A stretch of 64,000 bases of DNA, taken from contig NZ_NASZ01000008.1 in NCBI RefSeq assembly GCF_014596575.1, positions 1 to 64,000 of the forward strand. Reading direction: 5' to 3'. The position numbers and the translations under genes were made by a program. The notes beneath the pieces were generated by a model that worked only from the letters and a program-made list of their open reading frames with translations, ran no database searches and was not told where the DNA came from. Below are positions 1 to 64,000 of the stretch, piece by piece. Position 1 is the first letter of the stretch, and the number at the start of each line of letters is the position of its first letter. Origin of the DNA: Flavobacterium pokkalii (GTDB taxonomy: Bacteria > Bacteroidota > Bacteroidia > Flavobacteriales > Flavobacteriaceae).

Positions 1-70
1 TAATCAGTTGTAAATCAACGACTAAATATACGAAATAACTTATGTTAAACCAAATATAAAGCACAAAAAA

Positions 71-95
71 AACCGCCTCAGTTTTGAGACGGCTT
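71..95 (-). terminator. Rho-independent terminator after porP/sprF gene
   Basis: A stem with G-U pairs (GCCGTCTCA against TGAGGCGGT on the minus strand) is followed by a run of eight T on that strand. It lies just past the stop codon of the PorP/SprF gene and closes the two-gene PKD-protein/PorP operon. Confidence 0.8.
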
Positions 96-105
96 CTTTG
101 TTTTT

Positions 106-1107
106 TTATCTTCCTGTATAATTAGGACAACCAAAACATTTTTTATCCAAATTAAACTGATATGTTAATGACAATTCATACACTCCACCAGTTCTACCAA
201 TTTTAGTGGTATTCATATCATAAGACAAGCCCAAACGCAAGTGATCGTATTGCAGGCCTGTAAAAAGATTAACAGAAGTCAACAAATGACTATCAAGTCC
301 GTTTTTAGCCGGATTAGTGACAGCAGTTGCTCCGAAAAACATTTTTTCGAACAAAATAGACGCTCCTAAATCTAAACGATTGTATCGACCTTGTTGCATA
401 TAATTAGCAGTAGCAAACATCTTTGTGGCATACGGGAAAAACTGTACATCAATATAATCAGCCAGCAGGAATTCATAACCTGTGCTCAATGAGAAAAAGG
501 TATTCAAAGGAACATTTCCATCTTTGTTAAAAGCAATATTGGGTTTATTGAGATGTTTCATCGAAAGTCCAATCCATAAATCTTCGGTATTAAAAACCAT
601 CCCTGCTCCAATGTCAAAAAAACCTACTTTGTCATTTTGTAAAGCCTGATCAATCGAGGTAGCATTATTAATTCCGGTTCGAATATTAATTTGGTCTTCC
701 AATAATAAATTTCGAAAAGCAAAAGACTTATATCCAAAGCCTACTTCTATAGCAGGTCTGAAATCCCACTCATCACTCACCCGTACCCGATAAGCATAAT
801 TAGCATTCAGTTGTGAAAAGTTGTAATTGGTGGCGCTTTCTCTTTGATTTAAAAAACTAACACCTAATCCGGAATTCATGTCTTCACTCCATGTATTTAA
901 AAAAGCATAATCGGTAGCGATTTTCAAATTCAAATCCGGCCATTGTTCACGGTGAATGATTCCTGTATAGGTGGTTTCCATAAAGCCCGTAAATCCGGGA
1001 TTTAAGGTTTCGGGAACTAAAAAATACTGGGTAAAAATGGGATCTTGTGCTTTAACATTCGAATAGAAGAAACACGAAATCAGGATAATAATTAATTTAA
1101 TTCTCAT
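106..1107 (-). CDS. PorP/SprF family type IX secretion system membrane protein
   Basis: The 333-residue protein starts with a signal peptide ending near residue 20 (SNVKAQ), followed by the family opening QDPIFTQYFLVPETLNPGF. The rest alternates short hydrophobic and polar stretches typical of an outer-membrane beta-barrel. PorP/SprF proteins are needed to export and anchor large adhesins with a type B (CHU_C) C-terminal signal. The gene directly upstream, 16 bp away on the same strand, encodes such a protein, so this is very probably its dedicated partner. Bacteroidota genomes carry many paralogues, so it should not be called sprF itself. Confidence 0.9.
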   Translation of the reverse strand: MRIKLIIILISCFFYSNVKAQDPIFTQYFLVPETLNPGFTGFMETTYTGIIHREQWPDLNLKIATDYAFLNTWSEDMNSGLGVSFLNQRESATNYNFSQLNANYAYRVRVSDEWDFRPAIEVGFGYKSFAFRNLLLEDQINIRTGINNATSIDQALQNDKVGFFDIGAGMVFNTEDLWIGLSMKHLNKPNIAFNKDGNVPLNTFFSLSTGYEFLLADYIDVQFFPYATKMFATANYMQQGRYNRLDLGASILFEKMFFGATAVTNPAKNGLDSHLLTSVNLFTGLQYDHLRLGLSYDMNTTKIGRTGGVYELSLTYQFNLDKKCFGCPNYTGR

Positions 1108-1123
1108 TAGTTATGTACTTCTT

Positions 1124-4100
1124 TTATTTGATTAATGTTAAAGCACCTTCCAGAACAACATCATGTTTGTAAAAAGTCTTACCAATCATTTTGTAATAAT
1201 AATTACCGTTTTCAGCCTCTAAACCTTTCACTTTTCCATTCCAACCCTTAATGTTTTCTCCAGTTTCACTGTAAATCAAACTTCCCCAGGTATCAAATAC
1301 ATACAAAGTAACTTCAGTAAAACCTAAGAATATTGGAGCAAAACTATCGTTAACCCCATCATTATTAGGTGTAAATGCATTTGGCATTTCTACGCTGTAG
1401 CCTTTTTCAATTTTTATGGTTGTAGTATACACATATTGACAACCAAAAGGATAAGTAACAGTTTGCTTTACGGTATAAGTCCCCACTCTTGTATAAATAT
1501 GCGATGGATTTTCTTCATCAGAAAAATTACCGTCTCCAAAATCCCAGGAAATATTCGTAAAATCCCCAGTTGCTAAATTGGTAAACAAAACAGGATCAAA
1601 AATCGAATATAAATTATACACATCGTGACCATAAGAAGCATAATTAAAATTAGCTTCTCCCAAAACTGGTGTATTCACATTAAAAGGCAAATTAGCTTCG
1701 CAGCCAAAACTATCTTTGACACTAAATACAATCAAACCGTTGTTGTTTGTATTCATGATTTGGTTATTACTGCCGCTAACTACTCCGTCAGACCAGCTTA
1801 AGGTATAAGGTGGGATTCCTCCCTTAACATGTCCTACGAATGTTTGTTTCACATATTTAGTATCACAATCAAAATCAGTTATGGTTTCTACCGTAGGTGT
1901 CAATTGTTCAAAACGAATAATTTTCCAGGAATTAGTTGCTTTACAGCCATTAGCATCCGTCACATTTACGGTATAATTATCCGGAGGCAAATTGGCTAAA
2001 TCTTCTGTATTAGCCCCATTAGACCAGACATAGGTAAAAGGCGGCGTTCCCCCTGTTACTACGAGATTAATAGCTCCCGTATTCGCATCGTAACAACTCA
2101 ACGGATTAGAAACATCAGCGCTTAACTCAATTGGTAAAGGCTCATTAATAATAAATTCCTCCTGAATGGTACAATTTTTTTTATCTGTAATTTTTACCGA
2201 ATACTTCCCTGGTCCCAAATTATTTCGCTCCGTTCCCGCAGTCGAACCATCGCTCCAGACCAAGGTTACCGGAGCAACTCCTCCTACTAAATTCAATCGG
2301 ATGTAACCATTTTTTTCACCATAACAGCTTACATCTTTTATATCAGGGCTAATTGAAAACTCGGGAACATTGTCAATGGTAATAGGAAATACTTTAGGGC
2401 AACCCAGAGCATCTTCAATAGTAATAATATAAGTTCCTGCCGACAAATTATTTTGGACTCTTCCTGAACCTAAATTACTCCATTTGATAATATAAGGTTC
2501 TGCTGTTGCAAAAGGGACACCTCCACTAATATTAGTAATCGTAATTGAGGCATCGCTATAATTATAACAGGCAATTTCGGTTTTGGTATACTCTAATTTA
2601 ATTTCGGGATTCTGAGTCAACACAACCTCTAAATCATCAATACATCCTGAATTGTCTGTTACTCTCAAATGATAAGTTCCTGCATACAGATTTCTTGGAT
2701 TTTTAACCGTACTGCTATAATTATTAGGTCCTGTCCAATAATAACTATAATTAAAAACTCCGGGACTTGTTTGTGTGGCGCGGCCTCCGCTTACATCTAC
2801 ATCAATTTCTCCTGTATTATACCCATAACACAAAATATTTTTTTGGCTTGCTAATGTAACTTCTAATAATGGAGGATTGACAATTGTATAATCCCCTTCG
2901 AGTATATCACAATTATTAACTTCGGTAATAGTTACATGATAAACACCTTCAGATAAATTTCGAAGATTATTAGTTCCCGTAAACGGATTACCATCTTTCG
3001 TCCAAACATAAGTATAAGGAGCTGTACCTCCGTTTACATTTAAATTAATTTGTCCGTCATTCAAATCATGACAGGAAATATCTGTTTTAAATCCAGAAAA
3101 AGCAAATTTAGCCGGTTGATTTATCTGATAAGTAGCTACAAATGGACAATTCCCATTATCAGTAATTTTCAAAGTATAACTTCCTGCAACTAAATTTGAA
3201 ATATCCTCATCAGTACTGGTAAAACCATTGGGGCCTGTCCAAGAAAACAAATACGGATCACCTGTAGTAAAAGGAATTCCTCCTCTTACCGTTAAATTAA
3301 TCGCTCCATCATCAGAACCAAAACAACTCGTATTTACAATTACAGGATTAGCAGTAATCAATGGATCTACGGTAACGGTAACAGTAAAATTAGGCCCGGG
3401 ACAGCTGCCTGCTGTAGGCGAAACAGTATAAGTAACAGTAGCACGATTTGAGGTAAGATTAGTTAATGTTTGACTGATTCTCGTTTGAGGAGAAGATTGT
3501 GCAAATGCACCAGTTATTGCTCCGGCAGGCGAAACTATTGGTGTTGACCAGGTGTATGTAGTACCGGACGGAACATTATCTCCTCCACCACTTCTAGGAG
3601 TTATGCTAAAAGAACTTCCACTACATATTCTATCTGTTTTTGCGGAAATAATTGGAGAAAGTACTGTATTTACAGAAAAAGTTCGTGTCGTTGAAACCGA
3701 TCCACAACTATTACTTACAGTAAATGTAGCCGTATAATTTCCACTGGTTGTATAATTAACAGGTCCTGGATTTAAGAAGTTAGATGTTGAAGGCGTTCCT
3801 CCGGGAAAACTCCAGGAATAAGTCAGCTCCGAACTCGGCGCACAATTCTCTACTACTTTTCCAACCGGATTGATTGTGGCAGAATTACAATAATTAGAAA
3901 TTGGATCTAAAGAAATAATCGGAGGTTTTTTAACTTCAATCATTTTAGTAATCTCCCGTTCGATACCACAAGAATTTATCGTTCTTAATCGAAGATAATA
4001 AGTTCCCGAAACCGTAAAATTAATCACAGGGTCTTTTGAAGAAGAACCTGTTCCGGCAGTAAAATACCAATTCCCTCTTTCATTTTCACAATACGGATCA

Positions 4101-5491
4101 TAATAAGATGTAACTGTCCAATAATAACTTTGAGAACCACAGGCAAATCTCGCATCGGTTGTATTGCTTATCTGAGTATTCGAATTGATACAAGCTTTTG
4201 TATAAGTAAAATTGGGTTGTAAAACAGGCTCTACACAAATATCTCTTCTATATTCTACCCCAACACCACAAGGCGTTACAGCATTTAGTTTAATTGTATA
4301 TGACCCTTGTGAAGTATAAACATGACTTGGATTAACCTGATTAGATACGGGTGTTCCATCACCAAAATCCCAGGTATATACTCCCACTGTACTACAATCA
4401 TTTTTAAATCCGGCAACAGTGGTATTACTAAAATAAACTGACGAATTCACGCAAGCTATTGATGGTACACTAAAACTTACTATGGGTTTATCCAAAATAA
4501 TGATAGGACCGGCTGATAAACTCGTACTTCCACAAGAATTACTAATAGTCAAAGTAACCGTACTTCCAGCCGGACAATTAAAACGTGTAAAAGTATGCGG
4601 AATAGGAAAATCCTGAGATGCAGAAGGATTTGAAGCATTATAATAAACCGAACTTTCTAATTGAGTTTGTGTATAGGTTGCTGTTGAACCATCGCCATAA
4701 TTTACCGTATACCTGGTATCAGAAGGATTTAATGCCCAGGAACCAATGGCAAAATTCATTGGAGCTACCGGAATACAAAAGTTGGTCGTATTTCCCGGAG
4801 CAATCAAAGCTCCTACAGGATTGTTTGAATTTTTTACGATGTACGAAATACTATTATTACAACCTGCACTTCCTATGGCTGTAATAACCATATTAAAAGA
4901 ACCTAAACGTTGGTAACTATGTGTTTTAGGAAAACTAACATTTGTTTCAGTACTTCCATCACCCCAATCTATATTGTAAGAACTAATACAGGAGACCGAA
5001 GCAGAAGCATTATCTACTCTAATAGTATAGGTTAAGCTCGTATTATTATCACCACAACGTTCAAAAACTGAAGTAGAACCCGCATCTAAATTGACAAACT
5101 TTAAATCTGGTTTTTGTTTTACAGTAACAATTTTTGGAGAAGAAGTTGTCGAAATACCATTTCTGTCTTTCACAGTTAATTTTATCGAGAAGTTTTGAGT
5201 ACCACAGCCTAAGGCAGTAAAAGTATGTGTAGGATTACTATTCGTAGAAGTCGTTCCGTCTCCAAAATCCCACTCATAAGTAAAAGGAGCATCTCCGCTA
5301 ACTTCAGGAACAAAAGTAATCGGTGTACCCGAACAACTGTTGTCATTATTAAAAGTAAAATCAACAACAGGAGCAACTACCATTCTTTCATCCCCAAAAA
5401 TTAAAGGTTTAGCAATAGCTTGATTAAAGTTCCCAAAAACAAAGAAAACAAGAAAAAAACAGGAATATAGTAGACGTAAAATTTTTACCAT
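1124..5491 (-). CDS. Giant PKD/SprB-repeat surface protein with CHU_C (type B) C-terminal domain
   Basis: The 1455-residue protein has an N-terminal signal sequence. PKD domains follow (for example YEWDFGDGT near residue 73 and YTWDFGDGT near 380). From about 720 to 1230 there are six or more SprB-type repeats of 80-90 residues with the pattern G-G-x-P-P-[FY]-T-[FY]-x-W-S-[ND]-G and conserved cysteines. A last PKD copy (ISWDFGDGNFSDEENPSHIY) precedes the C-terminal CHU_C domain, whose signature is MPNAFTPNNDGVNDSF followed by WNGKVKG. Such proteins are exported by the type IX system as adhesins or gliding-associated filaments. The adjacent PorP/SprF gene supports this. Ligand and exact role are unknown. 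Confidence 0.9.
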   Translation of the reverse strand: MVKILRLLYSCFFLVFFVFGNFNQAIAKPLIFGDERMVVAPVVDFTFNNDNSCSGTPITFVPEVSGDAPFTYEWDFGDGTTSTNSNPTHTFTALGCGTQNFSIKLTVKDRNGISTTSSPKIVTVKQKPDLKFVNLDAGSTSVFERCGDNNTSLTYTIRVDNASASVSCISSYNIDWGDGSTETNVSFPKTHSYQRLGSFNMVITAIGSAGCNNSISYIVKNSNNPVGALIAPGNTTNFCIPVAPMNFAIGSWALNPSDTRYTVNYGDGSTATYTQTQLESSVYYNASNPSASQDFPIPHTFTRFNCPAGSTVTLTISNSCGSTSLSAGPIIILDKPIVSFSVPSIACVNSSVYFSNTTVAGFKNDCSTVGVYTWDFGDGTPVSNQVNPSHVYTSQGSYTIKLNAVTPCGVGVEYRRDICVEPVLQPNFTYTKACINSNTQISNTTDARFACGSQSYYWTVTSYYDPYCENERGNWYFTAGTGSSSKDPVINFTVSGTYYLRLRTINSCGIEREITKMIEVKKPPIISLDPISNYCNSATINPVGKVVENCAPSSELTYSWSFPGGTPSTSNFLNPGPVNYTTSGNYTATFTVSNSCGSVSTTRTFSVNTVLSPIISAKTDRICSGSSFSITPRSGGGDNVPSGTTYTWSTPIVSPAGAITGAFAQSSPQTRISQTLTNLTSNRATVTYTVSPTAGSCPGPNFTVTVTVDPLITANPVIVNTSCFGSDDGAINLTVRGGIPFTTGDPYLFSWTGPNGFTSTDEDISNLVAGSYTLKITDNGNCPFVATYQINQPAKFAFSGFKTDISCHDLNDGQINLNVNGGTAPYTYVWTKDGNPFTGTNNLRNLSEGVYHVTITEVNNCDILEGDYTIVNPPLLEVTLASQKNILCYGYNTGEIDVDVSGGRATQTSPGVFNYSYYWTGPNNYSSTVKNPRNLYAGTYHLRVTDNSGCIDDLEVVLTQNPEIKLEYTKTEIACYNYSDASITITNISGGVPFATAEPYIIKWSNLGSGRVQNNLSAGTYIITIEDALGCPKVFPITIDNVPEFSISPDIKDVSCYGEKNGYIRLNLVGGVAPVTLVWSDGSTAGTERNNLGPGKYSVKITDKKNCTIQEEFIINEPLPIELSADVSNPLSCYDANTGAINLVVTGGTPPFTYVWSNGANTEDLANLPPDNYTVNVTDANGCKATNSWKIIRFEQLTPTVETITDFDCDTKYVKQTFVGHVKGGIPPYTLSWSDGVVSGSNNQIMNTNNNGLIVFSVKDSFGCEANLPFNVNTPVLGEANFNYASYGHDVYNLYSIFDPVLFTNLATGDFTNISWDFGDGNFSDEENPSHIYTRVGTYTVKQTVTYPFGCQYVYTTTIKIEKGYSVEMPNAFTPNNDGVNDSFAPIFLGFTEVTLYVFDTWGSLIYSETGENIKGWNGKVKGLEAENGNYYYKMIGKTFYKHDVVLEGALTLIK

Positions 5492-5514
5492 AAATTAAAA
5501 AAATAATTTTCTGA

Positions 5515-5522
5515 CAAAAATA
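5515..5522 (-). promoter_or_regulatory. Bacteroidota −7 box for the PKD-protein gene
   Basis: On the minus strand this reads TATTTTTG, matching TAnnTTTG. It lies 24 bp upstream of the start codon of the PKD protein gene. No clear −33 element was seen. Confidence 0.5.
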
Positions 5523-5631
5523 AATATAAAATTGATTTAATCCACATTTATGTAAGATAAATGTAATAACTACAATTTTGTAACTTATCACTTTTCTAAA
5601 TCCCAATATTCTTACTCTTCATAAAAATACC

Positions 5632-5639
5632 TATTTTTG
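5632..5639 (+). promoter_or_regulatory. Bacteroidota −7 box for the putrescine operon
   Basis: TATTTTTG matches TAnnTTTG and ends 19 bp before the ATG of the amidase gene. Together with the mirror-image box at 5515-5522 it makes this a divergent promoter region. No convincing −33 element was found. Confidence 0.55.
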
Positions 5640-5658
5640 CAGTCTAAAACTTTTAGCA

Positions 5659-6546
5659 ATGCCAAATAAAAAATACAAAATAGCGGTTATTCAGTTAAAC
5701 CTGAATGATGTAGCCGAAAACAATCTTAAAAAATGTATCAGTTGGGTAAGAGATGCAGCTGCTCAAGGCGCTGAGGTTATTTCCCTTCCTGAATTATATA
5801 GCAGTCATTATTTTTGTCAAAGTGAAGATGTTGATAATTTTGCTTTGGCTGAACCATTATACAGTACTTCTTTTATCGCTTTTAGCGAATTGGCTAAAGA
5901 ATTAGGCGTGGTAATTATTGTGCCTTTCTTCGAAAAAAGAATGGCAGGTATTTATCACAACTCTGCTTACATCATCGATACAGATGGTACCGAAGCTGGT
6001 TTGTACCGCAAAATGCACATTCCGGACGATCCGGCGTTTTATGAAAAATTCTATTTCACTCCGGGCGATTTAGGTTTCAAAAACAATCCAACTAAAAAAG
6101 GAAATATCGGAACATTAATCTGCTGGGATCAATGGTATCCTGAAGGAGCCCGTATAACAGCTTTAAAAGGTGCTGAAGTTTTATTTTACCCAACAGCAAT
6201 TGGATGGCATCCGGCTGAAAAAGAACAATATGGTGCCAACCAATATGGAGCCTGGATGAACGTGATGAAAGGGCACGCTGTAGCCAATGGTGTTTATGTA
6301 GCAGCAGCTAACCGAATTGGTCTTGAACAATATTTACCTGACACTGCCGGAATCGAATTCTGGGGTGCTTCCTTTATTTGTGGCCCGCAGGGAGAAATTT
6401 TAGCTCAGGCCTCTCATGATAAAGAAGAAATCCTAATCGCTGAAGTAGATTTAGATTTACAGGAAAATGTGCGTCAAAACTGGCCTTTCTTCAGAGACCG
6501 AAGAATTGATGCTTTTGGTGGTATTACTAAAAGAGCGATTGATTAA
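5659..6546 (+). CDS. aguB: N-carbamoylputrescine amidase
   Basis: This 295-residue carbon-nitrogen hydrolase of the nitrilase superfamily shows the Glu-Lys-Cys triad: Glu in ISLPELYSS (about residue 45), Lys in LYRKMHIPDD (about 120) and Cys in TLICWDQWYPEG (about 157). Length and motifs fit AguB, which hydrolyses N-carbamoylputrescine to putrescine, CO2 and ammonia in the cytoplasm. The next gene, 2 bp downstream, is agmatine deiminase, which supplies its substrate. The pair forms the agmatine route to putrescine. Confidence 0.93.
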   Translation: MPNKKYKIAVIQLNLNDVAENNLKKCISWVRDAAAQGAEVISLPELYSSHYFCQSEDVDNFALAEPLYSTSFIAFSELAKELGVVIIVPFFEKRMAGIYHNSAYIIDTDGTEAGLYRKMHIPDDPAFYEKFYFTPGDLGFKNNPTKKGNIGTLICWDQWYPEGARITALKGAEVLFYPTAIGWHPAEKEQYGANQYGAWMNVMKGHAVANGVYVAAANRIGLEQYLPDTAGIEFWGASFICGPQGEILAQASHDKEEILIAEVDLDLQENVRQNWPFFRDRRIDAFGGITKRAID

Positions 6547-6548
6547 TC

Positions 6549-7589
6549 ATGAATATAACTACAAGACGTTTTCCTGCTGAATGGGAAAAACAAGAGGGAA
6601 TTTTACTTTGTTTTCCGCATAACGGAAACGATTGGCCTGGAAAATACGAAGCAATTCAATGGGCTTTTGTGGAGTTTATTAAAAAAGTGGCTACTTACGA
6701 AAAAGTTTTTTTGGTAGTTATTGATGATAAACTGCAAGCCAAAGTAACGGATATGCTGGATCGTGCCAGAGTTGATTTAGATAAGATTACTTTTATCCAA
6801 CAAAAAACAAACCGTAGCTGGATGCGTGATTCGGGGCCAATTGTTGTTTATAAAGATGGCAAAAGAGAAGCTTTGAATTTTAACTTTAACGGTTGGGCAA
6901 AATATAAAAACTATCAGTTAGACAAGCATGTTCCTGCCAAAGTTGCCGATACTTTACAACTACCATTAACTCAGGTTAGCTACAAAGGAAAACCTGTAAT
7001 CGTTGAGGGTGGTGCAATTGATGTAAACGGTCGTGGTACGCTTTTAACTTCAGAAGAATGCCTGATGCACCCAAGTATTCAGGTGCGTAACGCCGGATTT
7101 ACTAAAGAAGATTACGAAGCAGTTTTCAAAGAATATTTAGGTGTAACCAATGTGATTTGGTTAGGCGACGGAATCCAGGGTGATGACACTCACGGTCACA
7201 TTGACGATTTAGCTCGTTTTATCAACGAAGACACGATTGTTACCATTGTAGAAACGGATAAAACAGATGCCAATTACGAGCCTTTACAAGACAATTTAAA
7301 ACGTTTGCAAAATGCCAAATTAGAAAACGGAAAATCGCCTGTTATTGTGACTTTGCCAATGCCAAAACGTTTGGATTTTGAAGATTTACGTTTACCTGCA
7401 AGTTATGCAAACTTCCTGATTTTAAACAACTGCGTTTTAGTACCTACATTCAACGATGTAAATGATCGTAAAGCTTTAAATATCTTAGCCGAATGTTTTC
7501 CTGACAGAGAAATCATTGGCATTAGCGCAATTGATTTAATTTGGGGATTCGGAACCTTACACTGTTTGAGTCAGCAAATTCCGGAGTAA
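6549..7589 (+). CDS. aguA: Agmatine deiminase
   Basis: The 346-residue peptidylarginine-deiminase-type protein converts agmatine to N-carbamoylputrescine. Visible motifs include RSWMRDSGP (about residue 90), VEGGAIDVNGRGT, GDDTHGHIDD and the C-terminal catalytic cysteine in GTLHCLSQQIPE. It begins 2 bp after the stop of the amidase gene, so the two are almost certainly co-transcribed and probably translationally coupled. Length and motif order are normal for the family. Confidence 0.93.
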   Translation: MNITTRRFPAEWEKQEGILLCFPHNGNDWPGKYEAIQWAFVEFIKKVATYEKVFLVVIDDKLQAKVTDMLDRARVDLDKITFIQQKTNRSWMRDSGPIVVYKDGKREALNFNFNGWAKYKNYQLDKHVPAKVADTLQLPLTQVSYKGKPVIVEGGAIDVNGRGTLLTSEECLMHPSIQVRNAGFTKEDYEAVFKEYLGVTNVIWLGDGIQGDDTHGHIDDLARFINEDTIVTIVETDKTDANYEPLQDNLKRLQNAKLENGKSPVIVTLPMPKRLDFEDLRLPASYANFLILNNCVLVPTFNDVNDRKALNILAECFPDREIIGISAIDLIWGFGTLHCLSQQIPE

Positions 7590-7627
7590 GATTAATTCTT
7601 TCTTACCGCAAAGAGAAAAAATATAGG

Positions 7628-7675
7628 CAAAGCTTCGCAAAGTTTTTTTAAAGATTTTGCGAAGCTTTGTTATTT
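7628..7675. terminator. Hairpin between convergent aguA and DUF3307 genes
   Basis: A 14-bp perfect stem (CAAAGCTTCGCAAA against its complement) is separated by a T/A-rich loop and followed by a T-rich tract on the plus strand. It sits between two convergent genes and can serve aguA. The rest of this gap (to 7780) has short CTTTGCG and TCTGCTAAA echoes common in Flavobacterium intergenic DNA, but no gene. Confidence 0.6.
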
Positions 7676-7780
7676 TTAATCTGCTAAAATCTGCTGAATC
7701 TGCGTGCTATAATTTTACAAGCAGATTCAATACATTACTTTTCATTGTGAACTTTGCGAAGAACTTTCAAAACTTTGCGG

Positions 7781-8491
7781 TTAAATAAAGCATCGATACA
7801 ACATCGCACATAAAATCCCAAAACCGAAACTCAATAAAGTTCCTATCAAAATATATTCGGTTAAACGAACGTCTTTAGATTCTTTTAAATCTCCGAATCT
7901 AAAAATGGATTTAGCTGCCAACAAAAATCCGATTCCTTCCCAAAAATTAGTTACTACAAAAAAGAAGATAAACAATCGCTCCAAAATCCCAATATATTTC
8001 CCGGCATTATTCGTTTTTCCGGCATCACTTTTCGTAATTTGAGCACTCCATTTAGACAATACTACTTTCAACACAATCGCACTTACATAAGTCACCAAAA
8101 CTAATGAAGTAAGCAAAGCCAGACTTTGTTGAGAATACAATTTCTCTACGGGAATTTCGTATGGAAAATAACAATAAACCACTAACGCAATCATTATCAA
8201 ATGCAACAATTGGTCTATAAAAAACCATAATTTTTCCGTTTTCTTTTTCTCGAAATGCAATTTAGCAACGTCAATTATCAAATGGCTCCAGGCTAAAAAA
8301 AGCACGCCTAACAAATACTCTTTATTGAATTGGGTAGCAATTAAAAGCAATCCCAAATGCACTCCGATATGGTAATACAAATATTTTGATTTGACTTTTC
8401 TCCGTTGTTTATCCCTAACCCAACTGGAAGGCTGCAACAAAAAATCGCCAACAAAATGTGCTAAAATCAGACTTAAAAATAATACTATCAT
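7781..8491 (-). CDS. DUF3307 membrane protein with a His/Asp motif series
   Basis: The 236-residue protein has several hydrophobic segments (about 1-20, 45-73, 92-110, 120-145, 170-195, 215-235). The first carries the DUF3307 signature HFVGDFLLQ (H12, D16, Q20). Further polar residues sit in or beside membrane segments: H41 and H45, H70-x3-D74, and D93-Q94-x2-H97. This series resembles a membrane metal site, as in YdjM/DUF457-type proteins, but that is inference. Its ATG overlaps the stop of the SatD-like gene by 4 bp (ATGA), so the two form a translationally coupled operon. Function is unknown. Confidence 0.85.
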   Translation of the reverse strand: MIVLFLSLILAHFVGDFLLQPSSWVRDKQRRKVKSKYLYYHIGVHLGLLLIATQFNKEYLLGVLFLAWSHLIIDVAKLHFEKKKTEKLWFFIDQLLHLIMIALVVYCYFPYEIPVEKLYSQQSLALLTSLVLVTYVSAIVLKVVLSKWSAQITKSDAGKTNNAGKYIGILERLFIFFFVVTNFWEGIGFLLAAKSIFRFGDLKESKDVRLTEYILIGTLLSFGFGILCAMLYRCFI

Positions 8492-9090
8492 TGTTTTTGA
8501 ATTTGCTGTTTATAAAATGAAATCATGTTTTTCAGCTCTTCATAGCCTGCTCTTTTCAGCGACGAACTAATAGAACTTTGACTTTTTCTGTTCAGGGATT
8601 CCGCTAATTGACTTTGATTAAACTCCGGATTTTCAATTGCTTTTTTCAAAATTTCAGCTGAAGTACTGGTCCAGTTATCGGCAATCATCAACATAAACGG
8701 AAAGACAACCGCAAAAGTTGCGTTCATCGGTTCCCAAGGCGTTTTAAGCCCTAAGGTTTGCTTTTTTAAATCTTCAAAACATTCACCCGAATTGATGAAT
8801 GCCTCACCATTGGATTCCGTGATTTTCTCTGCCAGATAATCTACAGCCCCCACTCCTATTGCCATTCGAACATCTATTTCTTTAAATTGCTTAATTGTCG
8901 CTTTTATACACAAAGCAATTTCGAGTGCCTCTTCGGCAGGAACAAGCAACTGAAAACTATCTCCCCGATAAATTTCCCAATCTTTAGGTTCGCTACCATA
9001 ATGGCTTAAAACTGCTTTTAGTTCCGGCAACCAAATTGCCGATGCCAGTTTTCTGGAACCCATAATATCTCCTGTAATAACTGCTTTCAT
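8488..9090 (-). CDS. SatD-like protein with cyclase/GGDEF-like motifs and C-terminal HTH
   Basis: The 200-residue protein matches the SatD family in its start (AVITGDIMGSRK) and in YRGDSFQLLV. The spacing of D8 (ITGDI), D44 (RGDSF), R75-x2-IGVG (78-81) and GEAFINSGECFEDLK (95-109) is reminiscent of the palm fold in nucleotide cyclases and GGDEF domains. This is a pattern observation, not a demonstrated homology. Residues 144-190 look like a helix-turn-helix (FNQSQLAESLNRKSQSSISS). It is the first gene of an operon with the DUF3307 membrane protein. Three phased repeats just upstream may be its own operators. No biochemical function is established for the family as far as I know. Confidence 0.8.
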   Translation of the reverse strand: MKAVITGDIMGSRKLASAIWLPELKAVLSHYGSEPKDWEIYRGDSFQLLVPAEEALEIALCIKATIKQFKEIDVRMAIGVGAVDYLAEKITESNGEAFINSGECFEDLKKQTLGLKTPWEPMNATFAVVFPFMLMIADNWTSTSAEILKKAIENPEFNQSQLAESLNRKSQSSISSSLKRAGYEELKNMISFYKQQIQKQ

Positions 9091-9120
9091 TTTTTATGAT
9101 TTTAATGCAAGATACAAAAA

Positions 9121-9204
9121 ATATCGCCAAATAAAACGATAATTTAAAATATCACCAAATAAGACAATAATTTAAAATATCATCAAATACAGCGATACTT
9201 AAAT
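9121..9204. repeat. Three tandem 28-bp repeats upstream of satD-like gene, probable operators
   Basis: Three imperfect copies start at 9121, 9149 and 9177, an exact 28-bp period. Each begins ATATC and contains CAAATA. In the first copy TATCG and CGATA form an inverted repeat with a 10-bp gap (9122-9126 and 9137-9141); the other copies keep parts of it. A near-consensus −7 box for the minus strand (TA-N3-TTTG, 9115-9123) abuts copy 1. The HTH-bearing SatD-like protein encoded next door is the obvious candidate ligand, by inference. Confidence 0.65.
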
Positions 9205-9288
9205 TCAAAAGGATTTTCAAAATTCCCAATTAAAAACTATCTTCGTTTTTTGAAATTTAAAGATTAATCCTTTTATCATTTTTTCATT

Positions 9289-9312
9289 GTCACCCTGAGC
9301 TTGTCGAAGGGT
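9289..9312. repeat. Short interspersed palindromic element of the CCCTGAGC...CGAAGGG type
   Basis: A 24-bp element with core CACCCTGAGC followed by TTGTCGAAGGGT lies 18 bp before the recG start. Sequences of this form recur between genes in many Bacteroidota genomes. Only one copy was seen here. Confidence 0.45.
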
Positions 9313-9329
9313 AAAATCTAAAATTCTAA

Positions 9330-11441
9330 ATGTCTTCTAACAATCTCCTGCTTACTCCTATCGAATATTTAAAAGGCGTTGGTCCCAGTCGGGGCGAATT
9401 GCTTCGTAAGGAATTAGGGATTCACAAATATGCAGACTTACTGAATTTATACCCAAATCGCTACATAGACAGAACCCGTTATTACAAAATCAACGAACTG
9501 CAAAACAACATAGCCGAGGTACAAATTATCGGAAAAATTATCAATGTCAAAACTGTTGAATTTGCAAAAGGCAGAAAAAGACTCGTAGCTACTTTTGTGG
9601 ATGAAACAGGACAAATGGAATTGGTTTGGTTTCAGGGACACAAATGGATTCGGGAATCTTTAAAAATAAACGAAGTAATTGTTGTTTTTGGAAAATGTTC
9701 TTCTTTTAACGGAATTTACAACATGCCGCATCCTGAAATTGAACTTTGGAGCGAACACCAACAAAGTTTGCGTTCGGCCATGCAGGCAGTGTATCCTTCA
9801 ACAGAAACCCTAACCAATCGTGGGATTTCGAACAAAGTCATTAATAAAATGATGCAACAGTTATTTATTGAAACACAAGCTTTATTTTCAGAAACTTTAC
9901 CCGATTACTTAATGCAGGAGTTGAAGTTAATTCCGAAGAATGCGGCCTTATTCAATATTCATTTTCCCAAAAATGCCAATGCTTTAGCAAAGGCTCAATT
10001 TCGATTAAAATTTGAAGAATTATTTTTCATTCAGCTGCAATTGATTATGAAAAATTTGATTCAAAAACATAAAATTAAAGGACATCCTTTTAGTAAAGTA
10101 GGCGCTCTTTTTAATGATTTCTACCAAAATCACCTGCCTTTTGAATTAACCAATGCGCAAAAAAGAGTTATCAAAGAAATCCGAACCGACATGGGAAGCA
10201 ACGCCCAAATGAATCGTTTGTTACAAGGAGATGTAGGTTCCGGAAAAACCATCGTGGCTTTCATGAGTATGTTACTGGCTATCGATAATGGTTTTCAAGC
10301 CTGCCTAATGGCACCTACAGAAATCTTAGCGAATCAACATTTTTTAGGACTTTCGGAATTAGCTAATAAACTGAATATAAATATTAAAATACTCACTGGT
10401 TCAACTAAAACTTCAGAACGAAAAATCATCCACGAAGAGCTTGAAAACGGGAATTTACAAATCCTGATTGGCACTCACGCTTTACTGGAAGACAAAGTAA
10501 AATTTCACAATATCGGATTAGCAATCATTGACGAACAACATCGTTTTGGTGTAGAACAACGCTCTAAATTATGGAAAAAGAATGCTATTCCGCCACATAT
10601 TCTGGTAATGACCGCCACTCCTATTCCACGCACTTTGGCGATGAGTTTGTATGGCGATTTGGATATTTCTGTCATCGACGAATTGCCACCCGGCCGAAAA
10701 CCGATTCAAACCGTACATCGCTATGACAGTAATCGTTTGAAAATTTGGAAATTTATTCGGGATGAAATTGCCATTGGCCGCCAAATCTACATTGTTTATC
10801 CTTTAATTCAGGAATCAGAAAAAATGGATTACAAAGATTTGATGGACGGTTACGAGAGTATTTCCAGAGATTTTCCGTTACCACAATACGCAATTTCTAT
10901 TGTACACGGCAAGATGAAACCAGCCGATAAAGATGCTGAAATGAAACGTTTTGCTGAAGGAAAAACCAATATTATGGTGGCTACTACGGTAATTGAAGTG
11001 GGCGTAAATGTCCCAAATGCCTCAGTAATGATTATCGAAAGCGCCGAACGTTTTGGTCTTTCGCAATTACACCAATTACGTGGTCGTGTAGGTCGTGGCG
11101 CCGAACAAAGTTATTGCATTCTAATTACCGATCATAAACTAAGTTCTGACAGTAAAACCCGAATGGAAACAATGGTTCGTACCAATGACGGTTTTGAAAT
11201 TGCCGAAGTGGATCTAAAACTTCGCGGTCCCGGCAACCTCATGGGAACTCAACAAAGCGGTGTACTTAACCTTCAAATTGCCGATATTGTAAAAGACAAA
11301 GAAGTCCTTTCGGTGGCACGTGCTCATGCAATGCAAATTGTAAATTCAGATATGGGACTGCAAAAACCCGAACACGCCGTTTTAAAAGCTGTCTATATGG
11401 AATTGACTAAGAAAAAAAATATTTGGAATTACATCAGTTAA
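9330..11441 (+). CDS. recG: ATP-dependent DNA helicase RecG
   Basis: The 703-residue protein has the RecG layout. An N-terminal wedge/OB region starts with LLTPIEYLKGVGPSRGELLRKELG. The SF2 helicase core carries Walker A GDVGSGKT (about residue 302), the DEQH box DEQHRFGVEQRSKLW (about 400), motif III TATPIPRTLAMSLYGDLD, and a C-terminal helicase domain with TVIEVGVNVPNA and the QLHQLRGRVGRG motif. RecG remodels stalled replication forks and branched recombination intermediates. It is a single gene with no obvious partners and has normal family length. Confidence 0.96.
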   Translation: MSSNNLLLTPIEYLKGVGPSRGELLRKELGIHKYADLLNLYPNRYIDRTRYYKINELQNNIAEVQIIGKIINVKTVEFAKGRKRLVATFVDETGQMELVWFQGHKWIRESLKINEVIVVFGKCSSFNGIYNMPHPEIELWSEHQQSLRSAMQAVYPSTETLTNRGISNKVINKMMQQLFIETQALFSETLPDYLMQELKLIPKNAALFNIHFPKNANALAKAQFRLKFEELFFIQLQLIMKNLIQKHKIKGHPFSKVGALFNDFYQNHLPFELTNAQKRVIKEIRTDMGSNAQMNRLLQGDVGSGKTIVAFMSMLLAIDNGFQACLMAPTEILANQHFLGLSELANKLNINIKILTGSTKTSERKIIHEELENGNLQILIGTHALLEDKVKFHNIGLAIIDEQHRFGVEQRSKLWKKNAIPPHILVMTATPIPRTLAMSLYGDLDISVIDELPPGRKPIQTVHRYDSNRLKIWKFIRDEIAIGRQIYIVYPLIQESEKMDYKDLMDGYESISRDFPLPQYAISIVHGKMKPADKDAEMKRFAEGKTNIMVATTVIEVGVNVPNASVMIIESAERFGLSQLHQLRGRVGRGAEQSYCILITDHKLSSDSKTRMETMVRTNDGFEIAEVDLKLRGPGNLMGTQQSGVLNLQIADIVKDKEVLSVARAHAMQIVNSDMGLQKPEHAVLKAVYMELTKKKNIWNYIS

Positions 11442-11701
11442 ACAACTACAAATAAGTACTTTACATTTAAAAATTAGTCCGTTATCGCTATTTTTATGTT
11501 TTTTCCAACAAAAGCAATAAACCTTTATAAAAAAAAACAGTCCTAACTTACTACTGCATAAAGAATATTGACAAATTGTTAAAAAACATCTAATTCTTAG
11601 TATTTATACAAACAAGCGTTAAATATGATTTAAATTGCAGTTTCTTAATCTCACACAGTTCCTGTAAATAATTTATTTCAAATTTTATTCTTTCATTGAC
11701 T

Positions 11702-12757
11702 ATGAAAATAAAAAACTTAGTTTACGCTTTACTCATTATTGGTTTTGGTTCTTTTGTGACTTACCGAATTATTGAAAACAAAAAAGATTCGGAAAACGGC
11801 AAAGACAAATCAGACAAAAAGAATCCTATTCAGGTGAATGGAATCATTGTAAAACCACAAACTTTTGACAACAACCTGTCCTTATCCGGCTCTATTGAAG
11901 CCAATGAGCAGGTGGAAATTCGTTCGGAAGTATCCGGAATTGTTGAAAGTATTAATTTTAAAGAAGGAAGTCAGGTTGTTAAAGGGCAGCTTTTATTTAA
12001 AGTCAATGATTCGGAACTAAGAGCGCAATTAAGTCAGACTTCCACTAAAGAAAATCTGGCAGCTGAAAACGAAAGAAGAGCCAAGCTTTTATTGCAAAAA
12101 GAAGCCATCAGTCAGGAAGAATACGATGTAGCCAGAGCCGAATATGCTTCGGCAAAAGCCCAAAGTCAGCTAATCAAAGCGCAATTAGCCAAAACTTCGG
12201 TTCGTGCTCCTTTTTCCGGCAAAATCGGATTACGAAATATTTCTGTTGGAACCTACATCACTCCGAGTATTTTAGTAACTAATCTGGTTAACCTTGGCAA
12301 ACTTAAAATCACTTTTTCAATTCCGGAAAAATACGCCGGTCAGGTAACTGACAATACCGAATTTAACTTCTCTGTTTCGGGATCAAAAGAAAAATTTAAA
12401 GCAAAAATATATGCTATCGAGCCGGCGATTGAAGTAGCCACCCGTACCCTGCAGGTACGCGCCATTACCGAAAATAAAGACCGTAAATTATTTCCGGGAA
12501 CTTTTGCCGACGTCGAATTGCCGTTAGCAGTCATTAAAGATGCTATTGTAGTTCCTACCGAAGCAATTATTCCGGTTCAAAACGGGAAAAAAGTTTTTAT
12601 CTCGAACCAGGGAAAAGCCAAAGAAGTAATGGTTGAAACCGCCACCAGAACCGATGCTTCAGTCTTAATTCTGTCAGGATTAAATCCGGCCGATACCGTA
12701 ATTACAAGTGGTGTAATGGCTTTAAAAAACGAAACTCCCATAAAGATAAAGTTATAA
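11702..12757 (+). CDS. RND efflux periplasmic adaptor subunit (MFP/HlyD family)
   Basis: This periplasmic adaptor (membrane fusion protein) bridges an RND pump and an outer-membrane channel. The ATG at 11702 gives MKIKNLVYALLIIGFGSFVTY, a signal or anchor segment; an in-frame TTG six bases upstream is a less likely start. A lipoyl/barrel-sandwich part (IRSEVSGIVESINFKEGSQVVKGQLLF), a helical hairpin with QEEYDVARAEY, and beta-barrel segments follow in order. It is the first gene of the efflux operon, about 96 bp before the permease. The 260 bp upstream hold no gene. Confidence 0.93.
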   Translation: MKIKNLVYALLIIGFGSFVTYRIIENKKDSENGKDKSDKKNPIQVNGIIVKPQTFDNNLSLSGSIEANEQVEIRSEVSGIVESINFKEGSQVVKGQLLFKVNDSELRAQLSQTSTKENLAAENERRAKLLLQKEAISQEEYDVARAEYASAKAQSQLIKAQLAKTSVRAPFSGKIGLRNISVGTYITPSILVTNLVNLGKLKITFSIPEKYAGQVTDNTEFNFSVSGSKEKFKAKIYAIEPAIEVATRTLQVRAITENKDRKLFPGTFADVELPLAVIKDAIVVPTEAIIPVQNGKKVFISNQGKAKEVMVETATRTDASVLILSGLNPADTVITSGVMALKNETPIKIKL

Positions 12758-12853
12758 GTTATGCGTTGTGAGTTATGGCTAATACGTTTTATCCACAACT
12801 GACAACTCACAACCCGCAACTCATAATTCACAATCCATAACCTCTAAAGCATA
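12758..12853. repeat. Imperfect inverted repeat in the efflux operon
   Basis: Between the adaptor and permease genes, GTTATGCGTTGTGAGTTATG is mirrored further on by a tract containing CAACTCATAATTCACAATCC and CATAAC. The gap is built largely of AACTCA/AACTCATAA-like words. Such intergenic words are frequent in Flavobacterium. The structure could form a hairpin in the mRNA between adaptor and pump. Confidence 0.5.
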
Positions 12854-15800
12854 ATGAGTTTATCCACTTTAAGCATAAAAAGACCCGTAATGACGATAGT
12901 TATGAATCTGGCTATCATCATTTTTGGAATTATCGGTTACACTTATCTGGGTGTTCGTGAATTTCCTTCTATTGATCCAGCGCAGGTTTCGATTAAAACC
13001 AGTTATACAGGTGCCAATGCCGATATTATTGAATCTCAAATCACTGAACCTTTAGAAAAAGCTATCAATTCTATTGACGGAATCCGAAATATTAGCTCGT
13101 CAAGTAATCAGGGAAGCAGTAATATTACCGTTGAATTTAATCTGGACAAAGATTTAGAAGAAGCGGCAAATGATGTTCGTGACAAGGTTTCGCAGGCGGT
13201 TAGAAAATTACCTCAGGATATTGATGCGCCTCCGGTAGTTTCTAAAGCCGATGCCGACAGTGATGCTATTATTTCGATGACTGTACAAAGTGATTCCAGA
13301 AATCAGCTTGAACTGAGCGATTATGCCGAAAATGTTATTTCGCAACGACTGGAAACTATTCCCGGCGTAAGTGGAGTTCAAATTTGGGGGCAAAAACGTT
13401 ATGCCATGCGTATGTGGATTGATCCGGCAAAATTAGCTTCTTATGGCTGCACGGTAGCCGAAGTCAAATCGGCATTAGACAAACAAAATGTGGAATTACC
13501 ATCGGGAAAATTAACCGGAAACAATACCGAATTGACGGTAAAAACCGTTGGGAATTTATCCACAGAAGAAGAATTCAATAATATTATCATTCGTTCAAAT
13601 GGTGATAAAATTGTGCGTTTTAGCGACATTGGAACTGCCGTTTTGGATGCGGAAAATATTGAAACCAAACTTACCCAATCCGGTTTACCCTTGGTTGGAG
13701 TAGCCATAGTTCCGCAACCCGGAGCGAACTATTTGGATATTTCTAAAGAATTCTACAAACAATTCGAAATTTTAAAAAAAGATTTACCTAAAGATATTCA
13801 TCTCAATATTGCTTTAGACAACACTATTTTTGTCAAAAAATCGGTAATGGAAGTTGCCGAAACCCTTGGTATTTCAATCCTGCTGGTAATCCTGATTATC
13901 TATTTATTCTTTAGAGACTGGGCCATTGCATTCAGACCTTTAATTGATATTCCGGTTTCTTTGATAGCGACCTTTTTTATCATGTGGCTTTTTGGATTTT
14001 CCATTAACGTTTTAACGCTGTTAGCAATTGTTTTGGCTACGGGATTAGTAGTGGACGACGGAATTGTGGTTACCGAAAATATTTTTAAAAAGGTAGAAGA
14101 AGGTATGTCGCCAATTGAAGCAGCCGTCAAAGGTTCAAACGAAATTTTCTTTGCGGTAATTTCTATTTCCATCACATTGGCAGCGGTATTTTTACCGGTA
14201 ATTTTCTTAGAAGGATTCGTTGGTCGATTATTCCGGGAATTTGGTGTGGTCATTGGAGCTGCGGTATTGGTTTCGGCTTTTGTTTCTTTGACCTTAACTC
14301 CTATGCTAAATGCCTATTTAATGAAAGGTGGCGAACAAAAAAAGTCTAAATTTTACCGTTTAACCGAACCTTATTTTGAAAAATTAAACAAATCTTACGC
14401 TAAGGCTCTGGATTGTTTTATGGCAAAAAAATGGATTAGTTTCCCCATTTTAATTGCCTGTTTCGGATTGATTTTTACGTTTTATAATTTGCTCAAAAAA
14501 GAAACCGCTCCTTATGATGACCGCAGTTCTCTGATTTTAAGAATGACCACACCGGAAGGCTCAAGTTTTGAATACACCGACCGTTTTATACAGGAAATCT
14601 CAAAACTTATAGACGATTCGATTCCTGAGAAAAAAGTGAGTCTTACTCTTGTGGCTCCTAATTCGGCTGCAGCAGCTGTAAACAGTGGTTTTGTCCGACT
14701 TTCATTAAACGATCCGGAAGAACGAAAAGGAACCCAGCATGATATTGCTGCTAAATTAAGCAAATGGGTAAAACGCTATCCTGATGCTAAAATTTCGGTT
14801 ACAGAACAACCTACTATTGCCGTAAATCGACGCGCCGGACAACCAATTCAGTACATTATTCAAAACCAGAATTTTGAAAAACTAGAAGAAAAAATTCCTT
14901 TGTTTATGGATGAAGTGGCTAACAATTCTACTTTTTCCATGAGCGATGTAAATTTAAAATTCAACAAACCTGAAATCAATATCAGCATTGACCGCGAAAA
15001 AGCTGAAAGTTTAGGCGTTTCAGTAATTGATATTGCGCAAACCCTACAACTTTCATTAAGTGGACAACGTTTTGGATATTTTATCAAAAAGGGAAAACAG
15101 TATCAGGTTATTGGACAATTCGATCAAAAAGATCGTTCGAAACCTTTAGATTTAACTTCGATGTATGTTAAAAATAATAAAGGCGAATTGATTCAAATGG
15201 ACAATATTGTTCATGTGGTAGAACAAAGCAATCCTCCGCAATTGTATCACAACAACCGTTTCATGTCGGCAACGGTTTCAGCCGGTTTAGCTCCGGGCAA
15301 AAGTATTAGTGACGGAATTGAAGCCATGAACGAAATCAAAGCGAAAGTTCTTGATGATACTTTTACCACCGATTTAGGTGGAGAATCCAGAGATTTTGTC
15401 GAAAGTAGTTCCAATACAGCTTTTGCTTTTGGACTGGCATTATTACTTATCTTTTTAATATTGGCGGCACAATTTGAAAGTTTTGTAGATCCATTCATTA
15501 TCATTTTAACCGTTCCTATGGCTGTTGCCGGAGCTTTATTTTCGCTGTGGCTATTTGATCAAACCTGGAATATTTTCAGCCAGATTGGGACAGTGATGCT
15601 TATTGGACTGGTAACCAAAAACGGAATTTTAATTGTCGAATTTGCCAATCAGCTTCGGGAACAGGGAAAACCAAAAATGGAAGCCATTATGGAAGCCGCC
15701 GAAGCCCGTTTGCGTCCAATTTTAATGACCAGTTTGGCCATTTCCTTAGGAGCTTTACCTATTGCCCTTTCCTTAGGAGCAGCCGCAACCAGCAGAATTG

Positions 15801-15949
15801 GCATGGGAGTCGTAATCGTGGGAGGAACTATTTTCTCATTAATACTTACCTTATTTATCATTCCGGCTCTTTATTTTATGTGGTCGAGAGCTAAAAAACA
15901 TTATCCTGAATTTGAACATATTGAAGCATATGAAAAACAAAGTAACTAA
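12854..15949 (+). CDS. RND multidrug efflux permease (HAE1/AcrB type)
   Basis: The 1031-residue inner-membrane proton-driven pump has the typical layout. An N-terminal transmembrane helix (SIKRPVMTIVMNLAIIIFGIIGYTYLGVREFP) is followed by a large periplasmic loop. A block of helices contains GLVVDDGIVVTENI (about residues 400-413) with the two intramembrane Asp residues expected of the proton relay. A second loop and second helix block follow, with GLVTKNGILIVEFANQ and EAARLRPILMT-like EAAEARLRPILMTSLA. These match hydrophobe/amphiphile pumps rather than metal (CzcA) pumps. Adaptor upstream and outer-membrane factor downstream complete a tripartite pump. The substrate is unknown. Confidence 0.94.
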   Translation: MSLSTLSIKRPVMTIVMNLAIIIFGIIGYTYLGVREFPSIDPAQVSIKTSYTGANADIIESQITEPLEKAINSIDGIRNISSSSNQGSSNITVEFNLDKDLEEAANDVRDKVSQAVRKLPQDIDAPPVVSKADADSDAIISMTVQSDSRNQLELSDYAENVISQRLETIPGVSGVQIWGQKRYAMRMWIDPAKLASYGCTVAEVKSALDKQNVELPSGKLTGNNTELTVKTVGNLSTEEEFNNIIIRSNGDKIVRFSDIGTAVLDAENIETKLTQSGLPLVGVAIVPQPGANYLDISKEFYKQFEILKKDLPKDIHLNIALDNTIFVKKSVMEVAETLGISILLVILIIYLFFRDWAIAFRPLIDIPVSLIATFFIMWLFGFSINVLTLLAIVLATGLVVDDGIVVTENIFKKVEEGMSPIEAAVKGSNEIFFAVISISITLAAVFLPVIFLEGFVGRLFREFGVVIGAAVLVSAFVSLTLTPMLNAYLMKGGEQKKSKFYRLTEPYFEKLNKSYAKALDCFMAKKWISFPILIACFGLIFTFYNLLKKETAPYDDRSSLILRMTTPEGSSFEYTDRFIQEISKLIDDSIPEKKVSLTLVAPNSAAAAVNSGFVRLSLNDPEERKGTQHDIAAKLSKWVKRYPDAKISVTEQPTIAVNRRAGQPIQYIIQNQNFEKLEEKIPLFMDEVANNSTFSMSDVNLKFNKPEINISIDREKAESLGVSVIDIAQTLQLSLSGQRFGYFIKKGKQYQVIGQFDQKDRSKPLDLTSMYVKNNKGELIQMDNIVHVVEQSNPPQLYHNNRFMSATVSAGLAPGKSISDGIEAMNEIKAKVLDDTFTTDLGGESRDFVESSSNTAFAFGLALLLIFLILAAQFESFVDPFIIILTVPMAVAGALFSLWLFDQTWNIFSQIGTVMLIGLVTKNGILIVEFANQLREQGKPKMEAIMEAAEARLRPILMTSLAISLGALPIALSLGAAATSRIGMGVVIVGGTIFSLILTLFIIPALYFMWSRAKKHYPEFEHIEAYEKQSN

Positions 15950-17264
15950 TATAAAATATTCAAATCAATGGTTTCTTTTATCGTTGCTGCTTTTCATTTG
16001 TACAATGAATACAAATGCGCAGCAAATTTTATCCATCGAAGAAGCTTTAAAAATAGCCTTGGAAAATAATTACGAAATCAAAATTGCCGCGAATGATTTG
16101 AAAATGGATCAAACCAATAACAGCATCGGAAACGCGGGAATGTTACCTAAACTTACCGCTTCGATAGTCGATAATAATAATTTACAAAACATATCCCAAA
16201 CCCGTTCAGACGGCACTGTAAACAGCTTAAACAACGGTAAAAGCAATAGTTTGAATTACGGCGTGGATCTAGATTGGACTGTTTTTGACGGTATGAAAAT
16301 GTTTGCCAAAAGAGAACAACTTCAGGAACTTCAGAAACTGGGTGAATCAGAACTAAAATTAAGTATTCTAACCAAAATTGGAGACGTTTATGGTACTTAT
16401 TATGATTTGGTACAGCAACAGCAGCAACTGGCAGCTTTAGACTCTACGATTGTTATTTCAAAACAAAGACTCACTTTAGCACAAAATCGTTTCAGTATTG
16501 GCAAAGCTTCTAAATTAGAAGTTTTAAATGCTCAGGTTGATTTAAATACCGACAAAGTAACTTTGCTAAAGCAAAAAGAATTGCTAAGTAATACCAAAAT
16601 TTTGATGAATCAAATTCTGGCCAGAGCAACTAAAACCGATTTTAAAGTAACTGATATTTTTAAAGTAGATTCGAATTTAAAACTGACAGAATTAAGTGAA
16701 TTGGCCCAAAAACAAAATCCACAACTCGAAGCAGAAATCATTAATAAAAGAATTGCCGAGTTACAGCTAAAACAAGTCAAAGCTTCCCGATATCCCACCG
16801 TAAAAGTCAATACAGGCTATAATTTTGTGGACACTCAATCGAGTTTGGGCTTTACCACTCAATCTTCGACCAAAGGAATCAACTATGGATTTAGCGCCTC
16901 TTTAAATTTATTTGACGGTTTGGCACAACGCCGAAATGAAAAAATAGCCAATTTAGCTGTTGAAAATACTAAAATCCAAATTGAACAGCAAAATCTTAAT
17001 TTGGAAACCCAATTAGCAACCGCGTACCAAACTTATCTAACAAATTTAGAATTGATTCAGTTAGAAAAAACCAATCAGGCCATTGCGAAGCAAAACTTAG
17101 CTATCACACTGGATAAATTTCATATCGGGACGATAACTACTTTAGAATTCAGAACCGCCCAACTTAACTTTGTAAACGCAACTGTACGCTACAGTAATGC
17201 CCAATATCAGGCAAAATTATCGGAAATTGCTTTAAAAGAATTAGCCGGAAATCTCAATTTTTAA
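15930..17264 (+). CDS. TolC family outer-membrane efflux protein
   Basis: The outer-membrane channel of the RND system has two homologous halves of long coiled-coil helices, as in TolC (for example LSIEEALKIALENNYEIKIAANDLK and later QTYLTNLELIQLEKTNQAIAKQNL). The ATG at 15930 gives MKNKVTNIKYSNQWFLLSLLLFICTMNTNAQQ, with a signal peptide cut near Ala-Gln. An upstream TTG at 15912 is unlikely. The gene overlaps the permease by 20 bp. It closes the adaptor-permease-channel operon. Confidence 0.93.
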   Translation: MKNKVTNIKYSNQWFLLSLLLFICTMNTNAQQILSIEEALKIALENNYEIKIAANDLKMDQTNNSIGNAGMLPKLTASIVDNNNLQNISQTRSDGTVNSLNNGKSNSLNYGVDLDWTVFDGMKMFAKREQLQELQKLGESELKLSILTKIGDVYGTYYDLVQQQQQLAALDSTIVISKQRLTLAQNRFSIGKASKLEVLNAQVDLNTDKVTLLKQKELLSNTKILMNQILARATKTDFKVTDIFKVDSNLKLTELSELAQKQNPQLEAEIINKRIAELQLKQVKASRYPTVKVNTGYNFVDTQSSLGFTTQSSTKGINYGFSASLNLFDGLAQRRNEKIANLAVENTKIQIEQQNLNLETQLATAYQTYLTNLELIQLEKTNQAIAKQNLAITLDKFHIGTITTLEFRTAQLNFVNATVRYSNAQYQAKLSEIALKELAGNLNF

Positions 17265-17423
17265 TCTGTTTTTCAAAAATTTTAAAATAATAACACATTA
17301 AAATTTCAGAAATTAAAGCTCAAAATCAATACATTAAAAAGGAATAGAATAACTAAAAGTCCATTTATCAAAAAATATTGACGGCTCTTTGCTTTAAATG
17401 TTTTTTTATCAGGAAAAACATTC

Positions 17424-17431
17424 TATATTTG
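17424..17431 (+). promoter_or_regulatory. −7 box of the tRNA-Ser promoter
   Basis: TATATTTG fits TAnnTTTG and lies 33 bp upstream of the first tRNA base. No convincing −33 TTG at the usual distance was found. Confidence 0.55.
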
Positions 17432-17463
17432 CACTCGCAATCACAAAATGATAGCAACTTATT

Positions 17464-17548
17464 GGAGAAATGGCAGAGTGGTCGATTGCGGCAGTCTTGA
17501 AAACTGTTGACTGTAACAGGTCCGGGGGTTCGAATCCCTCTTTCTCCG
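17464..17548 (+). tRNA. tRNA-Ser(UGA)
   Basis: The 85-nt cloverleaf has acceptor stem GGAGAAA/TTTCTCC with discriminator G, and an anticodon stem GCAGT/ACTGT closing the loop CTTGAAA (anticodon TGA). A long variable arm marks class II tRNA-Ser. The T arm is GGGGG-TTCGAAT-CCCTC. CCA is not encoded. The last 21 bases plus one flanking base are repeated exactly at 56430-56451, so the 3′ end is the apparent insertion site of the island that follows. Confidence 0.95.
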
Positions 17549-17549
17549 C
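17528..17549 (+). repeat. Left attachment-like repeat (attL) in the tRNA-Ser 3′ end
   Basis: This 22-bp sequence beginning GTTCGAATCC and ending TTCTCCGC is identical to 56430-56451. Diverged similarity continues for about 145 bp on both sides' downstream flank, through the terminator. This arrangement is typical of integration into a tRNA 3′ end, where the incoming element restores the intact gene. Confidence 0.7.
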
Positions 17550-17605
17550 TGAAGGCCAAAAAGGAGACTTTTCAAAGATTTCAAAAAAGCCAAAAAAAAA
17601 GCGGT

Positions 17606-17640
17606 AAACCCTGAAAATCAAACGATTTGCAGGGTTTTTT
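17606..17640 (+). terminator. tRNA-Ser terminator
   Basis: Stem AAACCCTG/CAGGGTTT with an inner AAATC/GATTT stem and an AAAC loop is followed by a T run. A diverged copy at 56517-56550 keeps the same fold with a few substitutions. Confidence 0.8.
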
Positions 17641-17652
17641 ATTTTATCCTAC

Positions 17653-17701
17653 TTTTCAATATTTATAATATCACGCAAAATCTTCATGGCACATCCGTGG
17701 C
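17653..17701 (+). repeat. Second direct repeat near the left island end
   Basis: These 49 bp match 56326-56374 at equal length with about seven mismatches. The last 25 bp (AAAATCTTCATGG through CCGTGGC) are identical in both. The first part is the tail of the tRNA downstream region, which also occurs a third time near 56566-56595. Confidence 0.75.
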
Positions 17702-17845
17702 GCAGCGTGAGTGGACTTGATACTTTTTTTCACACAAAAAACTAAGGCGATTTTTTTTCTGAACCTTTAGAGAGGGGGGGTAAAAAAATACGTACATTAT
17801 TTTTTGCTGTCCTGTGGCAGGATAAAATCTCAAACATTTGAGAAA

Positions 17846-18854
<1,009 letters not shown>

Positions 18855-18948
18855 CCTGGAGTTATTAAACAGAAACAGACTTCGTAATTTAGCTTTTAAT
18901 AATACAAATTATTAAATTGGGACCTAACCTACCATTAATCACATATCG

Positions 18949-19146
18949 CAATTTGAAATATCCAACATTACAGAAGCAAAAAACAATCTCTACCCGCAAG
19001 ACATTGTAATTTTATTAAAAATAATTGCATTTGATAAAAAATTCTGGTTTTATTATAGTAACGTTAAGAAATTAGGAATTATTTTATTAGAACTAAGTCA
19101 GTCTTTAAATCGTTCCAAATATATAAGCTTAATTGATGATGTCTGA
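18949..19146 (+). pseudogene. Fragment of a small HTH regulator gene
   Basis: One open frame without a convincing start reads ...QFEISNITEAKNN..., LYPQDIVILLKIIAFDKKFW... and ends LSQSLNRSKYISLIDDV before TGA. It recalls the N-terminal part of a winged-helix regulator common in Bacteroidota, in which LSQSxxSxSLxRSKxAGL is the recognition helix. Here the linker before that helix is garbled and the C-terminal half is absent. It is best read as a remnant stranded between the IS3 debris and the PUL. Family recall is from memory and uncertain. Confidence 0.45.
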
Positions 19147-19267
19147 GAAAAGTAAACAGAATTTAAAATTCTCTTTTAATATAATAACTTTCAATTAAAA
19201 AAACTGACAATAATTAACATTAAAACGATTCAATCTCTTATCATTCATAATCTTATTTTAAAGTAAA

Positions 19268-19300
19268 AAAAAGCCGTCAATTTTTAAATGACGGCTTTTT
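19268..19300 (-). terminator. Terminator after the 1373-residue lyase gene
   Basis: Perfect stem AAAAGCCGTCA/TGACGGCTTTT with a short AT loop and T runs on either strand. It lies 18 bp past the stop codon of the lyase gene and marks the downstream end of the PUL. Between the pseudogene at 19146 and this hairpin nothing else was seen. Confidence 0.85.
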
Positions 19301-19318
19301 GAATCCAAATGAAAACAA

Positions 19319-22300
19319 TTAATTTTTAACAATATACTTCACAATTCTATCATTTCCGTTTAGAATATGCAGCAAATAATTCCCCGAAGACACCCCTTCC
19401 ATCGACATTGATTGTATTTTATCCTTTATCTCCTGAATACGTATTTTTGTACCTAAAACATTGTATAATTCCAAAGTTGCACCAGTGTGAACTTCATTTA
19501 AGTTCACGTAGACAACTGAACTCACTGGATTTGGATATACTGTAATATTTCCAGAAGTCTTATTAGTACTTATTAAAGTTTTATCACTAGCTTCTTTATT
19601 AGTAGTACTTACACATGTCCCCAATTTATCTCCATGATTCAAATGGGACTGAACAGCTGTCGAACTTACACAAATCTCCTGACCATTATGACAAACCATC
19701 ACTTTGTCACCACTATTACCACATTGCACGTTTATCATTTTGATTTCAATTGTAACGGTAGTTTGACATGATTTTGCGTCAATTATTAATACGCTATAAA
19801 TTCCTGCCTGAGCAACAGCTATGGTTTGAGATTTTTGCCCTGAATTCCAAACATAACTATAAGGAGCAGTACCACCTGAAGGTATAGCAGTAATATTTAA
19901 CGATGATGGTCCATAACCTACATAAATAGTATTTTTTGCATCTATTGCTGCGTTCATCGCATATACATCCGGTATTACAGCAGTCAATTGCATTGGGTTT
20001 GTATCGTCACAGTCTAAATTGTTTGCCACACCACAAGCTACCGGAGCACCTGCCCCTAATCCATCACCATCATTATCTGCATATAAAAACTGCGTATCAT
20101 CACAATCAAGATTGTTAGTAGCATAAGCTTCCGGTGCTTCATTAACAGCAAGTAAAGCTATTGTACCCGATCCAAAACCATCCTTGTCTGCATCTACATA
20201 AAATAACTTATTCACAGTTAGCGGTTGTGTAACAGAAGTCGCTGCATTATAGATTTCATCTCCAGACTGCGAAGCTGTGATAATGGTTGTTCCTGCGCCA
20301 ACAATGTGAACTTTACCATCAAGAATTGTAGCAACTTCCGGATTAGAACTTGTATAACTTATCGTCAATCCTGAACTCGCAATAGCTCCGGCTGTAAAAT
20401 CAGCATCCTCCATTGTTTTTTCAGATAGGTTATTGAATGTAATACTCTGATCATTTTTAACCACCACAAGATTTCGTGTAACCATATCAGCTGAATAATA
20501 ATTAGCATCACCTGTTTGAGAAGCAGTAATTTCCGTAGTTCCAGCACCAACAATATGAATTTTTCCATTCACAATTATTGCTACATTTACATTTGAACTG
20601 GAATAAGTCATTGGCAAACCAGAGCTCGCTGTAGCAGGATCAAAATCCACATCACCCATTTTCTTTGTGGCCATTACAGGAAATGAGATTGTTTGATAAG
20701 CTGGTGCAATCAATGCTTGTAATTCAGACACAGACTTAACTGTCTTTACCCAATCAACCTGATAGTTAGTTTCTCCCGATGTAATATCTGCAATTTTAAA
20801 TTGAAAAGTAGAAAGAGCCGTTGGAGAACTTAATACAGCAGTTGAACCAAAACCAGTTTTAGACAAATCAAAATAATAGATATCATTACCTACTTTTCCT
20901 GTCCATTTGTTACTTCCATTACCGAATGATCCTAAATTTGAATCTAAAGTTATATTTGCGACTAAAGGCTTTTTAAATTTAATAGCTACAATTGGATAAT
21001 TAGTTGGATATAAGGTTACACCCGCCGTTTTTTTGATATCCCCTCGATAGGATCCATTTGTTTGTTTTGAAAGATTTACTCTTAATTGTCCATTATCTGT
21101 AGCAGCAATTGCTCCACTGGTAGCTGCATTCCATCCCTCTGTAGTTGATGTAAAATTATCATTTATTAATCCTGTAGCAGGATCTAATGCAACCAAATCA
21201 GCAACTGATTTAACCGTTTTTACCCAATCAACAGTATAATTTGTTTCACCGGAGGCAATATCAGCTACTTTAAACTGAAAAGTTGACAATGTGGTGGCAT
21301 CGATAGAAGATAACAAAACAGCCGATGAACCAAAACCAGTTTTAGTTAAGTCGTAATAATAAATTTCTTCTCCCTCTTTTCCTGTCCATTTGTTACTTCC
21401 ATTTCCATAAGATCCTAAATTGGTATCTAAAATAAAATTACAGCTTACAGGTTTTTTCATTTTAACTGCCAATATTGGAAAATTACCCGGATGAACAGTT
21501 GTTCCGTTTTTTTGCATATCTCCCCTACTTTTCCCATTAGATTGAAGAATTGTTGTAATTTTTAATTCCCCATTTTCACTAGTGGCAACAGAACCTGAAG
21601 TAACAGCTTTCCAATTATCTGTAGTTGTTGTGAAATTATCATCAATTAAACCTTCATTTGGAAAAGGATGATTAGCTGTAGCATTCAAATAAAAAAGTAG
21701 TGAACCATAACCCGGATTATCAGCTCCAAAAGGCGCTCCTTCCGGCCCCATTTTACCTAATACAGCCATGGTTTGAGGCATCGCCAAACCTTTACGGTAT
21801 ACATAATGATTGTAAGCAATTTCAAATACAGCTCTTAACTCACCTCTTCCATTGGGAGAAATAGCAGTTGGAGTATAATCTTGATAATTTTTTTCGCAAA
21901 AATCATAACTGGTTTGATAAGGCACATCCTGTCCCAAATTATATTGAGATGTATATTCATAACCTCTCATAATAGCGTTATTATTAGCTGAGTACAAATC
22001 TATGCCTTGTTTCAAGGCCATTTCTGCCAATTCAGCTAGGGAACCTATCGCCAACATTACATGTGGTTGATCTCGGTTACTTTCCTGCAATTGACCTGCA
22101 TCAGTAAGTACATAATTTTTGATACTTCCATTGCCGTCTCCGTAATAATAGTAGTTTACAGTTTTGTTAAACATAGCGGTATCTTCAGTAAATATGGCAA
22201 TTCCCATCAATGCTTTCATACAAATAATGTCCCAATTTCCATGAGCACAAGGTCTAAAATTACCTATGATAGGATAAAAAACAGATTTTAACATATTCTG

Positions 22301-23440
22301 ACATGCTAAAACTTTAGTTGATGACCACGCAGGATAGGTTGCTCGCATAATTTCTGCTGCATTGACCAACATAAATCCATACAATCCATTTAACTCTTCG
22401 TCTGCACCAATGATTGATTTTGTGGTGGCTGAATAAGCATCGATAATTTGAACTGCTTTTAAAGCATGGGCTTCATTACCTGTAATTTTATACATTAAAG
22501 AATTATAGTATGCAGCTAAAAAATCACTTTCGACATTATTTTTGACTGTTCCACCTGCAATACCATCTACGGTAATTGATGGATCTCTTGTTAAAGCTGT
22601 AAAAGGACCTTTCATCGTATAAGTAGCGGATGCTTTACCGGAAGCGATTAATTGCTGATAGCTTTGATACGGACGACTTACTTGGCGACTTACTAAATCT
22701 TTAATTCTATCCAAATCAGCAGCACTATGTAATAGTCCCGGGTGCACAAAATTTCCGCTAAATTCAAATTGAGGATTTGTATTCCCGGAAGGATTTAAAT
22801 AAGAACGTAAGGCATCTACAGAAGCAAATGATTTTACCCAGGATACTTCATAAAAAGTCTTATTAGCATCAATCTCCTCCTGAGACAAAACAATATCTGC
22901 TATTTTAAACTGAAAAGAAGTTAAAGTTGTTGGCTGAGTTGTAGAAAGCGTTGTTGTTCCTAATTTTCCTGTGGATAAATCCCAGTAATATACATTACCT
23001 GTATCTGTAGCTATTTTAGTTGCATTATTATTCACGCTATTGTAGGAACCTAAATTAGTATCAAAAAAATAATTACAACGGGGTGGCTTTGTAATTTTAA
23101 TCGCGATAATAGGATAAGAACCCGCATGAAAAGTTACCCCTCCATTTTTTCGAAAATCGGCACGGTATTTCCCTCCTGAAACCGGAGCAAAATTTACAAG
23201 ATACTTTCCATTTTGGATTTGCCCAGTTGATCCTGAAGTTACAGGAATCCAATTAAAGGTATTTCCCGTTGAGAAATCATCATTAATCAATCCTGTTTGT
23301 GCTTCTATTTTTACAAAAGGTAAAAACAGTATCAACATACTAATGTAGCCCAAGTTAATAAATCGGCTTTGTTTTTTACTGTCAGTTTTAAAAAATACTG
23401 ACTTAAAAAGAGAAATCAATAAAGTAGTTTTTTGGTTCAT
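19319..23440 (-). CDS. Multidomain secreted lyase: alginate-lyase-like domain, repeated binding modules, type IX sorting signal
   Basis: The 1373-residue protein has a signal region ending near residue 48. Approximate order: a beta-rich module (50-225, GLINDDFSTG...); an alginate-lyase-like alpha/alpha-toroid domain (230-595, HPGLLHSAADLDRI, NAAEIMR, CAHGNWDIICMKALMGIAIF, NRDQPHVMLAIG, NGRGELR); two more copies of the first module (597-755 and 757-912); two Ig-like repeats (913-1075, TYSSSNVNVAII); an Asp-rich calcium-binding-like stretch (DADKDGFGSG); a SprB-like repeat; a Cys motif (VMVCHNGQEICV); and a type A type IX sorting domain (VYPNPVSSVVYVNL, 1293-1373). The catalytic part is similar to the 423-residue lyase at 43144-44415. 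Cleavage of a uronic-acid backbone outside the cell is inferred; PL38-like is a guess. Confidence 0.85.
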   Translation of the reverse strand: MNQKTTLLISLFKSVFFKTDSKKQSRFINLGYISMLILFLPFVKIEAQTGLINDDFSTGNTFNWIPVTSGSTGQIQNGKYLVNFAPVSGGKYRADFRKNGGVTFHAGSYPIIAIKITKPPRCNYFFDTNLGSYNSVNNNATKIATDTGNVYYWDLSTGKLGTTTLSTTQPTTLTSFQFKIADIVLSQEEIDANKTFYEVSWVKSFASVDALRSYLNPSGNTNPQFEFSGNFVHPGLLHSAADLDRIKDLVSRQVSRPYQSYQQLIASGKASATYTMKGPFTALTRDPSITVDGIAGGTVKNNVESDFLAAYYNSLMYKITGNEAHALKAVQIIDAYSATTKSIIGADEELNGLYGFMLVNAAEIMRATYPAWSSTKVLACQNMLKSVFYPIIGNFRPCAHGNWDIICMKALMGIAIFTEDTAMFNKTVNYYYYGDGNGSIKNYVLTDAGQLQESNRDQPHVMLAIGSLAELAEMALKQGIDLYSANNNAIMRGYEYTSQYNLGQDVPYQTSYDFCEKNYQDYTPTAISPNGRGELRAVFEIAYNHYVYRKGLAMPQTMAVLGKMGPEGAPFGADNPGYGSLLFYLNATANHPFPNEGLIDDNFTTTTDNWKAVTSGSVATSENGELKITTILQSNGKSRGDMQKNGTTVHPGNFPILAVKMKKPVSCNFILDTNLGSYGNGSNKWTGKEGEEIYYYDLTKTGFGSSAVLLSSIDATTLSTFQFKVADIASGETNYTVDWVKTVKSVADLVALDPATGLINDNFTSTTEGWNAATSGAIAATDNGQLRVNLSKQTNGSYRGDIKKTAGVTLYPTNYPIVAIKFKKPLVANITLDSNLGSFGNGSNKWTGKVGNDIYYFDLSKTGFGSTAVLSSPTALSTFQFKIADITSGETNYQVDWVKTVKSVSELQALIAPAYQTISFPVMATKKMGDVDFDPATASSGLPMTYSSSNVNVAIIVNGKIHIVGAGTTEITASQTGDANYYSADMVTRNLVVVKNDQSITFNNLSEKTMEDADFTAGAIASSGLTISYTSSNPEVATILDGKVHIVGAGTTIITASQSGDEIYNAATSVTQPLTVNKLFYVDADKDGFGSGTIALLAVNEAPEAYATNNLDCDDTQFLYADNDGDGLGAGAPVACGVANNLDCDDTNPMQLTAVIPDVYAMNAAIDAKNTIYVGYGPSSLNITAIPSGGTAPYSYVWNSGQKSQTIAVAQAGIYSVLIIDAKSCQTTVTIEIKMINVQCGNSGDKVMVCHNGQEICVSSTAVQSHLNHGDKLGTCVSTTNKEASDKTLISTNKTSGNITVYPNPVSSVVYVNLNEVHTGATLELYNVLGTKIRIQEIKDKIQSMSMEGVSSGNYLLHILNGNDRIVKYIVKN

Positions 23441-23759
23441 TTTTAGAGTGTTAAATTTTCTAATTCTTTTTTAGTGGTCGGTGTTGGTTTTAGATTTACA
23501 GATATCAAAACAGATTATGACATCTTACTTTTTTTCATTTTATCATAGGCTAACTATTTTAATTAAACGTTTATAACTGAACTATATATCACTCATTATC
23601 AACCGTTCTAAATTAGCTTAAAGGAATCACCATAACTATAAATCATCGTCCATAATGCATAAATTAGCATCCATTTTTAAAATAATTGAACTAAAAAAAC
23701 TAAGAAGTTAATGGTTCTCCTTTTCTACCAAAACTTCATTAATCCTGTTTAAAAAAAAT

Positions 23760-23794
23760 GCCCAAATCATATCCTGTTCAGATATAATTTGGGC
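23760..23794. terminator. Bidirectional terminator after the GH127-to-cupin operon
   Basis: A 14-bp stem (GCCCAAATTATATC against GATATGATTTGGGC, one G-U pair) carries T-rich flanks on both strands. It follows the cupin gene on the minus strand and isolates the 1373-residue lyase gene, whose promoter must lie in 23441-23759. No clear −7 box was found there. Confidence 0.8.
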
Positions 23795-23891
23795 AAAAAA
23801 TAAATTCTATAAAAAACTGCTAAAACAAATCCCAATTAAATTAATAACTTATTATTCAAAACAATAAGCTAAAAAATTTAGCATTGGCTAA

Positions 23892-24419
23892 CTACCTACC
23901 AAAATCGTCTTGTAAACGAACGATATCTTCCTCATCAGACGGATTTTCAGGATCGGTATGTTGCCATATTTCAGCAACGATACCCCAGGAATCCAAACCA
24001 ATTAAGCGGTGACGTTCTCCTTTATCCATTTGGATAAAATCACCCGGAACAAGACTTTGTACATCTCCTTCTTCATCCGTCAGACTGGTCTTTACTCCTA
24101 CAATTCCGGCTACTATTTTCCAAATTTCAGCTCTTCGAAAATGATATTGCCAAGACAATCTTTTATTTGGAGCCACCACTAAAATTTTTGGACTTAACTT
24201 ATTGGTAATTTTAATCGAATCCATCTCAAGATGTGGAAAATATTTAGCTGCAAAAACTGCTGCCTGACCTTCGTCAATTACGAAAAAACCTCCCCAAGGT
24301 CTAAAATTATCTTTCTTGACAACCGTAAAATTTTCTTTTTTTAATTCAGCTTCAATTTGATTAAAAACCAGCTCTTTAGTATTATTTTTATCTGTATTAA
24401 TATCCATTAATCTATTCAT
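23892..24419 (-). CDS. Cupin protein related to type II phosphomannose isomerases
   Basis: The 175-residue single-domain cupin has FRPWGGFFVID (about residue 40), WQYHFRRAEIWKIVAG (about 90-105, metal-ligand region) and FIQMDKGERHRLIGLD (about 130-145). The pattern resembles the C-terminal cupin of mannose-6-phosphate isomerase/GMP proteins, often labelled phosphoheptose isomerase in related genomes. Its place after a KduD-type dehydrogenase suggests a role in isomerising a uronate or sugar intermediate in the cytoplasm; no signal peptide is present. The ATG overlaps the SDR gene by 8 bp; an internal ATG at 24407 is possible. The substrate is not determinable. Confidence 0.7.
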   Translation of the reverse strand: MNRLMDINTDKNNTKELVFNQIEAELKKENFTVVKKDNFRPWGGFFVIDEGQAAVFAAKYFPHLEMDSIKITNKLSPKILVVAPNKRLSWQYHFRRAEIWKIVAGIVGVKTSLTDEEGDVQSLVPGDFIQMDKGERHRLIGLDSWGIVAEIWQHTDPENPSDEEDIVRLQDDFGR

Positions 24420-25197
24420 TTGAAGGTTTTCCGATGGTAGCTAAAATTCCACCATCCACATAAATCACCTGACCGTTCACAAAATTACTCGCATCAGAAG
24501 CCAGGAAAACTGCTGTTCCCGCTAAATCTTCCGGATCACCCCAACGACCTGCAGGTGTTCTTCCTATAATAAATTCATTGAAGGGATGACCATCTACACG
24601 AATTGGTGCTGTTTGCGAAGTCGCAAAATAACCCGGACCAATTGCATTTACCTGAATATTGTATTTTGCCCATTCGGTCGCAAGGTTTCTGGTTAACATT
24701 TTTAAACCTCCTTTAGCTGAAGCATAAGCACTGACATTGTCACGCCCTAACTCACTCATCATCGAACAGATATTAATAATCTTTCCAGACTGACGGGCAA
24801 TCATCCCTTTAGCCACTAATTTTGACATAATAAACGGACCTACTAAATCCACATCAATCACTTTTCTGAAATCAGAAACTGGCATATCAATAGCTAATAC
24901 GCGCATAATAATTCCTGCATTGTTCACTAAAATGTCAATTTTACCGTGATTAGCTTCAATCTCTGCCACTTTCTTTTCAGCATCAAGCTCATCAGTTACA
25001 TCAAACACATATCCAGTAGCTTTATAACCTGCATTTCTGTATTGTTCAATCGCCACATCTAAAGGTTCCTGCACATTATTAGTAATAATTAACTCTGCTC
25101 CTGCTTTGGCTAAACCTTCTGCCATTGCCATTCCTAATCCGTGTATTCCTCCGGTAACCATAGCTGTTTTACCTTCAAGACTAAATAAATTTGTCAT
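24412..25197 (-). CDS. SDR-family dehydrogenase, KduD / gluconate 5-dehydrogenase type
   Basis: This 261-residue classical short-chain dehydrogenase has the cofactor motif TGGIHGLG (about 15-22), NNAG (about 92), Ser in CSMMSE, and Y-x3-K in SAYASAK (Tyr about 154). A C-terminal YVDGG motif is typical of KduD and gluconate 5-dehydrogenases. In uronate breakdown such enzymes interconvert 5-keto-4-deoxyuronate products or reduce 4-deoxy-hexoseulose uronate, which fits the lyase and GH88 genes of this PUL. The reaction direction and cofactor cannot be read from sequence. It lies between the porter and the cupin. Confidence 0.85.
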   Translation of the reverse strand: MTNLFSLEGKTAMVTGGIHGLGMAMAEGLAKAGAELIITNNVQEPLDVAIEQYRNAGYKATGYVFDVTDELDAEKKVAEIEANHGKIDILVNNAGIIMRVLAIDMPVSDFRKVIDVDLVGPFIMSKLVAKGMIARQSGKIINICSMMSELGRDNVSAYASAKGGLKMLTRNLATEWAKYNIQVNAIGPGYFATSQTAPIRVDGHPFNEFIIGRTPAGRWGDPEDLAGTAVFLASDASNFVNGQVIYVDGGILATIGKPSNE

Positions 25198-25227
25198 TCT
25201 TTATTATATATTAGTTATTAGTTTCAC

Positions 25228-26553
25228 TTATTTTGTTGCCAGACTTTCTGACAATTCCTCTAAAGTTTTCCCTTTAGTTTCCGGCATTTTAAAGAATACC
25301 CAAAGCAATTGCCAAACCATCATTAGACAGAAAATACCAAACACTGTTGTAGAGCCAATTTCTTTAAACAAAAACGGAATGAATGAAGGGATTAAAGCTG
25401 CCAATACCCAATGAACTGAGGTTCCAAAAGAAGTACCGGCTGCTCTTAATTTATTTGGGAATAATTCAGATATAAAAACCCAAATTACAGACCCCTGGCC
25501 TACTGCATGAGAAGCGATAAATAAAAAGAAAAACACCGGGACAGCCATACCTTTCCACTCAAAATAAAAAGCCAGTGTTACTAATCCTAAAGACACTATA
25601 TAACCAACAGATCCCAAATACATCAACGTTTTACGTCCATACTTATCAATTAAAGAAATACCTATTAGTGTAAAAATCAAGTTAACAATTCCAATCCCAA
25701 TACTGCTAAAAAACGATGCTGATTTTTCCAAACCGGCCAATTCAAAAATACGTGGCGCATAATACAAGAAAGCATTAATCCCTGAAAACTGATTGAATAA
25801 TGCGATGAAAAAAGCCAGCATCAGTGGTTTGCGATATTTTTTCATAAAAATAGACTCATCAGCTATTTCTTGTCCTTTTTCATTTTCCATAGCTTTTATT
25901 TCCTCAGCTACTTCTTCCTCTGTATTCACCAAACGTAATATTTCAACCGCTTTCTCTTTGTCTTTTTTATATTCATAAATCCAACGCGGACTTTCGGGAA
26001 TTCCAAAAACTAATAAAGTATAAATTAAAGCCGGAGCAGATTGCACTCCCAACATCCAACGCCAGGAATTCTCTCCTATATCCTGCAACAAATAATTAGA
26101 CAAAAAAGCGATTAGAATACCAAACACAATATTAAATTGGTACAAGGCTACCAATTTCCCTCTGTCTTTAGCAGGAGCAATTTCCGAAACATAGGTTGGT
26201 GCTGCAATCGTGGAAGCTCCAATTCCTAATCCTCCTAAGAATCTAAAAATTGAAAAAATGATGGAGTCATTAGCCAGTGCGGTACCCACTGCGGAAAGAA
26301 AAAATAAAATTCCTATCAAAATTAAAGTTTTCTTTCTACCTAATGCATTTGTAGGTATAGCACCAAAAACAGCACCTATTACTGTTCCCCAAAGTGCTGA
26401 TGACATCACCACCAAACCATGATATAATTCAGATGAATTCCATAATTGCTGTAATTGTTTATCGGCTCCTGAAATTACTACGGTATCAAAACCAAATAGA
26501 AAACCGGCTAAGGCTACAACTATAGACCAGTATATTATTTTTTTATTGTTCAT
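25228..26553 (-). CDS. MFS sugar porter (inner membrane)
   Basis: The 441-residue protein of the major facilitator sugar porter family has twelve hydrophobic segments. Signatures include GRKKTLILIG after TM2-3, PESPRWIYEYKKDKEKA at the end of the first half, FNQFSGINAFLYYAPRIFE in TM7, DKYGRKTLMYLG and the C-terminal PETKGKTLEEL. It presumably imports a mono- or disaccharide, perhaps a unsaturated or free uronate, released in the periplasm by GH88, GH127 and others. It sits 30 bp upstream of the SDR gene in the same operon. Confidence 0.92.
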   Translation of the reverse strand: MNNKKIIYWSIVVALAGFLFGFDTVVISGADKQLQQLWNSSELYHGLVVMSSALWGTVIGAVFGAIPTNALGRKKTLILIGILFFLSAVGTALANDSIIFSIFRFLGGLGIGASTIAAPTYVSEIAPAKDRGKLVALYQFNIVFGILIAFLSNYLLQDIGENSWRWMLGVQSAPALIYTLLVFGIPESPRWIYEYKKDKEKAVEILRLVNTEEEVAEEIKAMENEKGQEIADESIFMKKYRKPLMLAFFIALFNQFSGINAFLYYAPRIFELAGLEKSASFFSSIGIGIVNLIFTLIGISLIDKYGRKTLMYLGSVGYIVSLGLVTLAFYFEWKGMAVPVFFFLFIASHAVGQGSVIWVFISELFPNKLRAAGTSFGTSVHWVLAALIPSFIPFLFKEIGSTTVFGIFCLMMVWQLLWVFFKMPETKGKTLEELSESLATK

Positions 26554-26595
26554 TTTTAATTTTTATTTTTTGGATTGGTTATAATTTATTTATTT

Positions 26596-27840
26596 TTAGT
26601 CAAAGCTAGATGTCAATAAAGGGGCATTACCTGCTTTCATTTTTTTATACCTTAATAAGGCTTCTACATAATAATAATCGGCGTAAATAATCGAATAATC
26701 GATTTCGGAACCAGCCGGTTTATGTCCTGTAGAATGTAACAATAATGCAGTATTTTTATCTCTGCTTTGGTAACTATCTGAAAGCTCTTTTAGCATTCCT
26801 TCGGCCTTATCTAAATATTCTTTAGCTAAAACAGCATCCTGCGTATAAGTTGATAATTCCAAGAGTGCCGAAGCCACCACTGCCGCTGCCGAAGCATCTC
26901 TAGGTGCTTTGGGAATTGTTGGATCATCAAAATCCCAATATGGAATTAAATCCTTTGGCAATCGGTCTAAATATACGCGGGTTACTTTATGAGCGAAATC
27001 AAGAAATTTAGGATCTTTAGTTTCCCTGTAAACCATGGTATAACCATAAATAGCCCAGGACTGCCCACGAGCCCACATACTACTGTCACTATAGCCCTGA
27101 TGGGTAACCGCTTTTATTTTCTTACCTGTCTCCTTATCATATACCACTGCGTGATATGAAGTATAGTCTGGTCGGAAATGATTGTCCATCGTAACTGTAG
27201 CATGACTAACAGCCATATCGTATAACTTTTTACTTCCTCCGTTTTTAGAAGCCCAAAACAACAATTCCAAATTAATCATGTTGTCCATAATCGTATTATG
27301 CTGTGGCCATTCCATATTGGGAACTTCTCTTGGCCAGGACAAAATTGTTCCTACTTTGGGATTAAAAAGTGTTGCCAATGTATCGGCTGTTTTTAAAATT
27401 ACCTTTTTATACTCCGGATTTTTAGTTAAACGATACCCATTACCATAGCTAGTAAAAACCTGAAAACCTAAATCGTGATCCAGAGCCGGAGTAACAGAAA
27501 GTGGTGCTAAATAATTGGTAAATTTATCAGCCGCTGTTTCCCATTTTTGATCTCCTGTAGATTCGTATAAATACCATAGTTCTCCAGGCCAGAAACCACT
27601 GGTCCAGTCTGTAAAATCCACATATTTCCATTGTTTACTATCCGGAGCAATATTCCTGGGAATAGATGAGCCATCATTGGGTATTAATTTCAAAGCATCT
27701 GAAGATTGTTTGACACAATAAGTTAATTGTGCATCTACATCAAATCCTTTATCTGATTTGTTATTTGTAATAGTACTTCCACAACCCACCAGCATTAAAG
27801 TTGCAAAAAGGGAGCCTGCAATTTGTTTTTTTAAATTCAT
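26596..27840 (-). CDS. GH88 unsaturated glucuronyl hydrolase, predicted lipoprotein
   Basis: The 414-residue protein has a lipoprotein signal (LFATLMLVGCGS). The alpha/alpha-barrel shows GH88 motifs: FTDWTSGFWPGELWYLYE, LDHDLGFQVFTSYGNGYRLT (first Asp), NTIMDNMINLELLFWA (second Asp), GYSDSSMWARGQSWAIYGY and PRDASAAAVVASALLEL. GH88 enzymes hydrate the terminal unsaturated uronic acid left by polysaccharide lyases, releasing 4-deoxy-uronate. This links the three lyases of the locus to the SDR and cupin. The lipid anchor places it in the periplasm or on the outer membrane. Confidence 0.93.
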   Translation of the reverse strand: MNLKKQIAGSLFATLMLVGCGSTITNNKSDKGFDVDAQLTYCVKQSSDALKLIPNDGSSIPRNIAPDSKQWKYVDFTDWTSGFWPGELWYLYESTGDQKWETAADKFTNYLAPLSVTPALDHDLGFQVFTSYGNGYRLTKNPEYKKVILKTADTLATLFNPKVGTILSWPREVPNMEWPQHNTIMDNMINLELLFWASKNGGSKKLYDMAVSHATVTMDNHFRPDYTSYHAVVYDKETGKKIKAVTHQGYSDSSMWARGQSWAIYGYTMVYRETKDPKFLDFAHKVTRVYLDRLPKDLIPYWDFDDPTIPKAPRDASAAAVVASALLELSTYTQDAVLAKEYLDKAEGMLKELSDSYQSRDKNTALLLHSTGHKPAGSEIDYSIIYADYYYVEALLRYKKMKAGNAPLLTSSFD

Positions 27841-27862
27841 AATATATTCCGCTAAATCTTTA

Positions 27863-29779
27863 TTATTTTGTCAAATTCCAATAGATGATATACCTTTCTC
27901 CATGTATATTATAAATAGGGCTCAAAGTATTCTCTGTTCCTTTTATTTTAAACTCAAGGGTCTTCTCTTTATCCTTTAAAATATTATTTTCAAGTTTTTT
28001 TGCCGAAAACGGCAGCTTATTCGAAAGACTATTTGGAACCTTATAATCGTAAGTGTAATAATCATTATACAACTTTGGATTGCTATAAGGTGCGGGTTCA
28101 GCCATAGCCTCCGTTCCCATTTTTCCTGCCAATACTACAGGTCCGTAAGTTATTGCCGCTATATTAGGATTATCAATTGTTGGCACTACACTTATTTCCA
28201 TTCCAAAAGAAACTTCAATAGAATCTCCATCGCTCCAATTTCGGTTGAGCACTATATAATTTCCTGGTTTTGATTTAACCGATTGCTTTTTTCCGTTTAC
28301 TGTTACTTCTGCACTTACCGCCCATGATGGATATCGAATATGAATTGGCATGCTCACTGGATTAGGAGTACTAAGGGTCAGCTTTGTACTTCCTACATTT
28401 GGAAAACTAGTTTCCTGTTTTACGATAATTCCTTTTTCTTTCCAATTCAATTCGGACGGAATAAAAAGGTTCACATAAAGCCCTTTATCATGATAATAAA
28501 TAAACTCCCCATATTTTGCCTGATTTTCAAAACCACTTCCCACACAACACCAAAATGAATTTTCAGGCGTACTGTAAACCTTGTGCGCACCGGGTTTCAT
28601 CGGTAGAAAATAAGCTACCATGCCTGTTTTTGGATCCTGCTGCCCCAAAATGTGATTGTAAAGTGCTTTTTCATAATAATCCACATATTTTATTTGCGGA
28701 TTATAGCCATACAAATGACGGGTTAGTTTTAGCATATTATAAACATTACAAGACTCTCCGGTATAACCACTCAAATGCTCTGAAAGATGATCCGGTTCAA
28801 AAAATTTCTCCTTATCACTATTACTCCCCGTAACAAATGTGTGATGATCGACAACAGTATTCCAGAAAAACTCAGGGATTTCACGGTTTTTATTTCCTCC
28901 TTCCAATTCATAATTTCGTGACAAACCTATTAGTTTAGGGATATAGGTGTTGGCATGTTTTTTATTGAGATTATCAACCTTATCCAAAAGCGGATTCAAT
29001 GCGTCTTCGTGATAGAAAAATTCGGCAAGGAATTTATACTTATTGTCTCCTGTAATTTCATATAAGGCATAAAAAGAATCATTCATTCCCCCAAACTCAT
29101 TTCTAAGCATTCTTTTACGTCCTTCATCAGTTAAAGGCTTTAACTTTTCGTAAGCCCAATCGGCCATTCCTTTAGCAATTTCTAATGCCGGCTTACTGTC
29201 ACAATAAAGATATTGGTCGATTAAACCTGAAAAAAGTTTGTGTTGAGTATACCAAGGTGCCCAAACACTTTTTCCTGCAATGGCGCGGTCTATTAGATTT
29301 TGCGGAAACGCACTCAAATATCCTTTTTGATTCAATATTTTTTGAACCTCAACCAAGCCCGTAACCAAACTATCCGCTTTGACTTTGTATATTTTCTCTC
29401 CCGTAGCAGCATATAATAAAGCCAAACCGGAAAGAATATGCCCCGTACTATGACCTCTTAAATCACAGTCAAGGGATTCCCAGCCTCCTAATTTATTCAC
29501 CGTAAAATAACCACCTTCCTGACTGCTAAAAACTCCCGCATTATTCCTGAAACTATGCAACAATCGATTAGCATCAATATCCATGATCCATTTACTTTCG
29601 CGCAGCATATTATCCTTAAACGGGCTGTCCAATAACTTCACATCATGAAGATCAAATCCTAAAACCTTTACATTTTTAGTATCATCTAATTTCAATTTTC
29701 CTTCATGCTGACCCGGATAATGAGATTGCCCATACATACTAATTGACATCCCTACAGCTAAAATCAAATACTTAATCAT
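27863..29779 (-). CDS. GH127-type beta-L-arabinofuranosidase (DUF1680)
   Basis: The 638-residue protein has a signal peptide (MIKYLILAVGMSISMYGQ). It then shows family features: VKLLDSPFKDNMLRESKWIMDIDANRLLHSFRNNAG, GWESLDCDLRGHSTGHILSG, WAPWYTQHKLFSGLIDQY, and ESCNVYNMLKLTRHLY with FWCCVGSGFENQAKYGE. The paired cysteines (SFWCCVGSG) and Cys in GESCN match the zinc-cysteine site of GH127. The expected product is L-arabinofuranose from side chains, although other furanosides are known in related families. It is the first gene of the unit 29779→23892. Confidence 0.9.
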   Translation of the reverse strand: MIKYLILAVGMSISMYGQSHYPGQHEGKLKLDDTKNVKVLGFDLHDVKLLDSPFKDNMLRESKWIMDIDANRLLHSFRNNAGVFSSQEGGYFTVNKLGGWESLDCDLRGHSTGHILSGLALLYAATGEKIYKVKADSLVTGLVEVQKILNQKGYLSAFPQNLIDRAIAGKSVWAPWYTQHKLFSGLIDQYLYCDSKPALEIAKGMADWAYEKLKPLTDEGRKRMLRNEFGGMNDSFYALYEITGDNKYKFLAEFFYHEDALNPLLDKVDNLNKKHANTYIPKLIGLSRNYELEGGNKNREIPEFFWNTVVDHHTFVTGSNSDKEKFFEPDHLSEHLSGYTGESCNVYNMLKLTRHLYGYNPQIKYVDYYEKALYNHILGQQDPKTGMVAYFLPMKPGAHKVYSTPENSFWCCVGSGFENQAKYGEFIYYHDKGLYVNLFIPSELNWKEKGIIVKQETSFPNVGSTKLTLSTPNPVSMPIHIRYPSWAVSAEVTVNGKKQSVKSKPGNYIVLNRNWSDGDSIEVSFGMEISVVPTIDNPNIAAITYGPVVLAGKMGTEAMAEPAPYSNPKLYNDYYTYDYKVPNSLSNKLPFSAKKLENNILKDKEKTLEFKIKGTENTLSPIYNIHGERYIIYWNLTK

Positions 29780-30010
29780 TCTGTTTTAATATTTTTTTAT
29801 TTAAAAATTATTCTAACGACTTTCATTTTTTATTGGAAAATTTCTCTTCTTTATTTCAACCAAAAATGATCCTTCTTAAGAACATTCAATGTTACTAAGA
29901 ATAATATTCCCGGACGATAAATTATAATCCAATCACTATAAATTATAGTTCTTATCTTTAATAAAAACCAGTAAATACAGCTATTAACAGATCACACGTT
30001 ATATTTATAT

Positions 30011-30043
30011 AAAAAAAGCAGTTAAGCTTTGTTGCTTAACTGC
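30011..30043 (-). terminator. Terminator after the eight-gene PUL operon
   Basis: Perfect 10-bp stem GCAGTTAAGC/GCTTAACTGC with a 6-nt loop and seven T on the minus strand. It lies 31 bp past the stop of the esterase-like gene and separates the unit 42720→30074 from the unit starting with GH127. Confidence 0.9.
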
Positions 30044-30073
30044 TTCTCTTTTTTTATACGCTGGAGCGAACTA

Positions 30074-31672
30074 TTACTTAATCCAAAAACTTCGTTCAAC
30101 AGGATCTGCCGATTGTAATTGATCTGCAATTCCATATTGCCAGGCTACCACGGTAACTTTAATTGGGAAATGGGTTCGAGGTGGTATTTTAGTAAAATGC
30201 AGTATATTGTCATCAATATAAGCAGGGCCTTCTTTTACATAATAACTTACTTTTGTCCCTGTACTTGATTTTGCATTTAATGCTATTTTTTTTATTCCAA
30301 TTGCAACATCATTTATCGACACAAAATCAATCTGTTGAGGTGTTCCATCTTGATTTTTAATTGGAAATCGCAAATGCAACTGCTGTACTGCACTTTTATA
30401 AACGGCATCCCCTTCATTGTGTGCCAAAAGCCAAATATCACTGCTTCGTTTGCTATTATTAAAACCCAATTTATCAAATCTGATTTGGAAAGTAGTATCA
30501 TTAACTTTCTTTACGGGGCCACAAATACGGTCAATTGAAAGTGGTGTTTTGGCAAAATCAGAAACCGGTTTTAACCTTAAGCTATCTGCAAAAAAAGCTT
30601 TTAAAGTAAAAGAAACTCCATCTTGTAAAGGCTTAAAAGCTAAAGCATAATTAGCATGGGTTTTATCTGGCTGCACTATTTCTCCGTTTTGCATTAAACC
30701 AATGTATTGCATTTTCTTACCTCTGGATTGCGCATAAAATTGTTCCGTATTTTTTGCCATTTTTTTATCAAATACCCAGGATGCAGTTCTTCGGTCGCCT
30801 TTAAAAGTGGTAAATGAAGCAGCTTTTGATTGCGGAATAGAATCCTGTCTCCATTTGTCCATCAACCAGCCTGATTCGGGATTTATTGGCTTAAGCTGTG
30901 GTTTTTCATTAAATTCTGTTTTGGTAGGGATTCTCTTTTTTGCAGCTTGGCAAATAAAATCAGCCATATACTTTACTAAAGCATCTGAATAATCAAAATG
31001 ACCATGACCGGCATCAGCAAATAAGGTAATTACACTTTTTGGATGTTTTTGAATATAGTTATAAGCTGGCTGTATGCGTTTTTCCCACCATTCGTATTCC
31101 CCCATGATGAATAAGGATGGAATTCCATCTATATTTCTCTTACCCCAATCGGGATTCGGTTTACCATTGCCAGTTAGATTCGTTTGTGGCGCATCGCCAT
31201 GGATTGAAACTAAGGCTAAGGTTCGTTCCGGATTAAAAGCTGCAAAATTCCATGGGAAACTTGCCATTGCCGAATGTCCTATGGGTACAATAGGTGCATT
31301 AGCTAATTCCTGATAACCTGAAACCTCAGCCAAATCTTTGAACATATCTGAGATTATCTTATCCTCTCCTTTAGTTTTATCATACATCCAACTCACTACC
31401 GGCGTAACCCATACTTCAGCAAAACCTATTTCGGCCATTACTTTTCTAAAATAGGCATGTTCCAAGATTCCTTCTTCGATCATGTTGTGTTGGCCAAAAA
31501 CAATTCCATTGACCTGCTTGCAATTCTCAGGAATCCATAAATAAGCTTGCGGATGATCCTTGGTTTCATCAGAAATCATTCCTTTTACCGGAGTACTCCA
31601 TTGCCAAACCTGCGCATAGCTGTTCAGACAAATGAAACACAAAGCAAAATTTAAATAATTTAGAATTCTCAT
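30074..31672 (-). CDS. Two-domain alpha/beta-hydrolase (putative carbohydrate esterase)
   Basis: The 532-residue protein has a signal peptide (LNFALCFICLNSYAQ). Residues about 25-270 form an alpha/beta-hydrolase: nucleophile elbow IGHSAMAS (about 123-130), LVSIHGDAP, and a candidate catalytic His in FADAGHGHFDYSD. Residues about 270-532 are beta-rich and unrecognised, perhaps a substrate-binding part. Removal of acyl groups from the glycan in the periplasm is a reasonable inference from its place between GH97 and the operon end. Its exact esterase family is not recognised. Confidence 0.6.
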   Translation of the reverse strand: MRILNYLNFALCFICLNSYAQVWQWSTPVKGMISDETKDHPQAYLWIPENCKQVNGIVFGQHNMIEEGILEHAYFRKVMAEIGFAEVWVTPVVSWMYDKTKGEDKIISDMFKDLAEVSGYQELANAPIVPIGHSAMASFPWNFAAFNPERTLALVSIHGDAPQTNLTGNGKPNPDWGKRNIDGIPSLFIMGEYEWWEKRIQPAYNYIQKHPKSVITLFADAGHGHFDYSDALVKYMADFICQAAKKRIPTKTEFNEKPQLKPINPESGWLMDKWRQDSIPQSKAASFTTFKGDRRTASWVFDKKMAKNTEQFYAQSRGKKMQYIGLMQNGEIVQPDKTHANYALAFKPLQDGVSFTLKAFFADSLRLKPVSDFAKTPLSIDRICGPVKKVNDTTFQIRFDKLGFNNSKRSSDIWLLAHNEGDAVYKSAVQQLHLRFPIKNQDGTPQQIDFVSINDVAIGIKKIALNAKSSTGTKVSYYVKEGPAYIDDNILHFTKIPPRTHFPIKVTVVAWQYGIADQLQSADPVERSFWIK

Positions 31673-31682
31673 TTTTCAAAAT

Positions 31683-33632
31683 TTACTTTGTAGAAACTTC
31701 AGAAATAATCAACGCCACACCGCCTGAAGCTTTTAGATTAAAACTCAAAACTTCTCCTCCTTTAATTTTGAATTCAGCAACAGCTACTTTGGTACGCGTT
31801 GCTACTTTGTCATCATCCTGAAATGATTTTACCACATACTTTTTCCCTTTAACTAAAAAGTCAGTTGGAATTATAATTTTACGAGCTTCATTATTTGTAA
31901 TAGTACCTACGAACCATTCTTTTTCACTTCTTCGGGCAACTGTAATATATTTTCCTACTTCACCATTAATTACTTTGGTTTCATCCCAAACCGCTTTTAC
32001 TCGATCAAAAAACTCAATTTCCGGTTCTCCCTGATATGCAGAAGGCTGGTCATACCAATACATAAATTGAATTGGACTGTAATATACCGCTGCTAATGCC
32101 AATTGGTGTGCATGTGTATTTTTAATCGCTTTGCTATAATACGCAATCGTATAATCGGCTGGTCCTGCTAAGAAACGGGTAAAAGGCAAAATGGTATTAT
32201 GGTTGGCATCCGGCATTTCTTCGTTGCCGCGGATTCCTTCCTGTGTCATTAAATTAGGATACGTACGGCTAAAACCGGTAGGACGGTATTCATCATGTAT
32301 ATCCACCATTAAACCGTATTCTGCACATTTTTTAACGGCTTCATGCAGCCAAGTTGACCAACGCTGATTTCCCACCTGAACAAATCCAAATTTAATCCCT
32401 TTGATTCCCCATTTTTTATATAATGGTAAAATGGAATCCAATTGCTGAATCAACGCACGTTGATTCACATAGACCCATAAACCGATTCCTTTTGAAGCGG
32501 CGTAAGCCGTTAATTCCGGCATATTGAAATCTTTGGTTTCAGAAACTTTAGTAGCGTCAGAACTCATTTTCATTTCAGGTCCGTACCAACCTGCATCCAA
32601 GTGGATGTATTGTAAACTATGTGCGGCAGCAAAATCAACACATTTTTTAGCATCTTCCTGAGTCAATTTAGCTACACGAATTACTTTTCCCGGTTTAATC
32701 CAAGAAATATCCTTAATTTGATTTTCAGGATTTAGATTCAAAATGATTGTATTGTTTTTTATCAAATCAATATCCTTTTCCGCAGCCATAATCACGCGCC
32801 AAGGAGTACTGTAGGCAGGAATTACATCTACACTACTGTATAATGTAGCCTGTAAGGTGTTGGGTTTTGTGGCATTTAAACTAAACTTCATTCGGGCATA
32901 ATCAATCATTTGAGCTTCGGCAATTGCGACTGACAAACCATTTGTAAGTTTCATTGTTAAAGGGCGTTCACTCTGGCCTTTCCAATCTTTAAGCGGCAAT
33001 AAAGAATAATGAGCTTGTGCCCAAGGCTCGTAATAAGCCAAAGTGCCTTCTGGCATCGTAAACTGGGTTTGTTCTCCAACAATATGTAGGAATAATCCAT
33101 TTGTAGGCTCTGGAAAATGATATCGAATAGCGACCCCTTCATTGTATGCTCGAACTACTACATTCATAAAGTAACTTTTGTTTTTATCGTAACCATCGGT
33201 TAACTTTTCTTTTGCTACTTCTCCTTTTCGAAAGGCTATCGTTATTTCGTTATACTTATTTTGAATAATTGCATTTTCACCATACACGGGTTTCCAGGAA
33301 TCACTTACCTCATTAAGTTGTACGCCTGTAAAATTTAGGTTTTCACCCCAAACTTTACAGTTATCATTAGGAATTCCAAGTGCTGACTCGAAAGTATTGT
33401 TTTCAATCAATATTCCCAATTCTGACTCTAACACCACTTTTTTTCCTTTAAATGACAGACTGTAATACATTTGTTTTTCGCCTGCATTCCCTTTTTTTTG
33501 ATAAAAAGTAAAATCATAAGCTCCATCAGGAGACTTTAGGTTTTGCACTGTTTCCTGAAGGATTGATTGTGCTTTTATTGTTACTGTACAACAAAGCAAA
33601 ACGCCTATTGTATAAATTTTAAATAATTTCAT
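31683..33632 (-). CDS. GH97 family alpha-glycosidase
   Basis: The 649-residue protein has a signal peptide (IGVLLCCTVTIKAQ) and the GH97 layout: an N-terminal beta-sandwich with VVLESELGILIEN, then a TIM barrel containing YIHLDAGWYGPEMKM, GIKFGFVQVGNQRW (about 412), VDIHDEYRPTGFSRTYPNLMTQEGIRGNEEMPD (about 442-470) and LPFTRFLAGPADYT. Where I recall retaining GH97 alpha-galactosidases having an Asp in the KxDF strand motif, this protein has Gly (KFGFV), and GIRGNEE carries candidate acidic residues. Its mechanism is therefore unclear. It likely removes an alpha-linked galactose or glucose in the periplasm. Confidence 0.88.
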   Translation of the reverse strand: MKLFKIYTIGVLLCCTVTIKAQSILQETVQNLKSPDGAYDFTFYQKKGNAGEKQMYYSLSFKGKKVVLESELGILIENNTFESALGIPNDNCKVWGENLNFTGVQLNEVSDSWKPVYGENAIIQNKYNEITIAFRKGEVAKEKLTDGYDKNKSYFMNVVVRAYNEGVAIRYHFPEPTNGLFLHIVGEQTQFTMPEGTLAYYEPWAQAHYSLLPLKDWKGQSERPLTMKLTNGLSVAIAEAQMIDYARMKFSLNATKPNTLQATLYSSVDVIPAYSTPWRVIMAAEKDIDLIKNNTIILNLNPENQIKDISWIKPGKVIRVAKLTQEDAKKCVDFAAAHSLQYIHLDAGWYGPEMKMSSDATKVSETKDFNMPELTAYAASKGIGLWVYVNQRALIQQLDSILPLYKKWGIKGIKFGFVQVGNQRWSTWLHEAVKKCAEYGLMVDIHDEYRPTGFSRTYPNLMTQEGIRGNEEMPDANHNTILPFTRFLAGPADYTIAYYSKAIKNTHAHQLALAAVYYSPIQFMYWYDQPSAYQGEPEIEFFDRVKAVWDETKVINGEVGKYITVARRSEKEWFVGTITNNEARKIIIPTDFLVKGKKYVVKSFQDDDKVATRTKVAVAEFKIKGGEVLSFNLKASGGVALIISEVSTK

Positions 33633-33643
33633 TACTTCAATAT

Positions 33644-35314
33644 TTATTTTGTTATTCTAAACCAGTCAAAATCAGCGTAGCCTCCCATTCTTACATTCGA
33701 TTGGCTTAGAGCAAAAATTCCTATTTTGGCTGAAATCCATAAATCTTTTTCTGCTATTGCTTCTTGACCAATTGTGATAAAATCAATTCCATTTTCACTA
33801 TAACTAAACTTGCAGGCAGCATTAGGAGCGGTGATATTCATGCACAATTGTACTTCATTTGAATTTAAAGGTCTTTCTTCAATAACTTTTTCTAAAGTGC
33901 CTTCATGAGCATTAGTGCAACTAATTTGTTGCACCCAATACTTTCCATCGTGAAAAGCAATTGCTACATAAGCATAGGATTTCCCCATCAATAATAAGCC
34001 TGCTTTTTTGCCTGGAGTATCCCATTCAGTAGTCAAATTCACTTTGGTTATTGCAGTAAAATTAGGAGCCGGTAGTTTTTGCAATAATAGATTGGGTACA
34101 TTCCAAAGATTAGGTTCCTCTTTTTGACTAATGGTAAAAAGTCTCAAATAGTCTGTTCCGGGAATTTGAGCACTCCATTTTATAGAAGAATTAGCATACC
34201 ATTGCCATTGTAAGCCCGGTTTTCCATTGTCAAATTCATCGCTTTCTGCAGGGTGTACAATTGGTAAATTATTCCCAACAACTGGTTTGATTCCCGAAAG
34301 TATTGGTTCACCTACGCCATTTCCGTCAAAATCTTTTCCCATAAGTGGCCAATTGTCTTTCCATTGTATCGGTTGCAGGTGCAATACACGACCATAAACG
34401 CCCTGATCCTGAAAATGTAAAAACCAGGAGTTATTATCAGGAGTTGTTACCCAAGCTCCCTGATGCGGTCCATTTATATTAGTACTCCCTTGCTCTAATA
34501 CGATTTTATCTTCATAAGGGCCGTAAATGTTTTTTGAACGCATGACTACCTGCCAACCTGTTTCAACACCTCCTGCGGGAGCAAAGATGTAATAATAGCC
34601 GTCTTTTTTATACAATTTTGGACCTTCCATAGTATGGTGTTTATCATGACCATCAAAAACGTTTTGACCTTCATCAAGCACTTTAGTTCCTTCGATATTC
34701 ATCTCTTTTATTGTGAGAACACTATTGATACCGGCACGACTTCCAGCCCAGGCATGAATTAAATAGGCCTTATTTCCTTCCCAAAGCGGACAGGGATCAA
34801 TGATTCCTTTTCCTGCCATTACTAATATTGGCGTTGACCATTTGCCATAAATATCTTTGGTTTTAACCATATATACACCAAAATCGGGATCTCCCCAATA
34901 AATATAAAATTCGCCTTTATGGAATCGGATAGCGGGAGCCCAAACTCCTTTGCTATGTTGTGGAATATTAAAAACCGTTTCGGGAATTTGTTTTTCCAAC
35001 GCATAATTGATGATTTTCCAATTTACTAAGTCTTTTGAGTGCAAAATGGGTAAACCCGGAATACAGTTAAAACTACTGGCCGTCATATAATAATCATCCT
35101 TTACCCGAATTACATCGGGATCGGAATAATCGGCATACAAAATGGGATTGGTATAAGTCCCATCTCCCTTATCTGATTGCCAGACTTGAGAAACATAATT
35201 TTTAGTTTGCTGTTGTGTCTGTGCTATTATAAGAGAATTAGAACTTCCTAATAGGAAAGCTGTAAGTCCTAAAAAGATGTATTTAAATCTGAAAATTATT
35301 TTTTTTATATCCAT
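33644..35314 (-). CDS. GH43 family glycosidase (arabinofuranosidase/xylosidase type)
   Basis: The 556-residue protein has a signal segment ending near residue 32. The five-bladed propeller spans about 50-350 with YADYSDPDVIRVKDDYYM (general base Asp), IIDPCPLWEGNKAYLIHAW (pKa-modulating Asp) and HTMEGPKLYKKDGYYY (acid Glu). Residues about 360-556 form a concanavalin-like C-terminal domain seen in GH43 beta-xylosidases and arabinofuranosidases. It starts 13 bp after DUF4861. Cleavage of alpha-L-arabinofuranosyl or beta-xylosyl residues is expected; the substrate within the PUL is uncertain. Confidence 0.9.
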   Translation of the reverse strand: MDIKKIIFRFKYIFLGLTAFLLGSSNSLIIAQTQQQTKNYVSQVWQSDKGDGTYTNPILYADYSDPDVIRVKDDYYMTASSFNCIPGLPILHSKDLVNWKIINYALEKQIPETVFNIPQHSKGVWAPAIRFHKGEFYIYWGDPDFGVYMVKTKDIYGKWSTPILVMAGKGIIDPCPLWEGNKAYLIHAWAGSRAGINSVLTIKEMNIEGTKVLDEGQNVFDGHDKHHTMEGPKLYKKDGYYYIFAPAGGVETGWQVVMRSKNIYGPYEDKIVLEQGSTNINGPHQGAWVTTPDNNSWFLHFQDQGVYGRVLHLQPIQWKDNWPLMGKDFDGNGVGEPILSGIKPVVGNNLPIVHPAESDEFDNGKPGLQWQWYANSSIKWSAQIPGTDYLRLFTISQKEEPNLWNVPNLLLQKLPAPNFTAITKVNLTTEWDTPGKKAGLLLMGKSYAYVAIAFHDGKYWVQQISCTNAHEGTLEKVIEERPLNSNEVQLCMNITAPNAACKFSYSENGIDFITIGQEAIAEKDLWISAKIGIFALSQSNVRMGGYADFDWFRITK

Positions 35315-35327
35315 TATTTAGTATTAC

Positions 35328-36530
35328 TTATTTGTTAATTTTTATCACTAATGGATTGGCAATTATTTCAGCCTGTTTTTCTAACATTGCATCCCAATCC
35401 ATTACATCTTTTATTTGGGTGCTTGCTGTCCAGGCAAATCCTGCGTAGTACGTTATTTTATTATCGGGATTGGTCAGAATTAATAAATTACTTTGATCAG
35501 CTGTTTTCGAATCATGAACAAAAGCGGTATCAATCAATTTAGGACTTAAAACAATTCCTTCTCCTACAAATGCACTATCAATTGGTTCCCAATGACGAAA
35601 CCATCCTTTAGGTTTGTTAATGTTCACTTCTCCTTTTTTATCATGAAGCGTAATTCCAACTGTGTAATTAGGAATCCTTTTATTTGAACTATAACTAATT
35701 TCAAATTTTGAAAAATTTGAATCCAAATCCAGTGAAATTCTTTTCACTTCCTGAATATCATAACTACTCCAAGGAGCATAAGTCAATTCAAAAACGGTTC
35801 GCAAAGGCCCTGTGGTTATTGTTTTGTAACTCACATAATTTTTTGACACCAATAAACTATCTTTTTCCCAAAGTCCTGTTCCTCCTGTTCCTCGACTTGC
35901 CCCTACATGGTAAGGGTCATAACCTTCTCCATGTTCTATATGGTAATATCCCGGATTGGCTACATTTTTTTTATACCAACTGTCAATTATAGAATAGTCC
36001 ACTCTTTTCAACCATAAGTCGATACCACTCGAAAGTGTTCCTCCTTCTTTGCCTTCTTCAACTAGTTGTTGTGCTACAGGACCATAAGCTCTGAAGGCCA
36101 CCTTGTTGTTTTCCCAGGCATAATCGTCAATTCGTTCCGGTACAAAACGCGAATAGGTTTTCGCCTTTGGCTCGGCAACCGGTATTGTATCCAGTATAAT
36201 TACATATTTTGCCGTTGCATTTGCCGCTACATTTGCCTGAAAAAGCAACTCGTCTCCTTTTCCGTCTCCATCATTATCAACCCATTGTGTAACTAAATAT
36301 TGATTAGTTCCCTTCTGCTTGATACGAATATTTTTTTGATTGTTTTTATCTAAAAGGGGGTGCAATTTATTACGATGCAGGCTAATAATTTCATTACGGC
36401 TAAACCCCAATGTGTTTTTTATTTCAATATTAATTTCTTCATGTTTATCCGTTTTTGTACAGGCCGTTAACGATATTAATTGGAAGAAACTTATTGCCAG
36501 TAGGCTACTTTTGAAATGCTTGTATCTCAT
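35328..36530 (-). CDS. DUF4861 family lipoprotein
   Basis: The start at 36530 gives MRYKHFKSSLLAISFFQLISLTAC, a lipoprotein signal; the frame is open upstream to 36638, but that would overlap the GH28 gene by 98 bp and destroy the signal. The 400-residue protein then shows IEIKNTLGFSRNEIISL, WVDNDGDGKGDELLFQ, HGEGYDPYHVGASRGTGGTGLWEKDSL and GWFRHWEPIDS, typical of DUF4861 proteins in pectin-type and other PULs. Its activity is unknown to me. It lies 10 bp after the GH28 gene, so it probably works on the same glycan. Confidence 0.85.
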   Translation of the reverse strand: MRYKHFKSSLLAISFFQLISLTACTKTDKHEEINIEIKNTLGFSRNEIISLHRNKLHPLLDKNNQKNIRIKQKGTNQYLVTQWVDNDGDGKGDELLFQANVAANATAKYVIILDTIPVAEPKAKTYSRFVPERIDDYAWENNKVAFRAYGPVAQQLVEEGKEGGTLSSGIDLWLKRVDYSIIDSWYKKNVANPGYYHIEHGEGYDPYHVGASRGTGGTGLWEKDSLLVSKNYVSYKTITTGPLRTVFELTYAPWSSYDIQEVKRISLDLDSNFSKFEISYSSNKRIPNYTVGITLHDKKGEVNINKPKGWFRHWEPIDSAFVGEGIVLSPKLIDTAFVHDSKTADQSNLLILTNPDNKITYYAGFAWTASTQIKDVMDWDAMLEKQAEIIANPLVIKINK

Positions 36531-36540
36531 ACTATTTATT

Positions 36541-37989
36541 TTAATTCGTTTTAAAAGTGATTCCTTCCACATGTTCTCCAACAAAAAAGTTAGCCATATC
36601 AGAAGTTTTATACCACTTTGGTTTTCCTTGCATATCATCAGAAATTAAAACCCCATTTATTTTCAGATTTTCAAAACTGATGTTCTTAATTTTTCTTTGC
36701 TCGTTGTAACCGGCAATAATCGAAGTATTCGCATTTTGACCATAATAATCTATATTACGAAACACGACATTTTCGATACCCAAGCCAGGTGCTGTACAAT
36801 ACTTGACATTATAGAATACTCTTAAATTGAGTAATTGACCTTCTCTGAAATCTTCTACTCTGATATTCTCAAATAGCACATTTTTAGCCAGATTATTATC
36901 GCCAACGTTGATACTCATACAACCTTGATAATCCTGTTGTTTTTCTTTATGATCCAAAATATTGATATTTTTATAAATTAGATTTTCCAGCACATCCGGT
37001 TTGTCACTATTTCCATGTGTCCCTATCAAAATAGGATGACCAACATCAGCCCAAAGTGTTGAATTTTGCATCGTAATATTTTTTGCACCGCCTTTAAACT
37101 CTTTACGAGTACCATAAACCGTAGTACAATCGTCAGAAGAACGGATGAAGACCCTATCAAACAAGACATTATTAGCAGCCATTATATTCATCCCATCTCC
37201 CCAACCAAAAAAGCTGATGGTTTTTACATTTTGGATGCTTACATTATCCGATTCTCCTGTCAAGCATTGTGAAGCGAAAATATCCTGAATAGTAATATTT
37301 TTAGAAAAAGCTATTTTAACACCCAACCTAACTTCCTGATCGACAATACCCCTACCACAAACCTTCACATTTTGAGCATTGTCAATCAATATCTGCCCTT
37401 TTAATACGGCACCACCGGCTAAATAAAGAGTTTTATTAGATGGTACTTTTAATATTTGATTTGGAATTTCATGAATACCAGGGCCAAAATAGATGACATT
37501 TGGATCTTTAGGATTTGGTACATCTTTCTCAATTGGATTTGCAAACAGATGCAGGTTATGAAAAATATCATCGTTGATTTCTACTGAAAGATTCGCTGGA
37601 TTTGTTAAAGTAAAATACAAAGTGTTTTTGTCGATTTGAGTTTTAATTCCTTTCGATAGCGGACGAACTCTTGCTGAATTGATATTCCCTTTATTTAGAG
37701 TTACCGCTACTTCAACTTTGCCCGAAAAATCAAAAGATGCCATCGAAGCATTTTGTACCGAATGTCCGGTGCCTACTACCTGATCTACTTTTATTCCATA
37801 CTCAAACAAATCTTTCCACTCACCGCCCGGTTTTCTAACCTTTACTGAAAAATCATCATTGTGCATGCTTTTTAAAATAGCATCAGTTGTTTTATAAACT
37901 ACTAATTCCTGAGCAGTCGTTTTAAATGTTCCGCAGAATACTAATAGTAGCATTGTAGTTAGTGACCAAAATTTTTCTTTAAATACCAT
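36541..37989 (-). CDS. GH28 family polygalacturonase-like glycosidase
   Basis: The 482-residue protein has a signal peptide (LLLVFCGTFKTTAQ) and a right-handed beta-helix with repeated N-[IV]-x-I-Q turns. GH28 active-site strings are recognisable though variant: GWGDGMNIM (for NTDG), RSSDDCTTVYG (for QDD) and GHPILIGTHGNSD (for GHG). GH28 enzymes hydrolyse uronic-acid or rhamnogalacturonan linkages by inversion. The deviations from the plant/pectin consensus suggest an unusual linkage specificity. It is 7 bp after the hydrolase-fusion gene. Confidence 0.87.
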   Translation of the reverse strand: MVFKEKFWSLTTMLLLVFCGTFKTTAQELVVYKTTDAILKSMHNDDFSVKVRKPGGEWKDLFEYGIKVDQVVGTGHSVQNASMASFDFSGKVEVAVTLNKGNINSARVRPLSKGIKTQIDKNTLYFTLTNPANLSVEINDDIFHNLHLFANPIEKDVPNPKDPNVIYFGPGIHEIPNQILKVPSNKTLYLAGGAVLKGQILIDNAQNVKVCGRGIVDQEVRLGVKIAFSKNITIQDIFASQCLTGESDNVSIQNVKTISFFGWGDGMNIMAANNVLFDRVFIRSSDDCTTVYGTRKEFKGGAKNITMQNSTLWADVGHPILIGTHGNSDKPDVLENLIYKNINILDHKEKQQDYQGCMSINVGDNNLAKNVLFENIRVEDFREGQLLNLRVFYNVKYCTAPGLGIENVVFRNIDYYGQNANTSIIAGYNEQRKIKNISFENLKINGVLISDDMQGKPKWYKTSDMANFFVGEHVEGITFKTN

Positions 37990-37996
37990 TATTTTT

Positions 37997-39934
37997 TTAT
38001 TTATTTTTTAAAAACTCCATAACTAATCGATTAAAAGCCTCCGGATTTTCCAGATTACTCACATGTCCTGCATTGGGTACAATTACTTGTTTGGCAGCAG
38101 GCACGCATTCTAACAACTTATTGCGATTATTTTTATCAACTTCTCCCGTTAAAACCATCACCGGAACCGTTATTTTTTGCTTCTTTAGCAAAGGAATCAC
38201 ATCATTCCCCAGTACTAAACGAGGTTCAACATGCAAAGGCTGCCATTGATCCCATTTGTAAATCATATCCCAAACAGCTCTTCTTATCTGCTCCAGATTA
38301 CTTCCTCCTTTTCGCATCAATGCATTTAACCATTCCCATTTTTGGTTCATCGTTCCTGCCTTTTCCATCTTTTCAATTTCAGCTCTTCTAACAAGCAGTT
38401 GTTCTTTTGTCCAAGGTTCAGATGGTCCGGGAACCGGAAAAACACCACCACTAGCCATGGTAACTGACAAAAGTCGGTCTTGATGTAAGGCGAGAAAATC
38501 TGTCGCTATAAAACCTCCCATAGAAAGTCCGACCAAATGCGCTTTTTTAATTTTTAGATAATCCATTACTTTCAAAAGGTCTTCTACATGAAGAAATTCA
38601 AGTCCTTCTTTTGGCATATCTGAATAACCATACCCCTTACAATCATATCGAATGACTCTGTACTTTTTGGCAAATTCAAAAAACTGAGGATCCCATTCGC
38701 TATGATCAAAAGAGTGGCCGTGGATAAAAATCAATGGTTCCCCTTTTCCTAATTCTTCATAATACAGTTTTGCATTTCCTACCTCAACAAAGCCTGTTTT
38801 TACTTTTAGGGGTAATGAAGCATTTTTATAAACGTCTCTGACCATAATAGGCAATACAGGACTATTATAAAAAGAAGAAAAGCCCCCTAAATTGGCTTTT
38901 ACCACATTTACATGAGTCAGAAAAAAACCATACGTATTCGTCGTTTTGTCAATCCAGGGATAAGCACCTGCCCAACTGGGACTGCTTATTAAAACTGCTT
39001 TTCCATTTGCTTCCAATTCTTCTCTCCATTCACCAAATCCGTATACTCCGTTATGTTTTTCAGCCCGTACTCTTTCTACATATTCGTGACTTGCAACTTT
39101 GGCACTCCCAATTTGGTCGGCCTGCATCTCTGCGACAGACGCAACACTTAAAATTTGTTTTCCTTTATAATTCCCGTCATGACTAATCATTTCTAAAAAA
39201 TGAGCGTAATCATAAAGTGTACTTTTCGCTCCTCCTCCCAACATGGGACTATGGCCTCCACTTTCATCCACAGGAACGAAATGAGTATTTTTCATTTCTA
39301 ATGGATTAGCTATATTTTCTAAAAAAATAGTTTCAAAATCTTTGCCCGTCGCTAATTCGGCCATTCTGCCTGCTACCTGCATTGCCAATCCTCCATAATG
39401 AAAAACACTTCCCGGCTCGGCATTAGCGGGTAAATTAACAATGTGTTTAACCGACTCTTCTAAAGTTTGGTAATTATCTGTAACTGAATCCTTAGGCTGG
39501 TAATCCGGAAAACCGGAAGTATGGGAAAAAAGCTGTCTTAAAGTTGCTTGCCCCTTAACATCCTTAAACTCCGGCAACCATTTATTCACCTTATCATCCC
39601 AGGAAAGATTTGTTTTTTCGACCACCGAAGCTATTGTTGCTGCAGCCAGCCATTTTCCGGCAGAGGCAATAAACACCTGAGTATCCCTATTATAATTCCC
39701 AAAATATTTTTCATAAACAACTTTGTCATTTTTAGAAACTAAAATAGACGCTCCATCATAATAACTGCTGTCCACCCAAGTTTGAATTTTCTTTTCAATA
39801 GGCGAAAAATCATAATCTCTGTGTTTTTTTTGTTGATGCCTTTGCCCGAATAAATTACTACAAGCTGATAACAAAAGAATCAATATTGCAGCTTCATAAA
39901 CTTTAACAAATACCTTATCTAACACTTTTATCAT
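37997..39934 (-). CDS. Fusion of a serine beta-lactamase-like hydrolase and an alpha/beta-hydrolase
   Basis: The 645-residue protein contains two hydrolases in one frame. Residues about 25-370 match the class C beta-lactamase/esterase family: IASAGKWLAAATIAS carries the SxxK motif, and YGGLAMQVAGR occupies the Tyr-motif position. Residues about 385-645 form an alpha/beta-hydrolase: FIHGHSFDHSEWD (oxyanion), LVGLSMGGF (nucleophile), LTGEVDKNN (Asp) and PNAGHVSNLENPE (His). An N-terminal hydrophobic stretch with LLLLSACS suggests export and possibly lipidation. Both halves keep their catalytic residues. It overlaps the lyase gene by 4 bp (ATGA). Deacylation of the glycan is inferred. Confidence 0.88.
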   Translation of the reverse strand: MIKVLDKVFVKVYEAAILILLLSACSNLFGQRHQQKKHRDYDFSPIEKKIQTWVDSSYYDGASILVSKNDKVVYEKYFGNYNRDTQVFIASAGKWLAAATIASVVEKTNLSWDDKVNKWLPEFKDVKGQATLRQLFSHTSGFPDYQPKDSVTDNYQTLEESVKHIVNLPANAEPGSVFHYGGLAMQVAGRMAELATGKDFETIFLENIANPLEMKNTHFVPVDESGGHSPMLGGGAKSTLYDYAHFLEMISHDGNYKGKQILSVASVAEMQADQIGSAKVASHEYVERVRAEKHNGVYGFGEWREELEANGKAVLISSPSWAGAYPWIDKTTNTYGFFLTHVNVVKANLGGFSSFYNSPVLPIMVRDVYKNASLPLKVKTGFVEVGNAKLYYEELGKGEPLIFIHGHSFDHSEWDPQFFEFAKKYRVIRYDCKGYGYSDMPKEGLEFLHVEDLLKVMDYLKIKKAHLVGLSMGGFIATDFLALHQDRLLSVTMASGGVFPVPGPSEPWTKEQLLVRRAEIEKMEKAGTMNQKWEWLNALMRKGGSNLEQIRRAVWDMIYKWDQWQPLHVEPRLVLGNDVIPLLKKQKITVPVMVLTGEVDKNNRNKLLECVPAAKQVIVPNAGHVSNLENPEAFNRLVMEFLKNK

Positions 39935-42720
39935 TTCATATCAATTTTAATTTTTTGATACGATAATGCAGGCAACTTAAAACTTTGCGTTTTCTCCTTT
40001 TTATTATAAATCCCTTCATATTTTGTTCCAGCTGCATCGGTTATAATTCCGTTCTTGATTTTTCCTTCTGCAACAATTGAAAGCGTTACAGCTACATCTG
40101 AACTAAAATACAATTCTCCGTTTTCATTTTTCAAAACCGCAGAAGCCACGTCATTGCCTAAATCCAACGAATATTTTCCATTTGAAATGTTTTTCCCATT
40201 ACCTAAAAAGAGTGTAAAATCAGCTGCTTTTTTACTGATTATTCCATAAGTTCCCGTAACTGAAAATAAATTAAAATTCATTTTTTCATTGGTAGTAGTA
40301 TTCGAAAAAATAAAATCTTCTCTTCCTGATTTATTAGTCACATGAATCCCTACAAACTCATTTTTTCCAAAATAATCCACCGATTGAATATTAGTTTCAT
40401 TATTCAAAGCAGGTTCATAAATGGCTACAAAAGGACGATTCCAAGCTTCACCGTTTTGTCTCACAACCAATGTTGGAATTGGACTTTTGTTAATATCATC
40501 CGGCAATAAACCATGAGATAAAGCGGTAGATTTCGGAGAAAGCACTGAGAAAACTTCTCTGTCTGATTGCCCTTGAAACCAAAGATTCATGTTTACGATT
40601 TTATCTTTTAAAGCTAGGTTAAATTTCCCTTTAAAATCCTGATTGGTTTCCATTGACATTTTATCCCACATATAATCGTAAGCCATTAAGTCCCCATCAC
40701 CAAAAGCTAATTTTGTGGTAGGTTTTAAATCTAATGGAATTCCATTTATTGCAGTCAATTCTAAATTTTGTCCCAGATTATGGAAAAAATATTCATTCTT
40801 TATGTTATTACCATCTTTCTGATTGGAGCGAAAAATATCAATATAATAACCCTCTTCTTCATTGTCTTTTACAATTCCCATAACTCTGCGCTGATCGCTA
40901 TAAGTTTCAGGCTCAAAGAAAGAAACATCAGAAAAAGTAATTCCCGGAACAATTCCTTTAGTAATACCGCTTTTAGGATAGGCAGCATTCAAACTAAAGG
41001 CATGATTGCTTTTCATTTCGGGATACTTAGATTTACCATTAACGATAACTGTATTATGAGCAGGAAATTGCGTATAATATTCGGCATATTCTATAGAAAA
41101 ATAGCTAGATCCATGTCCCATTTCGGGAGCTAACGGTAAACCTTTCCCATACAATTCCATCGCAATACCATTAGAATGCATATGATTTCCTAAGGATCCA
41201 ATTTGACTAATCATTAAAGCAGAATCTCCTTCACCCTGACGTTGTACCAACCAGCTGTTATGAGGCACATAAAATAAAGGAGTAGTAAAATCGGTTAATT
41301 TACCGGCTGCACTATTTTTATCAAATACTAAGTTTTTTTCTATAAAAAGATCCTGAATATTTTTCCCAATATATTTTCCTTCTCTTGTTTCGTCACTATA
41401 AATCGTTTGATACATTTTGGTAAAATATTCCTCATCGGCTTTCTTACCATATTTCTGCGCATTTTCGATACTATAAAGCAGAGGCTCTTTTCGCAATTTA
41501 TTGTAATGTCCATCCCCGAAAGAAACCATATATTTATTAGGATAAAGATATTGTACACTGGATTTTACCGCCTGCTTTAAAATTGGCATTTCTTTTAACA
41601 AATCGATATCAAAATTACGGTCGTAAAACTCGGCAAACGAAATAAAATCACTTAAAACATTCATGGAATAGCCTGGGCTTTCATTCCAAACTCCGGTAGT
41701 TTTATCGTAACCATAATCCATCAATTTATTCATTGACCATTGTCGAGTTGAGCTTTGATTCATAATTTGATCCAGATAATACTGCGCCCCTTTTCCGTTT
41801 TTATAAGCTGAATTGTTTTCTAAAACCAAAGCGATGTGCGAAATATGAGCCGCTTCTAACAAATTCCAGTTATTAAAACTTACTCCGTTTTTAATTTGTA
41901 AATCTGCCCATTTTTGCAAGGTAGCGTCATAAATTGTTATACTTTCCGGATTTTTAGCCCCAATAAAATCATGTAAAAAGTCGTAACATTGGGTAATTTC
42001 ATTTAATATATGATCCTGAATAACTTCAAATTGAATGTAACTAACTAAAGTTTGATGGTGTCCATGACTTAAATCAATAGGTTCATTCAAATAATAAACC
42101 CCTTTTAAATACGTATCCAGAACATTGTATGCTAAATTTGCATACTCTTCATCTCCAGAATACCAGTACATAAATGCGGCATCACGGGCAATAGTTAAAA
42201 TTTGTCTATTGATTGAATTTACAATTCCAGATGTAGCAACAATAGGTCCCCATTCCCATACATTTGTTGTACTATTTTGAAGATACAAACCTCTTGGATC
42301 ATCCATGTAGGGCTTAATATCTTCTAATTTTGGAGTTCTATAGCTTGAAGGTGTACCACGTCCGCCAATGAACTTTACTGTTGGAACCGGTGCTTCTCCT
42401 TCTGCATGATCGTATTTTCCTCCATTAATATATACCTGTGTTGATTTTGTCTTCCAATACATTTGTAATCTGGAAACTAACCAGGTTTTATCTCTTTTAT
42501 AATGCTCAAGATAAGGCGCAACATTATTTTTAGTTTTAGTAATTATTGCCGCTGCCCAATCTTCCTTTTGTACCAGCTCTTTTAGCTGATTCAATGACAT
42601 ATCTTTCCCAAAAACACGGGGATGTTGTGAGCCTATATTTTGAGGAACAGGCAAATTTTGAGATTCCGCATTACTTACAGAAAACAACAGAAAAAGAAAC
42701 GACAGAATTTTATTTCGCAT
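39931..42720 (-). CDS. Heparinase II/III-like putative polysaccharide lyase
   Basis: The 929-residue protein has a signal peptide (FLFLLFSVSNAESQ). The N-terminal half is alpha-helical (WLVSRLQMYWKT, AAFMYWYSGDEEYANLAYNVLDTYL, LSHGHHQTLVSYIQFEVIQD, NNWNLLEAAHISHIALVL). The C-terminal half is beta-rich with SLGNHMHSNGIAMELYGKGLPLAPEMG, FPAHNTVIVNG and DQRRVMGIVKD. The His/Asn/Tyr strings NHMHSNG and AEYYTQFPAHNT resemble heparinase II/III-type lyases; the CAZy family (perhaps PL33 or PL37) is not certain. It opens the eight-gene unit, after the terminator at 43082-43114, and is 4-bp overlapped by the fusion gene. Eliminative cleavage of a uronic-acid glycan is expected. Confidence 0.75.
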   Translation of the reverse strand: MRNKILSFLFLLFSVSNAESQNLPVPQNIGSQHPRVFGKDMSLNQLKELVQKEDWAAAIITKTKNNVAPYLEHYKRDKTWLVSRLQMYWKTKSTQVYINGGKYDHAEGEAPVPTVKFIGGRGTPSSYRTPKLEDIKPYMDDPRGLYLQNSTTNVWEWGPIVATSGIVNSINRQILTIARDAAFMYWYSGDEEYANLAYNVLDTYLKGVYYLNEPIDLSHGHHQTLVSYIQFEVIQDHILNEITQCYDFLHDFIGAKNPESITIYDATLQKWADLQIKNGVSFNNWNLLEAAHISHIALVLENNSAYKNGKGAQYYLDQIMNQSSTRQWSMNKLMDYGYDKTTGVWNESPGYSMNVLSDFISFAEFYDRNFDIDLLKEMPILKQAVKSSVQYLYPNKYMVSFGDGHYNKLRKEPLLYSIENAQKYGKKADEEYFTKMYQTIYSDETREGKYIGKNIQDLFIEKNLVFDKNSAAGKLTDFTTPLFYVPHNSWLVQRQGEGDSALMISQIGSLGNHMHSNGIAMELYGKGLPLAPEMGHGSSYFSIEYAEYYTQFPAHNTVIVNGKSKYPEMKSNHAFSLNAAYPKSGITKGIVPGITFSDVSFFEPETYSDQRRVMGIVKDNEEEGYYIDIFRSNQKDGNNIKNEYFFHNLGQNLELTAINGIPLDLKPTTKLAFGDGDLMAYDYMWDKMSMETNQDFKGKFNLALKDKIVNMNLWFQGQSDREVFSVLSPKSTALSHGLLPDDINKSPIPTLVVRQNGEAWNRPFVAIYEPALNNETNIQSVDYFGKNEFVGIHVTNKSGREDFIFSNTTTNEKMNFNLFSVTGTYGIISKKAADFTLFLGNGKNISNGKYSLDLGNDVASAVLKNENGELYFSSDVAVTLSIVAEGKIKNGIITDAAGTKYEGIYNKKEKTQSFKLPALSYQKIKIDMK

Positions 42721-43081
42721 AGTAATTATTTTATATTTAAGTAAGTTATAAAAATTTGATTAAAGGTTGCTGAAAACCACCCAGCAACCTTACTGCACAC
42801 TAATCAAACTAATTACAAACTAACCAAAATTTGTATTGTACACATTTTTTCTTCCGAATAAATTTAAACGTGGATTTTATTATTTTTTTGAAAACTCATT
42901 AATGATTTTAGAAAAACTTAAAAATCAGTTTCTAAACTTTTTCAATATTAGTAAGAATAGCGCTTTTTCAAGATAACTCATGGTGCATTTAGTATAAATT
43001 ATCAACCAAAATACGTTGAAACCCTTATAAAGATCGGGTTTTAAAGTACTATTATCCTTTTTTCACCATATTAGCTTTTAT
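42721..43081. other. Intergenic region with the probable promoter of the eight-gene unit
   Basis: No gene was seen. It follows the terminator of the susCDE-lyase unit and precedes the lyase gene at 42720, so a minus-strand promoter is expected here. No exact TAnnTTTG was found. A weak hairpin (AAACCC...GGGTTT) lies at about 43019-43042. Confidence 0.5.
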
Positions 43082-43114
43082 AAAAAAACCTCATTAGCTT
43101 AAATCCTAATGAGG
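43082..43114 (-). terminator. Terminator after the susCDE-lyase unit
   Basis: Perfect 9-bp stem CCTCATTAG/CTAATGAGG with an 8-nt loop and a run of seven T on the minus strand, 29 bp past the stop codon of the 423-residue lyase. Confidence 0.88.
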
Positions 43115-43143
43115 TCAATTTCTAACACTTCAATTAATCAATT

Positions 43144-44415
43144 CTATTCTAAAGTATACAATAAGGTTCCAAAACCTAAAGAATCAAATCCTCCACTATT
43201 AGGACCATAATCTCCTCCTCCACCTTCTGGTCGCACCACATTTTTAACAAGAGAAACATATTTAACATCTGTAGTTTCAGACAAACCTTTACGTTTCACA
43301 TAATGATTGTAAATTCCCGCCCATATTGGACGTATTTCACCTCTACCAGCATTACTAATCACAGTATGATTTACATTATCACAATTATTATAGGGCTCAA
43401 ATGGAACTGACTGAGTAATAAAATTATATTTTGCTTCATATTCAGCACCTTTAAGAATCCAATTATTATTATATCCGTATACATCATCACCCTGATTCCA
43501 GGTACTTTGAGCAATATCCGCTAAAAAACCGATACACAATAGTGCATGTCCTTGATCTCGTCCGGCTTCCTGAACCTGAGCCGTTCCATCTTTATGATCA
43601 TACCAAATTACTTTTAATAATTGACCATTACCTTGTCCTTCATTAAGATAAGTAATAGCAGTATTGTAAAGACTCGCATCATCAGTCAATACACCTATTG
43701 ACATTACATTTAAAATACTACATAAATCCCAATTGGCCCAATAATGTGAAATACAAGTACCATTGTGTCTTACCAAAAAGTCTTTACTTATAGGTAAAAA
43801 CAAATCGACAAGCCACTTTTTAAATTTATTAAAATCAGTAGCAGTCCAACCGCTATAAGTACGCATAATTTCGGCAGCATTAGCAAATTGATAGCCATAA
43901 ATGCCAGCTCCTAAAACAATATTAGAATTACCTGAAAGACTGGTACAAGTAGAAGCCCATGCATTCATAATTTGAATTGACTTATCAGCATAGGCATTAT
44001 CCCCGGTAATTTTCCAACGAATAGCGGTTTGATAGGCAGCTGCTGCATCATTCATAGCTCTGCTGTAATTGTCCGGACTTGGTTCCTCGGCTGAATTCCC
44101 TCCTCTAATCAACTTCACAACCGGATTTGGAGTATATGTTAATTGAGAGTGAGAATTGGCAATTAATTTGTTCCATCCTGATAACCAAGGTTCAGCACTA
44201 GCATTTACTTTTGCCTTCATTCGGTCAAAATCAGCTTGTGTATGTAATAATCCTGGGTGTGTGAAAGTTTTATTAGGATTAATTGGAATTGGAGTCACTA
44301 CTGGTGGAGTCACTACTGGTGGTTTTGTTTCTTCTGTTGATGAAGAATCGGCACTACTACAACTAATAGCAGTAATCAACAAAACAAACTTAAAAACTGT
44401 AGTTAAAGTTTTCAT
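43144..44415 (-). CDS. Alginate-lyase-like lipoprotein
   Basis: The 423-residue lipoprotein (LLITAISCSSADSSS, then a Pro/Thr-rich linker PPVVTPPVVTPIP) has an alpha/alpha-toroid lyase domain. Motifs are FTHPGLLHTQADFDRMKAKV, YGYQFANAAEIMRTY, CISHYWANWDLCSILNVMSIGVL, AGRDQGHALLCIGFLADIAQ and NAGRGEIRPIWAGIYNHYVKRKGL. The same motif series occurs in the 1373-residue protein of this locus. The anchor and tether suit display on the outer-membrane surface, where it could make oligosaccharides for the SusCD pair. Alginate/glucuronan-type lyase (possibly PL38) is inferred; substrate not proven. Confidence 0.85.
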   Translation of the reverse strand: MKTLTTVFKFVLLITAISCSSADSSSTEETKPPVVTPPVVTPIPINPNKTFTHPGLLHTQADFDRMKAKVNASAEPWLSGWNKLIANSHSQLTYTPNPVVKLIRGGNSAEEPSPDNYSRAMNDAAAAYQTAIRWKITGDNAYADKSIQIMNAWASTCTSLSGNSNIVLGAGIYGYQFANAAEIMRTYSGWTATDFNKFKKWLVDLFLPISKDFLVRHNGTCISHYWANWDLCSILNVMSIGVLTDDASLYNTAITYLNEGQGNGQLLKVIWYDHKDGTAQVQEAGRDQGHALLCIGFLADIAQSTWNQGDDVYGYNNNWILKGAEYEAKYNFITQSVPFEPYNNCDNVNHTVISNAGRGEIRPIWAGIYNHYVKRKGLSETTDVKYVSLVKNVVRPEGGGGDYGPNSGGFDSLGFGTLLYTLE

Positions 44416-44440
44416 AATAAAATAATTAAAATTAAAATAG

Positions 44441-44468
44441 GAAGATAGATCATAAATGACCTATCTTC
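44441..44468. other. Intercistronic hairpin between lyase and SusE-like genes
   Basis: GAAGATAG pairs with CTATCTTC; an inner TCAT/ATGA stem has a single A/C mismatch between them and an AA loop. There is no strong T run on the minus strand, so RNA processing or partial attenuation is more likely than full termination. Confidence 0.6.
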
Positions 44469-44499
44469 TTTATAAAATGTTTTAAACCTTACTTATAAA

Positions 44500-46068
44500 T
44501 TAATATTTCATATAAGTCATAAAAGCCTCTAATTCGGTAGTATTTTTAAAGGTTCTAATCCAGTCTACTTCATAACCTGTTTCATCACCTACAATATCAG
44601 CTATTTTAAACTGTCTTGTTGCTAGAGAAGTATTTGCTGCATAATCAGCAGACATGTCATAATAAATCACATTTTTAGCAGCATAATCCGTTTTATATTT
44701 ATTATTACCCACATTAGCACCTAAGGCAATATCTAATATTATATTACCCGAAACCGGTTTATAACTTCCAGTTGGTGTAAAAGCAATCTTCATTGCCAGA
44801 ATAGGGTAGTCAGGAGACTGTACCCAAGCTGCTTTTGAAACACCATTTAATGTACCATTAACAATATAAGCCAAATCTGCACGACGTTTACTGGCAGAAG
44901 TTCCTAATTGTGCCGGATTAAAAGTTACTTTCAACTTACCATCAGCAATCACATTGGTAGAACCTGAAGTAATTGCCAGCCAATCTCCTGTAGCAGCAGG
45001 ATCATTGAACTCAAAAATATATTTACCTGCAGGGATTGTTGCATCTACAAGATTTCCGTAAAATTCAATTTCTGCGATATTACAACTTCCATTAGGTGAA
45101 TAATAATAAATATAACGGAAATTTTGATTCGTGTTGATATTTACATTAGTATAAACACCAGTTGCTGGTTGTTGTGTAATTGTGTATAAGGTAACGGCAT
45201 CAATTAATGTAGGATCATTGGCACCACGGATCTCACCACCTATCATTCTTTGAGGATGAGAGGTACGAGGTACATATCGAACTGAAGTTAAAGAAGCCTG
45301 TTTACCAGATCCAACATCATAACCTACATAGCCTGATGAAGTTGGAGCATCAACAAAAGTATCAATATTTCCATCTACAGCAGCTGCAATTGTTGTTGCT
45401 GAATTATTTCCCCATGAGCCAGTATGGCCTATAAGTTTTCCTGTAAGCAAATCATCTCCTATTAATAAAAATATACTTTGAACTTCTTGTCCTCCAATAT
45501 TTAATAAAATATTACCTGATTCGGTATCCGGTACTGTAAATTGTATCTTGGTATCCGTTACAGAAGTAATTTCTGTTTCAACAGTACCAATAAAGATGTG
45601 TACATCATTTACATTGCTTCCAAAATTTTCACCTGTAATTGTAACAACATCTCCTGCTTTTACACGTTCCTTGTCAACTGAAGTAATTTTAGCTCCTGGA
45701 ATAAACTCGAATGAATCTTCAAACTCTTTTATATTTTTCCAAATTTTGACGCTTATTTTTCCAGTAGATGCGTTTGCCGGAACTATAACAATTATCTGAC
45801 CATCTGTAACGCTTACTATATCTGCCTGAATTGTAGCAACATCATTAAAATAGACTGTAACTGCTCCTTTTAACTCCCCAAAATTGGAACCGTTTATGGT
45901 AACCTGAGTACCTGGTCTTGCCGCCATTGGGCTGAAACTTTCAATGGTAAAATCCGGATATTCCTCAATTTTAAAATTTGGACCTTCTTCACATGATGTA
46001 AAAAAAGACAAGCTAAAAATCATCATAAAACTTATAATGATTGATTTGTATAATATATTTTTCTTCAT
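44500..46068 (-). CDS. Surface glycan-binding lipoprotein (SusE-position) with IPT/TIG, discoidin-like and lyase-shared module
   Basis: The 522-residue lipoprotein (SLSFFTSCEEGPNF) sits in the SusE/F position after SusD. Residues about 40-200 hold two IPT/TIG domains (IESFSPMAARPGTQVTINGSNFG; VKAGDVVTITGENFG). About 215-335 resembles a discoidin-type fold (AAVDGNIDTFVDA...YVGYDVG). The last part, about 345-522, is a beta-rich module (FEFNDPAATGDWLAITSGST...FKIADIVGDETGYEVDWIRTF), which clearly repeats the three modules of the secreted 1373-residue lyase. It probably binds the polysaccharide at the cell surface. A hairpin precedes and another follows the gene. Confidence 0.85.
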   Translation of the reverse strand: MKKNILYKSIIISFMMIFSLSFFTSCEEGPNFKIEEYPDFTIESFSPMAARPGTQVTINGSNFGELKGAVTVYFNDVATIQADIVSVTDGQIIVIVPANASTGKISVKIWKNIKEFEDSFEFIPGAKITSVDKERVKAGDVVTITGENFGSNVNDVHIFIGTVETEITSVTDTKIQFTVPDTESGNILLNIGGQEVQSIFLLIGDDLLTGKLIGHTGSWGNNSATTIAAAVDGNIDTFVDAPTSSGYVGYDVGSGKQASLTSVRYVPRTSHPQRMIGGEIRGANDPTLIDAVTLYTITQQPATGVYTNVNINTNQNFRYIYYYSPNGSCNIAEIEFYGNLVDATIPAGKYIFEFNDPAATGDWLAITSGSTNVIADGKLKVTFNPAQLGTSASKRRADLAYIVNGTLNGVSKAAWVQSPDYPILAMKIAFTPTGSYKPVSGNIILDIALGANVGNNKYKTDYAAKNVIYYDMSADYAANTSLATRQFKIADIVGDETGYEVDWIRTFKNTTELEAFMTYMKY

Positions 46069-46138
46069 AATTTATAGTTTTATTTTTTTCACCAATTAAT
46101 CTTTGTTTTATAGACAATGTAAACAAAGACCTTAAATA

Positions 46139-46166
46139 AACCATACAGATTTAAATCTGTATGGTT
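46139..46166. other. 28-bp perfect palindrome between susD and SusE-like genes
   Basis: Fourteen bases starting AACCATACAG are followed by their exact reverse complement. In RNA this gives a strong hairpin with no unpaired loop beyond the central TTTAAA. A weak T-rich tract (TTTATTTAAGG) follows on the minus strand. Likely roles are transcript stabilisation or partial termination that keeps susC-susD levels above the downstream genes. Confidence 0.7.
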
Positions 46167-46182
46167 GAATAAAAAAATATCT

Positions 46183-47961
46183 TTAATATCCCGGATTCTG
46201 AAGCAACTTAGTATTTAACTGCATCTGAGTCTGAGAAATTGGAAACAGATAGTGTTTAGGAGCAACTGAATGATTTAAATAACTATCAATAACAACACAC
46301 TCTAAATCACCTTTCGGAGTACTAACTACTTCTTCTCCATACACATAAGTATTTGGGAGATAAGAACTGGTAGCATTACCTGATCCATCTTTAAAAGCAG
46401 TAGTATAGGTTGCGTTTCCTACTACTCTCCCTAAACGAGATGGGTTCAAAGACTCTTCTAAAATTCCCCAACGTTTTAAATCATCAAAACGCTTCCCTTC
46501 ACGATACAATTCTACTGTACGTTCTCTTCTGATTTCTTCTTTCATATTTAACCCATTATTACTCACTAATGCATTAGTCAAAGATGCAACACCTGCACGA
46601 GCTCTTAATTTGTTAATTGAAGCATCCAATTGAGTATCTGTAATTGAACCATTCAATTCATAAACAGCTTCTGCATACATTAAATAAACCTGAGCCAATC
46701 GAATAATAGGCCAGTTCGCAGATTCAGTATTATCTTTTCTTCTAGTACCAAAACCATAAACTTTATATTTTGCATTATCATAACCACTATATCCTAAACT
46801 ACCAAAACTTAAACTAACTGAACTAGTAGCGGTAGTTGAAGCATATAAATAATTTAACAAACGTAAATCTCTATCTTTAAATTCATCAGCGACTGCATGG
46901 TAACCTTGAAACAAAGGAGATTTATCTGCTGGTAATCCATCTTTACATACGGGCATGTCCACAAATTTGCGACTTGGAAACAATTGTCCTGATGTCCATG
47001 TAATATTAATACCTGATTGTTTCAAAGTATAATCGTAGGTCCTATATAAAATAAACTCTTTATTTGTAGATTTATCATATCCTCCCGGATTAGAACCCGC
47101 ATCTTCAAGATTGAATAAATACCAAGAACTAGAGTTTGCCATTTTAGAATCAGCATTTTTATTCCAAAGTTCATAACCTCCTTGTCCCATAATGTTGTTA
47201 CACATTTCTACTGCATCAGCCAAATATTTATTAACATTAGCGGCATCATAACCTGCAGATCCTGCACCTTCAGCTATACCGTCACCATCAGTAGATTGAC
47301 CCACATATCTTTCCCAAGTAGCTTCATACAATTCAATTTCAGCTTTTAAAGCCATAGCAGCCCATTTACTTATTCTTCCCTTATCACTTCCTGAAATATT
47401 TTGTTCAGTTGGAAGATTGGCGATAGCTTTATCTAAATCACTTAAAATTTGGTCTACCACCTCATAACGGCTATTCCTTGGACCATATAATTCTGGTGAA
47501 TCTGTACTAAGTACTTTAGTAACTAACGGCACCCCTCCAAAAGTCTTTAACAACCCATAATAAGAATAGGCGCGAAAAAAATAAGCTTCTCCAACATATT
47601 GACTTATATCTCCATTTGAATTATTATATCCTGTTGCTTTTTCTAATAAAATGTTACAACTTCTAATTCCATTATAACTCCAATTGATTCCTGAAGAAAG
47701 GATTGTACCATGTCCAAGATCATATCCATTAGAATTAGTATTTGCAGACAAATCTGAATTATTATCCATGTTTCCAAAACTCCATCCTTGCAAAATCCCG
47801 TAAAGATTAAGAGTATATGCTTTAAAATCAGCGGGTTTTTTAAAATAAACTGCATCCGTATATTGCCCTGGTGGATCTAGATCTACAAAATCATTCTGAC
47901 AACTTATCATTCCCAAAAAAAGACCAGTAAAAACTATATATTTTAAACTTTTTTTCATCAC
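46183..47961 (-). CDS. RagB/SusD family nutrient-binding lipoprotein
   Basis: The 592-residue lipoprotein has signal FTGLFLGMISCQNDFVDLDPPGQYTD. SusD hallmarks are the TPR-like helices (GEAYFFRAYSYYGLLKTFGGVPLVT, about 130-155), RISKWAAMALKAEIELYEATWERY, RLAQVYLMYAEAVYELN, INKLRARAGVASLT and the C-terminal RRERTVELYREGKRFDDLKRWGI, followed by HYLFPISQTQMQLN. SusD forms the lid on the SusC transporter and captures oligosaccharides at the surface. It follows susC by 15 bp and the pair is the import core of this PUL. Confidence 0.97.
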   Translation of the reverse strand: MMKKSLKYIVFTGLFLGMISCQNDFVDLDPPGQYTDAVYFKKPADFKAYTLNLYGILQGWSFGNMDNNSDLSANTNSNGYDLGHGTILSSGINWSYNGIRSCNILLEKATGYNNSNGDISQYVGEAYFFRAYSYYGLLKTFGGVPLVTKVLSTDSPELYGPRNSRYEVVDQILSDLDKAIANLPTEQNISGSDKGRISKWAAMALKAEIELYEATWERYVGQSTDGDGIAEGAGSAGYDAANVNKYLADAVEMCNNIMGQGGYELWNKNADSKMANSSSWYLFNLEDAGSNPGGYDKSTNKEFILYRTYDYTLKQSGINITWTSGQLFPSRKFVDMPVCKDGLPADKSPLFQGYHAVADEFKDRDLRLLNYLYASTTATSSVSLSFGSLGYSGYDNAKYKVYGFGTRRKDNTESANWPIIRLAQVYLMYAEAVYELNGSITDTQLDASINKLRARAGVASLTNALVSNNGLNMKEEIRRERTVELYREGKRFDDLKRWGILEESLNPSRLGRVVGNATYTTAFKDGSGNATSSYLPNTYVYGEEVVSTPKGDLECVVIDSYLNHSVAPKHYLFPISQTQMQLNTKLLQNPGY

Positions 47962-47976
47962 TTTTTCATTTAATTA

Positions 47977-50900
47977 TTAAAATCCAATATTTACACCAAA
48001 AGACCAGGTACGACCAAATGGATAACCTGCATTATCTCCATCAGTAGCATTTTGTTGAGCTTCCGGATCAAATCCATCTTTAATAGTTGAAGCTTCCCAT
48101 AAATCATTACCTGAGAAATAAAATCTAATTTTATCTAATTTTATCATTTTTGTAATTTTTTCAGGAATAGTATAACCCACCACTAAAGTCTTCAATCGGA
48201 TATAACGATTATTTTGTAACATAAAATCATTATTAGCATAATTCCATGCTGCACGTGTTGGATTGACAGTTAAACGAGGAAATTCGGCATTAGGATTTTC
48301 TTCGGTCCAGGTTTTCCCTAAAAAGGAAGGATTTTGGTTAGTATACAAGGCTCTAAATGGATAAGCCATATATCCTGTACGCATAATATTTTGTTTTAAA
48401 TGTCCTTGGAAAAAAGCATTCAAATCAAATCCTTTAAAATTACCACCTAGATTAATCCCAAACACATAATGAGATGCTGAATCACCAGCATATACCAATG
48501 AACTGTTCTTACTACCTGCGCCGGTAATTGTTCCTGTACCAGCTACATCTACTCTCTTTGTATCACCTGGTCGTAAAGCTACATTTGGACTAGTTTGTTG
48601 CAATGCGGCTAAATCCCCTTTGCCGCCATAAGCCTGGTAGTAAGCATCAACTTCTGCCTGATCTTTAAAATAACCATCTGTCTTATAAACAAAAAACGGT
48701 TTAAATCCATATCCATTAACAACACCGTTTTGTCCTGCTACATAATTATCTCCATTTAATATACCAGATACTTTACTTTTTGAATCACCAATATTAAAAG
48801 ATACATTATAGCCAAAATCTTTTTTTCTATCTTTCCAGCCTACAACAAACTCCCAACCTTTAGAATCAAAATTTCCATTATTTGTTTTCGGTGCTGTTGC
48901 TCCTAAAACAGATGGATATACAATATCTATCAACATTCCATTATTTTTCTTTTCATAAAGATCAAAAGAAGTAGTCAAACGATTATTTAAAAATCCAAGA
49001 TCTATACCGATATTCTTTTGAATCACTTTTTCCCAAGTACGGTTAGGGCTGTATATCCCATTATTAGCCAATGAGGATACTGTTTGTAGTGATGCAGGTT
49101 GCCCCATTACCCCACTTCCAATATTAACAAGAGAAAGATATTCAAAATCAGCTAATCCTTTAGCTTCATTACCTGTGCTACCAATTGTAGCTCTTAATTT
49201 ACCAAAATCCACAATGCCATTAAGAGAATTAAAGAATTTTTCTTTTGTAAAAACCCATGCTAATTGAGCCGAACCGAAGTTTTTAAATTTATTACCTTGA
49301 GCAAAACGCGAATTTCCATCCCTTCTTCCAATAAATTCCGCAATGTACTTTTCATCATAATTATAATTCACTCTGGAAATATAAGAATAACGACCATTTT
49401 GACCTTTATATCCGCCATTTGTTTGTCCTTCAGTAGGAGCCAAGCTAATATCATAAACACCTGAATCAACAAACCCCAGACGTGATCCAAACAAGCCTTG
49501 TGAAGTGAATTTTTCACCATTTACCCCCGCCATAACGGAAACATTATGAACATTGTTAAAAGTTTTATTATAACGTGCTAACGCCTGATAATAATAATAA
49601 TATTTAGATTCAGCACCTGTTGAATAACCATTATTGATTCCATCTGTTTGATATGCATTAGCTGTAGGATTTCCATACCAATCATAGAGTTGCACTGGTA
49701 CAACATATGATTCAGTATTATATCGTTCATTTTGAATAGAAGCCAAGCCTTCTAATGAAAAGCCACTTCCAATATCATAAGTTGCCTTCAAATCTATACG
49801 ACCTGTTAATCTTTTCTTGTTAATTCGACCAGCATCTGAAGTTGATGCAGCAGCATTCCTGTTAGCTCCTGCATCCACCCCATTAAAAGGTGCCAACCAT
49901 TGACCATAAGGATTTTTTGCAGGATAGAAAGGCATATCAAAAGAATAAAGAATATTACCAAATCCTCTTGAAGGTTGACTAGTATTAGTATTAACAACGC
50001 TAACACCAGTTTCTAATTTTAATTTATCAGATAATTGATAATCATAATTAAAACGAATATTCATCTGTTTTTCTCCATCATAGGCGGTCAACAAATTAGC
50101 CTGATTATCAGCATAACCTGCTGACAATCTGTAACTAGATTTATCACCCCCTCCAGAAATAGCTAAATTATGTTGAAATGAAAAACGCGGACCAAATAAT
50201 TCATTAATTCTATTAGCATTGAAGATAAAGAAATCCCTACCTGGCCATGTATTAAAATGATAGGCCCCCTCAACACCCTGTTGTAAATTTTTCAAATTCT
50301 GTTCACTATCCCAGATCCACCAATTAGGTAAAGACTCTTCTTTATTAGCCTCAATCCACATGGTAGCATATTGTTTAATATTAGGTGAAAAGTTTGTTAA
50401 GCCATTAGTAACATAACGAAAATTAGAGTTGAAAGTAACTTTAACTTCACCTTTGCCCTTTTTAGTAGTTACCAAAATAACTCCATTAGCAGCACGGGAA
50501 CCATAAATAGCGGCCGAACCATCTTTTAAAACTGAAACACTCGCAATATCATCTGGATTCAAATTTTGAAAAGCTTGAGCATTTATTGCCGGAACTCCAT
50601 CTATAATAATTAGCGGATCAGAACCATTTATTGACGAAAAACCACGTATTTGAAAATTCAGTCCCTCACTTCCAGGTCTTGAAGACGAACGAGTCACTAC
50701 TAAACCTGGTGTTTGACCTTGTAATGCCAATCCAACATTGGTTACTGCCCGATCTTCAAACACTTTAGAACTTACCACTTCAACCGCACCAGTTAATGTT
50801 GCTTTTTTCTGAGTACCATAACCTACTACTACCACTTCATTTAATGAAGCTACATCAGCACTCATGGTTACATTTAATACTTTTTGCGTTCCAACTTTAA

Positions 50901-51240
50901 TTTCCTGAGTTTTCATACCTACGGCACTGAAAACCAAAATTGCATTTGAAGAAGAAACATTGATACTGTAATTACCATCAATATCAGTACTTATTCCGCC
51001 TTTCTCTCCTTTTATATTTACATTTACTCCAGGGATTCCCATGTTATCCTCAGCAGCAACTACCTTTCCTTTTATTGTAATTTGCTGTTGAGCTACATTT
51101 AAAGCATATTTTTCAACCAGATTTAATTTCCCATTAGTTTCAGCAAACGACTGGGAAGAAATACAAACCAGAAAAGACAAAACCAAGGATGGTTTAATCC
51201 TGTTCCATAATTCGGTTTTATTCAACGCATTTATTCTCAT
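47977..51240 (-). CDS. SusC/RagA family TonB-dependent outer-membrane transporter
   Basis: The 1087-residue protein has an N-terminal signal (VLSFLVCISSQSFAET), a carboxypeptidase-D-like regulatory domain (ITIKGKVVAAEDNMGIPGVNVN, about 53-125), a plug domain beginning with the SusC signature LNEVVVVGYGTQKKATLTGAV (about 135-155) and a long beta-barrel ending FGRTWSFGVNIGF. It imports oligosaccharides released at the surface, driven by TonB-ExbBD, with SusD as lid. It is the first gene of the unit 51240→43144. The 380 bp upstream hold no gene; no exact −7 box was found. Confidence 0.97.
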   Translation of the reverse strand: MRINALNKTELWNRIKPSLVLSFLVCISSQSFAETNGKLNLVEKYALNVAQQQITIKGKVVAAEDNMGIPGVNVNIKGEKGGISTDIDGNYSINVSSSNAILVFSAVGMKTQEIKVGTQKVLNVTMSADVASLNEVVVVGYGTQKKATLTGAVEVVSSKVFEDRAVTNVGLALQGQTPGLVVTRSSSRPGSEGLNFQIRGFSSINGSDPLIIIDGVPAINAQAFQNLNPDDIASVSVLKDGSAAIYGSRAANGVILVTTKKGKGEVKVTFNSNFRYVTNGLTNFSPNIKQYATMWIEANKEESLPNWWIWDSEQNLKNLQQGVEGAYHFNTWPGRDFFIFNANRINELFGPRFSFQHNLAISGGGDKSSYRLSAGYADNQANLLTAYDGEKQMNIRFNYDYQLSDKLKLETGVSVVNTNTSQPSRGFGNILYSFDMPFYPAKNPYGQWLAPFNGVDAGANRNAAASTSDAGRINKKRLTGRIDLKATYDIGSGFSLEGLASIQNERYNTESYVVPVQLYDWYGNPTANAYQTDGINNGYSTGAESKYYYYYQALARYNKTFNNVHNVSVMAGVNGEKFTSQGLFGSRLGFVDSGVYDISLAPTEGQTNGGYKGQNGRYSYISRVNYNYDEKYIAEFIGRRDGNSRFAQGNKFKNFGSAQLAWVFTKEKFFNSLNGIVDFGKLRATIGSTGNEAKGLADFEYLSLVNIGSGVMGQPASLQTVSSLANNGIYSPNRTWEKVIQKNIGIDLGFLNNRLTTSFDLYEKKNNGMLIDIVYPSVLGATAPKTNNGNFDSKGWEFVVGWKDRKKDFGYNVSFNIGDSKSKVSGILNGDNYVAGQNGVVNGYGFKPFFVYKTDGYFKDQAEVDAYYQAYGGKGDLAALQQTSPNVALRPGDTKRVDVAGTGTITGAGSKNSSLVYAGDSASHYVFGINLGGNFKGFDLNAFFQGHLKQNIMRTGYMAYPFRALYTNQNPSFLGKTWTEENPNAEFPRLTVNPTRAAWNYANNDFMLQNNRYIRLKTLVVGYTIPEKITKMIKLDKIRFYFSGNDLWEASTIKDGFDPEAQQNATDGDNAGYPFGRTWSFGVNIGF

Positions 51241-51622
51241 AATGAATTGTTTTTTCGTTATTAATTGATTTAGTTATTAGTTTTTTATTAATTTCTCTAA
51301 TTACATTTAGAGAATTCAAATTTGGTAATGAAATTTAGTTCTTTTTACATTTAATTATTTTTTGAAGGTTGATAATTTTAATACTCATAATTTTTAATCA
51401 TAAATTTTATCATAATGATGATAATAGCATTACAATATTATTGATTAAAAAAAAAGCAGTCTATAACCTATGATTCAATCAGTATAACTTATCGACCATT
51501 TTTTAATTTCCCCATATTTTGCAAGGATTTAAAGCAACTTTGAAACCTAAAAAAAATCTAAACTGTTTTTAAAAAAATTGAAAAATTAAAAGATACTTCC
51601 TCTAATTCTCCCAAAGAACCAT
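51241..51622. other. Intergenic region upstream of susC
   Basis: No gene was seen in this AT-rich stretch between susC and the HTCS terminator. It must hold the minus-strand promoter of the susC unit and the likely binding site of the HTCS regulator; no repeat or palindrome stood out. Confidence 0.5.
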
Positions 51623-51663
51623 AAAAAAAGGCTCCGTTTCAACTTAAAAACGGAGCCTTTTTT
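51623..51663. terminator. Bidirectional terminator after the HTCS gene
   Basis: Perfect 10-bp stem GGCTCCGTTT/AAACGGAGCC with an 8-nt loop; seven A before and six T after give T runs on either strand. It follows the HTCS stop codon by 24 bp on the minus strand. Confidence 0.9.
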
Positions 51664-51686
51664 AGCAAAATATTATATTAAAAAAT

Positions 51687-54600
51687 CTATTCTTCAGTAG
51701 TTTCTTCCAGGTCTTTTTGATCCTGAATATACTGTGTAGGAGTTACTTTAAAAACTTCTTTAAAGGTTTTTGTAAAATAAGCTGTCGAGTTAAATCCGCA
51801 ATTCAATGCCACTTCTTTTATCGAATATTGATTGGTCAACAACATTTCGGATGCATATTTTAATCGGATGGTACGGATAAAATTACTAGGGTTTTGTCCG
51901 GTTAGGGAATTGATTTTTCTGTAAAACTGTGAACGTCCCATTCCCAAATTCCCTAATAAATCATCCAATGTAAAATCGATATTACTTACATTATCCACTA
52001 CTACTTTGGTAGCTTTATCCAGAAAGTGTTCATCTAATGAGTTAATCGTAATTTCAGAAGCAGCTACAATTCCTCCAATAGCAGCAAAGCGCTCTCTGGA
52101 TCTTTTTCGGGATTCCAACAAATTATCAATTCGGGTTTTCAGTACCGCCATATTAAACGGTTTTGACAGGTAAGCATCTGCCCCTGTTTGATAACCTCTA
52201 ATCATATCTTCATCCAGATTTCTGGCGGTTAATAACAAAATAGGTATATGACTGATTTCAAAATCATTTTTAAGCTGTTGACAGAGCTCAAAACCATCCA
52301 TCTTTGGCATCATCACATCACTAATTACCATATTTGGCTGGTACTTTCTGATTTTTTCCAAACCTTCTGCCCCATTTGTAGCCTCTTTTACCTGATAATA
52401 CTCTTTCAATTCACTTTTTAAGTGATTGCGAAGCACCTTATTATCTTCTACTATAAGAATCAGTGGTTTATTTTCACTTTCAGAAGCCAGTGAATCCGGT
52501 TTCATTTTTTCGTCAGAAATAGCAATTTCATATTCTGCCGATTGGATAGCATTCATTTCCTTACCTTGTGTACTCCAGTTATCCGACTGCTTTTGTTTTA
52601 CTACCGCTTTTAAATCAGCAGGAAGTGTTATGGAAAAAGTAGTTCCTTTTTTATACTGACTTTCTACAGTAATATGTCCTTTGTGCAATTCGACTAAACT
52701 CTTAGTATAATTTAATCCAATTCCGGTTCCTGTTTTGGAAGCATCGGCGTGAAAAAACCGCTGAAACACTTCTTTCAATTGTTTTTTCTTGAAACCAATA
52801 CCAGTATCACTTATCTGAATTTGAATCCCTTTTACCTGAGTTGTCGGACTAAAGAACAACTTTTTATATTTCTTTTCTGAAATCATCACTTCGGATAAGG
52901 AAAGCGTAATTATTCCACCATTATCGGTAAACTTAATCGCATTGGACAACAAATTAGCCAACATTTTCTCTATTTTATCGGGATCGAATTGTCCGTAAAA
53001 TTCTTTTGATGTAGATTTAAATACAAAACGAATATCTTTCTTCTTTGCCAAATCTTCAAAAAGAGAAAAAGTATCTCTGGCAAAAGCGACAATATCCATA
53101 TTGGAAAGTTCCAAACGGGACTTACCCATATCCATCTTTCTTAAATCCAAAAGCTGATCCACCAAATAAAGCAATCGCTTACTACTCTTTTGAATAATCA
53201 GAGCTGATTTTTTGACTTCTTCGGTATCATTAAAATGGGATAAAATCTTTTCTACAGGATTTAAAATTAATGTAAGTGGTGTTCTGAATTCGTGAGAAAC
53301 ATTGATAAAGAAACGCAATTTCATTTGATCTAATTCATGTTCTTTTTCTTCATTGATCTTATTGGTATAATATTCCAATCCGAACCACAACAATGCTACA
53401 AAAAGCGCAAAATATAAAAGGTAAGCCCACCAGGTTTTCCAAAATGGCGGAAGTACTCTGATTAAGATACTTGTTTTTCCGGCATTTTTCCATTGCCCGT
53501 CAATGGATGCCATAACTTCAAAAGTATAAAGCCCCGGAGCCAAATTAGCATAATTAGCTACCCGATTGTTATCTACATTCACATATTCATCATCCAGACC
53601 GCTCATTTTATAAGCATACTTTACCCTCTCCGGATTTTGATAATTTAAGGCTACAAACCCAAATGAGATATACCCCTCGTTGTACTTTAGTTCAATTTTT
53701 TTAACATCTGACAAAGCTTTATCGAACAATACTCTTCCGTTAACAGCATCACCGGCATTTACCCGTTTATTGAATATTCTGATATCGGTTAAAATGGGCT
53801 GTACTTTGTGTGTATTTAAAGCAATATCATTAGGATAAAAAATATTAAACCCATTGAGTCCTCCAACAATAATTCTTCCATCAAAAGTTTTGGCAATCGA
53901 TTTACTTTGGAACTCTAATCCCTGCAAACCGTCATGAGCATTGAAACTTTTAATATTCTTAGTTCTAGGATTTAATATGGACAAACCACTTTTAGTACTC
54001 ACCCAGATATTCTTATTATTATCTTCCTGAATTCCAACCACCAAATTATTTGGAAGTCCGTTTTTAGAAGAATACGCCTGTTTTAATTTTAAATCAGTTC
54101 CTAGCTGGTACAACCCCATATCGGTTCCAACCCAAATATTACCTTTATAATCTTCGGTAACCTGATTGACACGATTACCCTGTATGTTTTTTATCTTTAT
54201 TTCTTCAAAGTTGATATTTTTAGGAATTCTGCTTCTCAAATGATTCAGTTTTACATAGCACAAACCTAAAGAAGTACCTACCCAAAGACGCTGTTTAGAA
54301 TCTACAAATAAGGAAAAAACAAAATTGCTTATTAAACTTTTAGAATTGTTAAGTTGATTTTTATACTGGTAAAACTTATCCGTTTGGGTATCCAACAAAT
54401 TTAAACCAGCTGTAGATGTACCTACCCATAATCTTTGCTGATTATCTTTAACCGCACACCAAACCGTATTTTGTCCTATAGAAAAAGGATTTTTAGTATT
54501 GTTCTCGTATCGTTTTACAGTTCCGGTTTCTGTATTAAATTTATTCAGCCCTCCATCCCAGGTGCATACCCATAAATCGCTATTTTCTCCCCTCGCGAGA

Positions 54601-55871
54601 TACAAAATTTTATTAGAACTTAATGTATTTACTGAACTTGGAATTGATTTAAAGTGTTTAAACGTTTCTGTTTTACTATCAAACAAATCAAGCCCTCCTC
54701 CATCAGTACCAATCCAAATACGTTGTTTTCCATCTTCTATAACCGACTGCGCAATTTTGGTACTCAAACCTTTATTACCACTATTGGGCTTATAAAAATA
54801 GTGTCCGAAAGAGGATTTAAACAAAGCCAGTTTATTAATTCCTTTATTATAACTGGCAATCCAATAGATACCATCTTTATCTTCCAGCACATTTGAAGGC
54901 TGGTTATTAGGCAAGGAAAAGGGATCATCCTGATTTTGTAACAGATGCTGTAATACGCCTTTATTTCTGTCCAACAAATACAAACCACTTCCGTCAGTTG
55001 CAGCCCAGATGGTTCCTTTCTTGTCCTGATACAAATGAAAAACGGGTGTGCTTTGTCCAACTGGTGCAATTTTCTTAGCGGCTTTAGCAATAGGATTATA
55101 TAAATAAAGATGTGATAAATCGTTTCCTATCCAAAAATAACCTTCTCTATCCAGAAGAATTTGTTTGGGCAAATGATCTAAATATTGATGGGTTTCAAAA
55201 ACTATATTAATTCTGTCGAATGTATTTGTCTTAAAATTATAACGATGTAAATTATTCCCTTCGGTTCCTATCCAAATATCTCCTTTTTTATCCTGAATAA
55301 CATTAGTAACGTTATTATTATCAATTGACTTTTTATCGCTAATCTTATTGGTATAACGGTCAAAATGAAAATTTTTAAATGAAGGATAGTCCGCAGAATT
55401 TAAAATGATTTTCACTAAACCATTTTTAGTTCCCACCCATAGCAATCTGTTTTTTTTATCAAACAACAAACTATTTATCTCTTCCCTTACATTGACATCT
55501 TTATTTTTATAAAGATTGATTCGGTAAAATTTTTGTGATTTTTTATCAAAAACATTCAATCCATTGCTCGTACCTACCCATAAATAACCTTTATCATCCT
55601 GAGTGATGGCATTAATCCTGTTATTACTTATAGAATGAATATCATTTATAATTGGTCGGTAAATTTCAAATTCATATCCATTGTATTTATTTAAACCATC
55701 AATAGTACCAAACCACAAAAAACCATCACTATCCTGAAAAATTTCTACACTGGTACTACTGGAAAGTCCTTTATTAGTGTCAAAATTTTCAAATTTAAGA
55801 TTGGAATATTGCGAATAACTCAAATGGCTGACTAATAACAACACCATCCAAATGATGATTGATTTTTTCAT
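51687..55871 (-). CDS. Hybrid two-component system regulator (HTCS) of the PUL
   Basis: The protein has about 1394 residues from the ATG at 55871, which gives a standard signal peptide (MKKSIIIWMVLLLVSHLSYSQ); an ATG at 55910 adds 13 residues but leaves almost no leader after the −7 box at 55919-55926. Domain order: fourteen or so propeller repeats (DGFLWFGTIDGLNKYNG, KGYLWVGTSNGLNVFD) forming the periplasmic sensor; a Y_Y_Y domain near 730-800; a membrane helix near 810-835; HisKA (INVSHEFRTPLTLIL); HATPase (NLLSNAIKFTDNGG, DTGIGF, GTGIGL); a receiver (VEDNKVL, ISDVMMPKMDG, LSKPF); and a C-terminal AraC HTH. It likely senses an oligosaccharide and activates the PUL. Confidence 0.96.
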   Translation of the reverse strand: MKKSIIIWMVLLLVSHLSYSQYSNLKFENFDTNKGLSSSTSVEIFQDSDGFLWFGTIDGLNKYNGYEFEIYRPIINDIHSISNNRINAITQDDKGYLWVGTSNGLNVFDKKSQKFYRINLYKNKDVNVREEINSLLFDKKNRLLWVGTKNGLVKIILNSADYPSFKNFHFDRYTNKISDKKSIDNNNVTNVIQDKKGDIWIGTEGNNLHRYNFKTNTFDRINIVFETHQYLDHLPKQILLDREGYFWIGNDLSHLYLYNPIAKAAKKIAPVGQSTPVFHLYQDKKGTIWAATDGSGLYLLDRNKGVLQHLLQNQDDPFSLPNNQPSNVLEDKDGIYWIASYNKGINKLALFKSSFGHYFYKPNSGNKGLSTKIAQSVIEDGKQRIWIGTDGGGLDLFDSKTETFKHFKSIPSSVNTLSSNKILYLARGENSDLWVCTWDGGLNKFNTETGTVKRYENNTKNPFSIGQNTVWCAVKDNQQRLWVGTSTAGLNLLDTQTDKFYQYKNQLNNSKSLISNFVFSLFVDSKQRLWVGTSLGLCYVKLNHLRSRIPKNINFEEIKIKNIQGNRVNQVTEDYKGNIWVGTDMGLYQLGTDLKLKQAYSSKNGLPNNLVVGIQEDNNKNIWVSTKSGLSILNPRTKNIKSFNAHDGLQGLEFQSKSIAKTFDGRIIVGGLNGFNIFYPNDIALNTHKVQPILTDIRIFNKRVNAGDAVNGRVLFDKALSDVKKIELKYNEGYISFGFVALNYQNPERVKYAYKMSGLDDEYVNVDNNRVANYANLAPGLYTFEVMASIDGQWKNAGKTSILIRVLPPFWKTWWAYLLYFALFVALLWFGLEYYTNKINEEKEHELDQMKLRFFINVSHEFRTPLTLILNPVEKILSHFNDTEEVKKSALIIQKSSKRLLYLVDQLLDLRKMDMGKSRLELSNMDIVAFARDTFSLFEDLAKKKDIRFVFKSTSKEFYGQFDPDKIEKMLANLLSNAIKFTDNGGIITLSLSEVMISEKKYKKLFFSPTTQVKGIQIQISDTGIGFKKKQLKEVFQRFFHADASKTGTGIGLNYTKSLVELHKGHITVESQYKKGTTFSITLPADLKAVVKQKQSDNWSTQGKEMNAIQSAEYEIAISDEKMKPDSLASESENKPLILIVEDNKVLRNHLKSELKEYYQVKEATNGAEGLEKIRKYQPNMVISDVMMPKMDGFELCQQLKNDFEISHIPILLLTARNLDEDMIRGYQTGADAYLSKPFNMAVLKTRIDNLLESRKRSRERFAAIGGIVAASEITINSLDEHFLDKATKVVVDNVSNIDFTLDDLLGNLGMGRSQFYRKINSLTGQNPSNFIRTIRLKYASEMLLTNQYSIKEVALNCGFNSTAYFTKTFKEVFKVTPTQYIQDQKDLEETTEE

Positions 55872-56325
55872 TAATCCAGAATATTTAGATTGATTTAGAA
55901 AGTAATTCATGAAGGCTTCAAATTTATAAATTAAAATTTAAAAGCTATTATTTTTCTACTATAGAATTAAATTTTCTTAATATTTTAAAATATTTGTAAT
56001 TCAATAAATTTTATAATATGATAGTTATCCTTTAGTAATTAATAAATAATTATCTACTTCTATAATAATTTGCTATCTATCGTAATTAATCTCTCCAAAT
56101 CATATATAAATATCAAAAACTATAAATAAGTTATTCGATTGTAATAGCGGCGACTAAACTTTAAAAAAACCGTAATCAAATAAAAATTATAAATTCCTTA
56201 ATCCAATTATCAAAATCTGTTTTCAAATTTTTTTGTCCTAGTTTGTCATGAAAAAAGCATAGCTTTGTCTTTGAATCGATTAAGATTTATAACTTAAAAT
56301 TAAACGGATTTAAACCAATCTAGAA
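55872..56325. other. AT-rich intergenic region upstream of the HTCS gene
   Basis: No gene was seen. The only clear element is the −7 box at 55919-55926. It forms the inner side of the right island boundary. Confidence 0.5.
55919..55926 (-). promoter_or_regulatory. −7 box of the HTCS promoter
   Basis: On the minus strand it reads TAAATTTG, an exact TAnnTTTG match. Its position 48 bp upstream of the ATG at 55871 but only 8 bp upstream of the ATG at 55910 favours the shorter HTCS start. Confidence 0.5.
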
Positions 56326-56374
56326 TTTTCAATATTTATAAAAATGGTGAAAATCTTCATGGCACATCCGTGGC
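56326..56374 (+). repeat. Second direct repeat near the right island end
   Basis: It matches 17653-17701 without gaps; the last 25 bp are identical. It lies 55 bp before the tRNA-Ser 3′ fragment. Confidence 0.75.
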
Positions 56375-56429
56375 ACAACATTTAAAAAAATATTAGAAAT
56401 GCAGTATAATAGCGGGATGTGACGTTTTT

Positions 56430-56451
56430 GTTCGAATCCCTCTTTCTCCGC
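56430..56451 (+). repeat. Right attachment-like repeat (attR), tRNA-Ser 3′ fragment
   Basis: This is an exact copy of 17528-17549, the T-loop and acceptor end of tRNA-Ser(UGA). The sequence before it does not form a tRNA, so it is a fragment. The following 145 bp match the true tRNA's downstream region with scattered changes. Confidence 0.75.
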
Positions 56452-56516
56452 AGAGGTCTGAAAACAAATCTGAAATAAGATTTTCAAAGTTTTCAAAAAA
56501 GCCTAAAAAAAGCAGT

Positions 56517-56550
56517 AAACCCTGCAAATCAAACGATTTCCAGGGTTTTT
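56517..56550 (+). terminator. Diverged copy of the tRNA-Ser terminator
   Basis: Stem AACCCTG/CAGGGTT with an inner AAATC/GATTT stem and a T run. Same architecture as 17606-17640. It no longer follows an intact tRNA and lies downstream of the GH31 stop on the opposite strand. Confidence 0.65.
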
Positions 56551-56676
56551 ACTTTTATACCACTTTTCAATATTTATAAAATCACGCAAAATCTTTAAAC
56601 TTCTAAGATATAATGGTTTGAATGTTCTGTTTTATTGTCTCAGCAGGATTCTAACCAGTTGACTTTCAAAATAATT

Positions 56677-59214
56677 TTATAATGCGTAGCTAATTTCAAT
56701 TTGAGAATCCAAACCGGTATCTGGTAATTTAACATAAACAATTCCTTCTTTTTCATCCCAACTATAAGTAATCTTTTCATTTACTAAATCTGCTTTTTGA
56801 AGTAAAACCTCTGTTTTCTCTTTCTTAATTTTTGAAGAATTCACCATTACCGATTTAGGTTTAGTACCACTATGCAATTTTACAATATAGTTTCTTGCTC
56901 CTGATGGCTTGTAATTCTTTTCTTCTCGGACATTCAAATGAATGGTATAGCCAGAAGAGTTGCTTAGAGCTCTAATTTTAGTTTTACAATAAATATCCTT
57001 TTCATAATCCCTGCTTTCTCCATCATCTTCATACAAAACAAAAGAAGATTCTTTTCCAACTTTATCTGGATAAATATCAAAACTAACCGGATAATTAGGT
57101 TTTTCGTGTATGTATTGCATTACAGGCATACTCGGAATAATAGCACCTTTTTTTACAAACATTGGAATCACATTTAATGGCGCTTCAACTGTAATCCATT
57201 GTTTCCCCTTATAAAGCGTTTTTCCATCATTATAGTTTATCCATTCTCCTTCTGGCAAATAGAGTCTTTTTGTAGTCGCTTCTTTTTCAACTACCGGTGC
57301 AACCAGTAATTCTCTTCCAAATAGAAACTGTCCATCTAAATTATAGGTTTCCGTATCATTAGGATATTCTAAAAATAAAGCTCTCATTATAGGCATACCA
57401 GTATCATGTGCCTCCCGCGAATAAGTATAGATATAAGGAAATAATTTATATTTAAGCTCAATTGCAGCTCTGGTAATATTTTCGGCCTCAGTGCCAAATA
57501 GCCAAGGCTCAACTGCATTTCCTCCTTCGTGATGTGCCCGACTCAAAGGATTAAAAATGCCAAATTGCATCCAGCGAATATATAATTCAGACATAGCATC
57601 ATAATCTTTTATATCACCACAATATCCGGAAATATCTGAAGTCCAAAAAGGAATGATACCCATTCCGGCAGAAAGTCCAACCGGAATTTGATTCGCAAAT
57701 TGGCTCCAACCTTCCAATACGTTATTACCATTCCCGGAATCTCCCGACCAACCAAATGTATATCGCTGTAATCCTGCATAAGCAGCTCTTGTCATTTGAA
57801 AAATGCGCTTATTGGGATTATGCTTGTAAAATTGTTCCGTTACAACTTTATCCCAACTTAAACCATAAACATTATGAATTTCATCATGCATTCCTAAATA
57901 ATGTTTCATATTTAAGCGATCTGTAGCCTCTTCATTACTCCAGGCAGGTTCACCCATATCTGTCCAAAATCCACGTACGCCATCACTTAAAGGCTTTTGC
58001 TGATAGTTGCCCCACCAGTCAGCTACTTCAGGCTTCGTAAAATCAACTACTCCACAATTTCCACCCCAAGGCCAGGGCATATCGTAACTCTTACCTGTAC
58101 GTATATCTGTAGCGAAGTAACCATTTGCATCAGCCTCTTCCCATTGTTTTTTATTGGCCTGAGAAATAACAGGATCCTGAGAAACAATCATTTTGAATCC
58201 CTGCTCTCCCAATTGTTTGACCATATCTTTTGGATTTTGATAATTGTTTTTCTTCCAGTCAAAATCCTGAAGTCCTTCAACCCATCCAATATCCTGATAA
58301 ATAATATCACAAGGAATTTTTCTCTTTCTAAACTCAGCTGCAATATTTCTGGCTTGTTGTTCTTCCGTATAATTTCCCCTGCATTGCGAAAAACCCAAAG
58401 CCCATTTAGGTGGCATGATTGGTTTTCCAGTTAAAGCAACATAATTTTGAATAATTTGTTTGAAATCATTGCCATACATAAAATAATAAATCATTTCTCC
58501 CGACGCTGCTTCAAAAGAATAATATTCATTCGATTCACTTCCAAACTTAAACTCTGTTTTATAGGTATTATCAAAGAAAATTCCATAATGATTAGTGCTC
58601 ATAAAAAAAGGAATGCTTTTATATAGCGGATCTTCATTTACACCATAACAAGGTTGGTCGCTATTCCACATTTTATAACTTTTTCCCCGTCGATTTAATA
58701 TTCCGGCTTTTTCTCCTAAACCAAAAAATTGCTCTTCTGGCTTTAATGTTTTATAAGTAGCAACTCTATTGCCTTGCTTAACAAAACCTCTATCATTAAA
58801 ATCATTAAATAACAACTTTTGATATTTATCGAAAATTTGCAATTTAAAAGGACTTTTTTGTACTCTTATTCGCAATTGTTCTGTAAATACCTCGTAAGCT
58901 GAAGTTTCTTCATTAACATTAATATTCCCCGTCCAACCTAAATCTTCATTAATTACAGCAAAAGATTCATTATTTCGCTTAAAAGTACCCTCCGCTGAAA
59001 TCCAAACTTTTAGTACCTGTCCGCTACAAAATTGTAACATCACTTTTACATTGTTTTTGCAATTAAAGATAAGCTGATTATTTTTTGTTGTATAAGAAGA
59101 ACAATTGCCTAAAGTTTGATTTCCGTTTCCAATATCCTGAGCGCTAACAGTATTCTTTATCAACAAAAGAATAAGAATCAAATAAATAGTGGTTTTACGC
59201 ATAACTAAGTTCAT
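56677..59214 (-). CDS. GH31 family alpha-glucosidase
   Basis: The 845-residue protein has a signal peptide (IYLILILLLIKNTVSAQ); the start could also be the internal Met at residue 5. GH31 order is clear: an N-terminal sandwich with FFGLGEKAG, a barrel with PPKWALGFSQCRGNYTEEQ, nucleophile Asp in WTDMGEP (about residue 418) and acid Asp in GWSGDSGN (about 492), then RALFLEYPNDTET and a C-terminal DUF5110-like part (YEDDGESRDYE). It should release glucose from non-reducing ends of alpha-glucans or isomalto-oligosaccharides in the periplasm. It is the last gene of the second PUL, 4 bp after GH97. Confidence 0.95.
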   Translation of the reverse strand: MNLVMRKTTIYLILILLLIKNTVSAQDIGNGNQTLGNCSSYTTKNNQLIFNCKNNVKVMLQFCSGQVLKVWISAEGTFKRNNESFAVINEDLGWTGNINVNEETSAYEVFTEQLRIRVQKSPFKLQIFDKYQKLLFNDFNDRGFVKQGNRVATYKTLKPEEQFFGLGEKAGILNRRGKSYKMWNSDQPCYGVNEDPLYKSIPFFMSTNHYGIFFDNTYKTEFKFGSESNEYYSFEAASGEMIYYFMYGNDFKQIIQNYVALTGKPIMPPKWALGFSQCRGNYTEEQQARNIAAEFRKRKIPCDIIYQDIGWVEGLQDFDWKKNNYQNPKDMVKQLGEQGFKMIVSQDPVISQANKKQWEEADANGYFATDIRTGKSYDMPWPWGGNCGVVDFTKPEVADWWGNYQQKPLSDGVRGFWTDMGEPAWSNEEATDRLNMKHYLGMHDEIHNVYGLSWDKVVTEQFYKHNPNKRIFQMTRAAYAGLQRYTFGWSGDSGNGNNVLEGWSQFANQIPVGLSAGMGIIPFWTSDISGYCGDIKDYDAMSELYIRWMQFGIFNPLSRAHHEGGNAVEPWLFGTEAENITRAAIELKYKLFPYIYTYSREAHDTGMPIMRALFLEYPNDTETYNLDGQFLFGRELLVAPVVEKEATTKRLYLPEGEWINYNDGKTLYKGKQWITVEAPLNVIPMFVKKGAIIPSMPVMQYIHEKPNYPVSFDIYPDKVGKESSFVLYEDDGESRDYEKDIYCKTKIRALSNSSGYTIHLNVREEKNYKPSGARNYIVKLHSGTKPKSVMVNSSKIKKEKTEVLLQKADLVNEKITYSWDEKEGIVYVKLPDTGLDSQIEISYAL

Positions 59215-59218
59215 TTAA

Positions 59219-61336
<2,118 letters not shown>

Positions 61337-61575
61337 TTATTATTTTAATTCTTTTAGCTGCGTATCAATTTATTCTGTCACAAGGCGATTTTAATTTAAT
61401 AATGAGATTGAATCTGCCTCCTTTTATTGGGGAGGATAAACATTTTTATTTATTCTCTAATTTGTACTACAATTGCATTAAAAAATAACCAAACAATTTT
61501 TTTAAAATCAAACCAATTAGATGTTTTATTGCTATAAAAATGCTTACTCAATTGGAAGACAGATTCAATCTCATT

Positions 61576-63339
61576 TTATAAATATTCCACTACTATCATA
61601 CCCCAATATTGAAGGGATGGGATTTTAAAAACTAAATTCCCTCCTACCTGATTAAAGGACAATTCTTTTGAAGCTCCACCCTCATAATCCGGAGAAGCAT
61701 ACCAAACTTTGCTAACCGCCTGATTATTCTGAAGATTAAGTATCATGTTGCTCTTTTTGGCTGGAGTTGCCTGTTCCCCATTAGTATCTCTCCAATTTAA
61801 ACTTGTTGCATTAGTAAAATTGATTAAATGAATCAATTGTTTGTTAGCTACTTTTTTCCCTACCACCGCTACATTAGAATAAGCCGGTGGCCAGGTTTTC
61901 AAATTTATTTTACCATCACCTGAAGTGATTATCGGACTATTGAAATCACCTCCGTCACGTAACAGATTTTGATAAGCCACCAAAAAATCATAATACTCAA
62001 TAAGTGATTTTTTTAGTTCACCATCCATTTGTAAATTATCATGTGGAAAATATTCTTTGGATAACATGTGTTCTCCTAATTCTAAATGTGCGCCACCAAA
62101 AGCAAAAATCACGGCATCAGTCAGCAATACTCCGGGAGTATTAAAAAATCCGGTACCATTTGCTTTATCATAATCCATATAAGCAGCTAAAACAGTGTTT
62201 AATGAGTTATTGGAAAGACTATTATTCCCCTGAATCACGTCAGCCAGATCTTTGTATCCGTCTCGTGGTCCCCAAACTTCGGTATAAGCCACGTCCACAG
62301 GGGTACTTAAAATATTTGATTGCCCGTATTGAGACACGGCATTCAGCATGTTTTTTTTGTTTGGGAAACGTTGTTTCAAATTTTGAAGAAAAGGAGTAAA
62401 TGTCTCATTTACTTTTACCAAATTTCCGTTGTAATCATAAACATTTCCACGGTCACCTAACTGATCCAAATGCCAGCCGTCGAAATTTAAATTTTGATAA
62501 ATCAAATTGGTTTTATCAAAAATATAGTTTTGCCAGGCTGTATTGGCTGGATTAGTGACCAAAATATCACTTTGCCAGGAATCCGGTAAGTCATGTTTAT
62601 TAATATTATTGTGATTTTGATCATTATACAAAAACCATTCACTTGAAACCCCGTCGTTACTGAAATCACTCCAGGCTCCGTACAATAAATTATAGCTCAT
62701 AGAAGCGATGTTTCTTTCATGTGCTTTATCAATATACGTTTTAACGGTATTAAAAGACATGGTTCTTCCGGCAATATCCAGCCAACTGGCAGCAGGAGAA
62801 CTTCCGCTCATTTTTAATGGGGCATGATGTTTGTTTCCCCAATCGTAATATTGCAAAGAATTAATATGATAATCTTTTAAATTATCCAAAACGGCTGTTA
62901 TTTGATTATCAGTCATCGTTCCAAATTTGGATAAGAAACCATATCTCGGAAATTTAGTCCAATCAGAAGAAACATCAATGGCTGTTGTTGCCAAAATGGT
63001 CTCTACATTATCGACGGTTTTATAAATTTCCACCAAATAACCTTTATAATCTTCGGCAGGAGGAGTCCAGGACCAGTTCGTCCCAGTCAGTGCTTCTTCT
63101 GATAAAATAGTATTCAAATATTTATACCGTATGACGCCATTTTCAGGTAATTTATCAATCATAAAATGAACTGCTACACCAGGCGCATATTTTGCATAAT
63201 CTGTTTTTATTGTGATGGATGTAATTGTCTCAACAGGAGGTTCCGGAATGGAAGACGAACCGGAATCATTACTGCTGCAAGCCGTAAAACACAATGTAAG
63301 GACAGCACATTTAATACTATTTTTAATAAAATATTTCAT
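61576..63339 (-). CDS. GH66 dextranase-type endo-glycosidase, predicted lipoprotein
   Basis: The 587-residue lipoprotein (KCAVLTLCFTACSSNDSGSSS) carries an Ig-like N-terminal domain (about 40-125), a barrel beginning FPRYGFLSKFGTMTDNQITAVLDNLKDYHINSLQYYDW, the likely nucleophile Asp in GWHLDQLGDRG (about 288), acid Glu in AYTEVWGPRDG (about 353), and a C-terminal beta-domain. GH66 includes dextranases and cycloisomaltooligosaccharide glucanotransferases. The CITase-specific inserted CBM35 is not seen, so dextranase is the likelier role. Serine-rich tether suggests surface display. It follows the SusE/F-like gene in the second PUL. Confidence 0.93.
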   Translation of the reverse strand: MKYFIKNSIKCAVLTLCFTACSSNDSGSSSIPEPPVETITSITIKTDYAKYAPGVAVHFMIDKLPENGVIRYKYLNTILSEEALTGTNWSWTPPAEDYKGYLVEIYKTVDNVETILATTAIDVSSDWTKFPRYGFLSKFGTMTDNQITAVLDNLKDYHINSLQYYDWGNKHHAPLKMSGSSPAASWLDIAGRTMSFNTVKTYIDKAHERNIASMSYNLLYGAWSDFSNDGVSSEWFLYNDQNHNNINKHDLPDSWQSDILVTNPANTAWQNYIFDKTNLIYQNLNFDGWHLDQLGDRGNVYDYNGNLVKVNETFTPFLQNLKQRFPNKKNMLNAVSQYGQSNILSTPVDVAYTEVWGPRDGYKDLADVIQGNNSLSNNSLNTVLAAYMDYDKANGTGFFNTPGVLLTDAVIFAFGGAHLELGEHMLSKEYFPHDNLQMDGELKKSLIEYYDFLVAYQNLLRDGGDFNSPIITSGDGKINLKTWPPAYSNVAVVGKKVANKQLIHLINFTNATSLNWRDTNGEQATPAKKSNMILNLQNNQAVSKVWYASPDYEGGASKELSFNQVGGNLVFKIPSLQYWGMIVVEYL

Positions 63340-63354
63340 GATTTTTTGTTTAAA

Positions 63355-63381
63355 TAGGCCAATCCGTTGTAGATTGGCCTA
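63355..63381. other. Intercistronic hairpin after the SusE/F-like gene
   Basis: Perfect 10-bp stem TAGGCCAATC/GATTGGCCTA with a 7-nt loop, between the SusE/F-like gene and GH66. The minus strand continues TTTAAAC, too weak for a full terminator. It parallels the hairpins flanking the SusE-like gene of the other PUL. Confidence 0.65.
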
Positions 63382-63389
63382 AAGTTTAA

Positions 63390-64000
63390 TTATTGAGGAA
63401 CAACGGTCATTGTTCCATTGTCTAAATTGATAGTAATTTGATAATTACCCGCATTTCCTGTTTGCAGTTTCCATTTATTATCGGGACCATCACAAGCATG
63501 AGTAATAATATAATTTCCGTTTAATATAGATTGATTGGCAGTTGCAGCGTTTAACCAGTCGCCATCGCACCAGTCACCTTTAAATTTGGAAATTTTAAAT
63601 TCTCCGGTTGCATTGTCACTTCCAAGCGGTCCGGTATAAACATAATTACCGTTAGTGTAAGTCATAGCGGTTGGAGTTGCGATATTCCAGCCATTTGGAC
63701 CGCCATCACCAATGATGTATAAATTTACTTTTTGGATTTTTATAGTATTATTTTGTGTATCCAAAGTGATTTTATAACGACCAACCTCTCCTGCTCCAAC
63801 ATTCCATTTGTTATCCACTGTACAACCTGAATTTTGTTCCACAGCAGTTGAAGATAATGCCTGACCGTCAGTTAAAGGTCGGAACCATTCGCCACACCAA
63901 TCTCCAGTAGCACCTGCAAGAATTTTAAAACTACCCTGCTTTAAATGAGCTTCGTAAGTAAAAATAAATGGATTGTCTTGGCTTTGAGTAAATTCTCTTG
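63390..64000 (-). CDS. SusE/SusF-type starch-binding outer-membrane protein (5′ part beyond the window)
   Basis: The frame is open to the window edge, so the N terminus is missing; an in-frame GTG at 63842 is inside the gene, not a start. The visible 203 residues contain about two and a half copies of a carbohydrate-binding module: GSFKILAGATGDWCGEWFRP, GEFKISKFKGDWCDGDWLN, then NKWNVGAGEVGRYKITLD and DNKWKLQTGNAGNYQITINLD. The GDW-C-xxW and NKW-x-VGxAGxYxI pattern is that of SusE/SusF modules. It should be a surface glycan-binding lipoprotein of the second PUL, probably downstream of susC and susD genes lying to the right. Confidence 0.9.
   Translation of the reverse strand, partial: REFTQSQDNPFIFTYEAHLKQGSFKILAGATGDWCGEWFRPLTDGQALSSTAVEQNSGCTVDNKWNVGAGEVGRYKITLDTQNNTIKIQKVNLYIIGDGGPNGWNIATPTAMTYTNGNYVYTGPLGSDNATGEFKISKFKGDWCDGDWLNAATANQSILNGNYIITHACDGPDNKWKLQTGNAGNYQITINLDNGTMTVVPQ

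Follow-up and report, generated by a model that had tools for sequence, protein, structure and literature searches.

How did a complete PUL, with genes for digesting plant sugars, come to lie between two copies of the end of a tRNA gene? The question is raised by a segment of 38.9 kb (17528-56451) in Flavobacterium pokkalii, analyzed here within a window of 64,000 nucleotides, positions 1 to 64,000 of contig NZ_NASZ01000008.1. The initial annotation had read the segment as an element integrated at the 3' end of tRNA-Ser(UGA) that restored the tRNA and that either lost its integrase or is moved by outside enzymes.

End repeats and gene content

The last 22 bp of the tRNA, GTTCGAATCCCTCTTTCTCCGC, were found in two exact copies in the window with 0 mismatches, as had been claimed, and no further copy was detected in the window with up to 3 mismatches allowed. 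Two matches occurred in 0 of 100 shuffled sequences, and a chance repeat was rejected on this count. No extension of the repeat upstream into the tRNA body was seen. The reported duplication of diverged downstream sequence, terminator hairpin included, was also recovered: 17570-17684 and 56481-56595 are 84% identical, and identity measured from the tRNA end is approximately 80% over 148 aligned columns.

The hairpin repeat was found three times in the F. pokkalii genome, each time adjoining a tRNA-Ser end, so that a dispersed repeat family, which would have spoken against an element, is not supported. The repeat is thus not broadly dispersed, but it is not confined to such sites in relatives: a related hairpin lacks an att at one F. 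daejeonense locus, and a 361-bp query against 60 genomes, F. pokkalii included, also matched the part of the left end (D) without the tRNA, for example in G007 (C27), G017 (C31), and G008 (C4). In G015 (C1), the match lies directly 3' of a tRNA-Tyr, and part of D may therefore be a generic tRNA terminator. Because D also occurs with no IntB integrase nearby in G006, G008, G015, and G064, it may in part be an old native tRNA tail.

The features of the locus are collected in Table 1. The Pfam scan covered the 18 ORFs of the PUL and the IS ORF, with five further overlapping ORFs (102-121 aa) left out. It bore out the initial description of the contents as one PUL plus IS debris; adjacent SusC and SusD, carbohydrate-active enzymes, and a regulator are all present. 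Further IS-like debris follows the transposase ORF, which lies near the position at which other D-type left ends have the start of IntB, and no other copy of this ORF was found in the genome.

Table 1. Features of the tRNA-Ser(UGA) locus, with positions in the window.
Feature	Position	Strand	Basis or remark
TolC-like gene (OEP-type efflux), left flank, 450 aa	15912..17264	+	named by eye; 99% identical in F. daejeonense DSM 17708
tRNA-Ser(UGA), intact	17464..17549	+	3' end is left attachment core (attL)
22-bp core repeat, left copy	17528..17549	+	
Left end, D	17550..17712	+	terminator hairpin at 17606-17637
Candidate arm motif, left	17687..17704	+	+150 from att core start 17537
IS transposase ORF (HTH_Tnp_1/HTH_28/HTH_21)	17804..18436	+	Pfam
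Alginate-lyase-family/DUF4979 protein, Por sorting tail	19319..23440	-	Pfam
MannoseP_isomer-family (cupin-type) protein	23892..24419	-	Pfam
Short-chain dehydrogenase	24412..25197	-	Pfam
Sugar transporter (Sugar_tr/MFS)	25228..26553	-	Pfam
GH88-family hydrolase	26596..27840	-	Pfam
GH127 beta-L-arabinofuranosidase family	27863..29779	-	Pfam
532-aa protein	30074..31672	-	no Pfam match; kept in F. daejeonense PUL (88%), G144 (51%)
GH97	31683..33632	-	Pfam
GH43	33644..35314	-	Pfam
DUF4861 protein	35328..36638	-	Pfam
GH28	36541..37989	-	Pfam
Beta-lactamase-fold + alpha/beta hydrolase (esterase-like)	37997..39934	-	Pfam
Heparinase II/III-like protein	39931..42720	-	weak Pfam match (25.2 bits)
Alginate-lyase-family protein	43144..44415	-	Pfam
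TIG/DUF4979 protein	44500..46068	-	Pfam
SusD	46183..47961	-	Pfam
SusC TonB-dependent transporter	47977..51240	-	Pfam
Hybrid two-component regulator (HTCS)	51687..55910	-	Pfam; 97% aa in F. daejeonense PUL
Right end (RE)	56134..56451	+	homologous in F. daejeonense, F. undicola, F. flevense; homology stops exactly at 56451
Candidate arm motif, right	56360..56377	+	-79 from att core start 56439
22-bp core repeat, right copy (attR)	56430..56451	+	
D', D-like up to hairpin, outer right flank	56452..56597	+	mosaic
GH31-family gene, right flank	56677..59214	-	Pfam

The search for an integrase agreed with the initial annotation, which had seen none. With IntA as the tblastn query, 104 kb of the contig gave no match at E up to 1; with IntB, used in two pieces and whole, and with two other integrases, no match under E 0.08 was obtained in 17500-19400 or 55900-64000. 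No integrase fossil was found between 17712 and 19319, and no relaxase or type IV secretion gene was matched by Pfam among the 18 PUL ORFs and the IS ORF. The G + C content of the island is 34.7%, a slight shift from the flanks (36.1% and 35.0%).

Flanks, related elements, and a paired end motif

On the left, window positions 6558-17549 match F. daejeonense (G060) contig C9 at 96%, and synteny stops exactly at 17549. At the corresponding tRNA-Ser site, C9 carries another ICE with its own integrase. The empty site joining 17549 to about 56452, which had been expected in close relatives, was not found: the F. daejeonense site is occupied, and the right flank has its homolog on another contig with a breakpoint elsewhere (see below). 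Of the 80 TolC loci retrieved with their surroundings, that of F. daejeonense alone was accompanied by a tRNA-Ser within the stretch, which was shorter than 21 kb at 13 of them. D is 94% identical to the sequence after an att copy at F. pokkalii C10:80512, where a split IntB follows, and approximately 90% identical to F. daejeonense C6:20823, where an intact IntB follows.

On the right, the matches to RE in three relatives all stop at the tRNA end, with unlike sequence beyond (F. daejeonense, 84% over 56221-56451; F. undicola, 88% over 56263-56451; F. flevense, 88% over 56134-56451). The break of the outer right flank falls at the hairpin (approximately 56516) and not at the att (56452), D' being 94% identical from 56516 on to F. 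daejeonense C14:107712, a place without an att. Beyond the hairpin, C14 carries AraC, SDR, UxuA, and GH2 genes (named by eye). These have one 1.2-kb match in F. pokkalii, at C12 over UxuA (86%), and otherwise partial matches of 65-81%, which do not explain the outer right junction.

In F. daejeonense, a conjugative element of 129 kb (C6:20822-150151) is delimited by the same two ends as the island. It carries IntB, TraG, TraJ, TraM, a relaxase, T4CP, RteC, and a SusCD pair, and it sits at the RibBA tRNA-Ser locus with D as its left end. At the second tRNA-Ser of F. pokkalii, on C10, lies an element with an IntA integrase and a PUL (Pfam), for which F. daejeonense C6 provides an exact empty site. 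F. pokkalii therefore has a PUL island at both of the tRNA-Ser(UGA) genes found in its genome.

In 16 of 30 Flavobacterium genomes, integrase homology lay no more than 600 bp from a tRNA-Ser(UGA), a tally compiled by hand from tRNA loci among the best matches of the 60-genome search and from chosen relatives, covering only some tRNA-Ser genes per genome. Four loci with no downstream sequence (L020, L027, L028, and L042) were left out; genomes duplicated by equal coordinates or sequence were counted once (G005 = G062, G017 = G066), and G352, a duplicate of G060, lies outside the tally. Some of the 16 integrase matches are broken or cut (G008, L018).

A motif present near both ends of the island (Table 1) was absent from the initial annotation. 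A scan with up to 4 mismatches covered 26 stretches (1.27 Mb), most of them picked for att, tRNA, or PUL matches, and 10 of 11 motif matches stood at a fixed spacing: +148 to +150 in six left ends and -78 to -79 in four right ends. The eleventh, C10:40445 (4 mismatches), lies away from any att. By this paired, fixed spacing, the motif is a candidate arm-type site at both ends. IntB follows the motif-bearing left ends of F. daejeonense (intact, 437 aa), F. undicola (intact), and F. pokkalii C10 (split by a frameshift); the left ends of G015 and G064 bear the motif with no IntB nearby, which weakens the tie between motif and integrase. Such a motif could allow integrase-less islands to be matched to their lost integrase from sequence alone. 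A different repeat, CGGTTACCC, lay near an att in seven of nine matches and elsewhere in two (1.03 Mb), and no exact copy was seen at the other IntA-type left ends scanned.

F. daejeonense carries the same PUL at a different locus, beside a tRNA-Leu and without tRNA-Ser ends; the corresponding tRNA-Leu-side locus of F. pokkalii has no PUL. The best-conserved parts of the PUL are 84-88% identical at the DNA level between the two species, vs 91-97% for most flanking matches. This lower identity, together with the different locus, indicates by comparison that the PUL was not simply inherited in place, and the same PUL thus occupies different places in two sister species. Between these flanks the PUL is not a constant feature, as it would have been had the initial reading been refuted. 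The PUL does lie in the tRNA-Ser layout in F. pokkalii, as had been proposed, but it is not bound to that layout, and the F. daejeonense copy shows that placement is possible without this element. SusC was at least 60% identical in four other genomes among 398 searched (F. pokkalii included), and no tRNA-Ser att core was found near the PUL in the stretches read of those four.

Origin of the island

We consider it likely that 17528-56451 is an integrated element, now an integrase-less remnant of an IntB-type ICE (IntCTnDOT-like tyrosine integrase) with a PUL as cargo and the tRNA-Ser(UGA) 3' end as target. This reading, which upholds the essentials of the initial one, is supported because homology breaks exactly at both copies of the tRNA end (outer left, inner right), because the end motif is paired, and because the 129-kb F. 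daejeonense element has the same two ends. Further support was seen in the integrase-bearing PUL element at the other tRNA-Ser of F. pokkalii, with its known empty site, in the 16 of 30 genomes with integrase homology near a tRNA-Ser(UGA), and in the lower identity and different locus of the F. daejeonense PUL. Recombination by IntB between the 3' end of the tRNA and the copy carried by the element would have let the first bases of the element rebuild the tRNA and provide its terminator. Afterwards, the interior may have been reduced to, or replaced by, a PUL, and the integrase gene, expected approximately 240-280 bp past the tRNA, would have been lost, with IS debris now in its place. The island is probably stuck at present, because the only IntB found in the draft genome (C10) is frameshifted, but its ends would remain suitable for an IntB of outside origin.

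Several observations were counted against the remnant reading: no integrase, relaxase, or type IV secretion gene was found; no empty site was found; the right break is at about 56516; D occurs without IntB; the PUL of F. daejeonense lacks tRNA-Ser ends; and the shift in G + C content is slight. Outside the gut, a remnant of this kind would link a full PUL with the ends of one defined ICE family, and the end motif would make the mobility of PULs testable in Bacteroidota from the environment.

It is unlikely that the island is instead a living satellite, an integrase-less PUL cassette that an IntB-type ICE moves in trans, possibly by tandem accretion beside the ICE. Core and motif are indeed kept at both ends, F. 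daejeonense has an IntB ICE bounded by the same ends, and IntB is intact in F. undicola; the frameshift in the only F. pokkalii IntB found, the lack of an att core near the PUL in the four SusC-bearing genomes, and the IS debris at the left end argue otherwise. The wider proposal is equally doubtful, namely that the flavobacterial tRNA-Ser(UGA) hotspot gathers PUL cassettes with the ends of one ICE family as satellites, moved in trans by IntB and stacked in tandem. If true, sugar-digestion loci would be swapped as modules, independent of any single conjugative element.

An exchange of left arms between the tRNA-Ser loci, whether natural or an artifact of the draft assembly, appears quite improbable. 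It would place the island at the RibBA-tRNA-Ser locus as a direct deletion derivative of the 129-kb IntB ICE, and it is compatible with the remnant reading, in which only the place would change. The two tRNA-Ser loci (C66 and C10) share a run of 98 identical bases at the tRNA, and D forms the left end of the IntB ICE found at RibBA in F. daejeonense, but both contigs are unbroken through the tRNA, and the C10 element fits the F. daejeonense empty site with att, D, and IntB beyond. Very unlikely, finally, is a rearrangement in which recombination between tRNA-Ser copies or D repeats set a chromosomal PUL between two tRNA tails: it could draw on the 98-bp run, the mosaic right junction at a hairpin common to F. 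daejeonense C14, and the F. daejeonense PUL at another chromosomal place without tRNA-Ser ends, but it accounts for neither the paired motifs nor the conservation of RE across four species with its exact stop at the att.

Comparison with known elements

As in genomic islands, a direct repeat of a tRNA 3' end is present and homology breaks at the att core (outer left, inner right). The island has neither a tyrosine integrase of its own nor the relaxase and type IV secretion genes of an ICE among the genes found. CIMEs (cis-mobilizable elements) of streptococcal ICEs have att ends like those of an ICE but neither an integrase nor transfer genes. The island, in which the ends of an ICE were found with no integrase or transfer genes, resembles them in this respect and differs in coming from another phylum. 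On the best reading, it is a further case of a known kind of element at a tRNA-Ser hotspot. A literature search whose coverage excluded most subscription journals found no description of a tRNA-Ser PUL island in Flavobacterium.

The F. daejeonense C6 relative resembles CTnDOT-type ICEs in its TraG/TraJ/TraM, RteC, T4CP, and relaxase genes and in an integrase with SAM-like and catalytic domains; the arm-binding domain of this integrase scored 22.4 bits, just below the Pfam cut-off of 22.6. Unlike in CTnDOT-type ICEs, those genes were not found in the island, and its target is the tRNA-Ser(UGA) 3' end. NBU1 integrates in a tRNA-Leu 3' end with its own integrase, according to the title of a reference cited in PMC8138268. 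NBU1-type mobilizable elements thus resemble the island in entering the 3' end of a tRNA through an IntCTnDOT-subgroup integrase, but NBU1 has an integrase, none was found in the island, and a different tRNA is targeted. In gut Bacteroidetes, 47 SusC/SusD PULs lie on MGEs (PMC6907783), and there, as here, the PUL is cargo of an integrated element; the island differs in its Flavobacterium host, its tRNA-Ser hotspot, and a PUL that makes up nearly the sole cargo.

Boundaries of the island at tRNA-Ser(UGA)

The window represents the first 64 kb of a 140-kb contig in the 3.89-Mb draft genome of F. pokkalii, whose nearest named relative found was Flavobacterium daejeonense DSM 17708 (TolC 99%). The initial annotation had proposed that one PUL, accompanied by IS and gene debris, lies between two copies of a tRNA-Ser 3′ end, and this description held. 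The 22-base end of the tRNA is duplicated exactly; no further site with three or fewer mismatches was found in the window, and two matches occurred in 0 of 100 shuffles. The sequence downstream, including the terminator hairpin, is also duplicated in diverged form, with the left sequence D and its right counterpart D′ being 84% alike over 115 bp.

Coordinates of the island and related features
Feature	Sequence	Position
Contig-end repeat	Window	5–107
tRNA-Ser(UGA) (ARAGORN)	Window	17464–17549
Island	Window	17528–56451
D	Window	17550–17712
Right end (inner stretch)	Window	56134–56451
Second copy of tRNA-Ser end	Window	56430–56451
Second tRNA-Ser(UGA)	F. pokkalii C10	33522–33609
IntA element	F. 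pokkalii C10	33609–80512
tRNA-end copy	F. pokkalii C10	80492
IntB	F. pokkalii C10	80792–82088
Tandem repeats	F. pokkalii C10	87018–88729
81 bp in place of the PUL segment	F. pokkalii C24	29187–29269
PUL segment, 41 kb	F. daejeonense C4	198681–239531
129-kb ICE	F. daejeonense C6	20822–150151
att core of ICE right end	F. daejeonense C6	150139
Additional tRNA-end copy	F. daejeonense C9	2231–2243
D-type hairpin	F. daejeonense C14	L139:12500–14200
tRNA-Ser(UGA) array	G015 C9	1095788–1136888
tRNA-Ser(UGA) array	G008 C1	1557682–1602362

An IS transposase ORF and debris directly follow D, and the single PUL comprises 18 ORFs on the minus strand. It encodes an HTCS, SusC, SusD, and a sugar transporter; GH28, GH43, GH88, GH97, and GH127 enzymes with alginate-lyase-family and heparinase-like proteins; and a TIG/DUF4979 protein, an esterase-like protein, an SDR, and a cupin-type protein. 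The combination of lyases, GH28, GH88, cupin, and SDR suggests a uronate-containing plant polysaccharide as the substrate.

On the left, window positions 6558–17549 matched F. daejeonense contig C9 (96%), and the homology ended exactly at the tRNA end. Past the tRNA, C9 carries a different element, with an integrase approximately 260 bp downstream of the tRNA and, farther inside, the CTnDOT-type conjugation genes TraG, TraJ, TraM, and T4CP plus a topoisomerase. An additional tRNA-end copy lies 79.7 kb on, and behind it comes another integrase that shares 91% identity with the integrase IntA of F. pokkalii. Therefore, this tRNA-Ser(UGA) is an integration site, occupied by another element in F. 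daejeonense. Among 80 TolC loci from named genomes, only that of F. daejeonense had a tRNA-Ser in the stretch examined.

On the right, the inner stretch was homologous to sequence preceding a tRNA-end copy in F. daejeonense C6 (56221–56451, 84%), F. undicola C12 (56263–56451, 88%), and F. flevense C23 (56134–56451, 88%). In the four-way alignment, the likeness ended at the tRNA end and the sequences beyond were unlike: the window continues with D′, F. daejeonense continues with an IntA-type left end (approximately 100 bp of it common to F. flevense), and the beginning in F. undicola looks, by eye, like the start of the F. daejeonense C9 ICE. This is the behavior of an element end next to varying neighbors.

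The empty site predicted for the island was not found. The right flank switches from 56516 onward to a match with F. daejeonense C14. On the opposite side of the hairpin, C14 contains an AraC/SDR/UxuA/GH2 region (named by eye) without an att, for which F. pokkalii has a close match to UxuA only, on C12. Since the flank matches this att-less region, the outer right junction is rearranged, perhaps through recombination at the common hairpin. An arm swap between the two tRNA-Ser loci of F. pokkalii in the short-read draft is also possible, because both share 98 identical bases. In C14, a D-type hairpin with the bases following it lies between GH31 and AraC-like genes without any att core. The initial ~100 bases of the window are 98% like the start of F. 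pokkalii C10, a contig-end repeat, and C10 also has a contig end of tandem repeats spaced approximately 264 bp apart.

Related elements and the IntB-type ICE family

F. daejeonense C6 contains, in order, RibBA, tRNA-Ser, D, an intact IntB (an IntCTnDOT-like tyrosine integrase), a SusC/SusD pair, TraM/TraJ/TraG, relaxase, T4CP, RteC, other cargo, the right end, and an att core. This element is an ICE with both ends as in the window island. The island is best read as an integrated, integrase-less remnant of such an IntB-type ICE with the PUL as cargo, that is, a reduced or cargo-exchanged member of the C6 family without IntB. Against this reading stand the missing empty site, the rearranged outer right junction, and the possible arm swap described above; in addition, D occurs without IntB nearby in four other genomes, and the PUL occurs without tRNA-Ser ends on F. 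daejeonense C4. The C6 ICE also includes a 2760-aa ORF between its ends.

The second tRNA-Ser(UGA) of F. pokkalii lies downstream of RibBA (named by eye) on C10. It is followed by a 47-kb element with an intact IntA, a PUL (GH43, GDSL esterase, GH42, SusC, and FecR), RteC, and other genes, ending with a tRNA-end copy. C10:22875–33607 and C10:80492–82075 matched F. daejeonense C6:10001–20822 and C6:20803–22384, respectively, so that C6 holds an exact empty site for this element. The same genome thus provides a case of an integrase-bearing element at tRNA-Ser with a PUL on board. The only IntB found in F. pokkalii is split by a frameshift; other matches to the IntB query (C10:33894, C6:64320, and C35:121155 of F. 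pokkalii) were of different types, with 37–41% identity. PULs on mobile elements have been published for gut Bacteroidetes (PMC6907783; PMC13188876). No PUL island at tRNA-Ser in Flavobacterium was found in the literature searched, a coverage that leaves out most subscription journals.

D and the right end have a 52-bp stretch in common (85%) containing TGGCACATCCGTGGCRCA. When 26 stretches (1.27 Mb), mostly picked for tRNA-Ser, att, or PUL matches, were scanned allowing up to four mismatches, the motif occurred 11 times: six at +148 to +150 of an att core, four at −78 to −79, and one elsewhere. Behind the left ends that bear it in F. daejeonense C6, F. undicola C28, and F. pokkalii C10 lies a single type of integrase, IntB; the motif occurred without IntB nearby in two other genomes (G015 and G064). 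Another repeat, CGGTTACCC, is present near the ends of IntA elements (F. pokkalii C10 and F. daejeonense C9) and of the C9 ICE, with 7/9 occurrences near an att in 1.03 Mb scanned. CTnDOT integrase binds arm sites (PMC8138268), and by analogy with these TGGCACATCCGTGGCRCA and CGGTTACCC are candidate arm sites.

The same PUL beside tRNA-Leu in F. daejeonense

The PUL on F. daejeonense C4 (SusC 84%, HTCS 97%) is collinear with that of the island, with 84–88% DNA identity across approximately 26 kb. Its surroundings showed no tRNA-Ser att core and no arm motif in the 91 kb examined. The flanks of C4 matched F. pokkalii C24 up to C4:198680 and resumed at C4:239532, seven bases ahead of the 3′ end of tRNA-Leu(GAG); in place of the intervening PUL segment, F. 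pokkalii has 81 bp, within which lies another terminator-like hairpin. The C4 stretch showed no repeat of the tRNA-Leu(GAG) end. The PUL is therefore located at tRNA-Ser in F. pokkalii and beside tRNA-Leu in F. daejeonense, and in the DNA examined each species lacks it at the other's locus. Because the PUL is more diverged than most flanking matches (91–97%; one flank piece 83%), separate acquisition in the two species is favored over a recent move. A SusC with at least 60% identity was found in four further genomes, including F. daejeonense, of the 398 searched (F. pokkalii included).

tRNA-Ser(UGA) as a hotspot in Flavobacterium

Homology to integrases of this group was present within 600 bp of a tRNA-Ser(UGA) in 16 of the 30 Flavobacterium genomes whose sequence extends 600 bp or more past such a tRNA. 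In the loci measured, the match began 237–280 bp from the tRNA. Two other genomes (G015 and G008) contain arrays in which two or three copies of tRNA-Ser(UGA) and copies of the tRNA end are spaced 7–34 kb apart. Integrase homology follows the first tRNA, and the arrays look like tandem accretion in other Flavobacterium.
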